This document shows positions 1 through 64,000 of a stretch of 64,000 nucleotides of DNA, one piece after another (position 1 is the stretch's first letter; every line of letters starts with the position of its first letter). The notes below the pieces were generated by a model. It was not told the origin of the DNA, did not search any database, and saw only the letters and a program-made list of their open reading frames with translations. Location of the stretch: NCBI RefSeq assembly GCF_021228795.1, contig NZ_CP089309.1, positions 310,001-374,000 on the forward strand. The letters are read 5' to 3'. Both the position numbers and the translations under genes were made by a program. Source of the stretch: Thiocapsa bogorovii. GTDB lineage: Bacteria > Pseudomonadota > Gammaproteobacteria > Chromatiales > Chromatiaceae.

Positions 1-1
1 G

Positions 2-679
2 CTGAAGGTGCTCGGGATGAAACCCGTCGCCTCCGGTTGCGCGCGTGGACCCGACGGATTGCGCAACGACGACGCCCTGCGACTGCGCATGCAGGGCAGC
101 TCCGAGGCGCCTTACGGCTTGGTCAATCCTTACGCCTTCGCGCCTCCGATCGCGCCGCACATTGCCGCCGGAGAGGCCGGCATCGAGATCGGCCTTCCGA
201 CCATCGAGCAAGCCTACCGAGCGCTCGCCGGCGAGGCCGATCAGGTCATCGTGGAGGGCGTCGGCGGCTGGCGCGTCCCCTTGGGGCCGACGCTCTTCGT
301 CAGCGACATCCCCAAGGCGCTCGGACTACCGGTCATCGTGGTGGTCGGCTTGAGGCTCGGATGCATCAATCACGCCCTGCTGACGGTCGAGAGCATCCAG
401 AGCACGGGAGGCGTCCTGGTCGGCTGGGTCGGCAATCAGATCGACCCGACGATGCTGTCTCGCGACGCCAACCTCGCCACACTCGCGGCCCTGATCGATG
501 CGCCCTGCCTGGGTGTCCTGCCGTGGCTCGAGACACCGACCCCGAGCGAGTTAACCGAATACCTCCATCCCGAGCTGATCGACCTACAGCCCAGACATGC
601 CGCCAAGCTCGCCACGACGCGGACTCGGACCGAGGCGCGGAAAGGCGAAGGAGCTCGGACAGCAAAGCGACGCGCATAG
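2..679 (+). CDS. bioD: dethiobiotin synthetase, 5' end outside window
   Basis: ATP-dependent dethiobiotin synthetase closes the ureido ring of 7,8-diaminopelargonic acid in the penultimate step of biotin synthesis. The visible part is 225 residues in frame from base 2. It carries the family motifs KPVASG, GLRNDDAL, VNPYAFAPPIAPH, the VEGVGGW loop and LGCINHALLT. The N-terminal P-loop (GTDTGVGKT type) must lie to the left of the window, so no start codon is assigned; the GTG at 8 and ATG at 17 are internal. The C-terminus ends in a basic tail after the family core. dacB follows on the same strand 66 bp later. The identification is secure. Confidence 0.93.
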   Translation: MKVLGMKPVASGCARGPDGLRNDDALRLRMQGSSEAPYGLVNPYAFAPPIAPHIAAGEAGIEIGLPTIEQAYRALAGEADQVIVEGVGGWRVPLGPTLFVSDIPKALGLPVIVVVGLRLGCINHALLTVESIQSTGGVLVGWVGNQIDPTMLSRDANLATLAALIDAPCLGVLPWLETPTPSELTEYLHPELIDLQPRHAAKLATTRTRTEARKGEGARTAKRRA

Positions 680-745
680 CCGGGCGTTGTCGGCTATCCT
701 TGGGCCTCGAGACCTCGCACCCCTTTCACCCACATCGGATCCGGA

Positions 746-1969
746 ATGATCGCCCTTTCAATGCCGTCTCAAAGCAGCCGTCGCCCGCAATCGAAGGTCC
801 CCGCCCTGGTCACGTTTGCGATCGCCACCCTCATGGCTGCGCCGACGGCCCTTGCGGATCCTGTCGCCCAAGTCCGGGCCCTGCCGCAAGCAAGCCTGCT
901 CCTGCAAGAGAACGGCCGTGATCTGATCGCGACGCGTGCCGATACACCGCGCATCCCGGCCTCGACCATGAAGGTCCTGACCGCGTTCGCCGCGCTCGAG
1001 ACCTGGGGACGCAACCACCGCTTCGAGACCGACTTCTACACCGACGACGCCGGCTGGCTCTGGGTCAAGGGCTACGCAGATCCCTATCTGGTCTCGGAGG
1101 AGCTCGACAAGGTGGTGAGTGCGCTCTCGGCCAAAGGCCCGCGCCGGATCACCGGCATCGGGCTCGACGACAGTTTCTTCAGTCCGGACGTCGAGATCGC
1201 CGGACGCTCCTCGACCGACAACCCCTACGACGCACCCGTAACCGCCTTGGCGGCCAACTTCAACACGGTCAGCCTGGTTCGCACCGGCAACAGCGTCAAG
1301 AGCGCAGAGCCCCAAACCCCGCTCACCGACTCGGCCCGGCGCTTCGGCATGGCCGGAGCCGCCGGCAAGCAGCGCGTGAATCTGCGCGAGCGCGACAAGG
1401 CGCTGCGCTATTTCGGCGAGCTGCTCGCCGCCAAGCTCGAAGGCGCCGGCATCCAGGTCGGAGAACAACAACGTTTCGCGACCATGCCGCGCGACGCCAA
1501 GCGCATCTACCGCCACGCCAACAGCCGCACCCTCGCCGAGATCGTGTCGCCGATGCTTAAGTATTCCAACAACTTCATCGCCAATGCGCTCTTCCTACGG
1601 CTGGCCGATCCGAAGGGCACCGGTCAGGTCACCATAAGCGGCGCGAAACGCGCCATGACCGATTTCTCGCGCAAGCGCTTCGCGTGGCGCGACTTCACGA
1701 TCGACGACGGCGCCGGTCTCTCGCGCGCCAATCGGCTCAGCGCCCGCCAGCTCGTGGAGCTGCTCGACGCCTTCGTGCCCTACCGCGATCTGATGCCCCA
1801 GCAGGACGGCAACCCCTCCGTGCGCGCCAAGACGGGAACCTTGCGCGGGGTCAGCACCTATGCCGGCTATGTCCGCCGGGGCGGGAGCTGGGAACCCTTC
1901 GCCCTGATGATCAACGAGCCGGTCGACGGCGCCATCAGACAACGGGTCGCCAGCAGCTTGGCGCGTTGA
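746..1969 (+). CDS. dacB: D-alanyl-D-alanine carboxypeptidase/endopeptidase, PBP4 family (S13)
   Basis: A periplasmic class C penicillin-binding protein of 407 aa that trims or cleaves peptidoglycan stem peptides. A signal peptide covers about residues 18-38, ending ...APTALA-DP. The active-site SxxK is S73-T-M-K76 (in PASTMK), the SxN motif is S274-N-N276 (in KYSNNF) and the KTG motif is K362-T-G364. All three are in the order and spacing expected for S13. ATG 746 is taken as the start; ATG 761 is an alternative that keeps the signal peptide. It lies between bioD and a secreted protease on the same strand. Other PBP4-type enzymes act in peptidoglycan maturation or recycling; the exact activity here is inferred. 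Confidence 0.93.
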   Translation: MIALSMPSQSSRRPQSKVPALVTFAIATLMAAPTALADPVAQVRALPQASLLLQENGRDLIATRADTPRIPASTMKVLTAFAALETWGRNHRFETDFYTDDAGWLWVKGYADPYLVSEELDKVVSALSAKGPRRITGIGLDDSFFSPDVEIAGRSSTDNPYDAPVTALAANFNTVSLVRTGNSVKSAEPQTPLTDSARRFGMAGAAGKQRVNLRERDKALRYFGELLAAKLEGAGIQVGEQQRFATMPRDAKRIYRHANSRTLAEIVSPMLKYSNNFIANALFLRLADPKGTGQVTISGAKRAMTDFSRKRFAWRDFTIDDGAGLSRANRLSARQLVELLDAFVPYRDLMPQQDGNPSVRAKTGTLRGVSTYAGYVRRGGSWEPFALMINEPVDGAIRQRVASSLAR

Positions 1970-2016
1970 CCGTTCGCTCGGCTCCATTTCATCCCTTCGA
2001 CCATCGGGAGCTCGCC

Positions 2017-2880
2017 GTGGAATGTTCGACAGCTGCCCCTGGGCCCCGGCGCGGAAAGGGCTCGATCGCGGCGTCGGCGTTCGTTGCGCTGCTCGCGACG
2101 GGTTGCGCAATCTCGCCGAGTACCGACCGCGAGTCGGGCCTACCGACCACGATCGCAGGCGCCCCGGTCCTCGGCACCGCCTCCGGCTTCCCGTCGCTCG
2201 CGCCGCTGATGCGGCGTGTGACCCCTGCGGTGGTGAACATCTCGGTCAAGTCCGAGGTTCCGATGGAGGATCATCCCTTCCTGCGCGATCCCGAGTTCCG
2301 CGCCTTCCTCGATCGCTTCGGTCTGCCCGCGCCCGAGGAGGGCGAGATCGAACAGCGCCAGAGCGTGGGCTCGGGGATCATCGTCGATGCGGGACGCGGC
2401 TATGTGATGACCAACGATCATCTGTTGCGCAACGCGACCGAGATCCGGGTCACGCTCAAGGACAGGCGCAGCTTTCGGGCGCGGCGACTGGGCTCGGACG
2501 CCGCCTCGGACGTTGCCATTCTCGAGATTCCGCCTGTAGACGTGCGCCCGCTCAAGCTCGGCGACTCCAATCGACTGGAGGTCGGCGACTTCGTCATCGC
2601 CATCGGCAATCCGTTCGGCTTGGGCCAGACCGTCACCTCCGGCATTGTCAGCGCGGTCGGGCGCAGCGGGATCGCCGGCAACCGTCTCGGCGAGCTGATC
2701 CAGACCGACGCATCCATCAATCCGGGCAACTCGGGCGGCCCTTTGATCAACCTCGCCGGCGAGGTCGTCGGCATCAACACCGCGCTGATCGGACCGAACG
2801 GGGGCAATGTCGGGATCGGGTTCGCGGTGCCGAGCAACCGCGCCCGGGTCGCCTTGGATACTGTGATGCGTGGGCGATGA
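2017..2880 (+). CDS. lipoprotein trypsin-like serine protease, HtrA/Deg family without PDZ domain
   Basis: A 287-aa secreted protease. GTG 2017 is chosen because CGGGAG (2005-2010) lies upstream at good spacing and the start gives a lipoprotein signal with lipobox LATGC (Cys30). The frame is open further upstream, but that part overlaps dacB. The Deg catalytic triad is visible: H135 (TNDHLL), D165 (SDVAIL) and S239 (GNSGG). The protein stops 40 residues after the active serine, just past the ...GIGFAVPSN segment where DegP, DegQ and DegS continue into PDZ domains. Only 89 bp separate the stop from the next gene, so no PDZ domain is hidden in another frame. It is probably membrane-anchored; the substrate is unknown. 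Confidence 0.85.
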   Translation: MECSTAAPGPRRGKGSIAASAFVALLATGCAISPSTDRESGLPTTIAGAPVLGTASGFPSLAPLMRRVTPAVVNISVKSEVPMEDHPFLRDPEFRAFLDRFGLPAPEEGEIEQRQSVGSGIIVDAGRGYVMTNDHLLRNATEIRVTLKDRRSFRARRLGSDAASDVAILEIPPVDVRPLKLGDSNRLEVGDFVIAIGNPFGLGQTVTSGIVSAVGRSGIAGNRLGELIQTDASINPGNSGGPLINLAGEVVGINTALIGPNGGNVGIGFAVPSNRARVALDTVMRGR

Positions 2881-2969
2881 CCTTGCTGCTTTCCTGTTCA
2901 GCGCGTCGTTCGGGGGCAAGGGCGCTGTAGGTGCGCCGAGACCGCGCGCAAGACGATGGAGCCCGACAG

Positions 2970-3881
2970 ATGTCACCGGTGATCGATGCACGCGGCCTTC
3001 TCAAGCGCTACGGCACATTCACTGCGGTCGAGGACATCTCGTTCGAGGTCGCCGGGGCGCGCTGCTTCGGCCTACTGGGCCCCAATGGAGCCGGCAAGAC
3101 CACAACCCTGCGCATGATCCTGGGCACGACGCCGATGAGCGCCGGCCGGCTCGATGTGTTCGGCCTGTCGATGCCGGCGCAGGGCCGCGCCATCCGCGCG
3201 CGCACCGGCGTCGTGCCCCAGACCGACAACCTGGATCCGGACTTTCGCGTCGATGAAAACCTCGAGATGCACGCCGCCTACTTCGGCATCCCGGCGCAGG
3301 AGGCCCGCAACCGCATCCCCGAACTGCTTGAGTTCGCCGCCCTAACGGAGCGCCGCCACGCCAAGACCGACACCCTGTCCGGGGGCATGAAGCGGCGTCT
3401 GACCATCGCTCGAGCCTTGATCAACCGACCCGAACTGGTGATCCTGGACGAGCCCACCACCGGCCTGGATCCGCAGGCGCGCCACGTCATCTGGGCCCGT
3501 CTCGCCGAGCTGAAGGCGCGCGGCACGACCTTGCTGCTGACCACGCACTACATGGAAGAGGCCGAGCGGCTGTGCGACGAGCTGGTGATCATCGACCGGG
3601 GACGCATCCTGGATCAGGGTTCGCCGCGAGCGCTGATCCGCCGCCACGTCGAGCCGGAGGTGATCGAGATCCGCAGCGGCGACAGCGTGGCCTTCACGGT
3701 CCTGGCGGAGCGTCACGGCTGCCGATTGGAGCGCCAAGGCAGCAGCCTCTATTGCTACGGACGCGACACGGCGCCCTTGATCGACTTTCTGCTGCGTGAC
3801 CCGGAACTGATCTACTTGCATCGCCCGGCGGGCCTGGAAGACGTCTTCCTGCGCCTGACCGGGCGCGACCTGCGCGACTGA
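2970..3881 (+). CDS. ABC transporter ATP-binding protein, NodI-like
   Basis: A 303-aa ATPase of an ABC-2 exporter. ATG 2970 is preferred over an upstream GTG at 2931 because similarity to ABC ATPases begins directly after it (MSPVIDARGLLKRYG) and a purine-rich stretch precedes it. Walker A is LLGPNGAGKTTTL, the Q-loop VVPQTDN, the signature LSGGMKRR, Walker B LVILDEP, and the H-loop TTHYMEEAE. The C-terminal 90 residues form the variable domain seen in NodI/CcmA-type exporters. The stop codon overlaps the start of the permease gene by one base, so the two are translationally coupled. The exported substrate cannot be read from the sequence; 'NodI' describes the subfamily only. Confidence 0.9.
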   Translation: MSPVIDARGLLKRYGTFTAVEDISFEVAGARCFGLLGPNGAGKTTTLRMILGTTPMSAGRLDVFGLSMPAQGRAIRARTGVVPQTDNLDPDFRVDENLEMHAAYFGIPAQEARNRIPELLEFAALTERRHAKTDTLSGGMKRRLTIARALINRPELVILDEPTTGLDPQARHVIWARLAELKARGTTLLLTTHYMEEAERLCDELVIIDRGRILDQGSPRALIRRHVEPEVIEIRSGDSVAFTVLAERHGCRLERQGSSLYCYGRDTAPLIDFLLRDPELIYLHRPAGLEDVFLRLTGRDLRD

Positions 3882-4669
3882 TGCCCATGCGAGACCACTG
3901 GATCCTCCCCCGACCCGGCCACGGCGCGCTGGCCGTCTGGCACCGCAACATCCGCGTCTGGCGCAAGCTCATCGGTCCCGCCGTGGTGCTGAACTTCGGC
4001 GAACCGACGCTCTACCTGCTAGGGTTGGGATTCGGCCTCGGCAGCTTCATCGGCACCATGTCCGACATGCCCTACCTGGCATTTCTGGCCTCGGGGATCA
4101 TCGCGTCCAGCGCCATGACCACGGCCAGCTTCGAGGGCATGTACTCGGTTTTCACGCGCATGGACGTGCAGCGCACCTACGACGCCATGCTGGCCACACC
4201 CTTAACGCTCGACGACATCCTCGCCGGCGAGATGCTCTGGTGCGCCACCAAGGCGCTGTTCAGCGGTGCGGCGATCCTAACCGTGGCCGCCTTGCTCGGC
4301 GTCGTCGCCGGTCCCGGCGCCCTGTTGGCCCTGCCCGTGGCCTTCCTGATCGGGCTCTGCTTTGCCGGACCGGCCATGATCATGGCGGCGTTGGCGCCGA
4401 ACTACGACTTCTTCAACTACTACTTCGTCCTGGTCGTGACGCCGATGCTGATCCTATCCGGCGTCTTCTACCCGATCGACACGCTGCCCGTCGCTATGCA
4501 GACGGTCGTCCAACTCTTCCCGCTGACCCACGCCGTAGCCCTGACCCGCCCTCTGGTCGCGGGCCAACCGCTCGACGGTGTGCTGTTGCACCTCTCGGTG
4601 CTGGCCGCCTATGCCGCGGTCGGCTTTTATCTCGCCGTCGCATTGACCCGACGCAGGCTTTTGGTTTAG
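3881..4669 (+). CDS. ABC-2 type transporter permease, NodJ-like
   Basis: A 262-aa inner-membrane permease with about six hydrophobic segments. It shows the NodJ/ABC-2 pattern: an N-terminal basic segment (WHRNIRVWRK), FGEPTLYLLGLGFGLG, LASGIIASSAM, and a late LILSGVFYPIDTLP re-entrant motif followed by FPLTHAV. It pairs with the ATPase immediately upstream (TGATG junction) to make an exporter of probably a lipid, glycolipid or polysaccharide-type substrate. This pair is distinct from the YadGH-like pair at 18.9-20.7 kb. No substrate-specific gene lies next to it. Confidence 0.88.
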   Translation: MPMRDHWILPRPGHGALAVWHRNIRVWRKLIGPAVVLNFGEPTLYLLGLGFGLGSFIGTMSDMPYLAFLASGIIASSAMTTASFEGMYSVFTRMDVQRTYDAMLATPLTLDDILAGEMLWCATKALFSGAAILTVAALLGVVAGPGALLALPVAFLIGLCFAGPAMIMAALAPNYDFFNYYFVLVVTPMLILSGVFYPIDTLPVAMQTVVQLFPLTHAVALTRPLVAGQPLDGVLLHLSVLAAYAAVGFYLAVALTRRRLLV

Positions 4670-4709
4670 CGCCCCGAGTCAAACCCGCAATGCGGCCGGA
4701 TATAGTCGA

Positions 4710-4946
4710 TCAGCGCTCGGGCGACGTCCCGCCGTCGAGGATTCGACGCATGTTGTCGATGACTTCGGCACGGTCCCATTCCAGCGGCCCCTGCACGACA
4801 TCGACGACCTTGCCGGTCCCGTCCAGCACATAGGTGGTCGGCAAAATCTTGCCGCCCCAGCGTCCAAAGACCGTAGCGTCCTCATCCAGCAGGACCGGGA
4901 CATCGATCCCCAACTGCTCGACCCAGTGGGCGGCCCGTCGCCGGCT
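4710..4946 (-). pseudogene. C-terminal remnant of a TlpA/thioredoxin-like protein
   Basis: The frame encodes the C-terminal third of a TlpA-like periplasmic thioredoxin-fold protein: VEQLGIDVPVLLDED, then GRWGGKILPTTYVLDGTGKV with the cis-proline region LPTTYV, then QGPLEWDR and a terminal helix. The CxxC active site and the N-terminal half are absent. Translated upstream, the frame hits a TAG at 4947-4949, and no thioredoxin sequence continues in the other frames. This is a truncated gene rather than a small protein. It lies in a debris zone between the ABC exporter and the repeat element at 5463-5733. Confidence 0.75.
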
Positions 4947-5098
4947 CTACCCGACGTCGTCATCACCATCGTGTACCACGTGCGGGCGGCATCCGTGCCG
5001 CCCCCGGCTTCAATCGCGCCTGGAGATTCAGAACGTTACCTGGTTCCCGCAAGATCTCTACTATCGGATCGCCTGCTTCCGCGTCACGCGAGATCGGC

Positions 5099-5338
5099 AT
5101 GGGAATTCCCAAGACACCGGACCAGTCGCCTGTCGTGACCTGCCATGCGGCCCCACCTGCTCCCGCCCATGTCGAGATGTCGCAGGGCCCCCTCGCCCGC
5201 AGCCTGGATGCCTTCGAAACCGAACAGCTCGCACGCCTGTTGAGCAAGCACAATGGCAACCGGCGCGAAATCGCGGGAGCGCTCGGTATCAGCGAACGGA
5301 CCATCTATCGCAAGCTGAAGCGTTTCGGTCTCGGCTAA
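5099..5338 (+). CDS. short protein with Fis-type helix-turn-helix (likely remnant of an NtrC-family regulator)
   Basis: A 79-aa frame whose C-terminal 45 residues match the Fis-type DNA-binding domain that ends sigma-54-dependent NtrC-family regulators: FETEQLARLLSKHNGN, then EIAGALGISERTIYRKLKRF. The receiver and AAA+ domains of such regulators are not found upstream in any frame, and the N-terminal 30 residues are low-complexity. Either this is a leftover C-terminus or a stand-alone small HTH protein. The neighbouring TlpA remnant favours decay. Its stop codon TAA lies inside the CTAAACCGCGTC repeat end. Confidence 0.5.
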   Translation: MGIPKTPDQSPVVTCHAAPPAPAHVEMSQGPLARSLDAFETEQLARLLSKHNGNRREIAGALGISERTIYRKLKRFGLG

Positions 5339-5346
5339 ACCGCGTC
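5335..5346 (+). repeat. half copy of the TAAACCGCGTC-end repeat family
   Basis: CTAAACCGCGTC is identical to the left end of the 85-88 bp inverted-end repeat found elsewhere in this window (11595, 24251, 30296, 45751, 59335, 59443). The matching right end (GACGCGGTTTAG) is not present about 87 bp downstream, so this copy is partial or degraded. Its TAA is the stop codon of the upstream HTH frame. Confidence 0.6.
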
Positions 5347-5462
5347 CGGTTCCAACGCCCGATTGGCCGGGGCGGAGGCAGGCACCGAGGATACGGTCGG
5401 GCCGTTTCTTGACCCCCGCTTGGCCGCCAGTGTGGTCTGCACGTCGATGTCGCGCGGGACAC

Positions 5463-5733
5463 TAGTACCCCGTTCCACCCTATTTTGCATGCTCAGAGCC
5501 CCCCCAAAAGCGCCGGGGCAAGGCACAGGCCGCGGGGAATAGTGGATCCTATTTCCAAGGGCTGTAACGCCGCCCCGGCGCTTTTGGGGGGCTCCCGAAG
5601 GGGCGAGGCGAGAAGCGTTCGGCGCCGTTGTTGCGCGAGCTTGAAAGAGGACCACTCTTCCTTCACTCGCGCGCCTAGCCGCCGAACGCTTCTGCCTCGC
5701 TGAGCACGCAAAATAGGGTGGAACGGGGTACTA
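5463..5733. repeat. 271-bp nested inverted-repeat (cloverleaf) element
   Basis: Three nested inverted repeats cover the whole element. The outer arms 5463-5496 and 5700-5733 are 34 bp each with one mismatch; the left arm begins TAGTACCCCGTTCCACCCTA. Between them lie two adjacent hairpins. Arm B pairs 5496-5519 with 5572-5594 (23 bp, one bulged C), with further pairing in its loop (GGAATAG with CTATTTCC). Arm C pairs 5603-5624 with 5680-5700 (one bulged G), with GCGCGAG/CTCGCGC continuing inside. The result is a three-way junction or cloverleaf. No transposase or plausible gene is inside; the open frames here are artefacts of the palindromes. It could be a MITE-like element, a structured RNA, or a folded DNA target. 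No other copy was seen in the window. Confidence 0.85.
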
Positions 5734-5798
5734 GGACATCTGACGTCCCACCCGCCGGGTGACGGCCGTTCAACTGCTGGATCTAGTCAAACCGGGTG

Positions 5799-7193
5799 TC
5801 AGTCGCCGCCCTCGCCGTAATAATTGCCGATATAGTTCTCGAACTTGGTGTATTTGCCGAGAAAGGTCAGTCGGGTTGTCCCGATGGGGCCGTTGCGCTG
5901 CTTGGCGATGATGATCTCGGCGACACCCTTCTCCTTCGTGTCCTCGTGATAGACCTCGTCGCGATAGATGAAGACAATGAGGTCTGCATCCTGCTCGATC
6001 GCGCCCGATTCCCTCAGATCCGACATCACCGGCCGCTTGTTCGGGCGCTGCTCGAGACTGCGATTGAGCTGGGAAAGTGCGATCACCGGGACGTTGAGCT
6101 CCTTGGCGAGCGCCTTGAGCGAGCGTGAAATCGCGGAAATCTCAGTTGCCCGATTCTCGCCGACCCCCGGGGCCTGCATGAGCTGGATGTAGTCCAGCAC
6201 GATCAGACCCAGGTCGTCTTGATCACGTTTGAGACGCCGTGCACGCGCCCGGACCTCGGTCGGGGAGAGGGCGGGGGTGTCGTCGATGAACATGGACGCT
6301 CCGGCCAGGATGTTGACCGCGGAGGTCAGGCGTGGCCACTCGTCGTCCTCGAGCCGCCCGGTTCGGACGCGGTGCTGATCGATGCGCCCGAGCGAAGACA
6401 TCATGCGCATCGCCAGCGCATCGCCCGGCATCTCCATACTGAAGACGGCCACAGGGCGTTTGGACTGGATGGCGACATGCTCGGCCATGTTCATGGCGAA
6501 GGAGGTCTTGCCCATCGAGGGCCGTCCCGCGACGATGATCAGGTCCGCGGGCTGCAGCCCCGAGGTCATCATGTCGAAGTCGGTGAAACCGGTCGCCAGT
6601 CCGGTGATGGGCTCGTCGCGCTGATAGAGTGCGTCGATACGCTCGACCGCGCGCCCGAGCAGGGTCTTGATCGGCTGGAACCCACCTCCGCCGCGCGCCT
6701 CCTGCTCGGCGATCTCGAAGACGCGGCGCTCGGCGGCATCGAGCAGCTCGGAGGCATCGCGACCCATGGGATTGTAGCCACTGTCGGCGATGTCCGTACC
6801 CGCGGCGATCATCTGGCGCAGCACCGAGGTCTGGCGGACGATCTTGGCGTAGGCCTTGATATTGGCCGCGCTCGGGGTCTCGTTGGCGATGGTGCCGAGG
6901 TAAGGAAGCCCGCCTGCGCCTTCGAGCTGCTCGGTGCGCTCGAGGGTCTCGGCGAGGGTCACCAGATCGAAGGGTTGGTCCTCCGCGGCCAGTTTGGCGA
7001 TGGCGCGAAAGATGAGGCGGTGCTCGCGTCGATAAAGGTCACGCTCTGTGACCATGTCGGCGATGCGGTCCCAGGTGCTGTTGTCCAGCATGAGACCGCC
7101 GAGCAGGGATTGTTCGGCATGAATGTTGTGCGGCGGGACACGGAGCTCGTCGAAGTCCGCGCCCGGCGGGCCTTGGGAATCCGAGTCGAACAT
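5799..7193 (-). CDS. dnaB: replicative DNA helicase
   Basis: A hexameric 5'-3' helicase of the replication fork, 464 aa, full length. The N-terminal DnaB domain begins VPPHNIHAEQSLLGGLM. The RecA-like C-terminal domain carries Walker A GRPSMGKTSFAM, the DnaB box VIVLDYIQLM-type segment (LIVLDYIQLMQ) and SDLRESGAIEQDADLIVFIYRD near the end. It lies downstream of rplI in the classic rpsF-rpsR-rplI-dnaB order, with a 157-bp gap to rplI. The short tail ends in YYGEGGD. No intein is visible. Confidence 0.97.
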   Translation of the reverse strand: MFDSDSQGPPGADFDELRVPPHNIHAEQSLLGGLMLDNSTWDRIADMVTERDLYRREHRLIFRAIAKLAAEDQPFDLVTLAETLERTEQLEGAGGLPYLGTIANETPSAANIKAYAKIVRQTSVLRQMIAAGTDIADSGYNPMGRDASELLDAAERRVFEIAEQEARGGGGFQPIKTLLGRAVERIDALYQRDEPITGLATGFTDFDMMTSGLQPADLIIVAGRPSMGKTSFAMNMAEHVAIQSKRPVAVFSMEMPGDALAMRMMSSLGRIDQHRVRTGRLEDDEWPRLTSAVNILAGASMFIDDTPALSPTEVRARARRLKRDQDDLGLIVLDYIQLMQAPGVGENRATEISAISRSLKALAKELNVPVIALSQLNRSLEQRPNKRPVMSDLRESGAIEQDADLIVFIYRDEVYHEDTKEKGVAEIIIAKQRNGPIGTTRLTFLGKYTKFENYIGNYYGEGGD

Positions 7194-7350
7194 AGACCAC
7201 CTCGGCCGAATGATCCGCGAGAAAGCGGGGCCTCGCCAGAGCTTCGGCCAGACCTTCGAGTCGATTCACGTGACGTGCCCGACGCCTCCGGGCGAGGCGC
7301 GCCGGCGATCCGACGGACGCTCGCCGCCGGATCGCCGAGGAACGGTCATC

Positions 7351-7800
7351 TCAGTCCTCGGGAACGACATCCACGGTGATGGTGGCATCGACCTCCGGAT
7401 GCAGGTGCAGCGTCACCTCATACTCGCCCGCGGCGCGGAAAGGTCCTCCGGAGAGTTTGACCTCGCCCTTCGACAGCGTAAACCCGGCGGCGGTCACTGC
7501 CTCGGCAATGTCGCCCGTGCCCACCGAGCCGAACAGCCGCCCCTGCTCGCCGGCACGGCGCGCGATCGTGACGCTCATCCCTTCGAAGTGATCGCGCCGA
7601 GCACGCGCCTCGGCAAGCTGCTCCGCTGCAACCTGCTCAAGCTCCGCACGCCGGGCCTCGAAGGCTTCGAGATTTGCATCGGTCGCCGACACGGCGAACC
7701 CGGAGGGGATCAAATAGTTCCGACCATAGCCCGGACGGACACTGACCTTGTCGCCGAGCGCTCCTAGGCGACCGACATTCTTCAACAGGATGACTTCCAC
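7351..7800 (-). CDS. rplI: 50S ribosomal protein L9
   Basis: A large-subunit ribosomal protein of 149 aa, the usual length. The N-terminal rRNA-binding domain reads MEVILLKNVGRLG, followed by the signature VRPGYGRNYLIPSGFAV. A long connecting helix (EARRAELEQ...) and the C-terminal domain with GTGDIAEAV follow. The start at 7800 is fixed by the conserved MEVILL N-terminus. It lies between the DUF2232 membrane gene and dnaB in the ribosomal S6-S18-L9 operon. Confidence 0.97.
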   Translation of the reverse strand: MEVILLKNVGRLGALGDKVSVRPGYGRNYLIPSGFAVSATDANLEAFEARRAELEQVAAEQLAEARARRDHFEGMSVTIARRAGEQGRLFGSVGTGDIAEAVTAAGFTLSKGEVKLSGGPFRAAGEYEVTLHLHPEVDATITVDVVPED

Positions 7801-7948
7801 GTGTGTATTCCTCTCAAAAGTTCTTCGAGATCAGGGTTTTGCACCCTCGATCCTCGGGTGATCCCCCGGAACGGGCGGCGCATGCGCCGGGACCTGATTC
7901 ATCCGGTCAAGATCTTTCGGCCAAACGGTCTTGCCCGATCCGTACGGG

Positions 7949-8881
7949 TCAGGTCGCCGGCCCGCTTGTGCCGGAACCCGGCGGCGGCGATGGTGCAACC
8001 CGAGACCGGATATCGGCCCAGATGTCCACCAAACCGATACAGGCGATCAGCAGCAGTGCCTGCGGCATGAAAAACACCACCAAGACGTAGAGCCCCACCA
8101 ACCACGCCTGCCGTGCCTGCTTGAGCGCTCGCACCTGATGGGCGACCGCGAGACCCTGAAACAGGAGCAGGACGCCAGGCACCAGCAATAGATTCGCCGT
8201 CAGGCTCGCGCCGTCGCTGAAGGGAAGAAGCGCCAGCAGCACGACGACGAGGACCCCGAAAGGACGACTCAAACGCAGCTGCCGAAACTCCTCGCCAAAC
8301 CCCCCCGGGTTGTAGAGCAGCGCCTGCCACCAGCGAGCAATAAAGAGCCCGAACAGCAACTGTGCGACCAAGGCCGCTGCAAATGCGCCGGTCATCCATC
8401 CGGCAAGCTCGGCGAACACGGCGGCACTCGCCGGATCGTCCAGCACGCCGTCTTTTACCAGCGCGTCCCGGAACGGCTCGAGGAGCGTCAGCCAGGTGGC
8501 ACTCGGGTCGCCCATCAGGCCGTACGCCGACAACACCAGAAGGACGCCCAACACACCTGCCACTTGCAGCGTCAGCGCCAAAGACCGGCTGTATCGCAGC
8601 AGCAGTGCCAGGGCCAGAATCGGCACCCAGAGCATCAACAGCACGCCGAGCGCAGGCAAAGGCGAGCCCAAAGCCAACCAGGCGATGACGCCCATTCCGA
8701 GGGTCGCCGCCGCACTCACGAGCAGCCCGTAAATAGGACCGCTTCGCAGAGCGACCAAACCGATCGAGCCGGCGCTGAGCAGCCCCAACGGCGGGACTAG
8801 GATCGACAACAGGGCCGTCGCGGCGGCGACCAGCGCCGCCTGCGACGGACCGCGCATCACGAAGGCCGCAATCGCCTTCAT
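7949..8881 (-). CDS. DUF2232 (YybS-like) polytopic membrane protein
   Basis: A 310-aa hydrophobic protein with about eight predicted membrane segments and a polar C-terminal tail rich in Pro, Ser and Gly. The start at 8881 (MKAIAAFVMRG) is 8 bp after the rpsR stop; the frame stays open further upstream but overlaps rpsR and rpsF. A DUF2232/YybS-type membrane protein between rpsR and rplI is a recurring arrangement in gammaproteobacteria and some other bacteria. No catalytic motif is visible and the function is unknown. Assignment rests on position, length and hydrophobic pattern. Confidence 0.75.
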   Translation of the reverse strand: MKAIAAFVMRGPSQAALVAAATALLSILVPPLGLLSAGSIGLVALRSGPIYGLLVSAAATLGMGVIAWLALGSPLPALGVLLMLWVPILALALLLRYSRSLALTLQVAGVLGVLLVLSAYGLMGDPSATWLTLLEPFRDALVKDGVLDDPASAAVFAELAGWMTGAFAAALVAQLLFGLFIARWWQALLYNPGGFGEEFRQLRLSRPFGVLVVVLLALLPFSDGASLTANLLLVPGVLLLFQGLAVAHQVRALKQARQAWLVGLYVLVVFFMPQALLLIACIGLVDIWADIRSRVAPSPPPGSGTSGPAT

Positions 8882-8889
8882 GCCGCGGA

Positions 8890-9126
8890 TCAGTGACCGT
8901 CGGTGTACGGAAGCAACGCCAGGTAACGGGCGCGCTTGACCGCTTGCGCGAGCTGACGCTGATACTTCGCCGAGGTTCCGGTGATCCGACTTGGGACGAT
9001 CTTGCCGGACTCGCTGACATACGCCTTCAACAGGTTGAGATCCTTGTAGTCGATCTCGGTGATGCCTTCGGCGGTGAAGCGGCAATAGCGCTTGCGACGG
9101 AAAAAACGTGAATTGCTGGATTCCAT
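8890..9126 (-). CDS. rpsR: 30S ribosomal protein S18
   Basis: A 78-aa small-subunit protein that binds 16S rRNA as a heterodimer with S6. Diagnostic stretches are [47 protein letters not shown] and the basic C-terminal [13 protein letters not shown]. It lies 15 bp after rpsF and 8 bp before the DUF2232 gene, so it belongs to one transcript with them. Confidence 0.97.
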
Positions 9127-9141
9127 GGATGGCGTCTCGTC

Positions 9142-9555
9142 TTAGTCGCTCGAGGAGGTGCTGTCGGGGTTGCTGCTGCGAGCGGAATCTTCCCGCCGGC
9201 TGGCGCCCTCGGGAGCATCCGAGCGCTCGCGCTCTTCGCCCGTCTTGACCAGCGGGGAGGGTTCCGTCACGGCATCGTCGCGGCGAACGATCAGGTTGCG
9301 AAGGACCGCGTCGTTGAACCGGAAAGCGCTTTCGAGCTCGTCGATCGCCTCTTGGTCGCACTCGACGTTCATCAAGACGTAATGCGCCTTGTGCACCTTG
9401 TTGATCGGGTAGGCCAACGGCCGACGCCCCCAATCCTCCATGCGGTGGACGACGCCGCCACGCTTCTGCAGATTCGTCTGGTAGCGCTCGATCATGCTCG
9501 CCACCTGCTCGCTCTGGCTCGGATGAACCATGAAGACTACTTCGTAATGTCGCAT
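9142..9555 (-). CDS. rpsF: 30S ribosomal protein S6
   Basis: The S18 partner in the 30S central domain, 137 aa. The start is ATG 9555 ([18 protein letters not shown]), preceded by a strong AAGGAG; the longer open frame upstream is leader. Conserved segments include [23 protein letters not shown] and [19 protein letters not shown]. The C-terminus is an acidic, Ser-rich extension that varies in length in this family. It is the first gene of rpsF-rpsR-DUF2232-rplI-dnaB. Confidence 0.97.
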
Positions 9556-9640
9556 TGAAGCTCCTTTCGGATTGACAGCCTCCCGCGACGGCAAGATGGC
9601 CGAAACGGTGAGACAAGGAGTTCCCCGGAGTGCGGGGAAT
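9556..9640 (-). promoter_or_regulatory. rpsF mRNA leader, candidate S6:S18 autoregulatory structure
   Basis: The 85-nt leader can form two stems. TTCCCC/GGGGAA (9634-9639 with 9621-9626) lies near the transcript start. TTTCGG/CCGAAA (9600-9605 with 9565-9570) has a 3' strand that overlaps the Shine-Dalgarno AAGGAG (9561-9566). In many bacteria the rpsF leader binds the S6:S18 dimer and represses its own translation. The SD-sequestering stem fits that role, but the conserved CCG bulge of that motif was not established here. Confidence 0.45.
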
Positions 9641-9645
9641 CGCGC

Positions 9646-9673
9646 ATTATACGGGGTACGGACGTTAGGTCAA
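9646..9673 (-). promoter_or_regulatory. sigma-70 promoter of the rpsF operon
   Basis: On the minus strand, -35 TTGACC (9668-9673) and -10 TATAAT (9646-9651) are separated by 16 bp. This is close to the consensus and about 90 bp upstream of the rpsF start codon. Transcription would begin near 9640. Confidence 0.8.
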
Positions 9674-9728
9674 AGGTTTGCGGACGGCGACTCGCGAGCA
9701 GTACCCGCGGCAGAGTGGTCGGCGCGCC

Positions 9729-10181
9729 TCAAGCGGCGGCACCGAGCTCGGATTCGATGAGGCCTTTCAGGTTGCGCGTGACGCGCTCGGCACCATCCTG
9801 CGCAGCAACCCGAATCAGCTTCTCGAACGGCCGAAGCGCCAAATTGAGCTGCGCGAGCTCGAAGATGAAGGTGAGATGTGTATGCTCGCCGAGGGGATCG
9901 AACCGATACTCGATCACGTAGGGGTCGGTGGTCCCCTTGAAGGACACGCGCCGGCCAGGCTCGAGCGCGACGACCCGGAACCGACTGTCGGTGCGGCGGC
10001 CTTGATCGACACGAATCTGTCGACCGATCCAGCCGACCCGGATCGGACCTTGGGTCACCGCCTGAAGACTCTGCACCTCCGGCGACCAGCGGGGGTAGTT
10101 GCGGAGGAAGTCCTCCACCACGAAGCTGAAGACCTGCGCGGGCGGAAGACGAATTAGTGTCTGTACTTGGGTCTTGACCAT
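9729..10181 (-). CDS. SRPBCC/polyketide cyclase-like (CoxG/START fold) protein
   Basis: A 150-aa protein starting at ATG 10181 (MVKTQVQTLIRLPPAQVFSF). The start of strand 1 followed by PPAQVFSFVVEDFLRNYPRWSP is the typical opening of SRPBCC proteins, where the helix grip encloses a hydrophobic ligand. GRRVSFKGTTDPYVIEYRFDPLGEHTHLTF matches the central antiparallel strands and the last 35 residues form the long C-terminal helix. No catalytic residue is evident; a lipid-binding or stress role is a guess. The frame extends far upstream into the divergent acyltransferase, which is not credible coding. Confidence 0.75.
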   Translation of the reverse strand: MVKTQVQTLIRLPPAQVFSFVVEDFLRNYPRWSPEVQSLQAVTQGPIRVGWIGRQIRVDQGRRTDSRFRVVALEPGRRVSFKGTTDPYVIEYRFDPLGEHTHLTFIFELAQLNLALRPFEKLIRVAAQDGAERVTRNLKGLIESELGAAA

Positions 10182-10250
10182 GGATGATACCGTCCCCCGA
10201 TGCGCGCTATTGATCAGGTAAGCAGGACCGAACATGGATCTTCGCAGACA

Positions 10251-11504
10251 ATGGGGTCTTACGGAACCGGCCCAAGACCTAGATGCATCGAGGCGACGCG
10301 ATTGAGTCGTCCCTCGACAGACCGGAATCGCGCGCTCGACGGCATCCGCGGTCTTGCCATCCTCTGGGTCTTCGCCTTTCACGCAAACGCCCTTTTGGTC
10401 GGAGGAACAGCCGACGCGCCCATGGGCTGGGGCCAATCACTGGCCGAGAAGGGCATGCTCGGAGTGCAGCTCTTTTTCGTTTTGAGCGGCTTTTTGCTTG
10501 TGCATCCTTGGATAACGGCCGCCGCGTCCGGAGCACCCTATCCGTCCACCGGACACTTCTTCGCGCGCCGGGCTCGGCGCATATTCCCGACCTACTGGCT
10601 CCATCTCGCCCTGTTGATCGGGTTGATCCTTCCGATCCTGCGCGGCAGCTTTGCCGTCTTGGGCTCCGAGATCGGACAGACCAACCTCTGGCTACATATC
10701 CCCCTGCTGCACTTTCTGCACCCGGGGAGCTCCAGCTCGCTCGGGCTCAACATGGCCCTTTGGAGCCTGAGCATCGAGGCCCAATTCTATCTGCTTCTGC
10801 CATTGCTGGCCCCGTTGTTCGTCCGAAACCGGGTCCTGATCGCACTCCCGGCGGCCTTGCTGATCGCGCTGTTGTGGAAGACCTACGCGCCCGGCTTGCT
10901 GATGGAGTGGGTCTATCTGAACGTGCCCCCTTCCCGATTGGTCTTCTTCGATCCGGTCTCGGGACACGCCGGCCCCTTCCCGCCCGAGATGATGCACTTC
11001 TTTCTGGAGCGCCAGCTGCCGGGCGAGATCATCGCCTTTGCACTCGGGATGGCGGGAGCCAACCTCTACACCCGGGCGCGCTCCGGCGAACCGACCTCGC
11101 AGCCGTTGCGCTTCCTCGACCTCACCGCATTCGCCTTCCTGCTCCTTGCGACGCCGACGCTGATCCACCTTTCGTTCGGCGAAATTCTGACGGGGGTCGG
11201 GTGGCGACTCGTCGGAATGCCGCTCTTCCTCGTCGGCTGTACCCTGGTCGTCGTCGCCGCCGCGCTTCGGACCCCGTTGATCGACTGGATCTTGGCAAAC
11301 CCGGTCCTGGTGCCGATCGGCATCATCAGCTACAGCCTCTTTCTGTGGCACGAGCCCGTGCTGCGGTTGGTCGCGACGGGTCGGCTGCTGCCTGCTGCGT
11401 GCGACAGCTCACCCTGCCGAATCGCAGTCGCACTTGGGCTCGCCCTACTCGTCGCGGCGGCTTCGTACATCCTGACCGAGCGACGCAGGTCGCCACGCGT
11501 GTAG
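10251..11504 (+). CDS. acyltransferase family 3 (OafA/YrhL-like) membrane protein
   Basis: An integral membrane O-acyltransferase of about 417 aa with roughly ten hydrophobic segments. The family signatures are NRALDGIRGLAILWVFAFH (with the essential H), LFFVLSGFLL, FFARRARRIFPTYW and SLSIEAQFYLLLPLL. Such proteins transfer acetyl or other acyl groups to polysaccharides, LPS or peptidoglycan from the cytoplasmic side. The start is uncertain: ATG 10251 is used, but ATG 10200 and TTG 10302 are in frame, and similarity begins after about 10310. It is divergent from the SRPBCC gene. Confidence 0.88.
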   Translation: MGSYGTGPRPRCIEATRLSRPSTDRNRALDGIRGLAILWVFAFHANALLVGGTADAPMGWGQSLAEKGMLGVQLFFVLSGFLLVHPWITAAASGAPYPSTGHFFARRARRIFPTYWLHLALLIGLILPILRGSFAVLGSEIGQTNLWLHIPLLHFLHPGSSSSLGLNMALWSLSIEAQFYLLLPLLAPLFVRNRVLIALPAALLIALLWKTYAPGLLMEWVYLNVPPSRLVFFDPVSGHAGPFPPEMMHFFLERQLPGEIIAFALGMAGANLYTRARSGEPTSQPLRFLDLTAFAFLLLATPTLIHLSFGEILTGVGWRLVGMPLFLVGCTLVVVAAALRTPLIDWILANPVLVPIGIISYSLFLWHEPVLRLVATGRLLPAACDSSPCRIAVALGLALLVAAASYILTERRRSPRV

Positions 11505-11594
11505 ATCTTCCGGTTATCCTCGCTGGTGCAGCACGGCCGAGGGTTCGACCGCCTCGCGCACCGTGCAACCAATTGCGTGATCTGAGGTTTAATC

Positions 11595-11682
11595 CTAAAC
11601 CGCGCCAGCTCCGAGCGTCGTCGATTCAGCCCCAAGCCGATCCAACCCGAAAACAACGCAAATAACACTCTGCGCGGTTTAG
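11595..11682. repeat. 88-bp repeat with inverted TAAACCGCG ends
   Basis: The left end CTAAACCGCGCCAG (11595-11608) and right end CTGCGCGGTTTAG (11670-11682) are inverted copies, apart from one extra C. The element lies between two convergent genes. Its right end contains the TAA stop of the minus-strand DnaJ-like gene. It belongs to the dispersed 85-88 bp family described in the findings. Confidence 0.8.
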
Positions 11683-12440
11683 TCGCCCAGCAATAAGCGT
11701 TTGGCCTCGTTGATCTTCGCGGCCAGATAGTCCGACCCGCCGCGATCGGGATGCAGGCGTTGCATGAGCCGCCGATGGGCTGTGCGGATTGCATCGGCAT
11801 CGGCGTCCGGCTCCAAACCGAGAATCGCCCATGCCTCGGTCTTCGTGAGACGCTCGCCGTGGGGCGGCGCACGACCGGTACGGCCGCTTCCTTCGTCGCT
11901 TGCGCGCCAGTCGGCCTCGCGCTCGCGATCGAGATAGGCCTCGAGCACCGCCGCCGACTGTGCATCGGCGTCGCGATAGAACTCAAGGATGCGAATCAGC
12001 TCGTCGAGCGTGAGATCCGACAGGCGGCGATCCTTGAAGGGGCCGTCGAGGACTTGGCCGTCCATCGTGCCGGTCCTGTGATCCAGGCTCATCGCGAGGA
12101 ATTTCGTCCGAATGCTCGAGGCCTGAGCGCCGCCGCCGGCACCGGCTCCGCCGGGTCCAGCCAATCCACCCAGACCGAGACTGCGCAGCACCTGCTGGAT
12201 GGCGGGGAAGAGCCGCACGACGGCGGCCGCACGCAGCACCAGCGGGATGGCCGCGCCGACGGCCGCGAAGATGGGGCTCAAACGTCCGGTCGCTGCGGCA
12301 AGGACCAACACGCCGATGATGCCCCAGAACGCAGCCTTGCGCAGAACCTGACCGACCCGGTGCGCAGGAGTAACGCGAAACCAGTGAAGAAACCACAGCA
12401 CTGCGCCCAGGATTCCGAGCAGGATCAGCAAACGCGCCAT
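11679..12440 (-). CDS. membrane-anchored J-domain protein
   Basis: A 253-aa protein with two or three hydrophobic segments in the first 100 residues, a Gly/Ala-rich linker ([14 protein letters not shown]), a middle helical region ([17 protein letters not shown]...) and a C-terminal J domain. The J domain reads [14 protein letters not shown]...[32 protein letters not shown] with the essential HPD motif. Placing J at the C-terminus behind a membrane anchor resembles DjlA/Tim14-type co-chaperones, which recruit DnaK to the membrane. It follows a VWA protein gene 7 bp upstream, probably one operon. The client is unknown. Confidence 0.88.
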
Positions 12441-12447
12441 GCGAACC

Positions 12448-13167
12448 TCAAGTCCTTTTCTTCGTCATTTGGTGGGTCAATTGGAGGACGGCTCCACCGT
12501 GGGTCTCGCCGTAGTGCGTCAGCGCAGCCCGACCACCGGCGGCATAGACGGCCACCGCGGCAAGCAAATCGTGAAGCGTCCGGGGGCTGCTCGAGTCGAA
12601 CGGACACCAAGCGCCGCCACTCAAGCGAGCGATCTCGCGAAAGCTGCGCTCGGTCGCCGGATCGCGGCCTTCCTGAAACACGAATGCCGGCACGCCCGAG
12701 AGCCCGAGCCGTCCGGCCAGGTCGGCAAGACGATCGCGACTCTCCTCCATGCAGTCGCCGACGAACACCAGGGCATCGACGCGCCCTTTCTCGGCCTCGT
12801 CGAGGGCGTGTTTCAGGACACGACCGATCTGGGTCAGACCGGCCTCGCAGAAGACCCCGTTCATGCGTTTGAGCAATGCCTCCGAATCCTGGAGCCAAGG
12901 CGACGCCGAGAACTCCCGGAAGCCGCGATAGTAGCAGAGCTGAACCTCGAGTCCGCCCAGGTCGCGCGTCTCGATAAACATGCCGGACTGGATCTGCGCC
13001 GCCCGATCCCAGGTCGGCTCGCGGCTTGCCGTGGCGTCCATCGCGAAGATGAGCCGCCCGCGTGCGCCGGGCGGGCCGACACGCGGTGTCGCAGCGACCT
13101 GGCGCAGGAAGGCACTGACATCTTGGGCATTGGCGGGTGATTCGAGATCGGTTCGTTTCGAGGTCAT
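12448..13167 (-). CDS. von Willebrand factor A-like protein
   Basis: A 239-aa cytoplasmic protein with a VWA fold. After a short N-terminal helix ([13 protein letters not shown]) comes [20 protein letters not shown], giving the MIDAS-type DxTxS. It continues with [15 protein letters not shown] and [12 protein letters not shown], which supply the second and third metal-site loops (VGDCME), and with [10 protein letters not shown] and [16 protein letters not shown]. No signal or membrane segment is seen. It is 7 bp from the J-domain gene, so the pair may act together, perhaps in complex assembly; this is inferred from linkage only. Confidence 0.85.
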
Positions 13168-13373
13168 CTGAGATCGTTTCCGTCGTCATGATCGCGGCGA
13201 CACCCTCTCGCGCACCGCGAATCCCGAGCGTTCGACCGGTGCACCGGGCAAGCATTCCCGTGGGGGCGGTCCTGCCTGCTGCCCTCTGGTGGTTTCGGTC
13301 TATGGCGTCGTTGCGCCGTGAGCCGGTTCAGGGGAAATGCCGGCATCGTCGGCCTCGATCAAGCGTGCGGAGG

Positions 13374-15347
13374 TCAGACCGAGGCCTCCAGCGGCGCGAC
13401 TTGCGCCGCATCGGCTCGGTCCGGCGCGTCATCGGGCTGCGGCACGGCCTCGAAAAAGGCCCTCACGTCGTCGATCGATCGGGTGCGGGCCATCGCCGGC
13501 AGGCTTTCCAGGAAGCGATGGCCGTAGGATCGCCCCAGAAGACGCGGGTCGCAAACCACCAGGACCCCGCGATCCTCGCCGTCGCGGATCAGACGCCCGG
13601 CGCCCTGCTTCAGCGCGATGACGGCCTGCGGAAGTTGATGGTCGTTGAAGGGATTGCCGCCGCGACGACGCACGGCGTCGATCCGCGCGGCGAGCACCGG
13701 ATCGCCCGGGGAGGCGAAGGGCAAGCGGTCGATGAGCACGCACGACAGCGCATCGCCTCGGACGTCGACTCCTTCCCAGAAGCTTGATGTTCCCAACAGG
13801 ACGGCGTTGCCGAGCGCACGGAACCGCTCCACCAGATCGGCCCGGGGTGCCGTACCCTGGACCAGGATCGGATAGGGGATCCGGCCTTCCAGACCCTCGG
13901 CCGTCTCGCGCAATGCGCGATAGCTCGTGAACAGCAGGAAGGCGCGCCCGCGGCTGTAGCCGATAACCTCGCAGGCCAGCTCGAGCAGGTGGCTGTTGTA
14001 CGCCGGATCGGACGGCTGCGGCAGGCCCCGCGGGACGAACCAAAGCGCCTGCCTCGCGTAGTCGAAAGGACTGTCCCAGCGCTCGGTTTGCGCCTCCTCG
14101 ATTCCGAGCTGGCGGGCGAAATGATCGAAGCGCTCACCCACGGCGAGCGTCGCCGAGGTGAAGACCCAGGCCGTTTGGGGTCTCCCCATCTGGGCACGGA
14201 AGGGTTCGGCCACCTCGAGCGGTGTCTCGTGCAGCCGAAACCCGCGTCCCTGTGTCTCGAACCAGCGCACGGCCTCGGGCGGCTCGACCGAGGTCAGGCG
14301 CTGCAAGGCGTCGCCGAGATCCACGGCCCGCCCCAGGCAGGCGTCCAGACCCTTGCCGCGACCCTCGACGGCCTTCAGACCCTCGGTGACGGATGTCAGA
14401 CGCCGCACCAGGGTTTCCAGCGCCTTCAACACCTCGGGCGCGCCCGCGAGCTCGCTCCAGGGTCCGCGGCGATCGATCTCGCCGAGGCCCAGGCGCATGT
14501 CCTGAACGGCTCGACGCAGCGCCCCGAGACGCTTCGGCAGCTCGGGCATGTCCCCGGCCTCGCGACGATATTCGAGCTCGCTATCTCGGACCAGATCAAG
14601 CAATTGCCGAGCGCTGACGCGGACACCGAAGAAGCTGGTCGCCGTCTCGGGCAACTGATGCGCCTCGTCGAGCACGAAGCAGTCCGCACCGGGCAGGATC
14701 TCGCCGAAACCCTCGTCTTTGAGCGCCAGGTCGGCGCAGAAGAGATGGTGATTCACGACCACCAGATCCGCGCCTTGGGCCTCGCGGCGCGCGGCGACCA
14801 GATGGCAACCCTGCCAGTCCGGGCAGTCCTGGCCGAGACAGTTGTCGCTTGTCGAGGTCACGATCGGCCAGACCCGGGCGTCCTCGGGGATCGACAGCTC
14901 GGCGATATCGCCGCGTGTGGTCGACTTCGACCAGTCCTGAACCTGCTTGAGACCGCCGCGCGACTCGGGATCCAGGTGTGTGATGTCGTCGATGGCGAGC
15001 TTCAGGCGATGGCGACAAAGATAATTGGCGCGCCCTTTCAGCAGGGCGGCCCGCACCGGAACGCCGAGCGCGGCCGCCACGAGCGGCAGATCGCGATGAA
15101 AGAGCTGATCCTGGAGGTTGCGTGTGCCGGTCGAGATCAGCACCTTGCGTCCGGAGAGGATAGCCGGGACCAGATACGCAAAGGTCTTGCCGGTGCCGGT
15201 GCCAGCCTCGCAGATGAGTGTCCCGCCCTCCTCCATGAGGGCCGCGATCCGCTCGGCCATCGACTGTTGTTGTGCCCGGTGAGCGAAACCCGGCAGTCGC
15301 TCGGAGAGCCGACCGCGCGGACCGAAGATATCGCCGAGATCGGGCAT
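13374..15347 (-). CDS. ATP-dependent DNA helicase, DinG/YoaA family (Fe-S, XPD-like)
   Basis: A superfamily 2 helicase of 657 aa starting at ATG 15347 (MPDLGDIFGPRGRLSERLPGF). Walker A is EAGTGTGKT (about residues 47-55) and the DEAH box is VLDEAHQLPE (227-230). Four cysteines, C111, C170, C175 and C181, lie between them in the spacing of the XPD/DinG iron-sulfur domain. The C-terminal half has SATLAVGERFDHF, LFTSYRALRE, LLGTSSFWEGVDVRGDALS and QGAGRLIRDGEDRGVLVVCDPR. YoaA fits better than E. coli DinG by length and motif set. These enzymes remove R-loops or other structures and aid replication-fork repair. Confidence 0.93.
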   Translation of the reverse strand: MPDLGDIFGPRGRLSERLPGFAHRAQQQSMAERIAALMEEGGTLICEAGTGTGKTFAYLVPAILSGRKVLISTGTRNLQDQLFHRDLPLVAAALGVPVRAALLKGRANYLCRHRLKLAIDDITHLDPESRGGLKQVQDWSKSTTRGDIAELSIPEDARVWPIVTSTSDNCLGQDCPDWQGCHLVAARREAQGADLVVVNHHLFCADLALKDEGFGEILPGADCFVLDEAHQLPETATSFFGVRVSARQLLDLVRDSELEYRREAGDMPELPKRLGALRRAVQDMRLGLGEIDRRGPWSELAGAPEVLKALETLVRRLTSVTEGLKAVEGRGKGLDACLGRAVDLGDALQRLTSVEPPEAVRWFETQGRGFRLHETPLEVAEPFRAQMGRPQTAWVFTSATLAVGERFDHFARQLGIEEAQTERWDSPFDYARQALWFVPRGLPQPSDPAYNSHLLELACEVIGYSRGRAFLLFTSYRALRETAEGLEGRIPYPILVQGTAPRADLVERFRALGNAVLLGTSSFWEGVDVRGDALSCVLIDRLPFASPGDPVLAARIDAVRRRGGNPFNDHQLPQAVIALKQGAGRLIRDGEDRGVLVVCDPRLLGRSYGHRFLESLPAMARTRSIDDVRAFFEAVPQPDDAPDRADAAQVAPLEASV

Positions 15348-15388
15348 GACAGAGGCGTGGGCGCCCTGAGCGAGCCGACTCGGGCCGC

Positions 15389-16315
15389 TCAGTTGCCGCT
15401 CGCGCGCTGCTCTGCCGCGGTCGCGCCGGCGATGTCCCCCGAGCGCCGCTTGGACTCCGCGATCACGCGCCAGTTGTCCTGCTTGATCAGCGGCGTATCG
15501 CCTGCGAGGTCGTTCGAGCGCGAGGCGAGATTGCCGGCCTGACCAGCCTGTCCCTGCTCCAAGCGAACCCGGGCAAGCCGGTTCCACAGATAGGCCTCGC
15601 GCGGCGCGATCCGCAAAGAACGCTCGAGCGAGGCCGCTGCACCCGCATAGTCACCCGCCTGGCGCTGTTGCTCGGCTTGACGGGCCAATGCGTCCGCTGC
15701 CGGCGGCAGACCCGGCGCTGCCAGCGCCGGTGCCGGCGGGACCGCGGCGACCTGGACCTCAGGAGCAGGCGGCGCGGCGGGCGGTTCGACGGCCGGCGCC
15801 GGGGCGGGCGGAGGCGGCGTGAGAGGCACCTCGGCACGAGCGGGCGCAGGTGGCGCCGGCGCCTTGGCCTCGGGCTTGGGCGGCGTCTGCGCGACCTTCG
15901 GCGCAGGTGGAGCAGGCGTGGGAGGCCTCGCTGCTGCGGGGGCGGACGCGGTGCCCGGGGCCGACCCGGCGGCTCGCGCCTGAGTCGGCGGCGGCGTGGC
16001 CTCTGGCGCCGACGGCGTCGGAGCCGCTGCTCGAACAGACCCTGTCGTTTCCCCTGCGGTCGCCGCCTTGGAACTTGGCTCTGGATCAGGCTCGGGTGCG
16101 GGCTCGGCGGCCGGATCCCGATACGCAAAGACCCTGGTCTGCTGTTTCTTCGGCGCTGCAGGCTTTTCGGGCTCGGGCGGCGCCGCGGGCTTCGGCGCCT
16201 CGACAACGGATCCGCGCGGAGTCACTTGGACCACGGGCGCGGCTTCCTCGCGTTGTGCGGTCGCACATGCAGTCAGAACAAGCCCTGCAATCAAGATGGT
16301 CGGCACTCTGGTCAT
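15389..16315 (-). CDS. outer-membrane lipoprotein with Pro/Ala linker and C-terminal TPR, probable PBP1b activator (LpoP-like)
   Basis: A 308-aa lipoprotein. The signal ends in lipobox LTAC (Cys17). About 170 residues of Pro/Ala/Glu-rich linker follow, long enough to reach through the peptidoglycan layer. A C-terminal tetratricopeptide region (ADALARQAEQQRQAGDYAG, LERSLRIAPREAYLWNRLARV) ends in ...AEQRASGN. The gene overlaps mrcB (PBP1b) by one base. In Pseudomonas the TPR lipoprotein LpoP, encoded beside ponB, activates PBP1b and replaces enterobacterial LpoB. Architecture and linkage match that case; activation itself is inferred. Confidence 0.75.
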   Translation of the reverse strand: MTRVPTILIAGLVLTACATAQREEAAPVVQVTPRGSVVEAPKPAAPPEPEKPAAPKKQQTRVFAYRDPAAEPAPEPDPEPSSKAATAGETTGSVRAAAPTPSAPEATPPPTQARAAGSAPGTASAPAAARPPTPAPPAPKVAQTPPKPEAKAPAPPAPARAEVPLTPPPPAPAPAVEPPAAPPAPEVQVAAVPPAPALAAPGLPPAADALARQAEQQRQAGDYAGAAASLERSLRIAPREAYLWNRLARVRLEQGQAGQAGNLASRSNDLAGDTPLIKQDNWRVIAESKRRSGDIAGATAAEQRASGN

Positions 16316-18696
16316 CAGTTGTAGAAATCGCTCATGAAAAGATTCTTACTGGACGACGCCTTGGGCGCCGCCTTCGCTTCGACCGCGGGTTCCGGATCCG
16401 CCGCCGGCTTCGGCTCAGCCTGCGCGATGTCTTGCTCGTCCCCGCCTTCGCGGCCCGTCTTCTTCTTCTCGCCGCCGGTTCCCGCGGCCGGAGTCGTCCC
16501 GGCAACATACGGGGCCTGGTCGCGGCCGGCGAGAACGACACCGTCGGGCGGGACATCCGAGAGCGGCTCGTTGGGGATGGCGAGCATGAAATCGCCCCAC
16601 ACCCGCAAGGCGCCTGTGCCTCCGGCGAGCCCCATCGGCTGATAATCGTCCCTGCCGACCCAGACCACAGCTACCTTGTCCCCGCTGAATCCCGCAAACC
16701 AGCTGTCGCGCATGTCGTCGGTCGTACCCGTCTTGCCGGCCATCGTCATCCCTTTCGGAAGCTTCGCGCCGAGCCATCGAGCCGTACCGTGCGTGACCAC
16801 ACGCTGCATCGCCCAGGTCGTCAGATAGGCCGCCCGGGGATCGACAACGGCCTCGACGGCCAGCGGATAGCGGTTGAGCGGTCGACCGTTGGGATCCATG
16901 ACCTCGCGAATGGCGCGCAGCGGTGCCCGGTATCCGCCTGCGGCGATCGTCTGATAGATCTGAGCGACCTCCAAGGGCGACAAGGAGACCGCACCGAGCA
17001 AGATCGCGGGGACTTTGCTGATACGTCGCTGGGCTCCGAGCCGATAGAGCGTCTCCGTCACCTCGGTGATGCCCAGACTCAAGCCAAGATTAACGGTCGC
17101 CAGATTGAGCGAGCTGCTGAGCGCACGATGCAACGGCACGGCCCCGTTGACGCGGTGGTCGTAGTTTTTGGGCGCCCAGATCTTGTCGCCGACCCGCATG
17201 CTGACCGGAGTGTCCTGAATACTGGTGGTCAACGAATAACGCTCGGGTTTGGACAAAGCAGCCAGATAAACGGCCGGCTTGACCAGCGACCCGATCGAGC
17301 GTACCGAGTCAAGTGCCCGGTTGAACCCGGCATAGCCGGCCTCGCGACCGCCGGCGAGCGCCAGCACCTCGCCCTGAGCGACCGATGTCACCACCGCAGC
17401 GGCTTCGAGCGAGCCGGCCTTCATGCGGCGCTTCTTTTCCAATTCGGCGAGACGCGCCGGGAGCGCCCTCTCGACCTCGGCCTGCACGGAAGGGTCCAGT
17501 GTCGTGAAGATGTTCAGTCCCTCGGACCTGAGATCTTCCTCGCGATAGTCGCGCTGCAACTGCCGCCGCACCAACGAGACGAAATTCGGATACTCCCCGA
17601 CCGCCCGTCCGCCACCCTCGGCGACCCCGAGCGGAGCGGCCTTCGCAGCCTGCGCCTCCGCGGTGCTGATCACCCCGTCGCGGACCATGAGATCCAGCAC
17701 CAGATTACGGCGCTTGAGGGCAGCCTGTGGATGGCGACGCGGATCCAAGCTCGACGGCGCCTGGACCAATCCGACCAGAAGAGCGGTTTCGGGGATCCCG
17801 AGCTCTTCGAGCGGCTTGTTGAAGAAGAAGTCGCTCGCTAGGCCGAAACCGTGAATGGCCCGGCTGCCGTCTTGGCCCAGGTAGATCTCGTTGGAATAAG
17901 CCTCGAGGATCTCGTCCTTGCTGTAGCGTCGCTCGAGCAGCAGGGCCATCAGTGCCTCGTTGATCTTGCGCTCGAAGGTCCGGTCCGCGCTGAGGTAGAA
18001 ATTCTTGACCAGCTGTTGCGTGAGTGTACTCGCTCCCTCGACCACGCCTCCGGCGCGCAGGTTGCTGAAAGCCGCACGTGCGATCCCGCGCGGGTCCACC
18101 CCGAGATGCCGATAGAAGCTGCGATCTTCCACCGCAATCAGGGTGCGCACGAGCAGGTCCGGGATCTCCTTGCGACGCACCAGAACACGGTCTTCGTTGT
18201 GCGTCGGGTAGATGCTCGCGATCAACATCGGATCGAGCCGCACCAACGCAGGGGCGGGGGAGGAGCCGTCGGAGGCGTCGGCGAGCTCCGCCACCCGACC
18301 GTCGGCAAGGTTGACCTGCAAGGTCCGCCCGGGTTCCTCGCCATCCCAGAACCTAAAGGATCGCGTGCGGATGAGAAAGCGCTCCCCGTCTCGACTGTAG
18401 CTCCCGGGAGCGGCAGGGGTCTCGACACGCCGGTAATTCAGACGATCCAACTCGGCTTGAAGCTGATCGCCGAGAAGAGGCCGATCCGCGTAGATCTCGA
18501 GAGGGCGTGCATAGACACGTGCCGGAAGCGCCCAGCGTTGCCCCTCGAACTTTCCGCGCACGATCCGATCGAGATGGACGCTGTAAAGGGTGCCGGCGAG
18601 ACCGACCCCGACGACGACCAACAGAGCCCAGCGGAACATGAGTCCGCCGAACCCGCGGCGTTTGCGCGCAGGTGCGGAACGTGGGCGTCGGGCCAC
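16315..18696 (-). CDS. mrcB: bifunctional penicillin-binding protein 1b
   Basis: A class A PBP of 793 aa that polymerises glycan strands and crosslinks peptides. A basic cytoplasmic N-terminus and one membrane helix (21-40) are followed by the UB2H-like region. The GT51 domain has catalytic E190 (AVEDRSFYRHLGVDPRG) and EGASTLTQQLVKNF. The transpeptidase domain has S470-L-V-K473 (SIGSLVKPAVYL), S529-L-N531 and K655-T-G657 (AGKTGTTDD). The C-terminus is a charged low-complexity tail ending in FMSDFYN. The downstream lipoprotein overlaps by one base and is the likely activator. Confidence 0.96.
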   Translation of the reverse strand: MARRPRSAPARKRRGFGGLMFRWALLVVVGVGLAGTLYSVHLDRIVRGKFEGQRWALPARVYARPLEIYADRPLLGDQLQAELDRLNYRRVETPAAPGSYSRDGERFLIRTRSFRFWDGEEPGRTLQVNLADGRVAELADASDGSSPAPALVRLDPMLIASIYPTHNEDRVLVRRKEIPDLLVRTLIAVEDRSFYRHLGVDPRGIARAAFSNLRAGGVVEGASTLTQQLVKNFYLSADRTFERKINEALMALLLERRYSKDEILEAYSNEIYLGQDGSRAIHGFGLASDFFFNKPLEELGIPETALLVGLVQAPSSLDPRRHPQAALKRRNLVLDLMVRDGVISTAEAQAAKAAPLGVAEGGGRAVGEYPNFVSLVRRQLQRDYREEDLRSEGLNIFTTLDPSVQAEVERALPARLAELEKKRRMKAGSLEAAAVVTSVAQGEVLALAGGREAGYAGFNRALDSVRSIGSLVKPAVYLAALSKPERYSLTTSIQDTPVSMRVGDKIWAPKNYDHRVNGAVPLHRALSSSLNLATVNLGLSLGITEVTETLYRLGAQRRISKVPAILLGAVSLSPLEVAQIYQTIAAGGYRAPLRAIREVMDPNGRPLNRYPLAVEAVVDPRAAYLTTWAMQRVVTHGTARWLGAKLPKGMTMAGKTGTTDDMRDSWFAGFSGDKVAVVWVGRDDYQPMGLAGGTGALRVWGDFMLAIPNEPLSDVPPDGVVLAGRDQAPYVAGTTPAAGTGGEKKKTGREGGDEQDIAQAEPKPAADPEPAVEAKAAPKASSSKNLFMSDFYN

Positions 18697-18942
18697 CTCA
18701 GCGCCTCCGCTCGGGACGAGAGCCGATCACGAAAACCGCGCACGGCAGCGGGTCGTTCAACAACGAAGACGGTACGAAACGCGAGCCGGAAAACATCGAA
18801 TGGCCGGTCCTTTTCTGGAAGTTTCAGGTGCTTATGGTCCCACTTGCTGCAGAAGGATACAACCTGCGCAGATCACGAGACGGGCCTGCGGGCGTACTTT
18901 CAAGCGGTTGGAGCCGAGGCCGCCGGAGCACGGGGCAGACGC

Positions 18943-19716
18943 TCAGGTCTTGATGCCGACCCCGCGACGCAGCAGATGCAAGCTGAACACGCACAGCACC
19001 AGGATGAAGATCGCAATGATCCCGAACGCAATACCCACGGGGATGTCGCTGACCCCCTGTAGTCCGTAGCGGAAGGCGTTGACCATGTAGAGGACCGGAT
19101 TGGCGAGAGACACGCCTTGCCAAAACCCCGGCAGCAGCTCGATCGAGTAGAACACCCCGCCCAGGTAGGTCAGCGGCGTCAACACGAAGGTCGGCACGAT
19201 CGAGATGTCGTCGAAGCTGTTGGCATAGATAGCGTTGATGAAGCCTCCCAGCGCGAAGAGCACCGCCGTCATCGTAATCACCAGCACGGTCACCGCAAGG
19301 CTGTGAATGTGGATCTCGGTGAAGATCATGGCGACCAGCATGACGGCCAGCCCGACCACCAAGCCACGGGCGACACCGCCGGCCACATAGCCCGCCAGGA
19401 TCACCCAATTCGGCGCCGGAGAGACGAGAAGCTCCTCGATGTAGCGGGAGAACTTGCTGCTGTAGAAGGACGACACGACATTGGAATAGGCGTTGGTAAT
19501 GACGCCCATCAAAACCAGACCCGGTACGATGAAGTCGAGATAGTCCAATCCGCCCATGGTGCCGATCCGATCGCCGATCAGGCGCCCGAAGATCACGAAG
19601 TAGAGCGTGGTCGTGATGACCGAAGGCAGAATTGTCTGGACCCAGATCCGGGTAAACCTCAGGATCTCCTTGACGAAGATTGTTTGGAAGCTGATCCAGT
19701 AGCGATACCAGCCCAC
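18943..19716 (-). CDS. ABC-2 type transporter permease, YadH-like
   Basis: A six-helix permease of about 257 aa that matches E. coli YadH over its whole length: RIWVQTILPSVITTTLYFVIFG, IVPGLVLMGVITNAYSNVVSSF, EELLVSPAPNWVI, then FDDISIVPTFVLTPLTYLGG and VFYSIELLP. GTG 19716 is preferred because it lies 11 bp after the ATPase stop and gives the YadH length. TTG 19731 is an alternative, and ORFs from 19785 overlap the ATPase. It forms an exporter with the gene upstream. The substrate is unknown. Confidence 0.9.
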   Translation of the reverse strand: MGWYRYWISFQTIFVKEILRFTRIWVQTILPSVITTTLYFVIFGRLIGDRIGTMGGLDYLDFIVPGLVLMGVITNAYSNVVSSFYSSKFSRYIEELLVSPAPNWVILAGYVAGGVARGLVVGLAVMLVAMIFTEIHIHSLAVTVLVITMTAVLFALGGFINAIYANSFDDISIVPTFVLTPLTYLGGVFYSIELLPGFWQGVSLANPVLYMVNAFRYGLQGVSDIPVGIAFGIIAIFILVLCVFSLHLLRRGVGIKT

Positions 19717-19727
19717 ACCCTGCCTGC

Positions 19728-20705
19728 TCAAGCAATCACCTCGCGCCCGGCATCGGGCGCGGACGCCGCATCCGAGCTCGACCATCCGGCGCCGCCACGG
19801 CGGTCGACCATCTCCAGAAAGAGCCGCTCGAGGCGATTCTGCTTGTTGCGCAGGCTGATCACCTCGATGCCGTTACGCGATAGGGCCTCGAATAAACCGT
19901 TGATGGTATGCTCGCGGCTCATCTCGACCTCCAGCGTGCAGTCGTCGAGGTGCTGGAGCACGAAACCGCCGAGTTGAGGCAGCTCGGAGAGCCGGCCCTT
20001 GAGGTTCAAGACGAAGGTCTCGGTATGGAGCCGGTTGAGCAACGCGAGGATGCTGGTGCGCTCCGCAATCTCGCCGTGGTTGATGATGGCAATATTGCGG
20101 CAGAGACTCTCCGCCTCTTCGAGATAGTGGGTCGTGAGAATGATGGTCGTCCCGCCGGCGTTGAGCTCGCGCAGGAAGGTCCACATCGAGCGTCGGATCT
20201 CGATATCCACGCCCGCCGTCGGCTCGTCGAGGATGAGCAGCCGCGGCTCGTGCACCAATGCCCGCGCGATCATCAGGCGCCGCTTCAGACCGCCGGAGAG
20301 CTTGCGCATCTCGGTGTCGCGCCGGTCCCATAGATCGAGCTGCTTGAGATATCGCTCGGCACGCACGCGAGCCTCGCGTCGCGGGATGCCGTAGTAGCCG
20401 GCCTGATTGACCACCACCTCCACGACGGGCAGGAAGAGATTGAAGTTGAACTCCTGCGGCACGAGGCCGATGAATGACTTGACCAGCTCAGGCGTGCGAT
20501 CCTGATCCTCGCCGAAGACGCTCACGCTGCCGCCGGTCTTGTTCACCAAAGAGGCGAGGATGCCGATGAAGGTCGACTTGCCTGCCCCGTTCGGTCCCAG
20601 CAGGGCGAAGAAATCCCCCTCCTCGACCGTCAGGTCGATTCCCTTCAGGGCTTGGAAACCGCCTTTGTAGGTCTTGGTCAGCTGCTGTACGTCGAGTGCG
20701 GGCAT
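19728..20705 (-). CDS. ABC transporter ATP-binding protein, YadG-like
   Basis: A 325-aa ATPase. It shows Walker A LLGPNGAGKSTFIG, Q-loop LVPQEFNFN, signature LSGGLKRRLMIARAL, Walker B LLILDEPTAGVD and H-loop TTHYLEEAESLC. The C-terminal extension after about residue 215 includes a regulatory-type domain (VLQHLDDCTLEVEMSREHTING) and a short acidic/Ser-Ala tail. It is the first gene of the YadG-YadH-like pair. A 103-bp space separates it from the divergent TSUP exporter gene. Confidence 0.92.
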   Translation of the reverse strand: MPALDVQQLTKTYKGGFQALKGIDLTVEEGDFFALLGPNGAGKSTFIGILASLVNKTGGSVSVFGEDQDRTPELVKSFIGLVPQEFNFNLFLPVVEVVVNQAGYYGIPRREARVRAERYLKQLDLWDRRDTEMRKLSGGLKRRLMIARALVHEPRLLILDEPTAGVDIEIRRSMWTFLRELNAGGTTIILTTHYLEEAESLCRNIAIINHGEIAERTSILALLNRLHTETFVLNLKGRLSELPQLGGFVLQHLDDCTLEVEMSREHTINGLFEALSRNGIEVISLRNKQNRLERLFLEMVDRRGGAGWSSSDAASAPDAGREVIA

Positions 20706-20808
20706 CGTGTTGTCGGCTCGGGTCGTCGGTATCGGAACCTGAATGAAGGGGCGCAGATTGTAACCAGGCTATTGGATTTCAACCTGAACGGCGAGGACGC
20801 AGACCCGA

Positions 20809-21570
20809 GTGGATTCCCCCGAGATTGCCTTGATCCTGTTCGGCCTCGCGCTGCTCGCAGGCTTTGTCGATGCCATCGCCGGCGGCGGCGGACTCATCAC
20901 CATCCCTGCCCTGCTCTGGGCCGGTCTGAGCCCGGTCGAAAGCCTGGCGACCAACAAGGCGCAAGCGGTGTTCGGCAGCGGCAGTGCAACCATCCACTTC
21001 ATGCGCAAGGGCATGATCGAGCCGCGCAGCGCGGCCTTCGCGGTAGCATGCACCTTCGTCGGCGCCGCGCTCGGCGCGATCCTGGTTCAGCAGATCGACA
21101 GCGCCGCGCTGCAGCGCCTCATCCCGATCCTGCTGGTCGGGTTCGCGCTCTACTTTCTCTTCTCGCCGCGGGTCTCGGATCTGGACTCGCACCAGCGGCT
21201 TTCGACGCCGGCCTTCGCCTTGACGGTGGGAACCGGCGTCGGCCTCTACGATGGTTTTTTCGGCCCCGGCACCGGGACCTTCTTCGCGATGGGGTATGTC
21301 GCGCTGCTCGGCTACAACATGCGCCGCGCCACGGCTCACACCAAACTGCTCAATTTCACAAGCAACTTGACTGCGTTGATCTTTTTCATGGTCGGCGGAC
21401 ACGTTGTCTGGATCGTCGCCGCCTCGATGGCGGTCGGCCAACTCCTCGGCGCTTGGTTGGGCTCGCATCTGGTACTCAAGCACGGCGCCGTCCTGGTGCG
21501 ACCTATCCTGGTCGTGTCGTCGGTCCTGATCTCCGCCAAGCTCCTGTTGGATCAATTCAACGGGGCCTGA
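20809..21570 (+). CDS. TSUP family (TauE/SafE, YfcA-like) membrane exporter
   Basis: A 253-aa protein with about eight hydrophobic segments. It has the family's two repeats, LAGFVDAIAGGGGLITIPALL with LATNKAQAVFGSGSAT, and GTGVGLYDGFFGPGTGTFFAM with RATAHTKLLNFTSNLTAL. These match E. coli YfcA. The family moves sulfite, sulfonates or other organic anions. A sulfur role is plausible given the persulfide dioxygenase 0.9 kb away but is not shown by the sequence. The start is GTG 20809. Its 3' end overlaps the convergent gene at 21552 by 19 bp. Confidence 0.88.
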   Translation: MDSPEIALILFGLALLAGFVDAIAGGGGLITIPALLWAGLSPVESLATNKAQAVFGSGSATIHFMRKGMIEPRSAAFAVACTFVGAALGAILVQQIDSAALQRLIPILLVGFALYFLFSPRVSDLDSHQRLSTPAFALTVGTGVGLYDGFFGPGTGTFFAMGYVALLGYNMRRATAHTKLLNFTSNLTALIFFMVGGHVVWIVAASMAVGQLLGAWLGSHLVLKHGAVLVRPILVVSSVLISAKLLLDQFNGA

Positions 21571-22163
21571 TTGGGGACGCGGGCGGCGGCCTGTCGAGCG
21601 ATCGCCGCGCGGGAAAGCCAGAGCAAGGCCGGGTCGTCCTCACGCGCGAGCTCGCCGTCGCGCATGATCAGCAAACCGTCCGGCACCGTCCAGGTCGCGA
21701 CCCCGTCGCCGGTCATGTCGCTCGCCCGCGAGGTCGGCGGATCATCGGACCGACCGACACGCCCATCCACCCAGTTGCGCACCAGCGGATGGTAGATCCG
21801 GCGGTAAGAGACCTTGACCGCGCGGAGCCCGTCGCCGACCAGAAACAGCGTCACGGAGGATGCCGGCATCCCGTTGAAGGCACCGATCTCTGCGGCGCAG
21901 AGACGGTCGCCGAAGGGATTCGCCCCGTCGGCACACTGAAACGCGAGTTTCGGGAAAGTCTCGCGGATCTGCGCCTCGGTCAGAGCACTGGTGAAGGCAT
22001 CCAAGCCCGCATTCAGATCTGGCTTGCCGAGGAGGAACATCAGGGCCAGATCGGTACGCCGTTGACCGTCTTCGGTGAAGGCCAACCAGTAAAAAGGGCC
22101 GAAGACGAGCGCCAGCATGAGGAGCGTCTTGTAGAGCCGGGGAAGCTTGAGATCATTTCGCAT
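21552..22163 (-). CDS. hypothetical protein, N-terminal membrane anchor
   Basis: A 203-aa protein I do not recognise. It has one N-terminal hydrophobic segment (LLMLALVFGPFYWLAF) and a mostly polar periplasmic-type domain with two cysteines (FQCADGANPFGDRLCAAEIG) that could form a disulfide. The later part resembles a sensor or membrane-associated globular domain (ASSVTLFLVGDGLRAVKVSYRR). Codon usage matches neighbours. It converges on the TSUP gene and overlaps its last 19 bp. No function is assigned. Confidence 0.65.
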   Translation of the reverse strand: MRNDLKLPRLYKTLLMLALVFGPFYWLAFTEDGQRRTDLALMFLLGKPDLNAGLDAFTSALTEAQIRETFPKLAFQCADGANPFGDRLCAAEIGAFNGMPASSVTLFLVGDGLRAVKVSYRRIYHPLVRNWVDGRVGRSDDPPTSRASDMTGDGVATWTVPDGLLIMRDGELAREDDPALLWLSRAAIARQAAARVPNQAPLN

Positions 22164-22452
22164 GGCGGCATTCTAACGAGAAGTGCGGACCGAGACCCAA
22201 CAACCTTCGTTTGGCTCTCGGATCCGGGTTCAACGCAGGGGACCGTGCCGGCAGCGACTGGCCGGGGCCTCACATTCGCAGGAACGCGACCGATACGGTG
22301 CCAGGCTTTCCGGACTCGCCGCGACATGTGGACTTCTCCAGCAGCGGATCGTCGATGTCGGAATCGGCGGCCAAGAACGCGGCCGACTCGGCGACCGCAG
22401 GACACCGATACCCTACGCCTTTCGCAAAGGTTACTCTCGACGGAGGATTAAG

Positions 22453-23202
22453 ATGTTGTTCAAACAGTTGTTCGAGCCGGTTTCAAGCACCTACACCTAT
22501 CTGCTCGGCTGCGAGGAGACGCGAGAGGCGATTCTGATCGACCCCGTGCTGCCCACCTGGCAGCGCGACCTGACCGAGATCTCCAAGCTCGGATTGAAGC
22601 TGGTCTACACGCTCGATACGCACGTCCACGCCGATCACATCACCTCCGCACGCACGCTCAAGCGCGAAGCGGGCAGCCGGATCGCACATCCCGCAATCGA
22701 CGCTCTCACCTGCGTCGATGTGCCGATCGAGGAAGGGACACCGCTCGCGGTCGGCAGTCTACGTATCGACCCTCTCTTCACACCCGGTCATACCGACGGA
22801 CATCACGCTTACCGGATCGGTGAGCGGATCCTCACGGGCGATGCACTGCTGATTGACGCCTGCGGTCGCACCGATTTCCAAAGCGGCGACCCGACCGCCT
22901 TGTATCACAGTGTGGCCGGCAAGCTCTTCTCGTTGCCCGAAGAGACGCTGGTCTATCCCGGCCACGACTACGAGGGACGCTGGGTCTCGAGCATCGCGCA
23001 GGAGAAGACCCGCAACCCGCGGCTCGGCGGCAACCGCTCACTCAAGTCCTTCGTCGAGCTGATGAACGGGCTGAATCTCGCCTACCCGAAGTTCATCGAC
23101 TATGCGGTGCCCGGCAACCGGGAATGCGGCGTCTGTCCGCCCGGAGTGCCGGACAACTTAAGCCAATATTGCGACCAGATCGGGGAAAGCAGGCAGGGCT
23201 GA
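22453..23202 (+). CDS. persulfide dioxygenase, ETHE1-type (metallo-beta-lactamase fold)
   Basis: A 249-aa mononuclear iron enzyme that oxidises glutathione persulfide to sulfite and glutathione. ATG 22453 follows a good CGGAGG. The ligand pattern is H57-V-H59-A-D61-H62 (THVHADH), H113 (GHTDGHH), D130 (TGDALLIDACGRTDF) and H171 (YPGHDYEGR), which is typical of ETHE1-type enzymes rather than glyoxalase II. The C-terminus has the conserved NRECGVCPP-type Cys segment. It fits sulfide oxidation in a sulfur bacterium. It stands alone, divergent from the hypothetical gene at 21552. Confidence 0.92.
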   Translation: MLFKQLFEPVSSTYTYLLGCEETREAILIDPVLPTWQRDLTEISKLGLKLVYTLDTHVHADHITSARTLKREAGSRIAHPAIDALTCVDVPIEEGTPLAVGSLRIDPLFTPGHTDGHHAYRIGERILTGDALLIDACGRTDFQSGDPTALYHSVAGKLFSLPEETLVYPGHDYEGRWVSSIAQEKTRNPRLGGNRSLKSFVELMNGLNLAYPKFIDYAVPGNRECGVCPPGVPDNLSQYCDQIGESRQG

Positions 23203-23426
23203 GTGCCCCTCGACGCGTACTGCAGGCAAGCGGCTGCGCGAAGTCCGCGAGACCGCCTGGTGTTGGAGACGACACACCCCCCAGCGCTTCGTCGTCTCGC
23301 AGGACCCAGGCAGAGAAAGGGCATAGCACCCGGCGACCCAACGGGGGCAGAGGTCGGAGCCTGACAACCGAACACGGGGCTCTGGTAGACTCAGGAAGGT
23401 ACCACAGTCGCTCTTCGCCATCGGAC

Positions 23427-24254
23427 ATGACCACGGAATCCCTAAAAGAAACCATCAAGCGAGAGCTGCCGACCTGGCTGCGCGAAGATCCCGCGTTCCG
23501 GACCTATGTCCTCGAATTGACACGAAACGAGTACGCCGACCGAAGAGAGACCGGAGATCGATTCTACGAGCTGCTTGGCGAGCTACGTCGAGACCGCGAG
23601 AAGCAGGAGCGGAAGTGGGAAGCGAACCAGGCCGAGCTTGAGCGCATGCACGAGGAGCAAGCGCAAGAATGGGAGCAGCAGAACCGCCGTTGGGACGAAA
23701 ACCAAGCCGAGTGGCGCCGGCTTTGGGACGAGAACCGAGCGGAGCAGAGTCGTCTTTGGGAGGAGAGCCGCGCGGACAGCAATCGCCGCTGGGACGAGAA
23801 CCAGGAAGAGCTGAAGCGCCTGCATAACGAGGTCATGGCGCAGGCGCAGAAATTCGATCGCGGCATCGGTGCGCTCGTCTCGAGTTGGGGGCTCCAATCG
23901 GAGAAGGCGTTCCGCGATGCCCTGGCCGCTATCCTGGAACAGAGCTTCGACGTGCAGGTGGTCAACGTCACCGACTACGACGACTCGGGCGAGGTTTTCG
24001 GCCGTCCGGACCAGATCGAGCTGGATGTCATTATCAAGAACGGCCTGCTGCTGATCTGCGAGCTGAAGTCCTCGATCGACAAGGCCGGCCTGTACATCTT
24101 CGAGCGCAAGGCGCGTTTCTACGAGCGGCGCCACGAGCGCAAGGCCGATCGCCTGATCGTCATCTCGCCGATGATCGACGCCAGAGCCCGTAAGGTCGGC
24201 GAGCGGCTCGAGATCGAGATGTATGGGGACTCGACCGAGGTCGAGGCCTTCTGA
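23427..24254 (+). CDS. DUF3782-like protein: coiled coil with C-terminal PD-(D/E)XK-like domain
   Basis: A 275-aa protein starting at ATG 23427. It has an N-terminal helical segment, then a long charged coiled coil (about 45-145) with an 11-residue repeat in which W89, W100, W111 and W122 (then H133) recur exactly (RRWDENQ, RLWDENR, RLWEESR, RRWDENQ). The C-terminal domain has D200...E212-L-K214, the core of a PD-(D/E)XK nuclease fold. Such proteins occur in multiple copies in cyanobacteria and purple sulfur bacteria; their role is not known to me. Nuclease activity is inferred. The TGA stop lies in the 24251 repeat. Confidence 0.75.
   Translation: MTTESLKETIKRELPTWLREDPAFRTYVLELTRNEYADRRETGDRFYELLGELRRDREKQERKWEANQAELERMHEEQAQEWEQQNRRWDENQAEWRRLWDENRAEQSRLWEESRADSNRRWDENQEELKRLHNEVMAQAQKFDRGIGALVSSWGLQSEKAFRDALAAILEQSFDVQVVNVTDYDDSGEVFGRPDQIELDVIIKNGLLLICELKSSIDKAGLYIFERKARFYERRHERKADRLIVISPMIDARARKVGERLEIEMYGDSTEVEAF
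23685..23825 (+). repeat. 33-bp in-frame tandem repeat in the DUF3782-like gene
   Basis: About four units of 33 bp encode the 11-residue Trp-Asp/Glu-Glu repeat of the coiled coil. Units begin near 23685, 23718, 23751 and 23784, and a degenerate unit follows at 23817. Copy number would be open to slippage. Confidence 0.65.
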
Positions 24255-24338
24255 ACCGCGTCTCCCGGCCATCCGGGATCTTGTTTGCGACGGCATGCGT
24301 CGCCGGATATCAAGCGCGCGGTGCCGGACGCGGTTCAG
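24251..24338. repeat. 88-bp repeat with inverted TGAACCGCGTC ends
   Basis: CTGAACCGCGTC (24251-24262) and GACGCGGTTCAG (24327-24338) are perfect inverted 12-mers. The left end carries the TGA stop (24252-24254) of the DUF3782-like gene. Inner sequence includes short hairpins such as CCCGGCCATCCGGG. It is a member of the dispersed family. Confidence 0.85.
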
Positions 24339-24485
24339 GAATTGAAAAGCATTGGGTCCTGAAGATGCGTCGATCCGGACTCGATCCGGCACCGGCATCA
24401 TCGAGCGCGCGAGCGAATCCTGCTCGTTCCGTGCGGTCCTCGCGGTACGCCCTCCATCGACTCACACTTCAGCGTCTTGCAGGCC

Positions 24486-27074
24486 ATGGATAAACCAGAT
24501 CAGAGTGCACACACCCCGGTGATGCAGCAGTACCTCCGCCTCAAGGCGGAGTATCCGGACATGCTGCTCTTCTATCGGATGGGCGATTTCTATGAGCTGT
24601 TCTTTGAGGACGCCGAGCGCGCCGCGCGGCTGCTGGACATCACCCTGACCAAGCGAGGGCAGTCGGCGGGTCGGCCGATCCCGATGGCGGGCGTACCCTA
24701 CCACGCCGCCGAGGCCTATCTGGCGCGCCTGGTCCGCAAGGGTGTCTCCGTGGCGATCTGCGAGCAGATCGGTGACCCGGCCAAGAGCAAGGGCCCGGTC
24801 GAGCGTAAGGTGGTACGCCTGGTCACCCCGGGGACCCTGACCGACGAGGCCTTGCTCGACGATCGGCGCGAGAACCTGCTGACGGCGATCGCCGAAGGGC
24901 GTGACAACTATGGCCTGGCGTTTTCGGAACTGTCGAGCGGGCGGTTCTCGGTCCTGGAAGTGGCCACCCGCGAGGCTTTGGCGAGCGAACTGGAGCGCTT
25001 GAAGCCGGCCGAGGTCTTGGTCGGAGAGGACAGCCGGCTACCCGAGTTGCTGCGCATCGACCGAGGTGTCACCCGCCGCCCGAGCTGGCACTTCGACCGC
25101 GACACCGGCGAACGTCTACTCTGCGATCAGTTCGGCACCCGCGATCTGAACGGCTTCGGCTGCACGGGGCTGGATCTCGCCATCGGCGCCGCGGGTTGTC
25201 TGCTGCAATATGTCCGCGACACCCAGTTCGCCGCCCTACCCCATCTGCGCGGGCTCACCACCGAGCAGCGCGACGAGGCCCTGATCCTGGACGCCGCGAC
25301 CCGTCGCAACCTGGAGATCACCGAGAGTCTCGGCGGACGGCCCGAGCACACGCTGGCCGGCGTGCTCGATCGGACCGCGACTGCGATGGGCAGCCGTCTG
25401 CTGCGACGCTGGCTCGGTAGGCCTTTGCGCTCGCGATCGGACGTGCAGTCGCGTCATGCCGCGATCGGCACCTTGATCGACACGGGCGTCCAAACCGACT
25501 TGCAGACGGTCCTCGCCGGGATCGGGGATCTCGAGCGCATCCTCTCGCGTATCGCACTGCGCTCGGCGCGTCCGCGGGATCTGGCCGCGCTGCGCGATGC
25601 CCTGGCCGTGCTGCCGGATCTGCGTGCACCGCTCGACGGCTGCGACGATCCGCTGCTTCTGACTCTCGCCGAGGCGATCGGCACCCACCCCGAGGTGCTG
25701 GATCTGCTTCGGCGCGCAATCATCACCCAACCCCCCATGCTGATCCGAGACGGCGGCGTCATCGCATCCGGCCTCGACCCGGAGCTCGATCGGCTGCGTG
25801 AGCTCTCGAGCAACGCGGACCGTTTTCTACTCGACCTGGAGACCCGCGAGCGCGAGCGCACCGGAATCTCCGGGCTGAAGGTCGGCTACAACCGCGTCCA
25901 CGGCTATTTCATCGAGCTCGGTCGCAGTCAGGCCGATCAGGTCCCGGAGGACTACATCCGCCGCCAGACGCTCAAAGGCGTCGAGCGCTATGTCACGCCC
26001 GAGCTCAAACGCTTCGAGGACGAGGTGCTGAGCAGCCGAGAGCGCGCACTGGCCCGCGAGAAGGCACTCTACGAGGATTTGCTAGGCACCCTCGCCGGGT
26101 CGCTCGCGCCCCTGCAAGCGAGCGCCGAGGCTATCGCGACGCTGGACGTGCTGGCGAATCTGGCCGAGCGCGCGCGGGCACTGGACTGGACCCGTCCGCG
26201 CCTGACCGACGAGGCGATCATCGAGATCGAAGACGGACGTCATCCCGTGGTGGAGACGGTCCTCGACGACCCCTTCATCGCCAACGGACTGCGTCTGGAT
26301 CGCCGCCGTCGCATGCTGGTCATCACCGGGCCCAACATGGGCGGTAAATCCACCTATATGCGCCAGAATGCCCTGATCGTGCTGCTCGCCTTTAGCGGGA
26401 GCTACGTCCCGGCGCGCACCGCGTCCATCGGCCCAATCGACCGCATCTTCTCGCGCATCGGCGCCTCCGACGACCTCGCCGGCGGACGCTCGACCTTCAT
26501 GGTGGAGATGGAAGAAACGGCCAACATCCTCAACAATGCGACCGCCCAGAGTCTGGTCTTAATGGACGAGGTCGGGCGCGGCACCAGCACCTTCGACGGG
26601 CTTTCGCTCGCTTGGTCGTGCGCTGTGGAGTTGGCCACGCGCATCGGTGCCTACGGTCTCTTCGCAACCCACTATTTCGAGCTGACGACATTGCCCGAGG
26701 AATATCCGGGTATCGCCAACGTCCACCTCGACGCGGTGGAGCACGGTGCCCGCATCGTCTTCATGCACGCCCTACGCGAGGGCCCGGCCAATCAGAGCTA
26801 CGGCCTGGCGGTCGCCGCACTCGCGGGCGTCCCGACCCCGGTGATCGCGCGTGCACGCGTACGATTGCGCGAGCTGGAAGCCGGCGCGCGACGCCATGCG
26901 GAGCGCGATGCCGTGCAGCTCTCGCTCTTCCCGCCCGATCCCGAGCCCGCCGCGCCGCATCCGCTTTTGGAGGTTATGGAGACCATCGAGCCGGACAGCT
27001 TGACGCCTCGAGCAGCCTTGGATCTGCTGTATCGCCTGAAGGATCTCTCGGCCGATCGTCCATCTGTCGCTTGA
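24486..27074 (+). CDS. mutS: DNA mismatch repair protein MutS
   Basis: A mismatch-recognition ATPase of about 862 aa. The N-terminal mismatch-binding domain shows the Phe-x-Glu motif in [16 protein letters not shown] and a PMAGVPYHA-type segment. Connector, lever and clamp regions follow ([25 protein letters not shown]). The ATPase has Walker [35 protein letters not shown] and Walker [19 protein letters not shown]. The C-terminal helix-turn-helix region is intact. ATG 24486 is preferred to the TTG at 24477. No mutL is nearby. The protein is full length. Confidence 0.97.
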
Positions 27075-27124
27075 CCGCCGTGGATGTCAGGGTTCGGCCC
27101 ACTCCTCGCAACCGAAGCCGTGCA

Positions 27125-27913
27125 TTAGGCGCCATCAAGCGACGGAGCGCCGACCCGCAGCAGCGCCAAGGTGATGTTGTCGTTGCCGCCACGCTCGTTG
27201 GCGAGACGCACAAGCGCCTCTGCAGCAGGCTCGAGATCGTTCCCGAAGCTCGCGGTCAGCACTTGACACAGCCAGTCTTCCGGGACCATGCCCGTTAGAC
27301 CGTCCGTACAAAACAAAAAGATGTCGCCGAGCGCGAGATCGGAGACCCCGCAGGAGACCTTGACCTTGGGCGACGACCCGAGTGCTCGGGTCAGGATGTT
27401 CGCCCCGATGCCGTAACGGCGGGCGTCCTCGCGCGTGCTGAAGAATCCTTGATCGACCACCTCTTGGATGAAGGAGTGGTCCCGCGAAAGCTGCTCCAAT
27501 CGCCCGTTGCGCAGCCGATACAGTCGCGAGTCACCCACGTAGCCGAAGGCTAGCCAATCTTCCCCGACGGCCCCCACAACCACGGTTGTCCCCATCCCGG
27601 AGAGATCCGGCTCGGCTTTGCTCAGCGTCCAAATGGCGACATTGGCGTCCTGGATCGCCGTCTCGACGAACCCCTTCGCCGCGTCCGGATGCAGTCGGTA
27701 GGCCATCTGCTCTCGAAAACGCGTGGCGATGAGGTCCGTCGCCAAGGCGCTTGCGACCTCGCCGGCCTGAGCGCCGCCGATACCGTCCGCCACAATCAAG
27801 AAGCCGAGCTCAGGGTCGACGGCCACGGCATCCTCGTTACCCGAACGCACGCGACCGCGGTCGGTTCGCCAGGCATATTCGAAGGTGAGAGCGGTCGTAA
27901 GGGCGCCACTCAT
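27125..27913 (-). CDS. PP2C-type serine/threonine phosphatase (Stp-like)
   Basis: A soluble metal-dependent protein phosphatase of 262 aa starting at ATG 27913 (MSGALTTALT). The motifs run in order: TDRGRVRSGNEDAVAV, IVADGIGGAQAGEVAS, MGTTVVVGAV, FGYVGDSRLYRLRNG, FLFCTDGLTGMV and ERGGNDNITLAL. They supply the aspartates that bind two Mn or Mg ions. No partner kinase, FHA or type VI gene is next to it, so the target is unknown. The open frame runs upstream over dsbC but is not coding there. Confidence 0.92.
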   Translation of the reverse strand: MSGALTTALTFEYAWRTDRGRVRSGNEDAVAVDPELGFLIVADGIGGAQAGEVASALATDLIATRFREQMAYRLHPDAAKGFVETAIQDANVAIWTLSKAEPDLSGMGTTVVVGAVGEDWLAFGYVGDSRLYRLRNGRLEQLSRDHSFIQEVVDQGFFSTREDARRYGIGANILTRALGSSPKVKVSCGVSDLALGDIFLFCTDGLTGMVPEDWLCQVLTASFGNDLEPAAEALVRLANERGGNDNITLALLRVGAPSLDGA

Positions 27914-27950
27914 CGCTTCAGCATCATGGCCAGCGCTCGACGTTCGAGGC

Positions 27951-28685
27951 TCAGGATCCAGGCGCGCCGTTGAGCTGGGCCGCCAGACGCTTGGGCTCCA
28001 CATAGCCCGGAATCAACTCGCCGGTTTCGGTGAGGATGGCCGGGGTGCCGCGCAGACCGAGCTCCGCGCCAAGCGCCATGTGCGCGTCGACTGGGTTCTC
28101 GCAGGTCTTATCCGGGATCGGCTTACCAGCCTTCGCGTCGGTCATGGCCGTGCGCTGGGCGGCGGCATCCCCGGCACACCAGACCGATACCGCCTCGGTA
28201 TAAGCGGGACTGCCCTGGCCCGCGCGGGGATAGAAGAGATAACGGACACGAATCCCTTCTTTGAGGTAGTCGTCGATCTGGCTATGCAGTTTGCGGCAGT
28301 ACCCGCACTCGATGTCGGTGAAGACGGTCACCGTGTGCTTGGCGTCCTCCGGCTCGAAGACGACCATCTTGGACTCCCCAACGCCATCGACCAAGTCCTT
28401 ACGGACCGTTGCCAGACGCGGCTCTGTCAGATCCTCGCGCGTCTTCAGATCGACGATTCGTCCGTCGACGAAATAACGACCGTCGGCGGTGACGTACATC
28501 AACTGAGTGCCGACCATGACCTCGTAGAGCCCCTGCACGGGGGAAGCCGTCACGCTGTCGATTTCAATGCCTGGAACGATCTTGCCCAACGCCTCGCGAA
28601 TGGTCTTCTCGGGTGACGCCCACGCGGACTGCGCGGCGAGCATCAGGGCGGCTAGGGCGAGCGCGGAAACTCTGGCTTTGGTCAT
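27951..28685 (-). CDS. dsbC: thiol:disulfide interchange protein DsbC
   Basis: A periplasmic disulfide isomerase of 244 aa. A signal peptide (VSALALAALMLAAQSAWA-SP) is followed by the N-terminal dimerisation domain (SVTASPVQGLYEVMVG, VTADGRYFVDGRIVDL). The thioredoxin domain has active-site CGYC (TDIECGYCRKLHSQI), the second conserved Cys pair (WCAGDAA...KTCENPV) and the cis-Pro loop GLRGTPAI. ATG 28685 is the start. It lies 7 bp after yajQ, so the two may be cotranscribed. It would serve the many disulfide and cytochrome proteins in the periplasm. Confidence 0.95.
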   Translation of the reverse strand: MTKARVSALALAALMLAAQSAWASPEKTIREALGKIVPGIEIDSVTASPVQGLYEVMVGTQLMYVTADGRYFVDGRIVDLKTREDLTEPRLATVRKDLVDGVGESKMVVFEPEDAKHTVTVFTDIECGYCRKLHSQIDDYLKEGIRVRYLFYPRAGQGSPAYTEAVSVWCAGDAAAQRTAMTDAKAGKPIPDKTCENPVDAHMALGAELGLRGTPAILTETGELIPGYVEPKRLAAQLNGAPGS

Positions 28686-28692
28686 TGGATAC

Positions 28693-29175
28693 TTAATCTC
28701 TGAAGTTGGTGAACTGGATCGGCAGACCCCAGTCTTCATCGCGCAGTAGCGCGATTGCTTCCTGGAGGTCGTCACGCTTTTTTCCGGAGACACGGACCTG
28801 GTCCCCCTGGATCTGAGCCTGCACCTTGGTCTTGCTCGCCTTGATGGCCTTGACCATGCGCTTGGCGGTCTCGCTGTCGACACCCTGTTTGAGGGCGATC
28901 TCCTGCCGGGCCGCGCTGAGATTAGAGACCGGGTCGCCGGGGTCGAGCGACGAGAGGTCGATTTTCCGTTTGACCAGTTTCTGCCGAAGGATATCCATCA
29001 TCTGCTGCAGGTGAAATTCCTGCTCGCCGATCATGAGGATCTTCCCGTCGCTCAGCTCGAAGCTCGCCTTTACACCCTTGAAGTCGAACCGGGTGTCGAT
29101 CTCGCGGTTGGCCTGGTCGACCGCGTTGCGGACCTCCTGCAGGTCGATTTCCGAGACGATGTCGAACGATGGCAT
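28693..29175 (-). CDS. yajQ: YajQ family nucleotide-binding protein (UPF0234)
   Basis: A 160-aa cytoplasmic protein starting at ATG 29175 (MPSFDIVSEIDLQEVRNAVDQAN). It matches the family throughout: TRFDFKGVKASFEL, FHLQQMMDILRQKLVKRKID, KQGVDSETAKRMVKAIK, SKTKVQAQIQGDQVRVSGKKRDDLQ and the terminal LPIQFTNFRD. Homologues bind nucleotides; a Xanthomonas member binds cyclic di-GMP and acts with a transcription factor. Its role here is unknown. Confidence 0.95.
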   Translation of the reverse strand: MPSFDIVSEIDLQEVRNAVDQANREIDTRFDFKGVKASFELSDGKILMIGEQEFHLQQMMDILRQKLVKRKIDLSSLDPGDPVSNLSAARQEIALKQGVDSETAKRMVKAIKASKTKVQAQIQGDQVRVSGKKRDDLQEAIALLRDEDWGLPIQFTNFRD

Positions 29176-29285
29176 AGGCTTTCTCACTCCGCACGCAAAT
29201 CACCGAAGACGGCCATTGTGCGAGAAATCCCGCCAAAAGCGAACCGCCGCGCATCATCCGCCCCGGTTCCATCCGCAATCCATAC

Positions 29286-30182
29286 TCACCCCCGCGGATG
29301 GTGGCGTGCGTGGAGTTGCTTCAAACGCTCACGCGCAACATGGGTGTAGATCTGCGTGGTTGAAAGGTCGCTGTGGCCCAGGAGCATCTGCACGACGCGC
29401 AAATCCGCGCCATGATTGAGCAGATGGGTGGCGAAGGCATGGCGCAACGTGTGGGGCGAGAGGGGTTTGAAGACGCCCGCCTCCAGCGCATAGCGCTTGA
29501 TCAGCAGCCAGAACGCCTGGCGCGTCATGCAGTCGCTGCGGCAGGTTGGAAAGAGATAATCGGTCACGCGACCGCCGAGCAGCTCGGCGCGCGGTCCGCG
29601 CAGATAGTCGAGCAACCAGGATGTCGCCTCCTCGCCGAGCGGCACGAGCCGTTCCTTGTCCCCCTTGCCGACGATCCGCACGACGCCCTGCGTCAAACCG
29701 ACCTGCCCGGTCGTCAGGGTCACCAGCTCGGTGACCCGCAGACCGCTCGCGTAGAGCACCTCGAGCATGGTGCGATCCCGGTGACCCCGCGCATCGGCGG
29801 TATCCGGCGCGCCGAGCAGGGCCTCCACCTCGAGCTCGCTCAAGCTCTTCGGCAGAGGTCGACCGAGCTTCGGCGCCTCGACACGGGCGCTCGGATCGTC
29901 GCGGATCACGCCGCGACGCAGCAGATACTGATAGAACTGGCGTAGACAGGACAACAGACGCGCACTCGAGCGCGGCTTGCGGCCCTCCTGCGAGAGAACG
30001 ACCAGATAATCCAGCAAATCCAGTCGCTGCGCCTCGATTAGCGAGCGTCCACGCTCGCGTGCGACCCAGGCGGCGAAGGCACGCAGATCCGACTGATAGG
30101 CCGCCAGCGTATTCGGACTCAGACCCCGCTCGAGCCAGAGCGCATCGGCGAAACCCTCGATGACCCCCAAATCGACGGGCAT
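29286..30182 (-). CDS. xerD: tyrosine recombinase XerD
   Basis: A site-specific recombinase of 298 aa, the exact length of E. coli XerD; with XerC it resolves chromosome dimers at dif. ATG 30182 (MPVDLGVIEGF) is the start. The N-terminal SAM-like domain contains LSPNTLAAYQSDL. The catalytic domain has the first Arg in SGLRVTEL, a Lys in GKGDKERLVPLG, HTLRHAFATHLL (H and R), the LLGHSDLSTTQIYTHV histidine and the nucleophile Tyr. No mobile-element context is visible, so it is the housekeeping enzyme. Confidence 0.94.
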   Translation of the reverse strand: MPVDLGVIEGFADALWLERGLSPNTLAAYQSDLRAFAAWVARERGRSLIEAQRLDLLDYLVVLSQEGRKPRSSARLLSCLRQFYQYLLRRGVIRDDPSARVEAPKLGRPLPKSLSELEVEALLGAPDTADARGHRDRTMLEVLYASGLRVTELVTLTTGQVGLTQGVVRIVGKGDKERLVPLGEEATSWLLDYLRGPRAELLGGRVTDYLFPTCRSDCMTRQAFWLLIKRYALEAGVFKPLSPHTLRHAFATHLLNHGADLRVVQMLLGHSDLSTTQIYTHVARERLKQLHARHHPRG

Positions 30183-30295
30183 CAACACGCGTCTCCCGCG
30201 CCGCGCGAGGGCATAGGCCCGGACCGCCCTTGCAGCTGCCCACCACCACCCGAGCGGACGCGCTTGAATTGATTGACTTCTTTTCGCTTTTTCAT

Positions 30296-30380
30296 CTAAA
30301 CCGCGTCGGGCATAAGGCTTCCAGGCTCCTCCGCGACTTGCTCCAACGCAAGCCCATATTTGGACTACGGACGCGGTTTA
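30296..30380. repeat. 85-bp repeat with inverted TAAACCGCGTC ends
   Basis: CTAAACCGCGTC (30296-30307) and GACGCGGTTTA (30370-30380) are inverted copies. The right part overlaps the 3' end of ogt: the TAG stop (30365-30367) and the last residues (KPRP) are encoded inside it. It is a member of the dispersed family. Confidence 0.85.
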
Positions 30381-30835
30381 CGGGATTCGTGGCCAAGCAG
30401 CCAGCGTTTGACTGCGAGCTTGCGTCCGTTCGTGTCTCCCGAGAAACCGCCGAGGCCGTCGACGGCGACCACCCGATGGCAGGGCACCACGATTGGACAG
30501 GGGTTGGCACGACAGGCTTGTCCGACTGCGCGTGGGCCGCTCCCGAGTCGCCGCGCGATCTCCCCGTACGTTCGGGTCTCGCCCGCCGGAATCCGACGCA
30601 GCTCGGCCCAGACCCGTTGTTGGAAATCGGTGCCGACCAGCGAGACCGGGAGATCGAACCCGGTCGACGCCTGCTCGAAATAGGCTCTAAGCTGCAGCCG
30701 AATGGCCGACGGCATACCTTCCGCCCCCAGGTGTGCATGCGTAGCCGGCGGGTCCAGATCGACGCCGGTCAATGTCTCGCCGTCCCAGTGGATAGCGATC
30801 CGGCCAATAGGGGTATCGATCCGAGTCTGCGGCAT
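30365..30835 (-). CDS. ogt: methylated-DNA--protein-cysteine S-methyltransferase
   Basis: A suicide repair enzyme of 156 aa that removes alkyl groups from O6-alkylguanine and O4-alkylthymine. ATG 30835 is chosen because GGAGGAA lies 8-9 bp upstream (the GTG/TTG start 15 bp earlier lacks it). The DNA-binding and active-site region reads FQQRVWAELRRIPAGETRTYGEIARRLG, RAVGQACRANP and IVVPCHRVVAVDG with the acceptor Cys, then GGFSGDTNGRKLAVKRWLL. The C-terminus ESRKPRP runs into the repeat. No Ada N-terminal domain is present, so it is Ogt-type. Confidence 0.94.
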   Translation of the reverse strand: MPQTRIDTPIGRIAIHWDGETLTGVDLDPPATHAHLGAEGMPSAIRLQLRAYFEQASTGFDLPVSLVGTDFQQRVWAELRRIPAGETRTYGEIARRLGSGPRAVGQACRANPCPIVVPCHRVVAVDGLGGFSGDTNGRKLAVKRWLLGHESRKPRP

Positions 30836-31277
30836 GAGGTCTTCCTCCAATGGTGTGCCGGAATCCGCTCTTCGGCCGAGGCAACGTCGGATTCATCTTA
30901 GCCCGCACCGCTGCGCCGGAAAAGGCAGCGACACCCTGTGGATAAGTCTGTGGTCAAGTGGTGTGGTGTAGAATGAGAGCAGTCCCATGTCACTGTTTTT
31001 TCGAAACTCACCGACCGAATGTAAGCGTTTGATAATAACAAAAACAACGGATTAAACGTTTTCCCGGCAGATGACCGAGCGGGCTCGCATCTCCCGAGTG
31101 ACCCTTCGGGCGACGCTTGGCCGTGTGCATAACGTCTCTTCGGCTCGATCCGGGGTTCGCGAAAAGTCAAGCCCCGACCGGCGAACACCGGTCCGAGATC
31201 CGATCGACGACTCGCTCGATGCGGGTGCATCGACCGTTCGGATCGGTCAAGATAGCCAAAATGAGTGAGCTGTGGAC
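30836..31277. other. intergenic region with perfect DnaA box and AT-rich stretch
   Basis: 442 bp between divergent ogt and ycgN. TGTGGATAA at 30937-30945 is a perfect DnaA box on the minus strand (TTATCCACA). A -10-like TAGAAT lies at 30969-30974. An AT-rich patch around 31029-31060 (TTTGATAATAACAAAAACAA) is unusual for this GC-rich genome. No gene was found. Confidence 0.4.
30937..30945 (-). promoter_or_regulatory. perfect DnaA box
   Basis: TTATCCACA on the minus strand matches the strong DnaA-binding consensus. It stands alone; no second perfect box was found nearby, so an origin is not supported. It might titrate DnaA or regulate ogt. Confidence 0.4.
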
Positions 31278-31751
31278 ATGCCCGACATGAGCGAACCCGA
31301 TCAAGGCCCCGTTGAGGGAATGGAGAGATTCTGGGAAACGACCCCGCTCGCTGCCATGACACCCGAGCAATGGGAGTCGCTCTGCGACGGCTGCGCGAAA
31401 TGCTGTCTCGAAAAGTTCGAGGAAGAGGAGACCGGTGACATCATCTATTCGCGCGTCGCCTGCGCGCTTCTGGATCTCGACACCTGCAGGTGCGGCGACT
31501 ACGCCAATCGAGCGCGGCGTATGCCCGATTGCGTCACCCTAACGCCTGCTGCACTGGCCTACTCGCGGTGGCTTCCCGAAACCTGCGCCTACCGGCTGTT
31601 GGCCGAGAGCAAGCCGTTGCCGACCTGGCATCCGCTGATCACCGGCGATCGGAATTCCGTCTTGGAAGCCGGGCAGAGCCTGTACGGGCGAGCCATCAAG
31701 CCGGGGCCCAAGACAGATCCGCTGATGCACCTGATCGACTGGATCCGCTGA
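31278..31751 (+). CDS. YcgN family cysteine-cluster protein (UPF0260)
   Basis: A 157-aa protein of the YcgN/UPF0260 family. The conserved cysteines are visible in LCDGCAKCCLEKFE, VACALLDLDTCRCGDY, DCVTLTP and ETCAYRLL, consistent with zinc or iron binding (YkgJ-like cluster). The conserved motifs WHPLITGD and WLPETCAYR are present. ATG 31278 is chosen; a GTG two codons upstream is possible. Its usual neighbour ycgL was not found here. The role is not established in the family. Confidence 0.88.
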   Translation: MPDMSEPDQGPVEGMERFWETTPLAAMTPEQWESLCDGCAKCCLEKFEEEETGDIIYSRVACALLDLDTCRCGDYANRARRMPDCVTLTPAALAYSRWLPETCAYRLLAESKPLPTWHPLITGDRNSVLEAGQSLYGRAIKPGPKTDPLMHLIDWIR

Positions 31752-31857
31752 TCCTGGATCCGGTGAGCCTGGACGCCGCGTTGTCGTGGGTCATGAAGAG
31801 ATCCGGATACGCCCGATTGACGACGTGATCCCGGACCGGAAAAGGTGCCCCGATGCC

Positions 31858-32763
31858 CTAGCCTTTACCCCGGGTCCGCGTCTTGCCCGAGGCCGCATTC
31901 TTCTCGATGAATTCGATGATGTTTCCGGCAATATCCTTTCCCGTCGAGCGCTCGATCCCTTCGAGCCCGGGTGAGGAGTTCACCTCCATCACCACCGGGC
32001 CATGGTTGGAGCGCAGCAGATCCACACCGGCGACATTCAACCCCATGGTCTGCGCCGCGCGCAACGCGGTGGAGCGCTCCTCCGGCGTGATACGCACGAG
32101 GCTTGCCGTGCCGCCCCGGTGGAGATTGGAACGAAATTCGCCCTCTTTCCCCTGGCGCTTCATCGCCGCGACGACCTTGTCCCCGATGATGAAGCATCGC
32201 AGATCGGCGCCGCCGGCCTCCTTGATGAACTCCTGCACCAGGATGTTGGTATGCAGACCCATAAAGGCCTCGATCACGCTCTCGGCCGCCTTGTGCGTCT
32301 CGGCCAGGACTACGCCGATCCCTTGCGTGCCTTCCAGGAGCTTGATCACCAGCGGCGCCCCGCCAACCATCTTGATCAAATCCTGGATGTCGTCCGGCTT
32401 GTGCGCGAAGCCCGTGACCGGCAGACCGATTCCCTTCCGAGAAAGCAGTTGCAGGGAGCGCAGCTTGTCGCGTGAGCGTGTGATGGCGACCGACTCATTC
32501 AGCGGAAATACCCCCATCATCTCGAATTGGCGCAGAACAGCTGCGCCGTAAAAGGTGACCGAGGCCCCGATGCGCGGAATGACGGCATCGAAACCCTCAA
32601 GCTGCTCGCCCTTGTAGTGGATCTGCGGGCGCATCGAGGTGATGTTCATGTAGCAGCGGAGCACGTCGAAAACCCTGACGTCGTGGCCGCGCGAGCCGGC
32701 GGCTTCAACCAAGCGCTGCGTGGAGTAGAGCTTCGGGTTTCTGGATAGGACCGCTATCTTCAT
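31858..32763 (-). CDS. rimK: ribosomal protein S6 glutamate ligase RimK (ATP-grasp)
   Basis: A 301-aa ATP-grasp ligase that adds glutamate to the C-terminus of ribosomal protein S6; E. coli RimK also makes poly-alpha-glutamate. The N-terminal domain reads [25 protein letters not shown]-grasp motifs are [42 protein letters not shown] and [14 protein letters not shown]. rimA and rimB are not adjacent. S6 (9142-9555) here has an acidic C-terminal extension that could be the substrate end, though it lacks an EE terminus. Confidence 0.94.
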
Positions 32764-33183
32764 TGTTGACCTCGCAAGCGGTGGAATGGAATCCGAGATA
32801 CGGCTCGCGCGACAGGGTCAGCCGGGGGCCCCGCCGGCCGAGAGGCAGTTCCGATCGATGCGCAGGGAGTTCCTGGCCCCGGAAGCCTCCGCACCGACAT
32901 CGGAATGTCCCACCATAGTCGCAGGCGATCTGGGCGTCCATCGCAATCAGGGCCTTGGCATCGCGAATGTCCCCAGCTCGGCACTCGCCGGCCGAGGAAT
33001 CGCTCAGGAGCTCATGACGCTAAACCGAACACCCGCAGATTTTGCAGTGCACTGCACATACCGTTCGCGCCGGGCCGCGATGCACCGTATTGCGACGCGC
33101 ACGATACGCACTCTGCTGTGCGGAAAACGCGGGGGACTTCCCGTGTGCGTTCGGATGTAGAGAGATTTACCTTCGGTGGTCGA
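32764..33183. other. 420-bp intergenic region with a 14-bp perfect palindrome
   Basis: No credible gene was found between rimK (upstream of its start) and the U32 gene (downstream of its stop). TGCAGTGCACTGCA at 33043-33056 is a perfect 14-bp palindrome of operator type. The rimK promoter is expected near 32770-32850 but no clear -10/-35 pair was seen. Confidence 0.4.
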
Positions 33184-34587
33184 TCAGATTGCGGAACAGC
33201 TGTCCCGAGAAGGGTTCAAATCGGGGTTCAGGACCCGGTGAAGTGCTCGGGTCAGAAGGGCATGGCGCTCCGGCGTCGAAGGTACCCCCGGGGGGACCGG
33301 GATGCGCACCCTCCATCCGTCGCCGGGTGCGAGTTGAAGCTCGGCGTCGTCGACGCTTCTCATGCTCTCCAAGCGGAAGCGGTGATTCCCGGCCGGGGTC
33401 AACAACTCCAGCTCGTCACCCACCGCGAAGCGGTTCTTGACCGTGACGTCCACCCAGCCGTCGCGACTGCCGGTGACCTCGCCGACAAAGATCTGCCGCT
33501 GGTTGCGCGAGGCCCCGTCGTCGTAGTTCTGCAGCTCGCTCGGCGCGTGGCGCCGATAAAATCCCTCGGTGTAGCCACGGTTGGCGAGCCCTTCCAAATC
33601 AGTCAGCAGAGCGCTCCGGAACGCACGCCCGGCGAGCGCGTCGTCGATCGCGGCACGATAGACTTGGGCGGTCCGGGCAACATAATAATGCGACTTGGTC
33701 CGGCCCTCGATCTTCAGCGAATCGATGCCGATCGACACCAGACGCGCGACATGCTCGACGGCGCGCAGGTCGCGCGAGTTGAGGATATAGGTCCCCTCCT
33801 CGTCCTCGAAGATCGGGAGATAGGAGCCCGGGCGCTCGCGTTCTTCGAGCAAATAGACCTCGTCGGCAGCCGGATGCCGTGTCGCGCCCGTGATCTCGCC
33901 GCTCATTCCGCCCGTGGCGTCCATGGCTGGGTCCGAGGCGGCCGCGAGAGGCTCGGTCGATGCCGTACTCGCCACCCGATAGTCCCAACGGCAGGCGTTG
34001 GTGCAGGCGCCCTGGTTGGCATCGCGATGATTGAAATAGCCCGACAGCAGACAGCGCCCCGAGTAGGCGATACAGAGTGCGCCGTGTACGAAGACCTCGA
34101 GCTCGACATCGGGACAGGTGTCCCGGATCTCGGCCACCTCGTCCAACGACAGCTCGCGCGAGAGGATCACCCGCGAGATCCCCTGCGCTGCCCAGAAGCG
34201 CACCGCCGCGGAATTGGTGGTGTTCGCCTGGACCGAAAGGTGGATCGCCTGATCAGGCCAGCGCTTGCGCACCAGCATGATCAGGCCGGGGTCGGCCATG
34301 ATGAGTGCATCCGGAGCCATCGCAACGATGGGCTCCAGATCTGCGATGAAGCTCTTGAGCTTCGACCCACGGGAGAGGATGTTCGCTGCGAGGTAGAAGC
34401 GCTTGCCCTCTGCATGCGCCTCGGTGACCGCGCTGCCGAGCGTTGCCCCGTCGAAGGCATTGTTGCGCACCCGCAAGCTATATCTCGGCAGTCCGGCATA
34501 GACCGCGTCCGCTCCGTAGGCGAAAGCGTAGCGCATGGCGCGCGGCGAGCCTGCAGGCGAGAGGAGCTCCGGTCGCGGAGGGCTCAA
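33184..34587 (-). CDS. trhP: U32 family protein TrhP (YegQ), tRNA uridine hydroxylation
   Basis: A 467-aa U32 'peptidase' family protein. E. coli TrhP (YegQ) is needed to form 5-hydroxyuridine at tRNA position 34. Typical segments are MSPPRPELLSPAGSPRAM, FAYGADAVYAGLPRYSLR, VHGALCIAYSGRCLLSGYFNHRDANQGACTNACRWDY with the four cysteines (iron-sulfur type), LKIEGRTKSHYYVA and the C-terminal beta domain VGEVTG. An insertion after the Cys region (VASTASTEPLAAASDP...) is variable in the family. The TTG start overlaps the stop of the ChaN-like gene by four bases. Confidence 0.9.
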   Translation of the reverse strand: MSPPRPELLSPAGSPRAMRYAFAYGADAVYAGLPRYSLRVRNNAFDGATLGSAVTEAHAEGKRFYLAANILSRGSKLKSFIADLEPIVAMAPDALIMADPGLIMLVRKRWPDQAIHLSVQANTTNSAAVRFWAAQGISRVILSRELSLDEVAEIRDTCPDVELEVFVHGALCIAYSGRCLLSGYFNHRDANQGACTNACRWDYRVASTASTEPLAAASDPAMDATGGMSGEITGATRHPAADEVYLLEERERPGSYLPIFEDEEGTYILNSRDLRAVEHVARLVSIGIDSLKIEGRTKSHYYVARTAQVYRAAIDDALAGRAFRSALLTDLEGLANRGYTEGFYRRHAPSELQNYDDGASRNQRQIFVGEVTGSRDGWVDVTVKNRFAVGDELELLTPAGNHRFRLESMRSVDDAELQLAPGDGWRVRIPVPPGVPSTPERHALLTRALHRVLNPDLNPSRDSCSAI

Positions 34588-35759
34588 TGCAGCTCTACCT
34601 GGAAACTCAGTCGCTCGTCGGCCCCGAGCGTGCGCTTGCGCAACACCTCGACGGGCATCTTCTCGCCCGGCCCCTTATCGAGCAAGGCGATGCGCACGTC
34701 GGCATAGGCGCTCACCGGCTGATCGCCGATCTGGACGATGCGGTCCCCTTCCTGGATACCCGCGTCCTTCGCACCGCTCGTCTCGGCGAACCCCTGGATG
34801 ACCGCACCGCCGCGATCGACGCCGGATTCGAGCATGACGCCGAGCAGACCGGAGGCGGGCAAAGCGACCTCCTTCGGATACAGAAAGAAATCAGCCGCAT
34901 CCGGATCCATGGGGCGCTGTGTCCCATTGAGGATGATTGCCGTCGGGACGTCGAGACGCCGCGTCAGCCGGCTGGGGATGCCCTGACCGTACTCGACATG
35001 ACCGGATCCAGCCAGGACGACAAAGGTGCGCTCCGGGTTCTCCTCGAGATAGACCGCAGCGCGCTCGGCCATTCCTTCGTCCCAGAGGAGCTGGACCTCG
35101 AGGAAGTTCTCCACATCCTGCTGGCGCTCGCTGGGGTGCATCGCGAATACGGCTTCGATACGCTCGCGATAGGTCGGATCGCTGCGATCGATTTCGGCCG
35201 GAATCCGGGCGCGCTCGGCCTCGGTCAGACCGGCGATGCCGACCTCGCCGACGCGCCGAGTCAGCTCGGCCTCGAGGTTTAGGGCGATGACCGGGATACC
35301 GTGCTCTCGCGCAAAGCGCAGGATGGGACGATAAAGCCGATAATCGAAGCGCCAGCGGTCGAAATATTCCGTACGGCGCAGGAACTCAGCCTCGTCGACA
35401 TCGCCCGCCAGATAGGCGTCGATCGCGGATTGATAGGGCTGCTGAAAGAATTCCATCCCGATCGCCAGGGGCTTGCCGCGTGCGTGCAGCCCTTCGATCA
35501 CGGCGAGTTGGTTGAGATGGTCCTCATAGCGATCATGGCTTTCGCCGACGAAGACAACTCGCCGATCGGCTATGCGATCGAGCAAGTCGCTCATGTCCGA
35601 AAGGGCGCCGAGATCCAGGACACGGGTCCCCGGATCGGGCGCCTGCGTAGCTTCTGTTTGTGCTGGGGGTTCCTGCGCGGGCGCGGGATCGGACCCGGCG
35701 CCGGCGCCGGAGACCAGCGCAGCGGTGACGACGAACATCGAAAAACGAAGATACGACAC
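34584..35759 (-). CDS. ChaN-like haem-binding domain fused to a C-terminal PDZ domain
   Basis: A secreted 391-aa protein. GTG 35759 is preferred because GAGAGGA lies 7-8 bp upstream and the N-terminus becomes a normal signal peptide (SYLRFSMFVVTAALVSGAGAG); ATG 35780 would add acidic residues in front. The Cofac_haem_bdg (ChaN/Tiki-like) domain has VVFVGESHDRYEDHLNQL, AIGMEFFQQPYQ and VVLAGSGHVEYGQGIPSRL. The last 85 residues form a PDZ domain (SGLLGVMLES...AKDAGIQEGDRIVQIGDQPV). Its stop overlaps the TrhP start. It may bind haem or cleave a peptide; neither is shown. Confidence 0.85.
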   Translation of the reverse strand: MSYLRFSMFVVTAALVSGAGAGSDPAPAQEPPAQTEATQAPDPGTRVLDLGALSDMSDLLDRIADRRVVFVGESHDRYEDHLNQLAVIEGLHARGKPLAIGMEFFQQPYQSAIDAYLAGDVDEAEFLRRTEYFDRWRFDYRLYRPILRFAREHGIPVIALNLEAELTRRVGEVGIAGLTEAERARIPAEIDRSDPTYRERIEAVFAMHPSERQQDVENFLEVQLLWDEGMAERAAVYLEENPERTFVVLAGSGHVEYGQGIPSRLTRRLDVPTAIILNGTQRPMDPDAADFFLYPKEVALPASGLLGVMLESGVDRGGAVIQGFAETSGAKDAGIQEGDRIVQIGDQPVSAYADVRIALLDKGPGEKMPVEVLRKRTLGADERLSFQVELH

Positions 35760-35897
35760 GACGGAATCCTCTCTGGTCATGAGCCGATTGGGCCCGCATG
35801 TTGACGTACCCGGTACCGGATGCACCGGGTATAGCTTGGCGCAATGCGGACTGCTCGCTCGCGCTCCCGACCTTTCAAACGATTGGAACCTAGACTG

Positions 35898-38033
35898 ATG
35901 CGAAACCGGTTCGTTTCAAGCCTCCTGCTGACGATCTCCACACTGCTCGGGTCGACGCACATCGCGGCAGGCTCAGCGCTCGTCGCGCACGACCTCCATG
36001 CACGTATCGACCCTGATGCGGGCACCCTGCAGGTGCGAGATACGCTGACGTTCCCGGACGACAGACCGGAGTGGTTGCTGCTGCTTCACGCCGGGATGGA
36101 GCCGAAAGTCACCTCCGGAAATGCGCGGATCGACGCCGCCGAAAGCCTCGAGCATCTGACGGGCTATCGGCTTCGCATCACCGCGCCGGGCCCCGTCACC
36201 TTGACCTACGGCGGGTCGATCCGTCACGCGCGCGAGCAGATCGCCGAGGGCATGGGGCGTGCCCGCGAATGGTCGCGCGGCACCATCGCCTCGGAGGGCG
36301 TCTTTCTCGACGGCAACAGCGGGTGGTATCCGCGCATCCCGGACAGCCTTCAGACCTTCACGCTCGCGGTGACGCTCCCGAACGGATGGACCGCAGTTTC
36401 GCAAGGGGAAGGTCCCGGCGATCCGGCAAGCGGCCAGTCCCGCTGGCGCGAAAGCCATCCGCAGGATGACATCTATCTGATCGCGGCACCTTTCGAGCGG
36501 TATATCGACCGGGGTCAAGTCGGAGACACCGAATACGAGGCCCAAGTCTACCTGCGTGAAGCCGACGCCGCCCTCGCTCAGCGCTATTTGGACGCGACGG
36601 AGACCTACATCAACCTCTACTCCGCGTTGATCGGCGACTATCCGTTCGCCAAGTTCGCGCTGATCGAGAACTTCTGGGAGACCGGCTACGGCATGCCCTC
36701 CTTCACGCTACTCGGCCCCCAAGTCATTCGCCTGCCGTTTATCATCCACACCTCCTACCCCCATGAGATCCTCCACAACTGGTGGGGCAATGGCGTCTAT
36801 GTCGACTACGCGGCGGGAAATTGGGCGGAGGGGCTCACGACTTATCTGGCCGATCACCTGCTTCGCGAGCGCGCCGGCGAGGGTTGGATTTATCGGCGCG
36901 AGATGCTCAAGGGTTATGCCGATTATGTGCGAGACAGCAGCGATTTCCCGGTCGTCGAGTTCCGCGGCCGGCACGGCGCAGCCTCCCAAGCAATCGGTTA
37001 CGGCAAGAGCGCCATGCTCTTCCACATGCTGCGGCGCCAGCTCGGCGACGATGTATTCAAGGCCGGACTTGCGCGCGTCTGGACCGACAACCGTTTCCGT
37101 GTCGCCGACTTCGACGATCTGCGCCGCTCGTTCGAGGCCGCGAGCGGACGGGATCTCGGAGACTTTTTCCGGACATGGACAACACGCACCGGAGCGCCGC
37201 GACTCCGCCTCGCGGAGGTCGCGGTCGTACCCACGGGCGTGGGAGACATCACGGGCTACGAGCTGACCGGCCGGATCGAGCAGACCCAAGGCGGCGAGCC
37301 CTTCCCCGTGCGTGTCCCCGTAATCGTTCACCAAGAGACCGGCGACCCGGTCAGTCTCGTCGTCGAGGTCGGCGGGGCGAGCGCTGACTTCAAGGTGCGC
37401 CTGCCGTCCGCGCCGATCCGGGTGGCGGTTGATCCCTGGCTCGACGTCTTCCGCGAGCTGCTTCCGGGTGAGACACCCGTCGCACTGAGCAACCTTTTCG
37501 GTTCCGAGCGCGGGCTCATGATCCTGCCCGCCGCGGCACCCGAGGCATTCAAGGACGGCTACGAGCGACTGGCCGAGGCTTGGAAGTCAGGCCATCCGGG
37601 CTGGGATGCTCAGTGGGACGACGCACTCGAGGCGCTTCCGGAGGACCGAGCGATCTGGGTGTTGGGCTGGGAGAACCGCTGGATCGATCAATTCGCTCGG
37701 GTGGCACGAGGATTTGCGCTGGAGCCGGCGCAGCGCCGTCTCCGACTCGGCGGCGGGGAGGAGCTCGAGGGCACGCACGTCAGCGCGGTCCTGACCGCGT
37801 GGCGCGACCGACAACCTCTCGGCTGGCTCGCCGCAAGCGACCCGACCGCCATCCCAGGTCTCGCGCGCAAGTTGCCGCACTACGGAAAGTACAGCTACCT
37901 CGTCTTCACCGGCAGCGCGCCCGAAAATCAGGCGAAAGGCCAATGGCCCTCGGGCGACTCCGAGCTCATCGTCTGGCTCGGCCCGAAGCGCACCCTGCCG
38001 CCGCTCGCCGAACCACCCGCGCTGGTACCCTAA
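35898..38033 (+). CDS. M1-family zinc metallopeptidase-like secreted protein
   Basis: A 711-aa secreted protein starting at ATG 35898 with a signal peptide (SSLLLTISTLLGSTHIAAG). The M1 aminopeptidase core has H289-E-I-L-H293 and E311 (NWAEGLTTY), the zinc ligands and catalytic Glu, preceded by an FWETGYGMPSFTLLG segment in place of the usual GxMEN exopeptidase motif. A C-terminal domain with a hydrolase-like/sandwich region follows. The absence of GxMEN argues against a classic aminopeptidase. It is divergent from the ChaN-PDZ gene, an association that may be functional. Confidence 0.85.
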   Translation: MRNRFVSSLLLTISTLLGSTHIAAGSALVAHDLHARIDPDAGTLQVRDTLTFPDDRPEWLLLLHAGMEPKVTSGNARIDAAESLEHLTGYRLRITAPGPVTLTYGGSIRHAREQIAEGMGRAREWSRGTIASEGVFLDGNSGWYPRIPDSLQTFTLAVTLPNGWTAVSQGEGPGDPASGQSRWRESHPQDDIYLIAAPFERYIDRGQVGDTEYEAQVYLREADAALAQRYLDATETYINLYSALIGDYPFAKFALIENFWETGYGMPSFTLLGPQVIRLPFIIHTSYPHEILHNWWGNGVYVDYAAGNWAEGLTTYLADHLLRERAGEGWIYRREMLKGYADYVRDSSDFPVVEFRGRHGAASQAIGYGKSAMLFHMLRRQLGDDVFKAGLARVWTDNRFRVADFDDLRRSFEAASGRDLGDFFRTWTTRTGAPRLRLAEVAVVPTGVGDITGYELTGRIEQTQGGEPFPVRVPVIVHQETGDPVSLVVEVGGASADFKVRLPSAPIRVAVDPWLDVFRELLPGETPVALSNLFGSERGLMILPAAAPEAFKDGYERLAEAWKSGHPGWDAQWDDALEALPEDRAIWVLGWENRWIDQFARVARGFALEPAQRRLRLGGGEELEGTHVSAVLTAWRDRQPLGWLAASDPTAIPGLARKLPHYGKYSYLVFTGSAPENQAKGQWPSGDSELIVWLGPKRTLPPLAEPPALVP

Positions 38034-38034
38034 G

Positions 38035-38053
38035 AAAAAAAACGCTCAGAGCG
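38035..38053 (-). terminator. weak candidate intrinsic terminator (minus strand)
   Basis: On the minus strand CGCTCTGAGCG (38043-38053; a 4-bp stem) is followed by eight T residues (38035-38042). It lies 0.4 kb after the GH13 stop and at the end of the convergent M1 gene. The stem is short. Confidence 0.3.
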
Positions 38054-38078
38054 GGCCGCACGCATCGGATGGACAACG

Positions 38079-38113
38079 CGCAGGGTGCGGTGAGGGACGA
38101 ACCGCACCCTGCG
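38079..38113. repeat. 13-bp perfect hairpin, repetitive-palindrome type
   Basis: CGCAGGGTGCGGT (38079-38091) and ACCGCACCCTGCG (38101-38113) are perfect inverted copies around a 9-nt loop. There is no T-run on either side. This resembles dispersed extragenic palindromes and is probably a mRNA 3'-end hairpin. Confidence 0.6.
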
Positions 38114-38438
38114 ACGATCGCAGCGGACATCGGTGCGGTTCCTTCGTCACCACACCCTACACGACGGCTCGGACAGGGCGCATCGAGGTGACGCAAACGG
38201 GTCAAGCATCGGCGACCTCGACACACTGGCCCTGCGGACACCCAGGTAGAGCCGGCGGTCACATCGCTCGCGAGGCTCCCGCCTACCCTCCTTGAAGGCG
38301 AACGCCAATCCAGCGTCAGCTGTCACTAAAATCTCCGGCAGCAGTTCGGTCGCATCCTACGCGCGTCGCTGCGTCAGACCGACATCGCCGGCCGCAACTG
38401 CGTCGCGTTGGCCCGAACCGGCTGAGTCGATAGCCGGA

Positions 38439-40607
<2,169 letters not shown>

Positions 40608-40683
40608 GAACAAGACTCCGTGTCTGGGTACGGTAAAGACGCAGCGCGCGTGGACCCCAACGACGCGTGCAGGTCAATCGGGT

Positions 40684-41805
40684 TCAAACCTGCGGCGCGG
40701 GTTCTTCCGTCGACGGCAACGCGTCGGCCTGCTCGGCAGACTCTGACCCTGCATGCAGCCAGGCGAGCAAGAGCTTGTAGCCGAGCACCAAGACGACCGA
40801 GCCGACGAAGAGCCCGATGATGCCGGCACTCAGGAACCCGCCGATCGCACCGACGAAGATGACGGCCATCGGGACATCGACCCCGCGCCCGAGGAGGATG
40901 GGTTTGAGGATGTGCTCCAGACTGTACACGAAGAGACTCCAGACCAGAAACCCGAGGAAGGTCAAGGTTCCGACGTGGAAGAAGACATAGACAAGGATGG
41001 CTACCGTGATCGGGAGGATCCCGATCTGCACCACACACATCACCAGCGCCAGCAAGGCCCAGAGCCCGGCTGCGGGGACGCCGATCGCCAGCCAGCCCAG
41101 CCCGGCGAGGAGCGACTGTATCAAGGCGACGCCGAGAATGCCGCGGGTCACGCTGCGAATGGTGGCCTCGGAGAGCCGGGCGAATTCGACGCCCCGCGCC
41201 CCCGCCAACCGCCGTGCAAAGGCCGCGCTCGCGCGCTGTCCGGCCTCCGCCTGAGCGAGCAAGAAGCCCGCGATCAGAATCGCGACGAGAATGTGAAGGA
41301 GGCCCACACCGGCCCCGCCGGCCACCCCGATCGTCCAGTGCAACGCGACCTTGAGCTCGGGCTCGGTCTCCATGAGCACCGCCCTGAAGTTCGATGAGCC
41401 CTGGTCCCAGATCCGCGCGATGTCGTCGCCGATCAGCGGCAGCTGTGTAACGGCATCGGGCAAGGGCGGAATCTTTAGCGACTCGTGGCTGAAGGCAGCG
41501 ATGACCGTGTGCACCTCCCCGACCAGCGACGCACTGAGCAACAAGGCCGGCACCAGCAACAACGCAAAGCAGAGCAAGGACATGATCACGGCGGCCAGGA
41601 TTCGCCGTCCGTGCAGGACCTGCGTCAGTCGTTCGTAACCCGGATAGAGTCCGATGGCGATGATGATCGCCCATGCGAAGGGCACGATGAAAGGTCGTAC
41701 GATATCGAAACACCAGGCGACCAGGATGGCGATGATCGCAATCCGGATGAACGCCTCGATTGCTCGATCCAAGAAGACGCGATCCCCCTCGCGGCCCTGT
41801 TGCAT
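40684..41805 (-). CDS. AI-2E family transporter (PerM/YdiK-like)
   Basis: A 373-aa polytopic inner-membrane protein with about seven to eight hydrophobic segments: FIRIAIIAILVAWCFDIVRPFIVPFAWA, LHILVAILIAGFLLA and others. The conserved late motif EHILKPILLGRG, where PxxxG follows, and GGFLSAGIIGLFVGPVVL-like sequence (GGFLSAGIIGLFVGSVVLVLGYKLL) are present. The C-terminus is a short acidic cytoplasmic tail. The name reflects a family containing AI-2 exporters; the substrate here is unknown. Confidence 0.88.
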   Translation of the reverse strand: MQQGREGDRVFLDRAIEAFIRIAIIAILVAWCFDIVRPFIVPFAWAIIIAIGLYPGYERLTQVLHGRRILAAVIMSLLCFALLLVPALLLSASLVGEVHTVIAAFSHESLKIPPLPDAVTQLPLIGDDIARIWDQGSSNFRAVLMETEPELKVALHWTIGVAGGAGVGLLHILVAILIAGFLLAQAEAGQRASAAFARRLAGARGVEFARLSEATIRSVTRGILGVALIQSLLAGLGWLAIGVPAAGLWALLALVMCVVQIGILPITVAILVYVFFHVGTLTFLGFLVWSLFVYSLEHILKPILLGRGVDVPMAVIFVGAIGGFLSAGIIGLFVGSVVLVLGYKLLLAWLHAGSESAEQADALPSTEEPAPQV

Positions 41806-41946
41806 GCTCGGTCCCCCCGTTTAGCTCTAAAGCCACTAAGGCCAGCGCTATTTGCCCGGCCATGCTCGGGCCCAACGATACCCCAGCCCGCCCCCGAGCG
41901 CGACAGGGCTCGACGCGCCTCTTGGCTCGCAGCAGCCAGATACGCT

Positions 41947-42621
41947 TTAAAGATCACTCCACATGCGCACGAGGTTCGCGTAGGAACGGTCGACGTAGGC
42001 GGTTGTAGCCTCTGCGTGTGCGGTTTTGAGCAGATGCTCGCGGGCGAGATTCAGCTCGTAGAGAAGCTCTCGGCGTGCGGGATCGCGCACGTAGCTCTGA
42101 ATCCAGGTCAAGGCAACGAGTCGCTCCCCCCGCGTGACCTCCATGACCCGGTGCAGGCTCGATGAGGGATAGACGACGGCGTCGCCCGCGGCCGGTTTGA
42201 TCGTCTGTTCGCCAAATGGGGTGCGGATCGACAGCTCGCCGCCGTCGTAGGACGCGGGATCGTTGAGAAAGATCGTCATGGAGACATCCGAGCGGAAACG
42301 CGGCCCGGTCGTCCCCATGATGGGATCGTCGACATGTTCCCCGTAGGCCATGCCGGGGGTGTAGCGCGCGATGATGGGATCGGCCACACGATGCGGCAGG
42401 ACGCCGAACCGAAATCTTTCGTGATGGCCGAGACTCGCCATGATGATGCGAATAAGCCGCTGCATGCGCTCGGGTTCCGACCGCATCTCTTCGTTGTGCT
42501 TGACCCGACCTGCGGCGAAGCCGGCGGTCAACTTGCCGTCGACGAAGGGCGCGTCGGCGATGGTCTCGTGGATCTTGGCGATCTGGGCGGTGTTGAGAAG
42601 CGCCGGGATGGTCAGCAACAT
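41947..42621 (-). CDS. PKHD-type Fe(II)/2-oxoglutarate hydroxylase, PiuC/YbiX-like
   Basis: A 224-aa dioxygenase starting at ATG 42621 (MLLTIPALLNTAQIAKIHE). The double-stranded beta helix has H96-V-D98 (GEHVDDPIMG), H157 (SSSLHRVMEV) and R167, which bind Fe(II) and 2-oxoglutarate. The C-terminal part (SYVRDPARRELLYEL) is the PiuC extension. PiuC-type genes often sit beside TonB receptors and are iron-regulated; no such neighbour lies here. Confidence 0.92.
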   Translation of the reverse strand: MLLTIPALLNTAQIAKIHETIADAPFVDGKLTAGFAAGRVKHNEEMRSEPERMQRLIRIIMASLGHHERFRFGVLPHRVADPIIARYTPGMAYGEHVDDPIMGTTGPRFRSDVSMTIFLNDPASYDGGELSIRTPFGEQTIKPAAGDAVVYPSSSLHRVMEVTRGERLVALTWIQSYVRDPARRELLYELNLAREHLLKTAHAEATTAYVDRSYANLVRMWSDL

Positions 42622-42968
42622 GGTGTGCTCCGAGGACGACCCGACGAGCGTTTGAGTCGTCGCAGCCGCAAATTGAGATCGATAGACTTGAATCGCGTCT
42701 CGGCATCGGACTCCCCGAGGCCGCGTCGACACAAAGACGCCCAAAGTACCCCGACCGCGATTGATGCAGAGCCCACGTGGATTTTCCGGAAAGCCGGGTG
42801 CGTTCCGCGCGCGCCGATACGAAGGCGTGCCGACGAGGTGTTACGGCTCCTAACGGCGAGGAGGGGCAACGCCGGTCCAAGGTGCGCGGGGCGTGCAATG
42901 CCGCGGAAATCCCACGTGGGCTCGTTATACTAGCCGAGACCATCACCAACGACGCACGAGGCGACCGG
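42622..42968. other. 347-bp divergent intergenic region with long-range inverted repeat
   Basis: It holds the inverted repeat at 42769-42923 and a -10-like TATACT (42926-42931) about 38 bp before the gene at 42969. No good -35 is seen at 16-18 bp. No gene was found. Confidence 0.5.
42769..42923. repeat. 155-bp element with 12-bp perfect inverted ends
   Basis: GAGCCCACGTGG (42769-42780) and CCACGTGGGCTC (42912-42923) are perfect inverted copies. Adding ATTTTCCGG and CCGCGGAAAT extends the match to about 20 bp with gaps. CACGTG is itself a palindrome. A -10-like TATACT follows directly, so this could be a regulator-binding pair or an insertion remnant. Confidence 0.6.
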
Positions 42969-43559
42969 ATGCTTCTGAAAGCCATCATCGACGATCGGAT
43001 CTACGAGCTCAACGTCCCCGATGCCCTGATCGGTCAAGCTCAGCCCTTCTTCGAGAAGCTCGACCAAGACATGGATGCCGGCTGGCAGATGAGCCGGGAG
43101 TGGGTCGAAAAACCGGATCGTCTGCAGCGTTGCCAGATCGTCGCCGATAAGCTGCTCACCGCGCTCGAGTGCGAGAACCAGAAGCTCGGGATGATGATGG
43201 CCGGCTATATTCTCGCGCGCTTGCCCGGGGTCGAATCGGTCGAGCTCGACGTACAGGGCGAGATCCAGAACAACCGCTTCAACCTGACCGAGCATCGACC
43301 GACCGAAGAGACGCCGCGCCCTGCGACGCGTTCCGGCGGCCTCGGTCGGCTCGGTAAGCTCGAGGCGATGGAGCAAGCCGGCAAGGACGTGACCAAGGTC
43401 TTCAAGGTCGGTCGCGGATGGCGGTTCTCGGTCTTCGACCACGTGACCGGCACCTGGCAGGACTCGCCGCTCGCCCCCACCGAGGATGACGCCTCGCGGC
43501 TGCGCCAAGAGGCCTTTAAGGCCCGCTACGAGGCCCTGCAACGGGGTCGCGATCACTGA
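42969..43559 (+). CDS. hypothetical protein, purple-sulfur-bacteria type unknown
   Basis: A 196-aa soluble protein I do not recognise. ATG 42969 is chosen: a longer frame runs upstream, but the protein-like sequence begins at MLLKAIIDDRIYELNVPDALIGQAQ. The N-terminal 110 residues are helical and acidic (FFEKLDQDMDAGWQMSREWVEKP). A variable linker follows (TEHRPTEETPRPATR), then a compact C-terminal domain (KVFKVGRGWRFSVFDHVTGTWQDSPLAP). It has a -10-like box upstream. It precedes a second small unknown and an SLC13 transporter. Confidence 0.6.
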   Translation: MLLKAIIDDRIYELNVPDALIGQAQPFFEKLDQDMDAGWQMSREWVEKPDRLQRCQIVADKLLTALECENQKLGMMMAGYILARLPGVESVELDVQGEIQNNRFNLTEHRPTEETPRPATRSGGLGRLGKLEAMEQAGKDVTKVFKVGRGWRFSVFDHVTGTWQDSPLAPTEDDASRLRQEAFKARYEALQRGRDH

Positions 43560-43600
43560 GCGGGTGCGGGCTTTTCGAACCGGACGAGACGAATCGACCG

Positions 43601-43954
43601 ATGGCCGACCTCTTCAGCGTCACTGCACCTTTGACCCTGCGCTGCCCGAACGGCACGCGAAAGGTCATCGCGGTCTGTTTTCCACATCCACGGGGCCTGC
43701 TCTACCTGGACCTCTTCTGGCATCGGCGCACCCCGCGGGAGGCCGCCCATCTGATCGACGGAGAGCTGCAGGGCGAAGGGCCGTGGAAGATCGGCGGCTG
43801 CGTGATCACCGTCTTGGGTTGTCATCACACGGATCCTGAATTGGCCGCGCCCTATACGGAATGGCGCGCCTATCTGGAATCCGACGAGGGCGTAGACTAC
43901 CCGGGCACCGAGCAGATCCGTGCCATCGCCCGTCGTCTCGGCGCCGCGGTCTGA
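43601..43954 (+). CDS. small conserved hypothetical protein
   Basis: A 117-aa protein beginning MADLFSVTAPLTLRCPNGTRKV. It appears to be a compact beta-rich domain (KVIAVCFPHPRGLLYLDLFWH, GPWKIGGCVITVLGCHHTDPE) with three cysteines. No known motif was found. It lies 41 bp after the gene at 42969 and 7 bp before the SLC13 transporter, so the three may form an operon. No function is proposed. Confidence 0.6.
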   Translation: MADLFSVTAPLTLRCPNGTRKVIAVCFPHPRGLLYLDLFWHRRTPREAAHLIDGELQGEGPWKIGGCVITVLGCHHTDPELAAPYTEWRAYLESDEGVDYPGTEQIRAIARRLGAAV

Positions 43955-43961
43955 TCAGCCG

Positions 43962-45749
43962 ATGAGTACCGTCATGCAACTGGGGTGGGAAGGCTGGTTC
44001 AGCCTGGGCATCGTGGTGCTCTGCTTCGGGCTTTTCGCCTTCAGCCGCGCCGCGCCGGATGTCGTCACCGCCGGCGCACTGACCCTGCTGCTTCTGTTCG
44101 GTATCCTGACCCCGACGGAGGCCCTGAGCGGCTTCTCCAATCCGGGCATGTTGACGGTCGGCGTCCTCTACGTGGTCGTTACAGGCCTTACCCAGACCGG
44201 TGCCGTCGGTTGGATCGGACCGGGGCTGCTCGGACGCCCGCGCGGACCAACCGATGCGCGTCTGCGACTCATGTTGCCGGTCGCGGGTCTGAGCGCCTTC
44301 CTGAACAATACGCCGGTGGTGGCTATCTTCATCCCGGCCGTGCAGGACTGGGCCAAGCGACACCGCCTGGAGCTTTCGCGCCTGCTCATCCCGCTCTCCT
44401 TCGCCAGTATCGTCGGCGGCACCTGTACCCTGATCGGCACCAGCACCAACCTGGTGGTCAACGGGCTCTATACGGAGCGTCTCGACGGCGAGGGCCTGGG
44501 CCTCTTCGAGCCGATCTGGGTCGGCCTGCCCATCACGGTCGCGACACTCATCTTCATGCTCACGGCGGGGCACTGGTTGCTCCCGAAACGCACCTCGGCG
44601 GCCGCCAGCTACGAAGATGTCCGCCAATACACCTCCGAGATGCTCGTCGAGCCGGACAGTCCACTGATCGGCAAGAGCATCGAGGACGCCGGTCTGCGCC
44701 AGCTCCCCGGACTCTTCCTGATCGAGATCGAGCGCGGCGAGCAGGTGATGGCGGCCGTATCCTCGCAGGAGGTGCTCCAGGCGAACGACCGGCTGGTCTT
44801 TGCCGGGATCCTGGATTCGGTGATGGACCTGCAGCGCACTCGCGGTCTGATCCCGGCAACCGATCAGGTCTTCAAGCTCAACGTGCCGCGCCCGGGGCGC
44901 TGCTTTGTCGAGGCCGTGCTGTCGGACAAATCGCCCCTAGTCAGCAAGAGCGTGCGCGCCGGGCGGTTTCGCAATCGCTACGATGCCGTCATCATCGCGC
45001 TCGCGCGCAACGGCGAGCGCGTCGACCGCAAGATCGGCGATATCGTCCTCGCGCCGGGCGACACACTCCTGCTGGAGACCCGCCCGGATTTCGTGGAGCA
45101 GCAGAAGAACTCGCGCGACTTTCTGCTGGTGAGTCAGATCGGGGATTCGCATCCGCTCAAGCACAAGCACGCGCCGATCGCGATCGCCATCGTTGTCGCG
45201 ATGGTGGCGGTCGTCACTGTCGGATGGCTCAGCATGCTGGAGGCCGCACTGCTGGCTGCGGGGCTGATGATCCTGACGCGCTGCACCGACAGCCGCACCG
45301 CACGGCGCTCGCCGGACTGGCAGGTGCTGGTGGTGATCGCCACCTCTTTCGGCATCGGCGCCGCCTTGGAGAAAACAGGCGCGGCCTCGCTGGTGGCCGG
45401 CGGTCTGATCGGGCTGGCGGACGGGGATCCCTGGGTCACGCTTGCTTTGGTCTTTACCGCGACCGCCCTACTGACCTCGCTTGCGACCAACAACGTGGCC
45501 GCGGTGCTGGTGTTCCCGATCGCCGTGCAGGCGGCTCAGGCCATGGAGGTGTCGCCCGAGCCCTTTATCCTGACCCTGATGGTTGCGGCATCCGCCAGCT
45601 TCGCGACACCCATCGGTTACCAAACCAACCTGATGGTGTTCAATGTCGGCGGCTACCACTTCGGGGACTTCGTGCGGATCGGAGTCCCCTTGACCTTGGT
45701 GGTCGGGTTGGTGACGGTCCTCGTGGTGCCTTTGGTCTGGTCCTTTTAA
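43962..45749 (+). CDS. SLC13-family (DASS) transporter with two RCK_C domains
   Basis: A 595-aa membrane transporter starting at ATG 43962. N-terminal helices carry the motif GLSAFLNNTPVVAIFIP and GGTCTLIGTSTNLVVNGL (the SNT/NTPV-type ion and substrate site). Two TrkA-C/RCK_C cytoplasmic domains follow in tandem (about 215-300 and 310-390). A second membrane half ends with LTSLATNNVAAVLVFPIAVQA and ATPIGYQTNLMVFNVGGY. Similar proteins carry sulfate or other anions with sodium. The stop is one base before a family repeat. Confidence 0.92.
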   Translation: MSTVMQLGWEGWFSLGIVVLCFGLFAFSRAAPDVVTAGALTLLLLFGILTPTEALSGFSNPGMLTVGVLYVVVTGLTQTGAVGWIGPGLLGRPRGPTDARLRLMLPVAGLSAFLNNTPVVAIFIPAVQDWAKRHRLELSRLLIPLSFASIVGGTCTLIGTSTNLVVNGLYTERLDGEGLGLFEPIWVGLPITVATLIFMLTAGHWLLPKRTSAAASYEDVRQYTSEMLVEPDSPLIGKSIEDAGLRQLPGLFLIEIERGEQVMAAVSSQEVLQANDRLVFAGILDSVMDLQRTRGLIPATDQVFKLNVPRPGRCFVEAVLSDKSPLVSKSVRAGRFRNRYDAVIIALARNGERVDRKIGDIVLAPGDTLLLETRPDFVEQQKNSRDFLLVSQIGDSHPLKHKHAPIAIAIVVAMVAVVTVGWLSMLEAALLAAGLMILTRCTDSRTARRSPDWQVLVVIATSFGIGAALEKTGAASLVAGGLIGLADGDPWVTLALVFTATALLTSLATNNVAAVLVFPIAVQAAQAMEVSPEPFILTLMVAASASFATPIGYQTNLMVFNVGGYHFGDFVRIGVPLTLVVGLVTVLVVPLVWSF

Positions 45750-45750
45750 A

Positions 45751-45837
45751 CTGAACCGCGTCCTGTTCTCGAACCGCGGCGCCCGGTCGTCGCGGTGACC
45801 TCGAACGTGCCTCGAGAACGGCATCGACGCGATTCAG
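45751..45837. repeat. 87-bp repeat with inverted TGAACCGCGTC ends
   Basis: CTGAACCGCGTC (45751-45762) and GACGCGATTCAG (45826-45837) are inverted copies with one mismatch. An inner hairpin GTTCTCGA/TCGAGAAC is present. It lies one base after the SLC13 stop and belongs to the dispersed family. Confidence 0.85.
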
Positions 45838-45877
45838 GCAATGAATCGTTGAAAATCGTAAACACAGGAACCCACAC

Positions 45878-46744
45878 ATGATCCGTGCACTTGGGGTAAG
45901 AGACACGAGACCGGTTCGGTATGCTTCAATCGCCGGTGTTCTCTTGCTGATCGCCGCGAGCGCCGGCGAAGCGACACCTTGGGCCGAGGTTGCAGCGCCG
46001 AGCGCTGGACCTGCCGAGGTGATCGGCGGTGTGTCAAACGGATGCATCGGCGGTGCCGATGCACTTGCGGAGACCGGTCCCGGCTACGTGAGCATCCGTC
46101 GCTATCGCAATCGCTATTATGGTCACCCCGATCTGCTTCGCTTCGTCGAAGACATGGGACGCGCTCAGCACTCACGCGGCGAGCGTCTGATCATGATCGG
46201 CGACCTGAGTCAGCCGCGCGGCGGGCGAATGTCGTCTTCCCATCGCAGCCATCAGAACGGATTGGATGTCGACATCTGGTTCACTCTCGCGGACTCTCCT
46301 GCCGCAGCCCGGCGCCTGATGGACGATCGCTCCGATCCCCAAAGCATGGTCGGAGCCGGCGGGCGCTCGGTGAGTGCGGCCTGGGGGCCGTCGCAGCGCA
46401 ACCTGATCGAGACGGCTGCCCGACATCCGCAGGTCGATCGGATCTTCGTCAACGCGGCGATCAAACAGGCGCTGTGTCGAGACAGCGGCAGCGGAGATCG
46501 GGATTGGCTCCGCAAGGTCCGCCCCTGGTGGCGTCACGATGCGCACTTCCATGTGCGGCTGCGCTGCCCGGACGGGAGTCCGGATTGCCAATCACAAGCC
46601 CCGCTGACCGGCGACGACGGCTGCGGGAAGGAACTCGCCTGGTGGCTGAGCGACGAGGCACTCAAGCCCTCCAAGGGAGGAAGCGGGTCGAAACCCGAAC
46701 CGCGGATGCCGCAAAGGTGCAGTGCGGTGCTGCGCGGGTTCTAA
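45878..46744 (+). CDS. mepA: penicillin-insensitive murein endopeptidase (M74)
   Basis: A periplasmic zinc endopeptidase that cuts D-Ala-meso-DAP crosslinks, 288 aa. A signal region (SIAGVLLLIAASAGEA) is followed by the conserved SVSNG-type start (IGGVSNGCIGG), GYVSIRRYRNRYYGHP, the zinc-binding SSHRSHQNGLDVDIW with HxxxxxxxD and the late WRHDAHFHVRLRCP. The C-terminal region CGKELAWWLSDEA is conserved. Start at ATG 45878; no clear SD is seen. It follows the repeat after the SLC13 gene. Confidence 0.94.
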   Translation: MIRALGVRDTRPVRYASIAGVLLLIAASAGEATPWAEVAAPSAGPAEVIGGVSNGCIGGADALAETGPGYVSIRRYRNRYYGHPDLLRFVEDMGRAQHSRGERLIMIGDLSQPRGGRMSSSHRSHQNGLDVDIWFTLADSPAAARRLMDDRSDPQSMVGAGGRSVSAAWGPSQRNLIETAARHPQVDRIFVNAAIKQALCRDSGSGDRDWLRKVRPWWRHDAHFHVRLRCPDGSPDCQSQAPLTGDDGCGKELAWWLSDEALKPSKGGSGSKPEPRMPQRCSAVLRGF

Positions 46745-46847
46745 CGGCGCGACCTCGGCAATCCGACAAAATCAAGCGGTAGAGTTCGTCGCAATCAAGT
46801 GCCGGGAATGGGTTGGGCACCGAATCCAATCATTGTCGTTGTCTTTG

Positions 46848-46869
46848 TCGTTGTCGTGAACGACAACGA
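46848..46869. repeat. 9-bp hairpin with TGAA loop
   Basis: TCGTTGTCG (46848-46856) and CGACAACGA (46861-46869) form a perfect stem with a 4-nt loop. It follows direct repeats of GTCGTTGT. No T-run follows. It lies between mepA and the convergent pseudo-receiver gene and may stabilise mRNA 3' ends. Confidence 0.5.
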
Positions 46870-46980
46870 TGGCGGAGGTATTCATTGTTCGAACTGCTTT
46901 ACTCCTGATTGGATGTCGGATGACGCATCGCTCATCCGACCGACAACCGATTCTCCTTGTGCCTTTGCGGTTCTTGCAGT

Positions 46981-47364
46981 CTAGGCGAGGGCCCGACGCA
47001 AGGCCGCCTCGACCCTCGCAGGCTCGATCGGAAAGGCGATCGCCTCGAAGACCGGAAAGCGTGCGGTCATGGCGTCGAGCTTGTGTCGGTACTCGCTCTG
47101 GTAGAAACAGATCACCTTGACCTCGGGATGACGCTGCAGCCGTGCCATCAGGGTCTCGAGGTTGCTGGTGCGATCGCGAAAGTCGGACTGGAAGTTGTAT
47201 TCGGCAACGATCACGTCCGGAACACGGCGCTTGAGCGCCGCCTGCGCCTTGCGCTGCGAGGCGACCACCTCGACCTCGAATCCCAGGCTGCGGTACAACG
47301 TCGTCAGGTTGGGATAACCGCCGAGCTCGACGATCGCCAGGAGGGTCGGTGGCGTATCGCGCAT
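46981..47364 (-). CDS. stand-alone pseudo-receiver-like protein
   Basis: A 127-aa protein with a flavodoxin-like receiver pattern: alternating strands and helices, FEVEVVASQRKAQAALKRRVPDVIVAEYNFQ, a late FPIEPARVEAALRRAL resembling the receiver's KP(F/I) end. E55 stands at the position of the phosphoacceptor aspartate and the conserved Lys is replaced by Phe, so phosphorylation is unlikely. Its ATG overlaps the TGA of the 2OG-oxygenase gene upstream (TGATG), so the two are translated together. No kinase is nearby. Confidence 0.6.
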   Translation of the reverse strand: MRDTPPTLLAIVELGGYPNLTTLYRSLGFEVEVVASQRKAQAALKRRVPDVIVAEYNFQSDFRDRTSNLETLMARLQRHPEVKVICFYQSEYRHKLDAMTARFPVFEAIAFPIEPARVEAALRRALA

Positions 47365-47975
47365 CAGGCGAAGACCACCCAGGTGGTGGCGATGTATTTC
47401 ACGCCGGTCTGGATCACCGCCGCCCGGTGCTCGTGTGTCCAGAAAGGCGGAAAGAGCACCAGCTTGCCGCGCTCTGGCCGCACGGCGACGTCTTGATAGA
47501 GAAACTCAGTCTCCCCGCCCGGGCCCGGCACGTCGTTCAAGTACCACAAGACCACCAACTGGCGTTGACTGAGCTCGTGACTGCCTCCGTCGACGTGCCA
47601 ATGATAGTACTCGCCGGGGCGGTAGCGCTGGACCTGGTAGCCTTCGTCCTTGAATGGCCCTTTGAAATAGGGGTAGGTCTCGCGAAACTCCTTGATCGCG
47701 GCAGCAAGTGAGCCGAAAAACATCTGGTCGACGTCCTTCCAATCCGGCTTGTTGCTCACAACCAGATCCGTGGTGCGCTTCACGCCCGGATCCTCGGTGC
47801 GAAGCTGCCCGACCCGCCCGGCATATTGGTATTCGGGCTGGGCCTCGAAGCGCTCGATCACCGCATCGCAGAAGGCGGGCGGCAGCGCCAATGGCCGCTC
47901 GAAGATGAAGCTCCCGGCTTTCACCTCGCGGATCGTGGGCAACGGGGGCACGGTACGTTCGGCGGCGGAGGTCAT
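47364..47975 (-). CDS. Fe(II)/2-oxoglutarate-dependent dioxygenase
   Basis: A 203-aa protein with a P4H/2OG-FeII_Oxy domain. H127-V-D129 (YYHWHVDGGSHE) and H181 or H183 (FWTHEHRA) bind iron; K193 (GVKYIATTW) takes the 2-oxoglutarate-binding role often filled by Arg. Start ATG 47975 (MTSAAERTVPP) is where the conserved protein begins; an open frame continues upstream to 48101 but is low-complexity. It is the first gene of a pair with the pseudo-receiver. The substrate is unknown. Confidence 0.85.
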   Translation of the reverse strand: MTSAAERTVPPLPTIREVKAGSFIFERPLALPPAFCDAVIERFEAQPEYQYAGRVGQLRTEDPGVKRTTDLVVSNKPDWKDVDQMFFGSLAAAIKEFRETYPYFKGPFKDEGYQVQRYRPGEYYHWHVDGGSHELSQRQLVVLWYLNDVPGPGGETEFLYQDVAVRPERGKLVLFPPFWTHEHRAAVIQTGVKYIATTWVVFA

Positions 47976-48373
47976 GGCGGCGGATGAGTCGTCTCGGAGA
48001 TCGGTCGGCCTATTGTCCGGACCCGATGCGGCCGAGGTCAAACCCCGAGCTGTGGTACGCATCCCGATCCGGCGGCTCGCAGGCCGCGGAGGTTGACGCA
48101 AGATCGAGCGGATCGTTCCTCCGAGGTAATATTCACCCGCAGGCTTGAGTCGGAGATCGGAGATGCGATATGAGGGAGCCGGGTATCGGTGCGGAGACCA
48201 CTCCGGCCTGAGACCAACCCCTCACGCGATCGTCCCCGGAGTGTGAGGTCGGCGTCCAACGGACTTCAACCTGGATTCGGTCGCTCAACCGAGATCGAAA
48301 TCATCGCCATGCCGAAGACAGACACCGGTGCGCCATCGGCGCTATTCCGGACCGCCCGATCGCAGCCCCTCCA
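47976..48373. other. 398-bp divergent intergenic region, nothing recognised
   Basis: It lies between the start of the 2OG-oxygenase and the start of the EamA permease. I see no gene, repeat or clear promoter; both genes' promoters must lie here. Confidence 0.5.
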
Positions 48374-49315
48374 GTGCAGCTGACACGACGGCATCGCCTC
48401 GCCGATTGGGTCATGCTGCTGTCGCTGACCCTGATGTGGGGCACCTCCTTTCTGCTGACCAAGATCGCGGTCGGGGGGCTACCGCCCGATCTGGTCGTGG
48501 CGGGGCGTCTGATCGTGGCTGCGTTGCTGCTCGTCCCCGCGGCCTGGATGCTCGCGACCCGACCGGCCGCCGGCGCGCGCCTCTGGGTCTTCTACGTTCT
48601 GATCGCCGTGTTCGGCAATGTCCTGCCCTTCTCATTGATCTCGTGGGGCCAAACCTTTATCGACAGCGGCCTGGCCGGCATCCTGATGGCCGTGATGCCG
48701 CTGGCAACCCTCGGGCTCGCCCATTTCCTGGTGCCCGGCGAGCATCTCACCCGCTATCGCGCGACGGGCTTTTTGCTGGGGTTTGGCGGCGTCGTCGTGC
48801 TGGTGGGACCGAATGCCTTCGCGGATCTTGGCAACGGCCAAGGGCATCTGATGCCGATGCTCGCGGTCTTGGGCGGGGCATTCAGTTATGCCGTCTCCTC
48901 GATCCTGGCGCGGCTCCGGCCGACGAGCGATGCGCTTTTCAGCGCGGCCTCCACCATCTCGCTGGCGTCGCTGATGATGGTGCCGATTCTCTTCATGAGC
49001 GGAGATGTCGAGGTGCAAGTCGTCCCGGACACGCTGCACCTGATCGCCGTCGGGCTGCTCGGCGTTTTTGCGACCGCGATCGCAACCATCGTCTATTTCA
49101 GACTGGTGAAATCCGCCGGTCCGTCGTTCGTTTCTCAGCTGAACTACCTGATCCCGCTCTGGGCGGTCGGCGTCGGGATGCTCTTCCTCGGCGAGGAGCC
49201 CGAGCCGAACCATCTTTACGCCCTCGGCCTTATCCTGAGCGGCATTCTGATCACCCAACTGGAGCGCCGCGGCACCCCGTCCGCAAGAAACCCGGCTCCG
49301 CGTCGATCGGGGTAG
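48374..49315 (+). CDS. EamA-domain (DMT superfamily) permease
   Basis: A 313-aa drug/metabolite transporter with ten hydrophobic segments in two repeated EamA halves. The first half begins ADWVMLLSLTLMWGTSFLLTKIAVGGLPP and continues SWGQTFIDSGLAGILMAVMPL; the second contains LGGAFSYAVSSILAR and SFVSQLNYLIPLWAVGVGMLFLGEEP. The C-terminal tail is basic. The start is GTG 48374. Such permeases export amino acids or other metabolites; the substrate is unknown. Confidence 0.9.
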   Translation: MQLTRRHRLADWVMLLSLTLMWGTSFLLTKIAVGGLPPDLVVAGRLIVAALLLVPAAWMLATRPAAGARLWVFYVLIAVFGNVLPFSLISWGQTFIDSGLAGILMAVMPLATLGLAHFLVPGEHLTRYRATGFLLGFGGVVVLVGPNAFADLGNGQGHLMPMLAVLGGAFSYAVSSILARLRPTSDALFSAASTISLASLMMVPILFMSGDVEVQVVPDTLHLIAVGLLGVFATAIATIVYFRLVKSAGPSFVSQLNYLIPLWAVGVGMLFLGEEPEPNHLYALGLILSGILITQLERRGTPSARNPAPRRSG

Positions 49316-49341
49316 TCAGGTCAGCGCAGCCTCAACCGACC

Positions 49342-49896
49342 TCACTCGAACAGGTCGCGGAATGCCTTTGAGAAACGCTTGTAGGCATCCCATCCATCCT
49401 TGTCCATCACCTGATCGATGACCCAACGGTTCTCCTCGCCCGGTCCCATGAGGGACTGGATTTCGAAGCCGAGGTGGCGCAGGAAGGCGTAGCTCGGCCC
49501 CTCGTCGTCGAATCGGTAGTCGGCATACTCGCCAGAGCGCGTGTTGAGCCGCGCGATAAAGGGCCCGCCGTAGTCGCCCGGACCGAGCAGGTCCTGCGTG
49601 TTGTCCTGCACATGTTCGAAGACCTTTTTTGCAAAGGCGGTGATGAGGGTGCGTCGGTTCTCGTCCTCCAAGATGCCGTGTGACATCCGGTCCGCGATCT
49701 GGATCAGGAAGACCAGGTACTCCTCGATCACGTCCAGGCGCTGACGATCGCTCTCGTAGAGGAAGCGCTCGCAGTGCAGATTGATCGCCTTATCCACGGC
49801 GATCCGCCAGGCGATGAAGGCCAGCGCGCTCGCAATCTCCGGGAGCGAGCGCTCCTGATCGTCGTTCCACCAATGACTTTTGATACGTAATGCCAC
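49342..49896 (-). CDS. conserved-looking hypothetical protein
   Basis: A 184-aa mostly helical soluble protein that I do not recognise. Opening MALRIKSHWWNDDQERSLPEIASALAFIAWR, then a helix-rich core (YLVFLIQIADRMSHGILED, FAKKVFEHVQDNTQDLLG) and ...GPGEENRWVIDQVMDKDGWDAYKRFSKAFRDLFE at the C-terminus. The regular helices and normal codon use support a real gene. It is divergent from the gene at 50026. No function is proposed. Confidence 0.65.
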   Translation of the reverse strand: MALRIKSHWWNDDQERSLPEIASALAFIAWRIAVDKAINLHCERFLYESDRQRLDVIEEYLVFLIQIADRMSHGILEDENRRTLITAFAKKVFEHVQDNTQDLLGPGDYGGPFIARLNTRSGEYADYRFDDEGPSYAFLRHLGFEIQSLMGPGEENRWVIDQVMDKDGWDAYKRFSKAFRDLFE

Positions 49897-50025
49897 GTCC
49901 GACTCCTGTTTCGCGACTTGTTTGGACCGGCGCCGCCCCGAGATTGGCAGGGCGGCGCGAAGCTGATAGCTTGATGTCCTATCATTCTACTCAGAAAAAA
50001 GACCCTTCCGGCTCGAGGTGTTGTG

Positions 50026-51132
50026 ATGCCGAATGCTTCAATCAGCGTGCTGGCCGAGGCCGTGCAGTACAACTGTCACGTCTCCGATGCGCGGCACGGC
50101 GCCGATGACTCGCTCTGCATCTATCTGATGAAGATGCGGGAGTACTTTCGTTGGGAAAAGCACCTCCCTTATGGTGCGTTCTTGGAGCGTGAGCAAGTCG
50201 GCGAATGGCTCCAGGCGCGCGAGCAGCTCTGGGAGGAGCTTGAAGAGGCCGAGATGCGGCCCATCGAGATCGACGGCGAGCGTTACGACCCCTTCGATGC
50301 GGAGTCGATCAACAATCGACTCGCCCCGCTCGGCCTGGTCTACAGCGGCGGGCTCGGCAACCGCGCCAAACCGCACTTCGTTCTCGGCGCGCTCGAGCAA
50401 CACCGAGTCAGCGAGGGCTGTTCGGTCTTCGTGGTCGCCGACGAGTATGCGCGTGATCTGACCGCGCCGCCGGCCATGACACTCGGGCGAACCATCGTCG
50501 TTCGGCGCGAGTCCCTGCGGCGCTATCTGTGGGAGAAACTCGAAGGCTGGCGCTGGCACCGCCCCGACAACGCACTCGGACGCGCCTTCGCCTGCTACGA
50601 CTTCGACGGTGCACTCGAATCGTCACTCGATGCCATGACCGAGCACGAGATCAAGGCGTTGCTGCTGCACGAGCAAGGCGAGTACGAGGCCGGACAGCGT
50701 CTCGGAGAGGATTGGAACGCCATGCTGGCGGCACTCGCCCACACGCCGGCAGAGCTCATGGCTCGCGCGGTGCGCGATCACCTCGCCGACTGTCTCGTGA
50801 CCCTTCCGGCCCTGGCCGAGGCGAGCGACCCAGCCTCGCTGCACTTTTACATCGGCACCTTGACCGGCATGCGTCTCCACCTGTTTCCGGCGCTAAAGGA
50901 CGCCTACGCGACCTGGATGGAGGCCGACTCGACAAGCGCATTTGCGTGCATCGCGGATCAAGGCCGCGCCCATTGGGAGCAAGTGGCAGAGGCGATGCTC
51001 GAGCTCTATCGGCGACACGACGGCGTAACGCCCAACGCAAACCCTGATTCGAGGCCCGACAGGAACCGGGCCGCGAGCTCCGATGGCATCCCGGGTGCGA
51101 TCGGGCATCTGGTCGAATCCAATCGACTGTAG
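50026..51132 (+). CDS. hypothetical protein (368 aa)
   Basis: A soluble protein of 368 aa starting at ATG 50026 (MPNASISVLAEAVQYNCHVSDARHGADDSLC) after GAGGT; a GTG one codon earlier is possible. It is acidic and helical (FLEREQVGEWLQAREQLWEELEEAEM), with a central stretch LGRTIVVRRESLRRYLWEKLEGWRWH and later TEHEIKALLLHEQGEYEAGQRLGEDW. I do not recognise the family with confidence. It is 19 bp before the CpsB-like phosphatase gene and may be cotranscribed with it. Confidence 0.65.
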   Translation: MPNASISVLAEAVQYNCHVSDARHGADDSLCIYLMKMREYFRWEKHLPYGAFLEREQVGEWLQAREQLWEELEEAEMRPIEIDGERYDPFDAESINNRLAPLGLVYSGGLGNRAKPHFVLGALEQHRVSEGCSVFVVADEYARDLTAPPAMTLGRTIVVRRESLRRYLWEKLEGWRWHRPDNALGRAFACYDFDGALESSLDAMTEHEIKALLLHEQGEYEAGQRLGEDWNAMLAALAHTPAELMARAVRDHLADCLVTLPALAEASDPASLHFYIGTLTGMRLHLFPALKDAYATWMEADSTSAFACIADQGRAHWEQVAEAMLELYRRHDGVTPNANPDSRPDRNRAASSDGIPGAIGHLVESNRL

Positions 51133-51151
51133 CACCCGTCATAAGGAATCC

Positions 51152-51979
51152 ATGCCACAAGAACCCGCGTTGATCGACACCCACTGCCACATCCTCCCCG
51201 GGCTCGACGACGGTGCGCACACCTTCGAGACGGCGATCGATATGGCCAGGGCCGCTGTCGCGGGTGGAACACGCGGGATCGTCTGCACCCCGCATCATCT
51301 GAACGGGGTCTACAAAAACCCCGGCGACCTCGTCCGTCACGCCTTGGCGGACCTGCAGCAACGCTTGACCCACGAGGGGATCCCGCTTTGCCTTTATCCG
51401 GGCGCCGAGATCCATCTCGTCCCCGAGGCGCCGAGTCGCGTGCTCGACGGCAGTGCCTTGACCTACAACGACCGCGGCAAAGCCGCGCTCGTCGAACTTC
51501 CGAAGAACGCCGTTCCGCGGGGTACCGACGTCCTCTTGGGGCAACTGCTGCGGCACGGCGTCACACCCGTGATTGCTCACCCCGAGCGCAACCTTGTGTT
51601 GGCGCGACGCGCGCACCGCCTGGCTGAATGGATCGATTGGGGCTGCAAGGTCCAAATCACGGCGCAAAGCTGCAGCGGTGATTTCGGCGATCGCCTGCAA
51701 GGGCTCAGTCGGCGCTGGCTGGAGCTGGGGTGGGTTCACCTGATCGCCTCGGATGCCCATCGCCCGACGGGGCGCAGTCCGGACACCCTGCTCGCGGCCC
51801 GCGCACGCGTCGCCGCTTGGCTCGGTGAGGAGGCCGCAACCCTGCTGACCCTGGACAACCCTCGACGACTGCTCGAAGGAGAGGATCTCATTGCGCTCCA
51901 TCCCTGCATGACGGCGAAGGCGACACCAGCCGAAAACGACTGGCTACGCTTTTTTCCGTGGTCTCGCCGAGCACAGTGA
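51152..51979 (+). CDS. PHP-type protein-tyrosine phosphatase, CpsB/YwqE-like
   Basis: A 275-aa metal-dependent phosphatase with the PHP fold, starting at ATG 51152 with TAAGGA upstream. Motif I is IDTHCHILPGLDDGA (H-x-H); later motifs are CTPHHLNGVY, PGAEIHLV, TPVIAHPERN and LIASDAHRP. Relatives dephosphorylate bacterial tyrosine kinases that control capsule or exopolysaccharide chain length. No polysaccharide cluster or BY-kinase gene lies in this window, so the partner must be elsewhere. Confidence 0.88.
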   Translation: MPQEPALIDTHCHILPGLDDGAHTFETAIDMARAAVAGGTRGIVCTPHHLNGVYKNPGDLVRHALADLQQRLTHEGIPLCLYPGAEIHLVPEAPSRVLDGSALTYNDRGKAALVELPKNAVPRGTDVLLGQLLRHGVTPVIAHPERNLVLARRAHRLAEWIDWGCKVQITAQSCSGDFGDRLQGLSRRWLELGWVHLIASDAHRPTGRSPDTLLAARARVAAWLGEEAATLLTLDNPRRLLEGEDLIALHPCMTAKATPAENDWLRFFPWSRRAQ

Positions 51980-52253
51980 TTCGCTGGAGCGCAACGCGCG
52001 TGCGGACAGGTGCAACGACCACCGCAACGCGAGGTCGCTGCGATGAATCCGCAGACGGCCCCGCCGATGACTCGACTGCGCGAATCGATCCTACCGGACG
52101 TGGTCGCGCTGACCGGTTGTGGAATCCGGACCCAGCGTTTATGGTTGCTCGCCGGCCTCGGCCGAAAGCCGAGCAAAAGCGGACTCGACGGATCCGCGGT
52201 GCGATCCAGCGGCCGGCGTCTTCGGACTCATTCACGGAACCCCTTCAGTATCC

Positions 52254-52871
52254 ATGCTCGAGGTGACACAGCTTCAGTGCAGGCGAGGCGACCGTCTGCT
52301 GTTCTCGGGTCTCGACTTCGCTGTCGCGGGGGGAACACTCCTGCACGTACGCGGCGCGAACGGCAGCGGTAAGACGACGCTCCTGCGCTCTCTGTGCGGG
52401 CTGTTCACGCCGGACTCGGGCGAGATCCGCTGGAACGGCGAATCGACGCGTCGCCTCGGCGAGGACTACCGGCGCGATCTCCTCTATTTCGGCCATCTAA
52501 ACGGCATCAAGGGCGACCTCACCGGCATCGAGAATCTTCGCGTCTCGGCGACATTGGACGGAGACCCTATGGACGCGTCTGCGATCTGGGCGGCTCTGGC
52601 GCGGATCGGTCTTGTCGGTTTCGAGGATCTGCCCACGCGTATGCTCTCGCAGGGCCAGAAAAAGCGCGTCGCGTTGGCTCGGCTCATTCTCAGCAACGCG
52701 CCGCTCTGGGTGCTCGACGAACCCTTCACCGCCTTGGACGTCAGCGCCGTGGATCTTCTGGAGACCCTGATCTCCGAGCATGTGGCACACGGGGGCATCG
52801 TCGTCCTGACGACTCACCAGGAGGTCGGCCTGACCTCCGGTCAGGTCGAACGCCTTCACCTCGGGAGCTGA
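52254..52871 (+). CDS. ccmA: cytochrome c biogenesis ATP-binding protein CcmA
   Basis: The ATPase of the CcmABCD haem-handling complex, 205 aa. Walker A is RGANGSGKTTLLRSLCG, the signature LSQGQKKRVALARLIL and Walker B LWVLDEPFTALD, with TTHQEVG as the H-loop. ATP hydrolysis releases holo-CcmE from CcmCD. ATG 52254 is the start; the open frame continues upstream. It opens the ccmABCDEFGHI operon. A 274-bp untranslated stretch precedes it, with no clear promoter seen. Confidence 0.96.
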   Translation: MLEVTQLQCRRGDRLLFSGLDFAVAGGTLLHVRGANGSGKTTLLRSLCGLFTPDSGEIRWNGESTRRLGEDYRRDLLYFGHLNGIKGDLTGIENLRVSATLDGDPMDASAIWAALARIGLVGFEDLPTRMLSQGQKKRVALARLILSNAPLWVLDEPFTALDVSAVDLLETLISEHVAHGGIVVLTTHQEVGLTSGQVERLHLGS

Positions 52872-52877
52872 CCGACC

Positions 52878-53549
52878 GTGCTGCGTGTCTTCTGGTGCGT
52901 TTTGCTGCGTGATCTGACGCTGGCCATGCGGCGACGCACCGACGTCTTGACCACGCTCTTCTTCTTCATCATCGTGGTGAGCCTGTTTCCCTTGGGTGTC
53001 GGCACCGAACGACAGATCCTGCAGATCCTCGGTCCCGGGGTGGTCTGGGTGGCAGCCCTGCTGGCCTCGATGTTGGCGCTCGAGCGCCTCTTCGCGGCGG
53101 ACTACGAGGACGGCACGCTCGAGCAGATGGTCTTGACGGCACAACCCTTGTCTTTGCTGGTGCTGGCGAAGATCACGGCACACTGGTTACTGACCGGGCT
53201 GCCGTTGGTCCTCATCGCCCCGCTGGTCGGCATGCAGTACCATCTCTCGGACGACGCGATCCTGATGATGATGGTCGCCCTCTTGCTCGGCACACCGGTG
53301 CTGAGTCTGATCGGAGCGATCGGTGCGGCACTGACCCTGGGGCTGCGCGGAGGCGGTATCCTCTTGTCGCTGTTGATCCTGCCGCTCTATATCCCGGTGC
53401 TGGTCTATGGGGCCGGCGCGGTCACGGCGAGCGGTATCGATATGGCCGACACGCGACCTTATCTCGCCCTTCTTGGGGCGTTTTTGGTTGCAGCACTGAC
53501 GTTTGCGCCGCTGGCATCGTCGGCTGCGCTTAAGATTTCAATCGAATAA
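52878..53549 (+). CDS. ccmB: haem exporter permease CcmB
   Basis: A six-helix membrane subunit of CcmABCD, 223 aa. It starts at GTG 52878 (MLRVFWCVLLRDLTLAMRRRTD), 6 bp after ccmA. Typical segments are FFFIIVVSLFPLGVGTE, LLASMLALERLFAADYEDGTLEQM and GAALTLGLRGGGILLSLLILPLYIPVLVYG. It stabilises the CcmA-CcmCD interaction. Confidence 0.95.
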   Translation: MLRVFWCVLLRDLTLAMRRRTDVLTTLFFFIIVVSLFPLGVGTERQILQILGPGVVWVAALLASMLALERLFAADYEDGTLEQMVLTAQPLSLLVLAKITAHWLLTGLPLVLIAPLVGMQYHLSDDAILMMMVALLLGTPVLSLIGAIGAALTLGLRGGGILLSLLILPLYIPVLVYGAGAVTASGIDMADTRPYLALLGAFLVAALTFAPLASSAALKISIE

Positions 53550-53572
53550 TTCGAGGGAAGACCCCTTCACCA

Positions 53573-54331
53573 ATGGCTTCGAACTGGTTTAAATTCGCCG
53601 CTCCGGCCTCTTTCTATCCGCTTGCGGGACGACTGATCCCGATGTTTTGGATCCTGGCCGGCATCTGTCTCCTCGCCGGCCTCTACTGGGGGTTTTTTCA
53701 AACGCCCGATCAACTCGGCGGAAGCAACGCGCAGAAGGAGTATTACCGCATCATCTTCATCCACGTCCCGGCCGCTTGGATGTCGATGTGGCTCTATGTC
53801 GTGATGGTGGGCTGGGCGGCGATCGGGCTGGTGTTCAACACGCGGCTGTCCTTCATGATGGCCAACGCCGTCGCACCGACCGGGGCCATCTTCACCTTCC
53901 TGGCGCTCTGGACCGGGGCCTTTTGGGGGCGTCCCAGCTGGGGCACCTACTGGGATTGGGATCCACGCCTCACGACGGAGCTGATTCTTTTCTTCATGTA
54001 CGTCGGCTACATCGCGCTGCACTCGGCGATCGACGACACGCGCCGTGCCGACCGGGCCGCGGCCCTCCTGGCGATCGTCGGACTGGTGATGGTCCCGCTC
54101 ATCTTCTGGTCCGTGAACTGTCCGGATCCGAACCAATGTGCCGCACTCCATCAGAGGTCCAACCTGACGCAGATCGAGGGAAACATCCTCTTTTCCATGC
54201 TGGCGGTGACCTTCGGGTTCTGGATGTACTCCTTCGCGACAACACTGATGCGGCTGCGCAGCATCATCCTGACCCGCGAGGCCGACAATACCTGGGTTCA
54301 GGAACTTCTCGCCAAGGGGAGCCGAGCATGA
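53573..54331 (+). CDS. ccmC: haem exporter protein CcmC
   Basis: A six-helix haem-handling protein of 252 aa that presents haem to CcmE. The tryptophan-rich periplasmic motif is WGRPSWGTYWDWDPRLT (118-133). The flanking histidines are H64 (FIHVPAAW) and H193 (ALHQ). The loop before H193 has a Cys pair, C183 and C189 (SVNCPDPNQCAALHQ), where E. coli has SVEWWNTLHQ. It overlaps ccmD by 4 bp. Confidence 0.95.
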   Translation: MASNWFKFAAPASFYPLAGRLIPMFWILAGICLLAGLYWGFFQTPDQLGGSNAQKEYYRIIFIHVPAAWMSMWLYVVMVGWAAIGLVFNTRLSFMMANAVAPTGAIFTFLALWTGAFWGRPSWGTYWDWDPRLTTELILFFMYVGYIALHSAIDDTRRADRAAALLAIVGLVMVPLIFWSVNCPDPNQCAALHQRSNLTQIEGNILFSMLAVTFGFWMYSFATTLMRLRSIILTREADNTWVQELLAKGSRA

Positions 54332-54498
54332 GCGAGTTCTTCTCTCAAGGCGGTTACGCCTTCTTCGTGTGGGGCGCCTACGGCATGGTGCTGGTGCTGC
54401 TCGTGGCGGAAATTCTTCAATTGCGCGCTCAACGGCGAACCATTTTGGCCCGTCTTGGTCGATTGATCCGGATGCGCGACTCTGGAGTGAATCAATGA
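54328..54498 (+). CDS. ccmD: haem exporter small subunit CcmD
   Basis: A 56-aa single-pass protein: MSEFFSQGGYAFFVWGAYGMVLVLL with the conserved GxYxxxVWxAY pattern, then a basic cytoplasmic tail (LRAQRRTILARLGRLIRM). It holds CcmC and CcmE together. ATG 54328 overlaps the ccmC stop by 4 bp and its stop overlaps ccmE by 4 bp. Confidence 0.93.
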   Translation: MSEFFSQGGYAFFVWGAYGMVLVLLVAEILQLRAQRRTILARLGRLIRMRDSGVNQ

Positions 54499-54962
54499 AA
54501 GCAAGACAGAAACGTTTGGTGTTCGTCGGCCTCGCTATCGTCGGTGTCGGCGCGGCATCGGCCCTGGCCTTGAGTGCGCTCAACAGCAATATCTCGTACT
54601 TTTTCAGCCCGTCGCAGGTGATGGCCAGCGAGGCCCCGGCCGAGCACGTCTTCCGGCTCGGAGGCCTGGTGACACCTGGAACGGTGGCACGCCAAGAGGA
54701 CGGCTTGACGGTCAAATTCGACGTGACCGACAACGCCGAGACGGTGACGGTCGCCTACACCGGAATCCTCCCCGATCTCTTCAGCGAGGGTCAAGGGGTG
54801 GTCACCAAGGGTCGACTCGGTGCCGATGGCGTCTTTTATGCCGAGGAGGTCCTCGCCAAGCACGACGAGGAATACATGCCGCCCGAGGTCGCCGACACAC
54901 TCCAAACCGCCCATGCAGAAGGCATCGTCGAGTCGATGGGCACCCGCGGAGCTTCCAACTAA
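54495..54962 (+). CDS. ccmE: cytochrome c maturation haem chaperone CcmE
   Basis: A 155-aa membrane-anchored periplasmic chaperone that binds haem covalently. One N-terminal helix (VFVGLAIVGVGAASALALSAL) is followed by the OB-fold domain (FRLGGLVTPGTVAR, VAYTGILPDLFSEGQGVV). The haem-binding His lies in VLAKHDEEYMPPEV, with Tyr four residues on. The ATG overlaps ccmD by 4 bp and the TAA overlaps the ccmF start. Confidence 0.96.
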   Translation: MKARQKRLVFVGLAIVGVGAASALALSALNSNISYFFSPSQVMASEAPAEHVFRLGGLVTPGTVARQEDGLTVKFDVTDNAETVTVAYTGILPDLFSEGQGVVTKGRLGADGVFYAEEVLAKHDEEYMPPEVADTLQTAHAEGIVESMGTRGASN

Positions 54963-56947
54963 TGGTCCCCGAGCTAGGTCACTTCGCGCTTGTTCTCGCG
55001 CTCGTCATCACGATCGCGCAGGCATCTGTCCCGCTGCTCGGCAGCTTCGTCGGAAACCGCCGCTGGATGGAGATGGCTCGACCGCTCGCCCGCGGCCAGC
55101 TGACCTTCATCGCAATCGCCTTCGTCGCGCTCCTGCATGCATTTTTGACGGACGACTTCTCGGTCGAATATGTCGCGGGTCACTCCAACACCCTGATGCC
55201 GGTTCTGTACAAGGTCTCGGCGATCTGGGGCGGTCATGAAGGATCCTTACTGCTGTGGGCCCTGATGTTGGCCGGCTGGGGTGCTGCCGTCGCGGCCTTC
55301 AGCAAGAATCTGCCGTTGGCGATGGTGGCTCGCGTGGTCTCGGTCCTCGGGATGGTGGCGATCGGCTTCCTGCTGTTCATGCTCTTGACCTCGAACCCCT
55401 TCGACCGGCTCTTCCCGGCACCGCTCGAGGGCCGCGACCTGAATCCGCTGCTGCAGGACTTCGGTTTGGCGATCCACCCGCCGATGCTCTATATGGGCTA
55501 TGTCGGCTTCTCGGTCGCCTTCGCCTTCGCCATTGCCGCACTCATCGGCGGCAAGTTGGACTCGGCCTGGGCGCGCTGGTCGCGGCCCTGGACGACCGCG
55601 GCCTGGGTCTTTCTCACCATCGGTATCGCGTTGGGCTCCTGGTGGGCCTATTACGAGCTGGGCTGGGGTGGCTGGTGGTTCTGGGATCCGGTCGAGAACG
55701 CCTCCTTCATGCCGTGGCTGGTGGGCACGGCGCTGATCCATTCGCTTGCCGTCACGGAGAAGCGCGCAGCCTTCAAGAGTTGGACCGTACTGCTCGCCAT
55801 CTCGGCCTTTTCTCTGTCGCTGCTCGGGACCTTCCTGGTGCGCTCGGGTGTTCTGACGTCCGTCCATGCCTTCGCGACGGATCCGGCACGCGGCACCTTC
55901 ATTCTGATCTTCCTCTGCGTCGTGATCGGCGGATCGCTGGCACTCTATGCCTTGCGCGCGCCGACCATTGCCGGCGGCGGTCGCTTCGACATCCTCTCGC
56001 GCGAGAGCTTCCTGCTGGTCAATAACCTGCTCTTCGCGACTCTGACGGTCCTGGTCTTGTTCGGCACCCTCGCCCCGTTGATCTACGAGGCCGCCGGGTG
56101 GGGCAAGATCTCGGTCGGCTTCCCCTGGTTCAACAAGATGTTCGTGTCACTCTCGCCCTTCCTCATCGTGGCGATGGGGATCGGACCCTTGACCCGCTGG
56201 AAGCACGACGAGCCGCTGCGCCTCGTGCGCTCGCTTTGGATCGCGCTTGTACTCGCCATCGCCGTCTTCATCGTGGCTCTGCAGCCGATGTTCGAGGACG
56301 GCGGCCTCGCGATGGCCTTCGGTCTGAGCATGAGCGCCTGGCTGGTCGGCACGCATCTGATTGCCCTCGCCGAGCGCCTGAAGAACAAAGGCGGTTTCCG
56401 GGGCCTGGCGGCCGACTTCAACGCTCGCAATCTCAGCTACTACGGCATGTGGACCGCGCATGTCGGGATCGCGATGTTCATCGTCGGCGTCACCATGGTG
56501 TCGATCCACGGCTCCGAGACGGACGTGCGGATGTCGCCGGGCGACGTGCACGAGGACTCGGGCTACCGCTTCCAGTTCAACGGGGTTCAGGCGATCACCG
56601 GACCCAACTACCTGGCGCAGCAAGGCGAGTTTCTCGTCACCAAAGATGACCGACAGATCGCCGTGCTCTATCCGGAGAAGCGCTCGTATTTCTCGGGCGG
56701 CATGCCGATGACCGAAGCGGCCATCAACGCCGGCTTCCTGCGTGATCTCTACGTCTCGCTCGGCGAGCCCGTGGGAACGGACGGCGACTGGGCGCTGCGG
56801 GTCTACTACAAACCATTCGTGCGCTGGATCTGGCTCGGCGCGCTCCTGATGGCACTCGGCGGTCTCTTGGCGATGGCCGATCGGCGTTATCGCACGGTGC
56901 GGCGAACCGCGGATGTCCCGGCCGGGGCGCTGGGGGCACGCTCATGA
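54962..56947 (+). CDS. ccmF: haem lyase CcmF
   Basis: A 661-aa polytopic subunit of the CcmFH haem ligation complex. It carries the tryptophan-rich haem motif GWGGWWFWDPVENASFMPWL (about residues 230-250) and flanking histidines, as in HSVTEK-type ALIHSLAVTEKRAAFKSW. A large periplasmic domain (SETDVRMSPGDVHEDSGYRFQF) lies near the C-terminus. It starts at ATG 54962, overlapping the ccmE stop by one base. Confidence 0.96.
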   Translation: MVPELGHFALVLALVITIAQASVPLLGSFVGNRRWMEMARPLARGQLTFIAIAFVALLHAFLTDDFSVEYVAGHSNTLMPVLYKVSAIWGGHEGSLLLWALMLAGWGAAVAAFSKNLPLAMVARVVSVLGMVAIGFLLFMLLTSNPFDRLFPAPLEGRDLNPLLQDFGLAIHPPMLYMGYVGFSVAFAFAIAALIGGKLDSAWARWSRPWTTAAWVFLTIGIALGSWWAYYELGWGGWWFWDPVENASFMPWLVGTALIHSLAVTEKRAAFKSWTVLLAISAFSLSLLGTFLVRSGVLTSVHAFATDPARGTFILIFLCVVIGGSLALYALRAPTIAGGGRFDILSRESFLLVNNLLFATLTVLVLFGTLAPLIYEAAGWGKISVGFPWFNKMFVSLSPFLIVAMGIGPLTRWKHDEPLRLVRSLWIALVLAIAVFIVALQPMFEDGGLAMAFGLSMSAWLVGTHLIALAERLKNKGGFRGLAADFNARNLSYYGMWTAHVGIAMFIVGVTMVSIHGSETDVRMSPGDVHEDSGYRFQFNGVQAITGPNYLAQQGEFLVTKDDRQIAVLYPEKRSYFSGGMPMTEAAINAGFLRDLYVSLGEPVGTDGDWALRVYYKPFVRWIWLGALLMALGGLLAMADRRYRTVRRTADVPAGALGARS

Positions 56948-57522
56948 CGGCGACCACCACCCCGTCGAGAACGGCAGCAACAAGAGCGAAGAGGCGCGCG
57001 CTGATCCCGCTCGTCGTCTTCATTGCGTTGGCCGCGCTGCTGTTCTACGGCCTTCAACTGGACCCGCGCAAGGTCCCCTCGCCGCTCGTGAACAAGCCCG
57101 CGCCCGTGTTCGAGCTCGAGACACTGGACGACCCGAGCCGCACGGTGACCAACGAGATCCTCATGGGAAAGGTCTCCTTGGTGAATGTCTGGGCCTCTTG
57201 GTGCCCCTCATGCCGCCAGGAGCATGGCGAGCTGATGCAGATCGCACGCGAGAACGATGTCCAGGTCGTCGGGTTCAACTGGAAGGACACACGACCCGAG
57301 GCGCTCGAGATGCTTAGACGCTACGGCAACCCCTACGTCGTGAGCGCCTACGATCCGGACAATCGCTACGGTATACACTGGGGTGTCTACGGCGCTCCCG
57401 AGACCTTCGTGGTCGACGGCGAGGGCATTATCCGTTACAAGCACATCGGGCCGGTCGACCGCAACGTCTGGGAGACCACGATCCGCCCCATCGTCGAGCA
57501 GTATAGACCTCAGCCATCATGA
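56944..57522 (+). CDS. ccmG: periplasmic thiol reductase CcmG (DsbE)
   Basis: A membrane-anchored thioredoxin-fold protein, 192 aa, that keeps apocytochrome CxxCH thiols reduced. N-terminal anchor (LIPLVVFIALAALLFYGLQL), then NVWASWCPSCRQEH with C87 and C90, and GVYGAPETFVVDGEG with the cis-proline. Overlaps ccmF by 4 bp and ccmH by 4 bp. The TlpA remnant at 4710-4946 is a different, broken protein. Confidence 0.96.
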   Translation: MTATTTPSRTAATRAKRRALIPLVVFIALAALLFYGLQLDPRKVPSPLVNKPAPVFELETLDDPSRTVTNEILMGKVSLVNVWASWCPSCRQEHGELMQIARENDVQVVGFNWKDTRPEALEMLRRYGNPYVVSAYDPDNRYGIHWGVYGAPETFVVDGEGIIRYKHIGPVDRNVWETTIRPIVEQYRPQPS

Positions 57523-58019
57523 TCCATCGCGTCCGCAAACTCTCTTTCAGTCTCGCGCTGCTCGTCGGAACACTGGCGTTCGGAAACCTATCCGCCTACA
57601 CCCTCGAAGAGTTCAAGTTCGAGCAGCCCGGCCAACACGAGGCGTTTCGGGACCTGATCGCCAAGCTGCGCTGCCTCGTCTGTCAAAACGAGTCGCTCGC
57701 CGGCTCGCAGGCCGGCGTCGCGCAGGACCTGCGCGAAGAGGTTTATCGCATGATGCTCGAAGGACAGAGCGACGAGGAGATCGTGACATTCCTCGTCGAT
57801 CGCTACGGCGACTTCGTGCTCTATGAGCCTCCGATCAAGCCATCGACCTATATCCTCTGGTTCGGCCCTTTCATCTTCCTCGGCGTCGGTGGTTATCTGC
57901 TGTTCCGCACGCTTGGACGCAAAAAGGACGAACCCGAGGAGGACCTCACCGAGGCCGAACGCGCCCGTCTTCAACGACTGCTCGCCGCCGGCGGCGATAA
58001 CCAAGAAAACATCAAATGA
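57519..58019 (+). CDS. ccmH: cytochrome c biogenesis protein CcmH (CcmL type)
   Basis: A 166-aa protein of the haem ligation complex. Signal peptide (FSLALLVGTLAFGNLSA), periplasmic helix bundle with the redox motif LRCLVCQNESLAGSQA, and a C-terminal membrane helix (YILWFGPFIFLGVGGYLLF). Short CcmL-type form; the TPR part is encoded separately by ccmI. Overlaps its neighbours by 4 bp on each side. Confidence 0.95.
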   Translation: MIHRVRKLSFSLALLVGTLAFGNLSAYTLEEFKFEQPGQHEAFRDLIAKLRCLVCQNESLAGSQAGVAQDLREEVYRMMLEGQSDEEIVTFLVDRYGDFVLYEPPIKPSTYILWFGPFIFLGVGGYLLFRTLGRKKDEPEEDLTEAERARLQRLLAAGGDNQENIK

Positions 58020-59338
58020 TCATCTTCTGGATTCTGACCGCCGGGCTCATGGGCCTGGCGTTGCTTTTTGTCGCCCTTCCGCTGCTGCAACCCGAGAAAG
58101 CGACCGAAGCACCCGAGCAGGACGAGTTGAATCTCACGGTCTTCAAGCAGCGGCTCCAAGAACTGGATGCCGATCTCGCCGGTGGATTTCTGGAACAGGA
58201 CCAGTACGCTGCGGCTCGACGCGATCTGGAACGAGACCTCCTGCGCGACATCCCGGGAGAGCTCGCAGCGTCGGGGCGCCGCGGCGCTTCCGGCGGGCGC
58301 TGGCTGGCGCTCGTGCTTGCGATGGCGGTGCCGACCGCGGCAGTGCTGATCTACAACGAGGTCGGCCACCGCGAGATCATCGAGCGCATCGAGGGCGTCG
58401 CCCTGAGCGCCGAAGCACCGCAGACCCTGATCGGACCCGATGGCGAGGAGCTCCCGCCGCTTGAGGTCCTGGTCGAGCGCCTCGAGGAGAGGCTGGCAGA
58501 GGATCCGAACAACATCGACGGATGGCTGATGATCGGCCGGACCTACTTCACCATGCGCCGCCCGGGTCAGGCACTCGACGCCGTCTCGAAGGCCTATGCC
58601 TTGGCACCGGAGCGTCCGGATGTGATGCTCGCCTATGCGGAGGCCATGGCTGCCAACAGCAACAACAGCCTTGAAGGCGAACCGGCCGCGCTGATCGATC
58701 GGGTTCTAAAGGCCGAGCCGGACAACGTGAGTGCCCGCTGGCTTGCCGGGATGCTCTACTACCAGCGCGGGCAGTACACTGCCGCGGCAACGGCTTGGCA
58801 GCGCATCCTCGACGAGATGGATCCCGCGTCGGAGGACGCCGCGGACATGCGCGAGATGATCACGGAGGCGCAGACGCGTGCCGGCGCTCCCGCAAACGCA
58901 GCGACCGCAAACCAGCCCGCTGCGGCAGAGCCAGCTGCCGGAACATCCCCAACGCAAACCGGATCGCCCGCCGCACCCGAGCCCGCCGCCGGCGTCTCGG
59001 TCACCGCAGACGTCAGCCTGGATCAAGCCGTCTCGGCCGGTGCGGCTCCGGAGGATACCGTATTCGTTTTCGCGCGCGCCGTCGCCGGGCCGCCGATGCC
59101 GCTCGCCGTTCAACGCATCAAGGTCAAGGACCTCCCGACCCGTGTCACCCTCGACGACAGTATGTCGATGATGCCCGCAATGCGCCTTTCCGCCTTCCCG
59201 CAGGTGATGATCGGCGCACGCGTGGCAAAAAGCGGCCAAGCGACACCGCAACCGGGCGACCTTGAAGGAGAAACCGGGCCGATCGACAGCGCCGGAAATA
59301 CGCAAGTCGCCGTGACCATCAACCGCATCAGGCCCTAA
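58016..59338 (+). CDS. ccmI: apocytochrome c chaperone CcmI (CycH)
   Basis: A 440-aa membrane protein that binds the C-terminus of apocytochrome c and delivers it to CcmFH. Two membrane helices at 1-25 and about 95-115 flank a coiled cytoplasmic region (FKQRLQELDADLAGGFLEQDQY). TPR repeats (LEERLAEDPNNIDGWLMIGRTYFTMRRPGQALDAV) follow, then an Ala/Pro linker and a C-terminal domain (VSLDQAVSAGAAPEDTVFVFARAV). Its TAA stop lies inside the repeat at 59335. Confidence 0.93.
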   Translation: MIIFWILTAGLMGLALLFVALPLLQPEKATEAPEQDELNLTVFKQRLQELDADLAGGFLEQDQYAAARRDLERDLLRDIPGELAASGRRGASGGRWLALVLAMAVPTAAVLIYNEVGHREIIERIEGVALSAEAPQTLIGPDGEELPPLEVLVERLEERLAEDPNNIDGWLMIGRTYFTMRRPGQALDAVSKAYALAPERPDVMLAYAEAMAANSNNSLEGEPAALIDRVLKAEPDNVSARWLAGMLYYQRGQYTAAATAWQRILDEMDPASEDAADMREMITEAQTRAGAPANAATANQPAAAEPAAGTSPTQTGSPAAPEPAAGVSVTADVSLDQAVSAGAAPEDTVFVFARAVAGPPMPLAVQRIKVKDLPTRVTLDDSMSMMPAMRLSAFPQVMIGARVAKSGQATPQPGDLEGETGPIDSAGNTQVAVTINRIRP

Positions 59339-59421
59339 ACCGCGTCCGGCGCGACAAGCGCCGGTTACGGATCGTCTCGATGTCTTATCGACCCAGACGC
59401 CTCGCGGCAGACGCGGTTTAG
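59335..59421. repeat. 87-bp repeat with inverted TAAACCGCGTC ends (first of two)
   Basis: CTAAACCGCGTC (59335-59346) and GACGCGGTTTAG (59410-59421) are perfect inverted 12-mers. The ccmI stop TAA is 59336-59338, inside the left end. An inner CGGCGCGACAAGCGCCG-type hairpin is present. A second copy starts 22 bp later. Confidence 0.88.
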
Positions 59422-59442
59422 AAACGATAAAAAATGAATCAC

Positions 59443-59530
59443 TTAAACCGCGTCCGCTGCGTCGCTCGCGTTTTGGTGTTACGCCTCGCCCGCCTGAAAC
59501 CCTCTCATAGACCCACAAGACGCGGTTTAA
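59443..59530. repeat. 88-bp repeat with inverted TTAAACCGCGTC ends (second of two)
   Basis: TTAAACCGCGTC (59443-59454) and GACGCGGTTTAA (59519-59530) are perfect inverted 12-mers. The right end holds the TAA stop (59527-59529) of the minus-strand ybhB-like gene. Together with the copy at 59335 it fills the space between two convergent genes. Confidence 0.88.
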
Positions 59531-60000
59531 CGTTTCTCGTAGATGCCGACCAGCTCGGTGCGGCCGAGGATGTGGTCTTCCATGGCAAGCAGGAGCTCAT
59601 CCTTGGTCGGGGTTCCCAGCTCGTTCGGCAGGCGGACATCGAGCGCATAGAGCCGGTGGAAATAGCGGTGACAGCCGATCGGCGGGCAAGGCCCACCGTA
59701 GCCGACACGACCCCAACTATTGATCCCCTCGCCGGTGCCGCCGGGTAGACGATCGGAGGTCATTCCTTCGGCGAGTGAGGCCTCGGGCGGCAGGTTATAG
59801 AGGATCCAATGATCCCACACCATCCGCGGAGCTGCGGGATCCGGGGCATCCGGATCATCGACGATCAAGACCAGGCTAGCGGTACCTCCGGGAAGATTCT
59901 TCCACGACAGAGGCGGCGAGACATCATCACCTTCGCAGGTATAGCGAACGGGGATGGGTGCTCCGTCGACAAAAGCGTCCGATTCGAGAACCATTGACAT
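59527..60000 (-). CDS. YbhB/YbcL family Raf-kinase-inhibitor-like (PEBP) protein
   Basis: A 157-aa cytoplasmic PEBP-fold protein. The anion-binding pocket is formed by DDPDAPDPAAPRMVWDHWILYNLP and YGGPCPPIGCHRYFHRLYALD. E. coli YbhB is the closest well-known type. ATG 60000 gives MSMVLESDAFVDGAPIPVRYTCEGDDVSPPLSW. A role in binding phospholipid-like or nucleotide anions is known for the family, but its biological job in bacteria is unclear. Confidence 0.92.
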   Translation of the reverse strand: MSMVLESDAFVDGAPIPVRYTCEGDDVSPPLSWKNLPGGTASLVLIVDDPDAPDPAAPRMVWDHWILYNLPPEASLAEGMTSDRLPGGTGEGINSWGRVGYGGPCPPIGCHRYFHRLYALDVRLPNELGTPTKDELLLAMEDHILGRTELVGIYEKR

Positions 60001-60034
60001 CTTTACGTCTCCACAGATGTGCTAACCTATGGGG

Positions 60035-60276
60035 CATCAGCGCCCCGTCTTCTCCGTTTCGACAGCGAGACGGGTCACGGAGTTTGACCCGAGTGCAAAT
60101 CGCTAGGCGATACCGATCAAGCCCAAGCTTCCGGGCCTCTTTTTAAGGATAACGCGAATACAGATCCTCGAGCACACAGATCGATGCGTCCGAACATCCG
60201 GACACGATCACCTCGAGATTGCCTTTACTCTCAATAGCTGTGCGTCCTTCGGCGGCCGATCGGCCGCCTTTTTTTT
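60035..60276 (+). ncRNA. candidate small RNA ending at an orphan terminator
   Basis: No plus-strand gene lies between ccmI (ends 59338) and the terminator at 60251-60276, so that terminator should end a local transcript. Stable hairpins include GGGGC/GCCCC (60031-60046), CGGGTCA/TGACCCG (about 60071-60091) and GTCCG/CGGAC (about 60188-60203). A possible extended -10 TGCTAACCT (60020-60028) with weak TTTACG (60002-60007) would start it near 60035. A second T-run near 60141 might end a shorter form. No known RNA family was recognised. Confidence 0.4.
60251..60276 (+). terminator. strong rho-independent terminator
   Basis: GGCGGCCGATCGGCCGCC (60251-60268) is a perfect 18-bp palindrome followed directly by eight T residues (60269-60276) on the plus strand. 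The reverse strand has no T-run after the stem, so it acts on plus-strand transcripts. Confidence 0.85.
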
Positions 60277-60453
60277 CCGCGGATCCGGCTTGCAAGTCAA
60301 GCCCACGCAGCGGGCATGGGTACCGTTCCCCTCACGGCTCGCGCCCATTCGCCACGCGCACATCGACCCGACATCACAGCTGCCAATTGATCCGCGACAG
60401 GCCGAGACGTGAATTCGGACCGATCCCCAATCAGGGTGACACCCGAGTTACGG

Positions 60454-60459
60454 TATAAT
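60454..60459 (+). promoter_or_regulatory. -10 element for the EF-G paralogue
   Basis: TATAAT matches the consensus exactly, 77 bp before the start codon. The -35 is not clear: GTGACA (60436-60441) is only 12 bp away and TCAGGG is at the normal spacing. It is therefore a partial promoter call. Confidence 0.5.
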
Positions 60460-60536
60460 TTCGCCCCGTCAATACACCTCGACGGGAAGCCGAACAACGC
60501 CCCGCATCTCACCCAAACGCCACTACAGGATCACCG

Positions 60537-62582
60537 ATGTCTGATTACAACGCCGAGGACGTCCGCAACATTGCCCTGGTCGGTCACGCCGGATCCGGCA
60601 AGACCACGCTGGTCGAAGCGCTGCTCGCCGCGACCGGTGTGATCTCGACACCCGGCAGCGTGACCAAAGGGACCACGGTCTGCGACTTCGATCCGATGGA
60701 AAAGGAGCTGCTCCACTCGCTGGACGCCTCCATCACCAGCTTCGATGCACACGACAAGCACGTCAACCTGATCGACACCCCCGGTTATCCGGACTTCCTG
60801 GGGCGCTCCATCTCGATCCTGCCGGCCGTCGAGACCGCTGCGATCGTGATCAATGCGCAGTCCGGGATCGAGCCGATGACCCTGCGGATGATGAAGGCGG
60901 CCGACAACCGCAACCTCTGCCGCATGATCATCGTCAATCAGATCGATGCACCGGAGATCGATCTGGCGGAACTGACGGAGCAAATCCGCGAGACCTTCGG
61001 CGCGGAATGCCTCCCGATCAACCTGCCTGCCGAAGGCGGCAAGCGTGTCATCGACTGCTTTTTTCAACCCAGCGGCGAAGGTGCTGACTTTTCATCCGTC
61101 GCAGAGACCCATAGCCGCATCATCGACCAGGTGGTGGAGGTCGACGAAGCCTTGATGGAGATCTATCTCGAGCAGGGTCAAGAGCTCAAGCCCGAGCAGC
61201 TGCATGACCCCTTCGAGGCAGCCCTGCGCGAGGCGCACCTGATCCCGATCTGCTACGTATCGGCGGCGACCGGGGCCGGCGTGAATGAACTGGTCGAGAT
61301 CATCACGCGCCTCATGCCCAACCCCTCGGAAGGCAATCCCCCACCCTTCCTCAAGGGCGAAGGTGCCGACATGAGTCCCGTGACCGTCGATCCAGACCCC
61401 GGCAAGCACGCCATCGCCCACGTCTTCAAGATCATCAACGACCCTTTCCGCGGCAAGCTCGGGATCTTCCGCATCCATCAAGGACGCATCACGGCGCAAA
61501 GCCAACTTTACATCGGCGACGCGCGCAAGCCGTTCAAGGTCAACCATCTGTATCGCCTCCACGGTGCCGAGCAGATCGAAGTACCCGAGGGTGTTCCCGG
61601 CGACATCCTAGCGGTCTCCCGCGTCGACGAGATCCATTTCGACGCCGTTCTGCACGACTCCCACGAGGAGGATCATTTCCACCTGTCGAGCCTGGAGTGC
61701 CCCGTTCCGCTGTTTGGTCTCGCGATCCACCCGACCAAGCGCGGCGACGAGCAGAAGCTCACCGACGCCCTGCATAAGCTCGAATCCGAAGACCCCTGTT
61801 TCCATGTCGAGCACAACGCCACGGCCAACGAGACGGTCATGCGCGGGCTCGGCGAACTCCATCTGCGCGTCCTCTTGCGCCGACTCTCCGAGCAGTATCA
61901 CGTCGAGGTCGAGACCCATCCGCCGAGCATCCCGTACCGCGAGACCATCACGGCACCTGCCGAGGGACATCATCGCCACAAGAAGCAAACCGGAGGTGCC
62001 GGACAGTTCGGCGAGGTCTATCTGCGCGTCGAGCCCATGGAGCGCGGTGCCGGCTTCGAGTTCGTCGATGCCGTCGTGGGCGGCGTGATCCCGAACAACT
62101 TCATCCCCTCGATCGAGAAAGGCGTGCGCCAGGTGCTCGAGGAAGGCGCCATTGCTGGATTTCCGATGCACGACATCCGCGTGACGGTTTACGACGGCAA
62201 ATTCCACCCTGTCGACTCCAAAGACATCGCCTTCTCGACCGCAGGGCGCAAGGCGTTCATCGAGGCTGTGGAGAAGGCTCGCCCGGTCCTGCTCGAACCG
62301 ATCGTGAAGATCCGCATCACCGCGCAAGGCACCGCGATGGGCGACCTCGCGGGCGATCTCTCCAGCCGCCGCGGCCGCATCAACGGCAGCGACAGCAAGA
62401 GCCGCGGCCGGATCGTCATCGAGGGCGAGGTCCCGCTTGCGGAGCTCAACGGCTACGATGCTCGCCTGAAGGCCCTGACGGGCGGTGAAGGCACCTACAG
62501 CATCGAGCTGAGCCACTACGACACGGTGCCCGCCAACATCCAGAAACAGCTCGCCGACGCGTACCAGCGCGCCGAAGACTGA
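60537..62582 (+). CDS. elongation factor G paralogue (EF-G2/FusA2-like)
   Basis: A translational GTPase of 681 aa with the five EF-G domains. G1 is GHAGSGKT (16-23), G2 near GTTVCDF, G3 DTPGYPDF (80-87) and G4 NQID (134-137). Domain III-IV-V segments include GLGELHLRVLLRRL, QTGGAGQFGEVYLRVEP and TAGRKAFIEAVEKARPVLLEPI. The invariant G3 histidine (DTPGH) is Tyr here and the G4 lysine (NKxD) is Gln. Both are unlike housekeeping EF-G and similar to FusA2-type paralogues. It is monocistronic. Confidence 0.88.
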   Translation: MSDYNAEDVRNIALVGHAGSGKTTLVEALLAATGVISTPGSVTKGTTVCDFDPMEKELLHSLDASITSFDAHDKHVNLIDTPGYPDFLGRSISILPAVETAAIVINAQSGIEPMTLRMMKAADNRNLCRMIIVNQIDAPEIDLAELTEQIRETFGAECLPINLPAEGGKRVIDCFFQPSGEGADFSSVAETHSRIIDQVVEVDEALMEIYLEQGQELKPEQLHDPFEAALREAHLIPICYVSAATGAGVNELVEIITRLMPNPSEGNPPPFLKGEGADMSPVTVDPDPGKHAIAHVFKIINDPFRGKLGIFRIHQGRITAQSQLYIGDARKPFKVNHLYRLHGAEQIEVPEGVPGDILAVSRVDEIHFDAVLHDSHEEDHFHLSSLECPVPLFGLAIHPTKRGDEQKLTDALHKLESEDPCFHVEHNATANETVMRGLGELHLRVLLRRLSEQYHVEVETHPPSIPYRETITAPAEGHHRHKKQTGGAGQFGEVYLRVEPMERGAGFEFVDAVVGGVIPNNFIPSIEKGVRQVLEEGAIAGFPMHDIRVTVYDGKFHPVDSKDIAFSTAGRKAFIEAVEKARPVLLEPIVKIRITAQGTAMGDLAGDLSSRRGRINGSDSKSRGRIVIEGEVPLAELNGYDARLKALTGGEGTYSIELSHYDTVPANIQKQLADAYQRAED

Positions 62583-62594
62583 ACCGGCCCAACG

Positions 62595-62619
62595 CGGACC
62601 GGCGACACACGTCGGTCCG
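62595..62619. repeat. hairpin 3' of the EF-G paralogue
   Basis: CGGACCG (62595-62601) pairs with CGGTCCG (62613-62619) around an 11-nt loop, 13 bp after the stop codon. No T-run follows. Confidence 0.45.
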
Positions 62620-62838
62620 TGCTCCATCGCGGGAGACGACACCCCGCCGCCATGACCCCTGCTTCGGGATCCCCCCGATCTTGTCGACGCACCCTCGGCG
62701 ATGCCGCAAGCCGATAGGCATCTCGGCTTTTCGGCAACGTTGAGCACCCGGGTCAACAGGTGGACCTCGTCGCTCATGGCGTGTCGGAGCACCCACGGCC
62801 CCTTGAACACCAGCGCTGACATGACTCGCGAGAAAAAA

Positions 62839-62875
62839 AAGGGCTTGCGGCGATCAACCGTAAGCCCTTCTTTTA
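62839..62875. terminator. bidirectional intrinsic terminator
   Basis: AAGGGCTTGCGG (62839-62850) pairs with CCGTAAGCCCTT (62858-62869), one mismatch, 7-nt loop. T-rich CTTTTATTT follows on the plus strand, and the A8 tract before the stem gives a T-run on the minus strand. It can serve both the EF-G paralogue and the convergent YgjP gene. Confidence 0.8.
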
Positions 62876-62961
62876 TTTGGTAGCGGGGGCGCGCTCACGA
62901 CTATTCGCCACATCGACCGACGTGAATGGGCGCGCCGGGTTATGCGCCCGACCCAGCAGCA

Positions 62962-63677
62962 TTAGTAGCCCCACTCTTCATGCCCCAAGGGCAGACCATT
63001 GAGCAGGTCCCGCGACTGCTGCCACTGCGGCAGATGGCGGTCCATCAGCTCGACAAACCGAGCGTTGTGATGGCGTTCCAGCAGATGCGTCAGCTCATGG
63101 ACGACGATGTACTCCAGGCACTCCGCCGGCTTCTTGGCGAGCTCGGTATTGAGACGGATCGTCCGAGCGTCGGGATTGCAGCTTCCCCAGCGGGTTTTCA
63201 TGCGCTGCACGAACAGGCGCTGGACGCGGACGCCGAGGATGGGTTCCCAGGTTCGCATCAGGGTGGCCGCAGCATCCCGGACTTGCCGGCGGTACCAGTC
63301 TGCCATGACGGCGTCCCGCTGCGCTTGGCTCGTCCCCGGCCGAATCCTCAGCACCAGCGAGCCGGGATTGATCGTCACGGTCGGCGCGGTCTCCTCCTCA
63401 ACCAGGCTCAGCAGGTAACGCCGGCCCCAAAGATAGTGGCTCTCGCGCTCCAGAACCTCGCGTGGCGTTTCCCGTGCCTGCGCATGAAGCTTTTCTGCTG
63501 GGTCCTGATCCAGCCGAGCTTGGACACGGCAAAGACCCGCAGGGTCTCCAGGCTCATGTGCGCGGGTGCGGCGAGGCGCACCCGACCGTCGGGCGGATAG
63601 ACACTGAGGTGGACGTGCTTGATGTCTTTGAAGATGACATCGACCGCGATGTCGCCGAGCTGAATCCGGTCGGTCAT
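62962..63677 (-). pseudogene. YgjP-like (DUF45) metallopeptidase, frameshifted
   Basis: A zinc peptidase-like protein interrupted by one frameshift. The N-terminal part starts at 63677 (MTDRIQLGDIAVDVIFKDIKHVHLSV...). The continuation lies in another frame: ETPREVLERESHYLWGRRYLL, then VRVQRLFVQRMKTRWGSCNPDART and the zinc site VVHELTHLLERHHN. The two frames rejoin if one A is added to the A4 run at 63491-63494 (minus strand). A sequencing error, a recent mutation or slippage could explain it. The start overlaps the HsdR stop by one base; this pairing with type I restriction genes is common. Confidence 0.8.
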
Positions 63678-64000
63678 CAGTATTCGGTCTGCGCCTTGAT
63701 GATCAGAAAGACCCGCTCGACCTCGCTCGTGTCCTGCAATACGCCATAGAGCGCCGCCTTGATGACCTGCTCGCGGGCCTGCACACCTCGCCAGCCGTCG
63801 GGACGCACGGTCTTGGCCACCTCGTCGATCTTGAGCGCCAGATCCACGGCCACGGCAGCGGGCGCATAGGCCCCTTGATCATCGGCAGCCGGCAGCACCG
63901 CCGGAGTTGGAGCGGCAATGGACTTCAGGTTGTTGAAGAGGGCCCGCTTTCCCGGTGTATCCAGTGCCGCCGGGGTGTCTTTGGCCTGGCCGGCTGCGAC
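63677..64000 (-). CDS. hsdR: type I restriction enzyme HsdR, C-terminal end (runs off window)
   Basis: The last 107 codons of a gene that continues past the right edge. The segment TPGKRALFNNLK and the following variable region, DEVAKTVRPDGWRGVQAREQVIKAALYGVL and the end VERVFLIIKAQTEY resemble the C-terminal domain of HsdR, the motor/nuclease subunit of type I restriction systems. The adjacent YgjP-type peptidase supports this. hsdM and hsdS should lie to the right. The identification rests on a short region. Confidence 0.7.
   Translation of the reverse strand, partial: VAAGQAKDTPAALDTPGKRALFNNLKSIAAPTPAVLPAADDQGAYAPAAVAVDLALKIDEVAKTVRPDGWRGVQAREQVIKAALYGVLQDTSEVERVFLIIKAQTEY

What the first reader, a model, noticed from the sequence alone, without database searches (positions are those of the whole stretch)
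5335..59530. Dispersed 85-88 bp repeat family with inverted TAAACCGCGTC / GACGCGGTTTA ends
Six full copies (11595-11682, 24251-24338, 30296-30380, 45751-45837, 59335-59421, 59443-59530) and one half copy (5335-5346) occur in 64 kb. Lengths are nearly constant, ends are conserved as 11-12-bp inverted repeats, and interiors differ. All are 3' of genes. This looks like an undescribed intergenic palindromic repeat family, possibly a MITE or a terminator-like element spread through the genome.
Basis: seen in the sequence. Interest (0 to 1): 0.75.

Follow-up and report, generated by a model that had tools for sequence, protein, structure and literature searches.

The report
Stop-codon-loving hairpin mobile DNA family
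A purple sulphur bacterium and its relatives carry hundreds of short hairpin-shaped mobile DNA pieces that sit mostly after genes, often exactly in a gene's stop codon, which the inserted DNA then rebuilds; the kind of thing is known, but this family and the enzyme that moves it are not.

Summary
The six window copies belong to a genome-wide family: 326 exact-core copies in the 5.65 Mb genome against 2 for the reversed control. Copy numbers of 204-757 occur in 8 of 11 genomes of the genus; 31 of 210 genomes of the order match, patchily. Of 369 genomes sampled across the class only the own one matched a stricter pattern. Filled and empty alleles in relatives show that the elements come and go as units, like MITEs or REPINs. 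A unit is a 12-bp paired stem (YTRAACCGCGYC...GRCGCGGTTYAR) around about 62 nt of variable interior, length almost fixed. Where the junction is clean the target is YTAR, with TA on both sides of the element. Units also occur as a 190-bp dimer, A-spacer-inverted B (27 of 27 well-classified pairs). At 62 of 114 insertion sites in three genomes an outer end is exactly a stop codon, since TA or TG plus the element's first A makes a stop. Stem bases covary, but G-U and A-C mispairs are equally common in the sense direction, so a sense-RNA terminator is disfavoured. No transposase could be linked: the Y1/RAYT and IS630 genes read do not carry these ends.

The parts
5335..5346 (+). left arm of a broken copy (CTAAACCGCGTC); its TAA is the stop of a short called frame 5177-5338
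11595..11682 (-). single unit, closest to subfamily B (similarity 0.67); stop TAA of the minus-strand gene 11679-12440 (DnaJ-domain protein) lies in its right end; the same copy is present in the three Thiocapsa loci L031, L032, L033
24251..24338 (.). old single unit with TG...CA outer bases; gives stop TGA of the gene 23427-24254 (PDDEXK_10/DUF3782); mutS follows at 24522; orthologous copy with identical stem in G001, left halves only in G004 and G010
30296..30381 (.). old single unit between minus-strand genes; orthologous copies in G001, G008 and G010 with 1, 0 and 0 stem differences of 24 and interiors 56-58% identical
45751..45837 (.). old single unit with TG...CA outer bases; gives stop TGA of ORF 43985-45754 (589 aa, no Pfam match; the caller preferred an overlapping frame)
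59335..59421 (+). first hairpin of a dimer; gives stop TAA of the gene 58016-59338 (CcmH/CycH-like)
59422..59442 (+). AT-rich spacer of the dimer (27 nt between the cores)
59443..59530 (.). second hairpin of the dimer; gives stop TAA of the minus-strand gene 59527-59994 (phosphatidylethanolamine-binding protein family)

Best explanation
This is a family of small non-autonomous mobile elements moved in trans by an enzyme encoded elsewhere. The unit is a DNA hairpin: a 12-bp stem around an interior of about 62 nt whose sequence is free but whose length is nearly fixed. It inserts at the TA of YTAR targets, so that TA stands on both sides of it, either alone or as a 190-bp dimer of two diverged units in fixed inverted order. 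Because the element begins with A on both strands, insertion into a TAA or TAG stop codon leaves TAA at the same place. That makes stop codons harmless landing sites and would explain why about half of the insertions sit exactly in one. Shown: presence/absence polymorphism of whole units and dimers, YTAR/TA junctions at the clean loci, exact stop-codon coincidence, stem covariation. Inferred: that the polymorphism is mostly gain and not loss, a trans-acting transposase, harmlessness as the reason for the stop-codon bias, and selection or repair at DNA level as the reason for the covariation.
For: 326 copies versus 2 in the control. Filled and empty alleles in relatives that are 84-87% identical at a window locus: five insertions at four loci (sites 20, 84, 99, and 65 and 112, which share a locus) show a single TA in the empty allele and TA on both sides in the filled one. 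Dimers are present or absent as a unit at sites 18, 20, 55, 84, 109, 112 and 121. Pairs are A(+)-spacer-B(-) in 31 of 37, and in 27 of 27 where both units are classified well. Stop coincidence at 30 of 56, 19 of 36 and 13 of 22 insertion sites in G000, G010 and G004. For sites with TA at both ends this is 17 of 30, 17 of 29 and 8 of 17, 7.2, 7.7 and 7.7 times the odds per intergenic YTAR site. Few genes run into a unit and end inside it: 5, against 66 exact stops, in the three genomes. No copy of 74 lies inside a called gene. Stem positions -3, -1 and +7 are paired in 62, 69 and 70 of 74 copies, none of 10000 shuffles reaching that; -4 and +9 are not paired above chance. Core variants change in both arms together. 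Stem divergence is 29 of 514 versus interior 245 of 1342.
Against: No transposase with these ends was found. Locus 18 fits a TA duplication but is filled with shifted left flanks in G004 and G010, so the G001 allele may be a loss. Loci 55, 107, 109 and 121 lack a clean TA in the empty allele. I did not polarise gain and loss with an outgroup. Older copies carry TG...CA instead of TA...TA (28 of 74 old copies), which a plain TA duplication does not explain. The 7-fold excess at stop codons may be more than harmlessness alone gives. Of the four truly empty orthologs of stop-overlapping copies, the gene ends at the same codon in three (18, 55, 99) and 36 bases further on in one (115), where the copy shortens the gene. 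Gene ends come from my own simple caller.
Confidence: 0.77

Rival explanations
1. A true IS630/Tc1-mariner MITE: internal-deletion derivative of a DDE element, with a 2-bp TA target duplication.
For: TA on both sides with one TA in the empty allele at four loci, and with doubt at a fifth; YTAR context.
Against: The IS630 genes (PF13358) of the own genome (4 of 4 loci read) and 30 of 38 matches in eight relatives are not enclosed by AACCGCG ends; where TA-flanked terminal repeats were found they were others. G003, with 453 copies, has no PF13358 match (91% complete draft). Complementary TG...CA ends, and a bias of dimers for one orientation at CTAA (15 to 5 among well-classified pairs, p=0.04; 20 to 6 with poorly classified ones, p=0.009), are not expected.
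Confidence: 0.33
2. A REPIN-like element moved as single-stranded DNA by a Y1/HUH transposase of the IS200/RAYT type; hairpins are recognised, target choice involves pairing with the hairpin foot, and there is no real duplication (junction T^A).
For: Conserved ends, free interior of fixed length, compensatory changes and inverted doublets resemble REPINs as described in PMC3116915 (passages read). Flank bases pair within the hairpin far above chance. Orientation bias of dimers at CTAA. Y1 genes are present in all 11 genomes of the genus.
Against: None of the 14 Y1 genes of the own genome, nor the 9 of 9 of G010 and 6 of 8 of G004 that I read, is flanked by the element on both sides; in L104, L119, L123, L195 and L199 units lie about 1-1.3 kb away on one side. 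The three genomes without the family also have Y1 genes. No GTAG tag.
Confidence: 0.3
3. A host-selected 3'-end RNA hairpin (terminator or mRNA stabiliser) that happens to be repeated.
For: Position after genes; convergent gaps enriched (24 of 74 elements versus 99 of 683 gaps), divergent depleted (6 of 74 versus 99 of 683); stem conserved more than interior.
Against: G-U and A-C mispairs equal in the sense direction, 30:30, a 2:1 ratio rejected at p=0.009 with cells taken as independent; no U tract; interior no more structured than shuffles (mean z -0.25, 74 copies); whole-unit presence/absence.
Confidence: 0.12
4. The covariation is made by a mutational process (template switching between the arms of the palindrome) and not by selection; compatible with either mobility model.
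For: Both arms change together in variant copies; no strand bias relative to transcription.
Against: Most stems keep the consensus (49 of 78 palindromes match it at 12 of 12); the terminal pair at -3, with no paired neighbour outside, is also matched.
Confidence: 0.3

Closest known systems
REPINs (REP doublets forming hairpins) with RAYT transposases (PMC3116915, passages read)
   Same: Conserved ends, variable interior of fixed length, compensatory changes, extragenic, inverted doublets
   Different: 12-bp ends without GTAG tag, no RAYT flanked by the elements among those read, TA/YTAR target, larger units joined in a 190-bp dimer
TA-terminated small mobile repeats: RUP, Correia/NEMIS, ERIC (PMC2229807, passages read)
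   Same: About 100-200 bp or less, terminal inverted repeats, TA at both ends, no transposase encoded
   Different: Interior not conserved between copies; exact stop-codon placement at about half of the sites; complementary TG...CA variants; no related IS630 found
GTAG- and CGTC-tagged REP superfamilies and TIRYT repeats (PMC3733652: abstract, passages and section 16 read)
   Same: Palindromic, dimers, close to gene ends; GTAG REPs often give a TAG stop codon to flanking ORFs
   Different: Those have stems of 5-13 bp, loops of 2-20 nt and an unpaired tag; here the stem encloses about 62 nt and no tag is unpaired
MITEs of Ca. Thiomargarita nelsonii (PMC4853749, passages read)
   Same: MITEs without known parent in a sulphur-oxidising bacterium
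   Different: Reported inside genes and introns, with direct repeats TATAG or 10 bp; sequences not compared here
Integron attC sites (recalled; anatomy only)
   Same: Hairpin of variable interior next to stop codons
   Different: No cassette gene between copies, no GTTRRRY core; units are present or absent alone

Membership tests
IS630/Tc1-mariner MITE | 2-bp TA target duplication | tested here: inconclusive
   Of nine loci with an empty allele four fit, one fits with doubt, four do not show it. T^A insertion without duplication fits equally
IS630/Tc1-mariner MITE | Terminal repeats shared with a full IS630 element | tested here: not met
   4 of 4 own loci and 30 of 38 loci of relatives not enclosed by AACCGCG ends
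IS630/Tc1-mariner MITE | Terminal inverted repeats, under 200 bp, no transposase gene inside | tested here: met
REPIN/RAYT | Elements flank a RAYT (Y1) gene | tested here: not met
   14 of 14 own Y1 loci, 9 of 9 of G010, 6 of 8 of G004
REPIN/RAYT | GTAG tag at the REP end | tested here: not met
   Ends are YTRAACCGCGYC
REPIN/RAYT | Inverted ends, fixed length, compensatory changes | tested here: met
CGTC REP | 8-9 bp stem, 4-5 nt loop, unpaired CGTC | tested here: not met
   12-bp stem with about 62-nt loop; CGTC is inside the stem
Intrinsic terminator | GC stem followed by a U tract | tested here: not met
   TTTT within 15 nt in 10 of 79 single tandem elements, AAAA in 15
Rfam RNA families | Match at gathering score | tested here: not met
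   0 matches in the window
Integron attC | Cassette arrays with an integrase, GTTRRRY core | not tested
   Only the anatomy was compared; core motif recalled

The most novel reading that the evidence does not exclude
A mobile-element lineage specialised for stop codons: its ends are built so that insertion into a TAA or TAG stop on either strand rebuilds a stop at the same place, it is targeted there beyond what YTAR availability and harmlessness would give, and its hairpin is kept paired at DNA level by a still unknown, possibly non-DDE and non-RAYT mobiliser that reads the target by pairing with the hairpin foot.
Probability: 0.25. Interest if true: 0.75.

Novelty: new variant of a known kind. 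Interest (0 to 1): 0.52.

Why it matters
It is an abundant and still polymorphic family in which target rule, dimer formation and placement after genes can be read from filled and empty alleles, and a clear case where a mobile element can escape the cost of insertion by rebuilding a stop codon. If the stop-codon bias is active targeting, it would be a new targeting mode; if the mover is neither IS630 nor RAYT, a new mobiliser is waiting to be found.

Tried and rejected
Search for an autonomous parent: Y1_Tnp loci, DDE_3/IS630 loci, DDE_Tnp_1_2 (0 of 5 genomes), 32 orphan ends in about 1.6 Mb of five genomes, read by eye, and neighbouring units 60-3500 bp apart, where no A(+)...B(-) pair encloses a gene (by eye). 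All negative. L206 looked like a parent but is an IS630 remnant with other ends inserted into a member of the family.

Sense-RNA function: mispair direction, U tract, interior folding; all against.

Plasmids and phages: a 207-bp stretch with a G010 dimer has no match in either collection. One search was the plasmid search with a wrong locus and says nothing.

The strict list gives four stop-overlapping sites with a truly empty ortholog once site 88 (a left-half copy in G004) and site 68 (same locus as 18) are set aside. One search's odds mixed TG and TA ends; searches give the TA-only counts.

Limits: age classes rest on similarity to four hand-made subfamily strings. Counts over several genomes include orthologous copies. 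One search includes pairs with different occupants at one site, which inflates interior divergence, and leaves gap columns out. In six pairs picked by hand as clearly homologous (offsets 122661, 195096, 234254, 269338 and 32796, and 296355 with G010) the counts are 6 of 168 stem and 100 of 430 interior.
Full report
What is there. The window is part of a complete 5.65 Mb genome close to Thiocapsa: an ORF from the window finds three records, all Thiocapsa, a genus of the Chromatiaceae. The window has no Rfam match and no tRNA. The pattern AACCGCG-N54-80-CGCGGTT occurs 326 times in the genome and 2 times when read backwards. In 800 kb around the window exact-core copies have lengths 78-84 only, 54 against 1 in the reversed sequence. 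With one mismatch allowed and a check of the outer bases, 74 copies pass there.

Who has it. In the genus 8 of 11 genomes (own included) carry 204-757 exact-core copies; G005, G006 and G009 have 2, 1 and 2, their controls 5, 1 and 0. With the stricter pattern G005 has 1 and the other two 0. Those three are also the most distant at a window locus (72-75% identity against 83-87%). In the order, 31 of 210 genomes match: 9 in the genus, 8 others with 30-278 copies (G028, G061, G064, G066, G146, G171, G172, G175), and 14 others with 1-3; controls are 0 in nearly all rows, 1 in three. In a sample of 369 genomes of the class only the own one matches a still stricter pattern. By eye, the same interior subfamilies appear in different genera.

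Anatomy. Column by column in 74 copies a 12-bp stem is paired: positions -3 to +8, YTRAACCGCGYC; -4 and +9 are not. Variable columns covary: C-G or T-A at -3 (62 of 74 paired), A-T or G-C at -1 (69 of 74), T-A or C-G at +7 (70 of 74); no shuffle of 10000 reached these. Shuffling ignores relatedness of copies. A search by pairing and loose end similarity finds 78 palindromes at the element spacing in the 800 kb, known copies included, against 1 and 1 at two other spacings. Fourteen were not in the first list, and most of these have a changed core with both arms changed together, for instance CTAAACTGCGCC...GGCGCAGTTTAG. Of 74 copies 28 have 12 of 12 pairs and 36 have 11. The interior is not more structured than shuffles.

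Mobility. I compared G000 with G001, G004 (T. marina 5811), G008 and G010 over 140-257 kb each. Eleven filled sites at nine loci have an allele without the element in at least one relative (15 comparisons printed). At four loci (sites 20, 84, 99, and 65 with 112, which hold different occupants at one place) the empty allele has a single TA (TTAG or CTAG) and the filled one TA on both sides. Locus 18 with 68 looks the same, but its left flank is shifted in G004 and G010, so the G001 allele may be a loss. Loci 55, 107, 109 and 121 do not show a clean TA. Pairs of units are present or absent together at sites 18, 20, 55, 84, 109, 112 and 121. Of 37 pairs in five genomes 31 are A(+)-spacer-B(-), all 27 in which both units are classified well; the spacer is AT-rich, 27 nt in 20 of 37. 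Pairs and singles at one locus can differ by about 108 bp, for instance G000 410869, as expected from deletion between direct end repeats or from stepwise gain. The same TA can hold unrelated occupants in different species (203511, 413872), and a dimer in G001 sits in the TA beside an old copy (site 16).

Stop codons. With a simple codon-usage gene caller no copy of 74 lies inside a gene (60-base margin); 44 are in tandem gaps, 24 in convergent and 6 in divergent ones, against 485, 99 and 99 such gaps. Counting a pair as one site, 30 of 56 sites in G000, 19 of 36 in G010 and 13 of 22 in G004 have a gene stop exactly at an outer end: 50 TAA, 15 TGA, 1 TAG. For sites with TA at both ends these are 17 of 30, 17 of 29 and 8 of 17, odds 7.2, 7.7 and 7.7 times those of intergenic YTAR. 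Five genes run into a unit and end inside it, against 66 exact stops, so truncation is not the usual origin of these stops. Four stop-overlapping sites have a truly empty ortholog: in three (18, 55, 99) the orthologous gene ends at the same codon, in one (115) it runs 36 bases further. Site 55 is a TGA stop in the empty allele and TAA in the filled one. Harmlessness explains avoidance of genes; whether it explains the whole excess is open.

Ageing. Young copies have TA...TA in 74 of 82; old ones TG...CA in 28 of 74 and TG...TA in 3. In G000 the table TG/CA 21, TG/TA 3, TA/CA 2, TA/TA 41 departs strongly from independence. At four sites with orthologs (0, 2, 6, 15) TG...CA is shared by both species; at site 11 G000 has TA...TA where G004 has TG...TA. 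So either the end pair belongs to the element and insertion is T^A without duplication, or compensation is mostly old. Between species the stem differs at 29 of 514 positions, the interior at 245 of 1342 and the flanks at 95 of 954 in the 16 pairs with G000; some pairs hold different occupants, so the contrast is somewhat inflated. Old copies also decay: at the window copy 24251 G004 and G010 keep only the left half, like the half copy at 5335.

Why not RNA. If the sense hairpin were selected, G-U should outnumber A-C among mispairs. They are 21:21 in tandem context and 9:9 in convergent copies with one stop overlap; 2:1 is rejected at p=0.009 together and 0.03 for tandem alone, orthologous copies counted separately. 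There is no U tract.

Target reading. Outer flanks are non-palindromic in 21 of 28 dimers and 14 of 91 singles with Y...R flanks, middle-aged ones left out. Oriented A to B, dimers are more often in CTAA than in TTAG: 15 to 5 among well-classified pairs (p=0.04), 20 to 6 with the rest (p=0.009). This is a hint on small numbers that the hairpin foot takes part in target choice, as in IS200/IS605 elements (recalled).

Mover. No Y1 or IS630 gene among those read carries these ends, DDE_Tnp_1_2 is absent from the five genomes tried, and no gene lies between an A(+) and a B(-) unit in the stretches read. Only part of each genome was read for orphan ends, and other transposase families were not tried, so a parent may have been missed.

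Verdict. A real family of non-autonomous hairpin elements, not found described in my searches, REPIN-like in organisation and with TA/YTAR junctions as in TA-type MITEs, but failing a defining test of each.

Noticed in passing
window 5503-5588: A perfect 14-bp inverted repeat (CCCAAAAGCGCCGG) at the element spacing but with little end similarity; a far-diverged member or chance (controls give 1 per 800 kb).
   Followed up: no
window about 2.9-5.8 kb: This stretch is missing from the orthologous loci L032 (T. marina) and L033, an indel around the half copy.
   Followed up: no
window 30292-30738: A minus-strand open frame runs through the whole element at 30296-30381; no Pfam match, so probably not a gene.
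   Followed up: partly
L206 1290-1420: An IS630 remnant in G007 is inserted into a member of the family.
   Followed up: yes
L195, L199: A variant of the ends, AACCGCT...AGCGGTT, beside a normal copy about 1.3 kb from a Y1 transposase gene.
   Followed up: partly
G031, G098, G100, G152, G153: One or two copies in genomes whose listed congeners mostly have none; by eye those of G031 and G098 look like Thiocapsa subfamilies, which suggests horizontal transfer or residue.
   Followed up: no
loci L204, L210, L215, L216, L220, L224, L228: An IS630 family with TACCTCATATAGGCACAA ends is present in several copies in G001 and G010.
   Followed up: no
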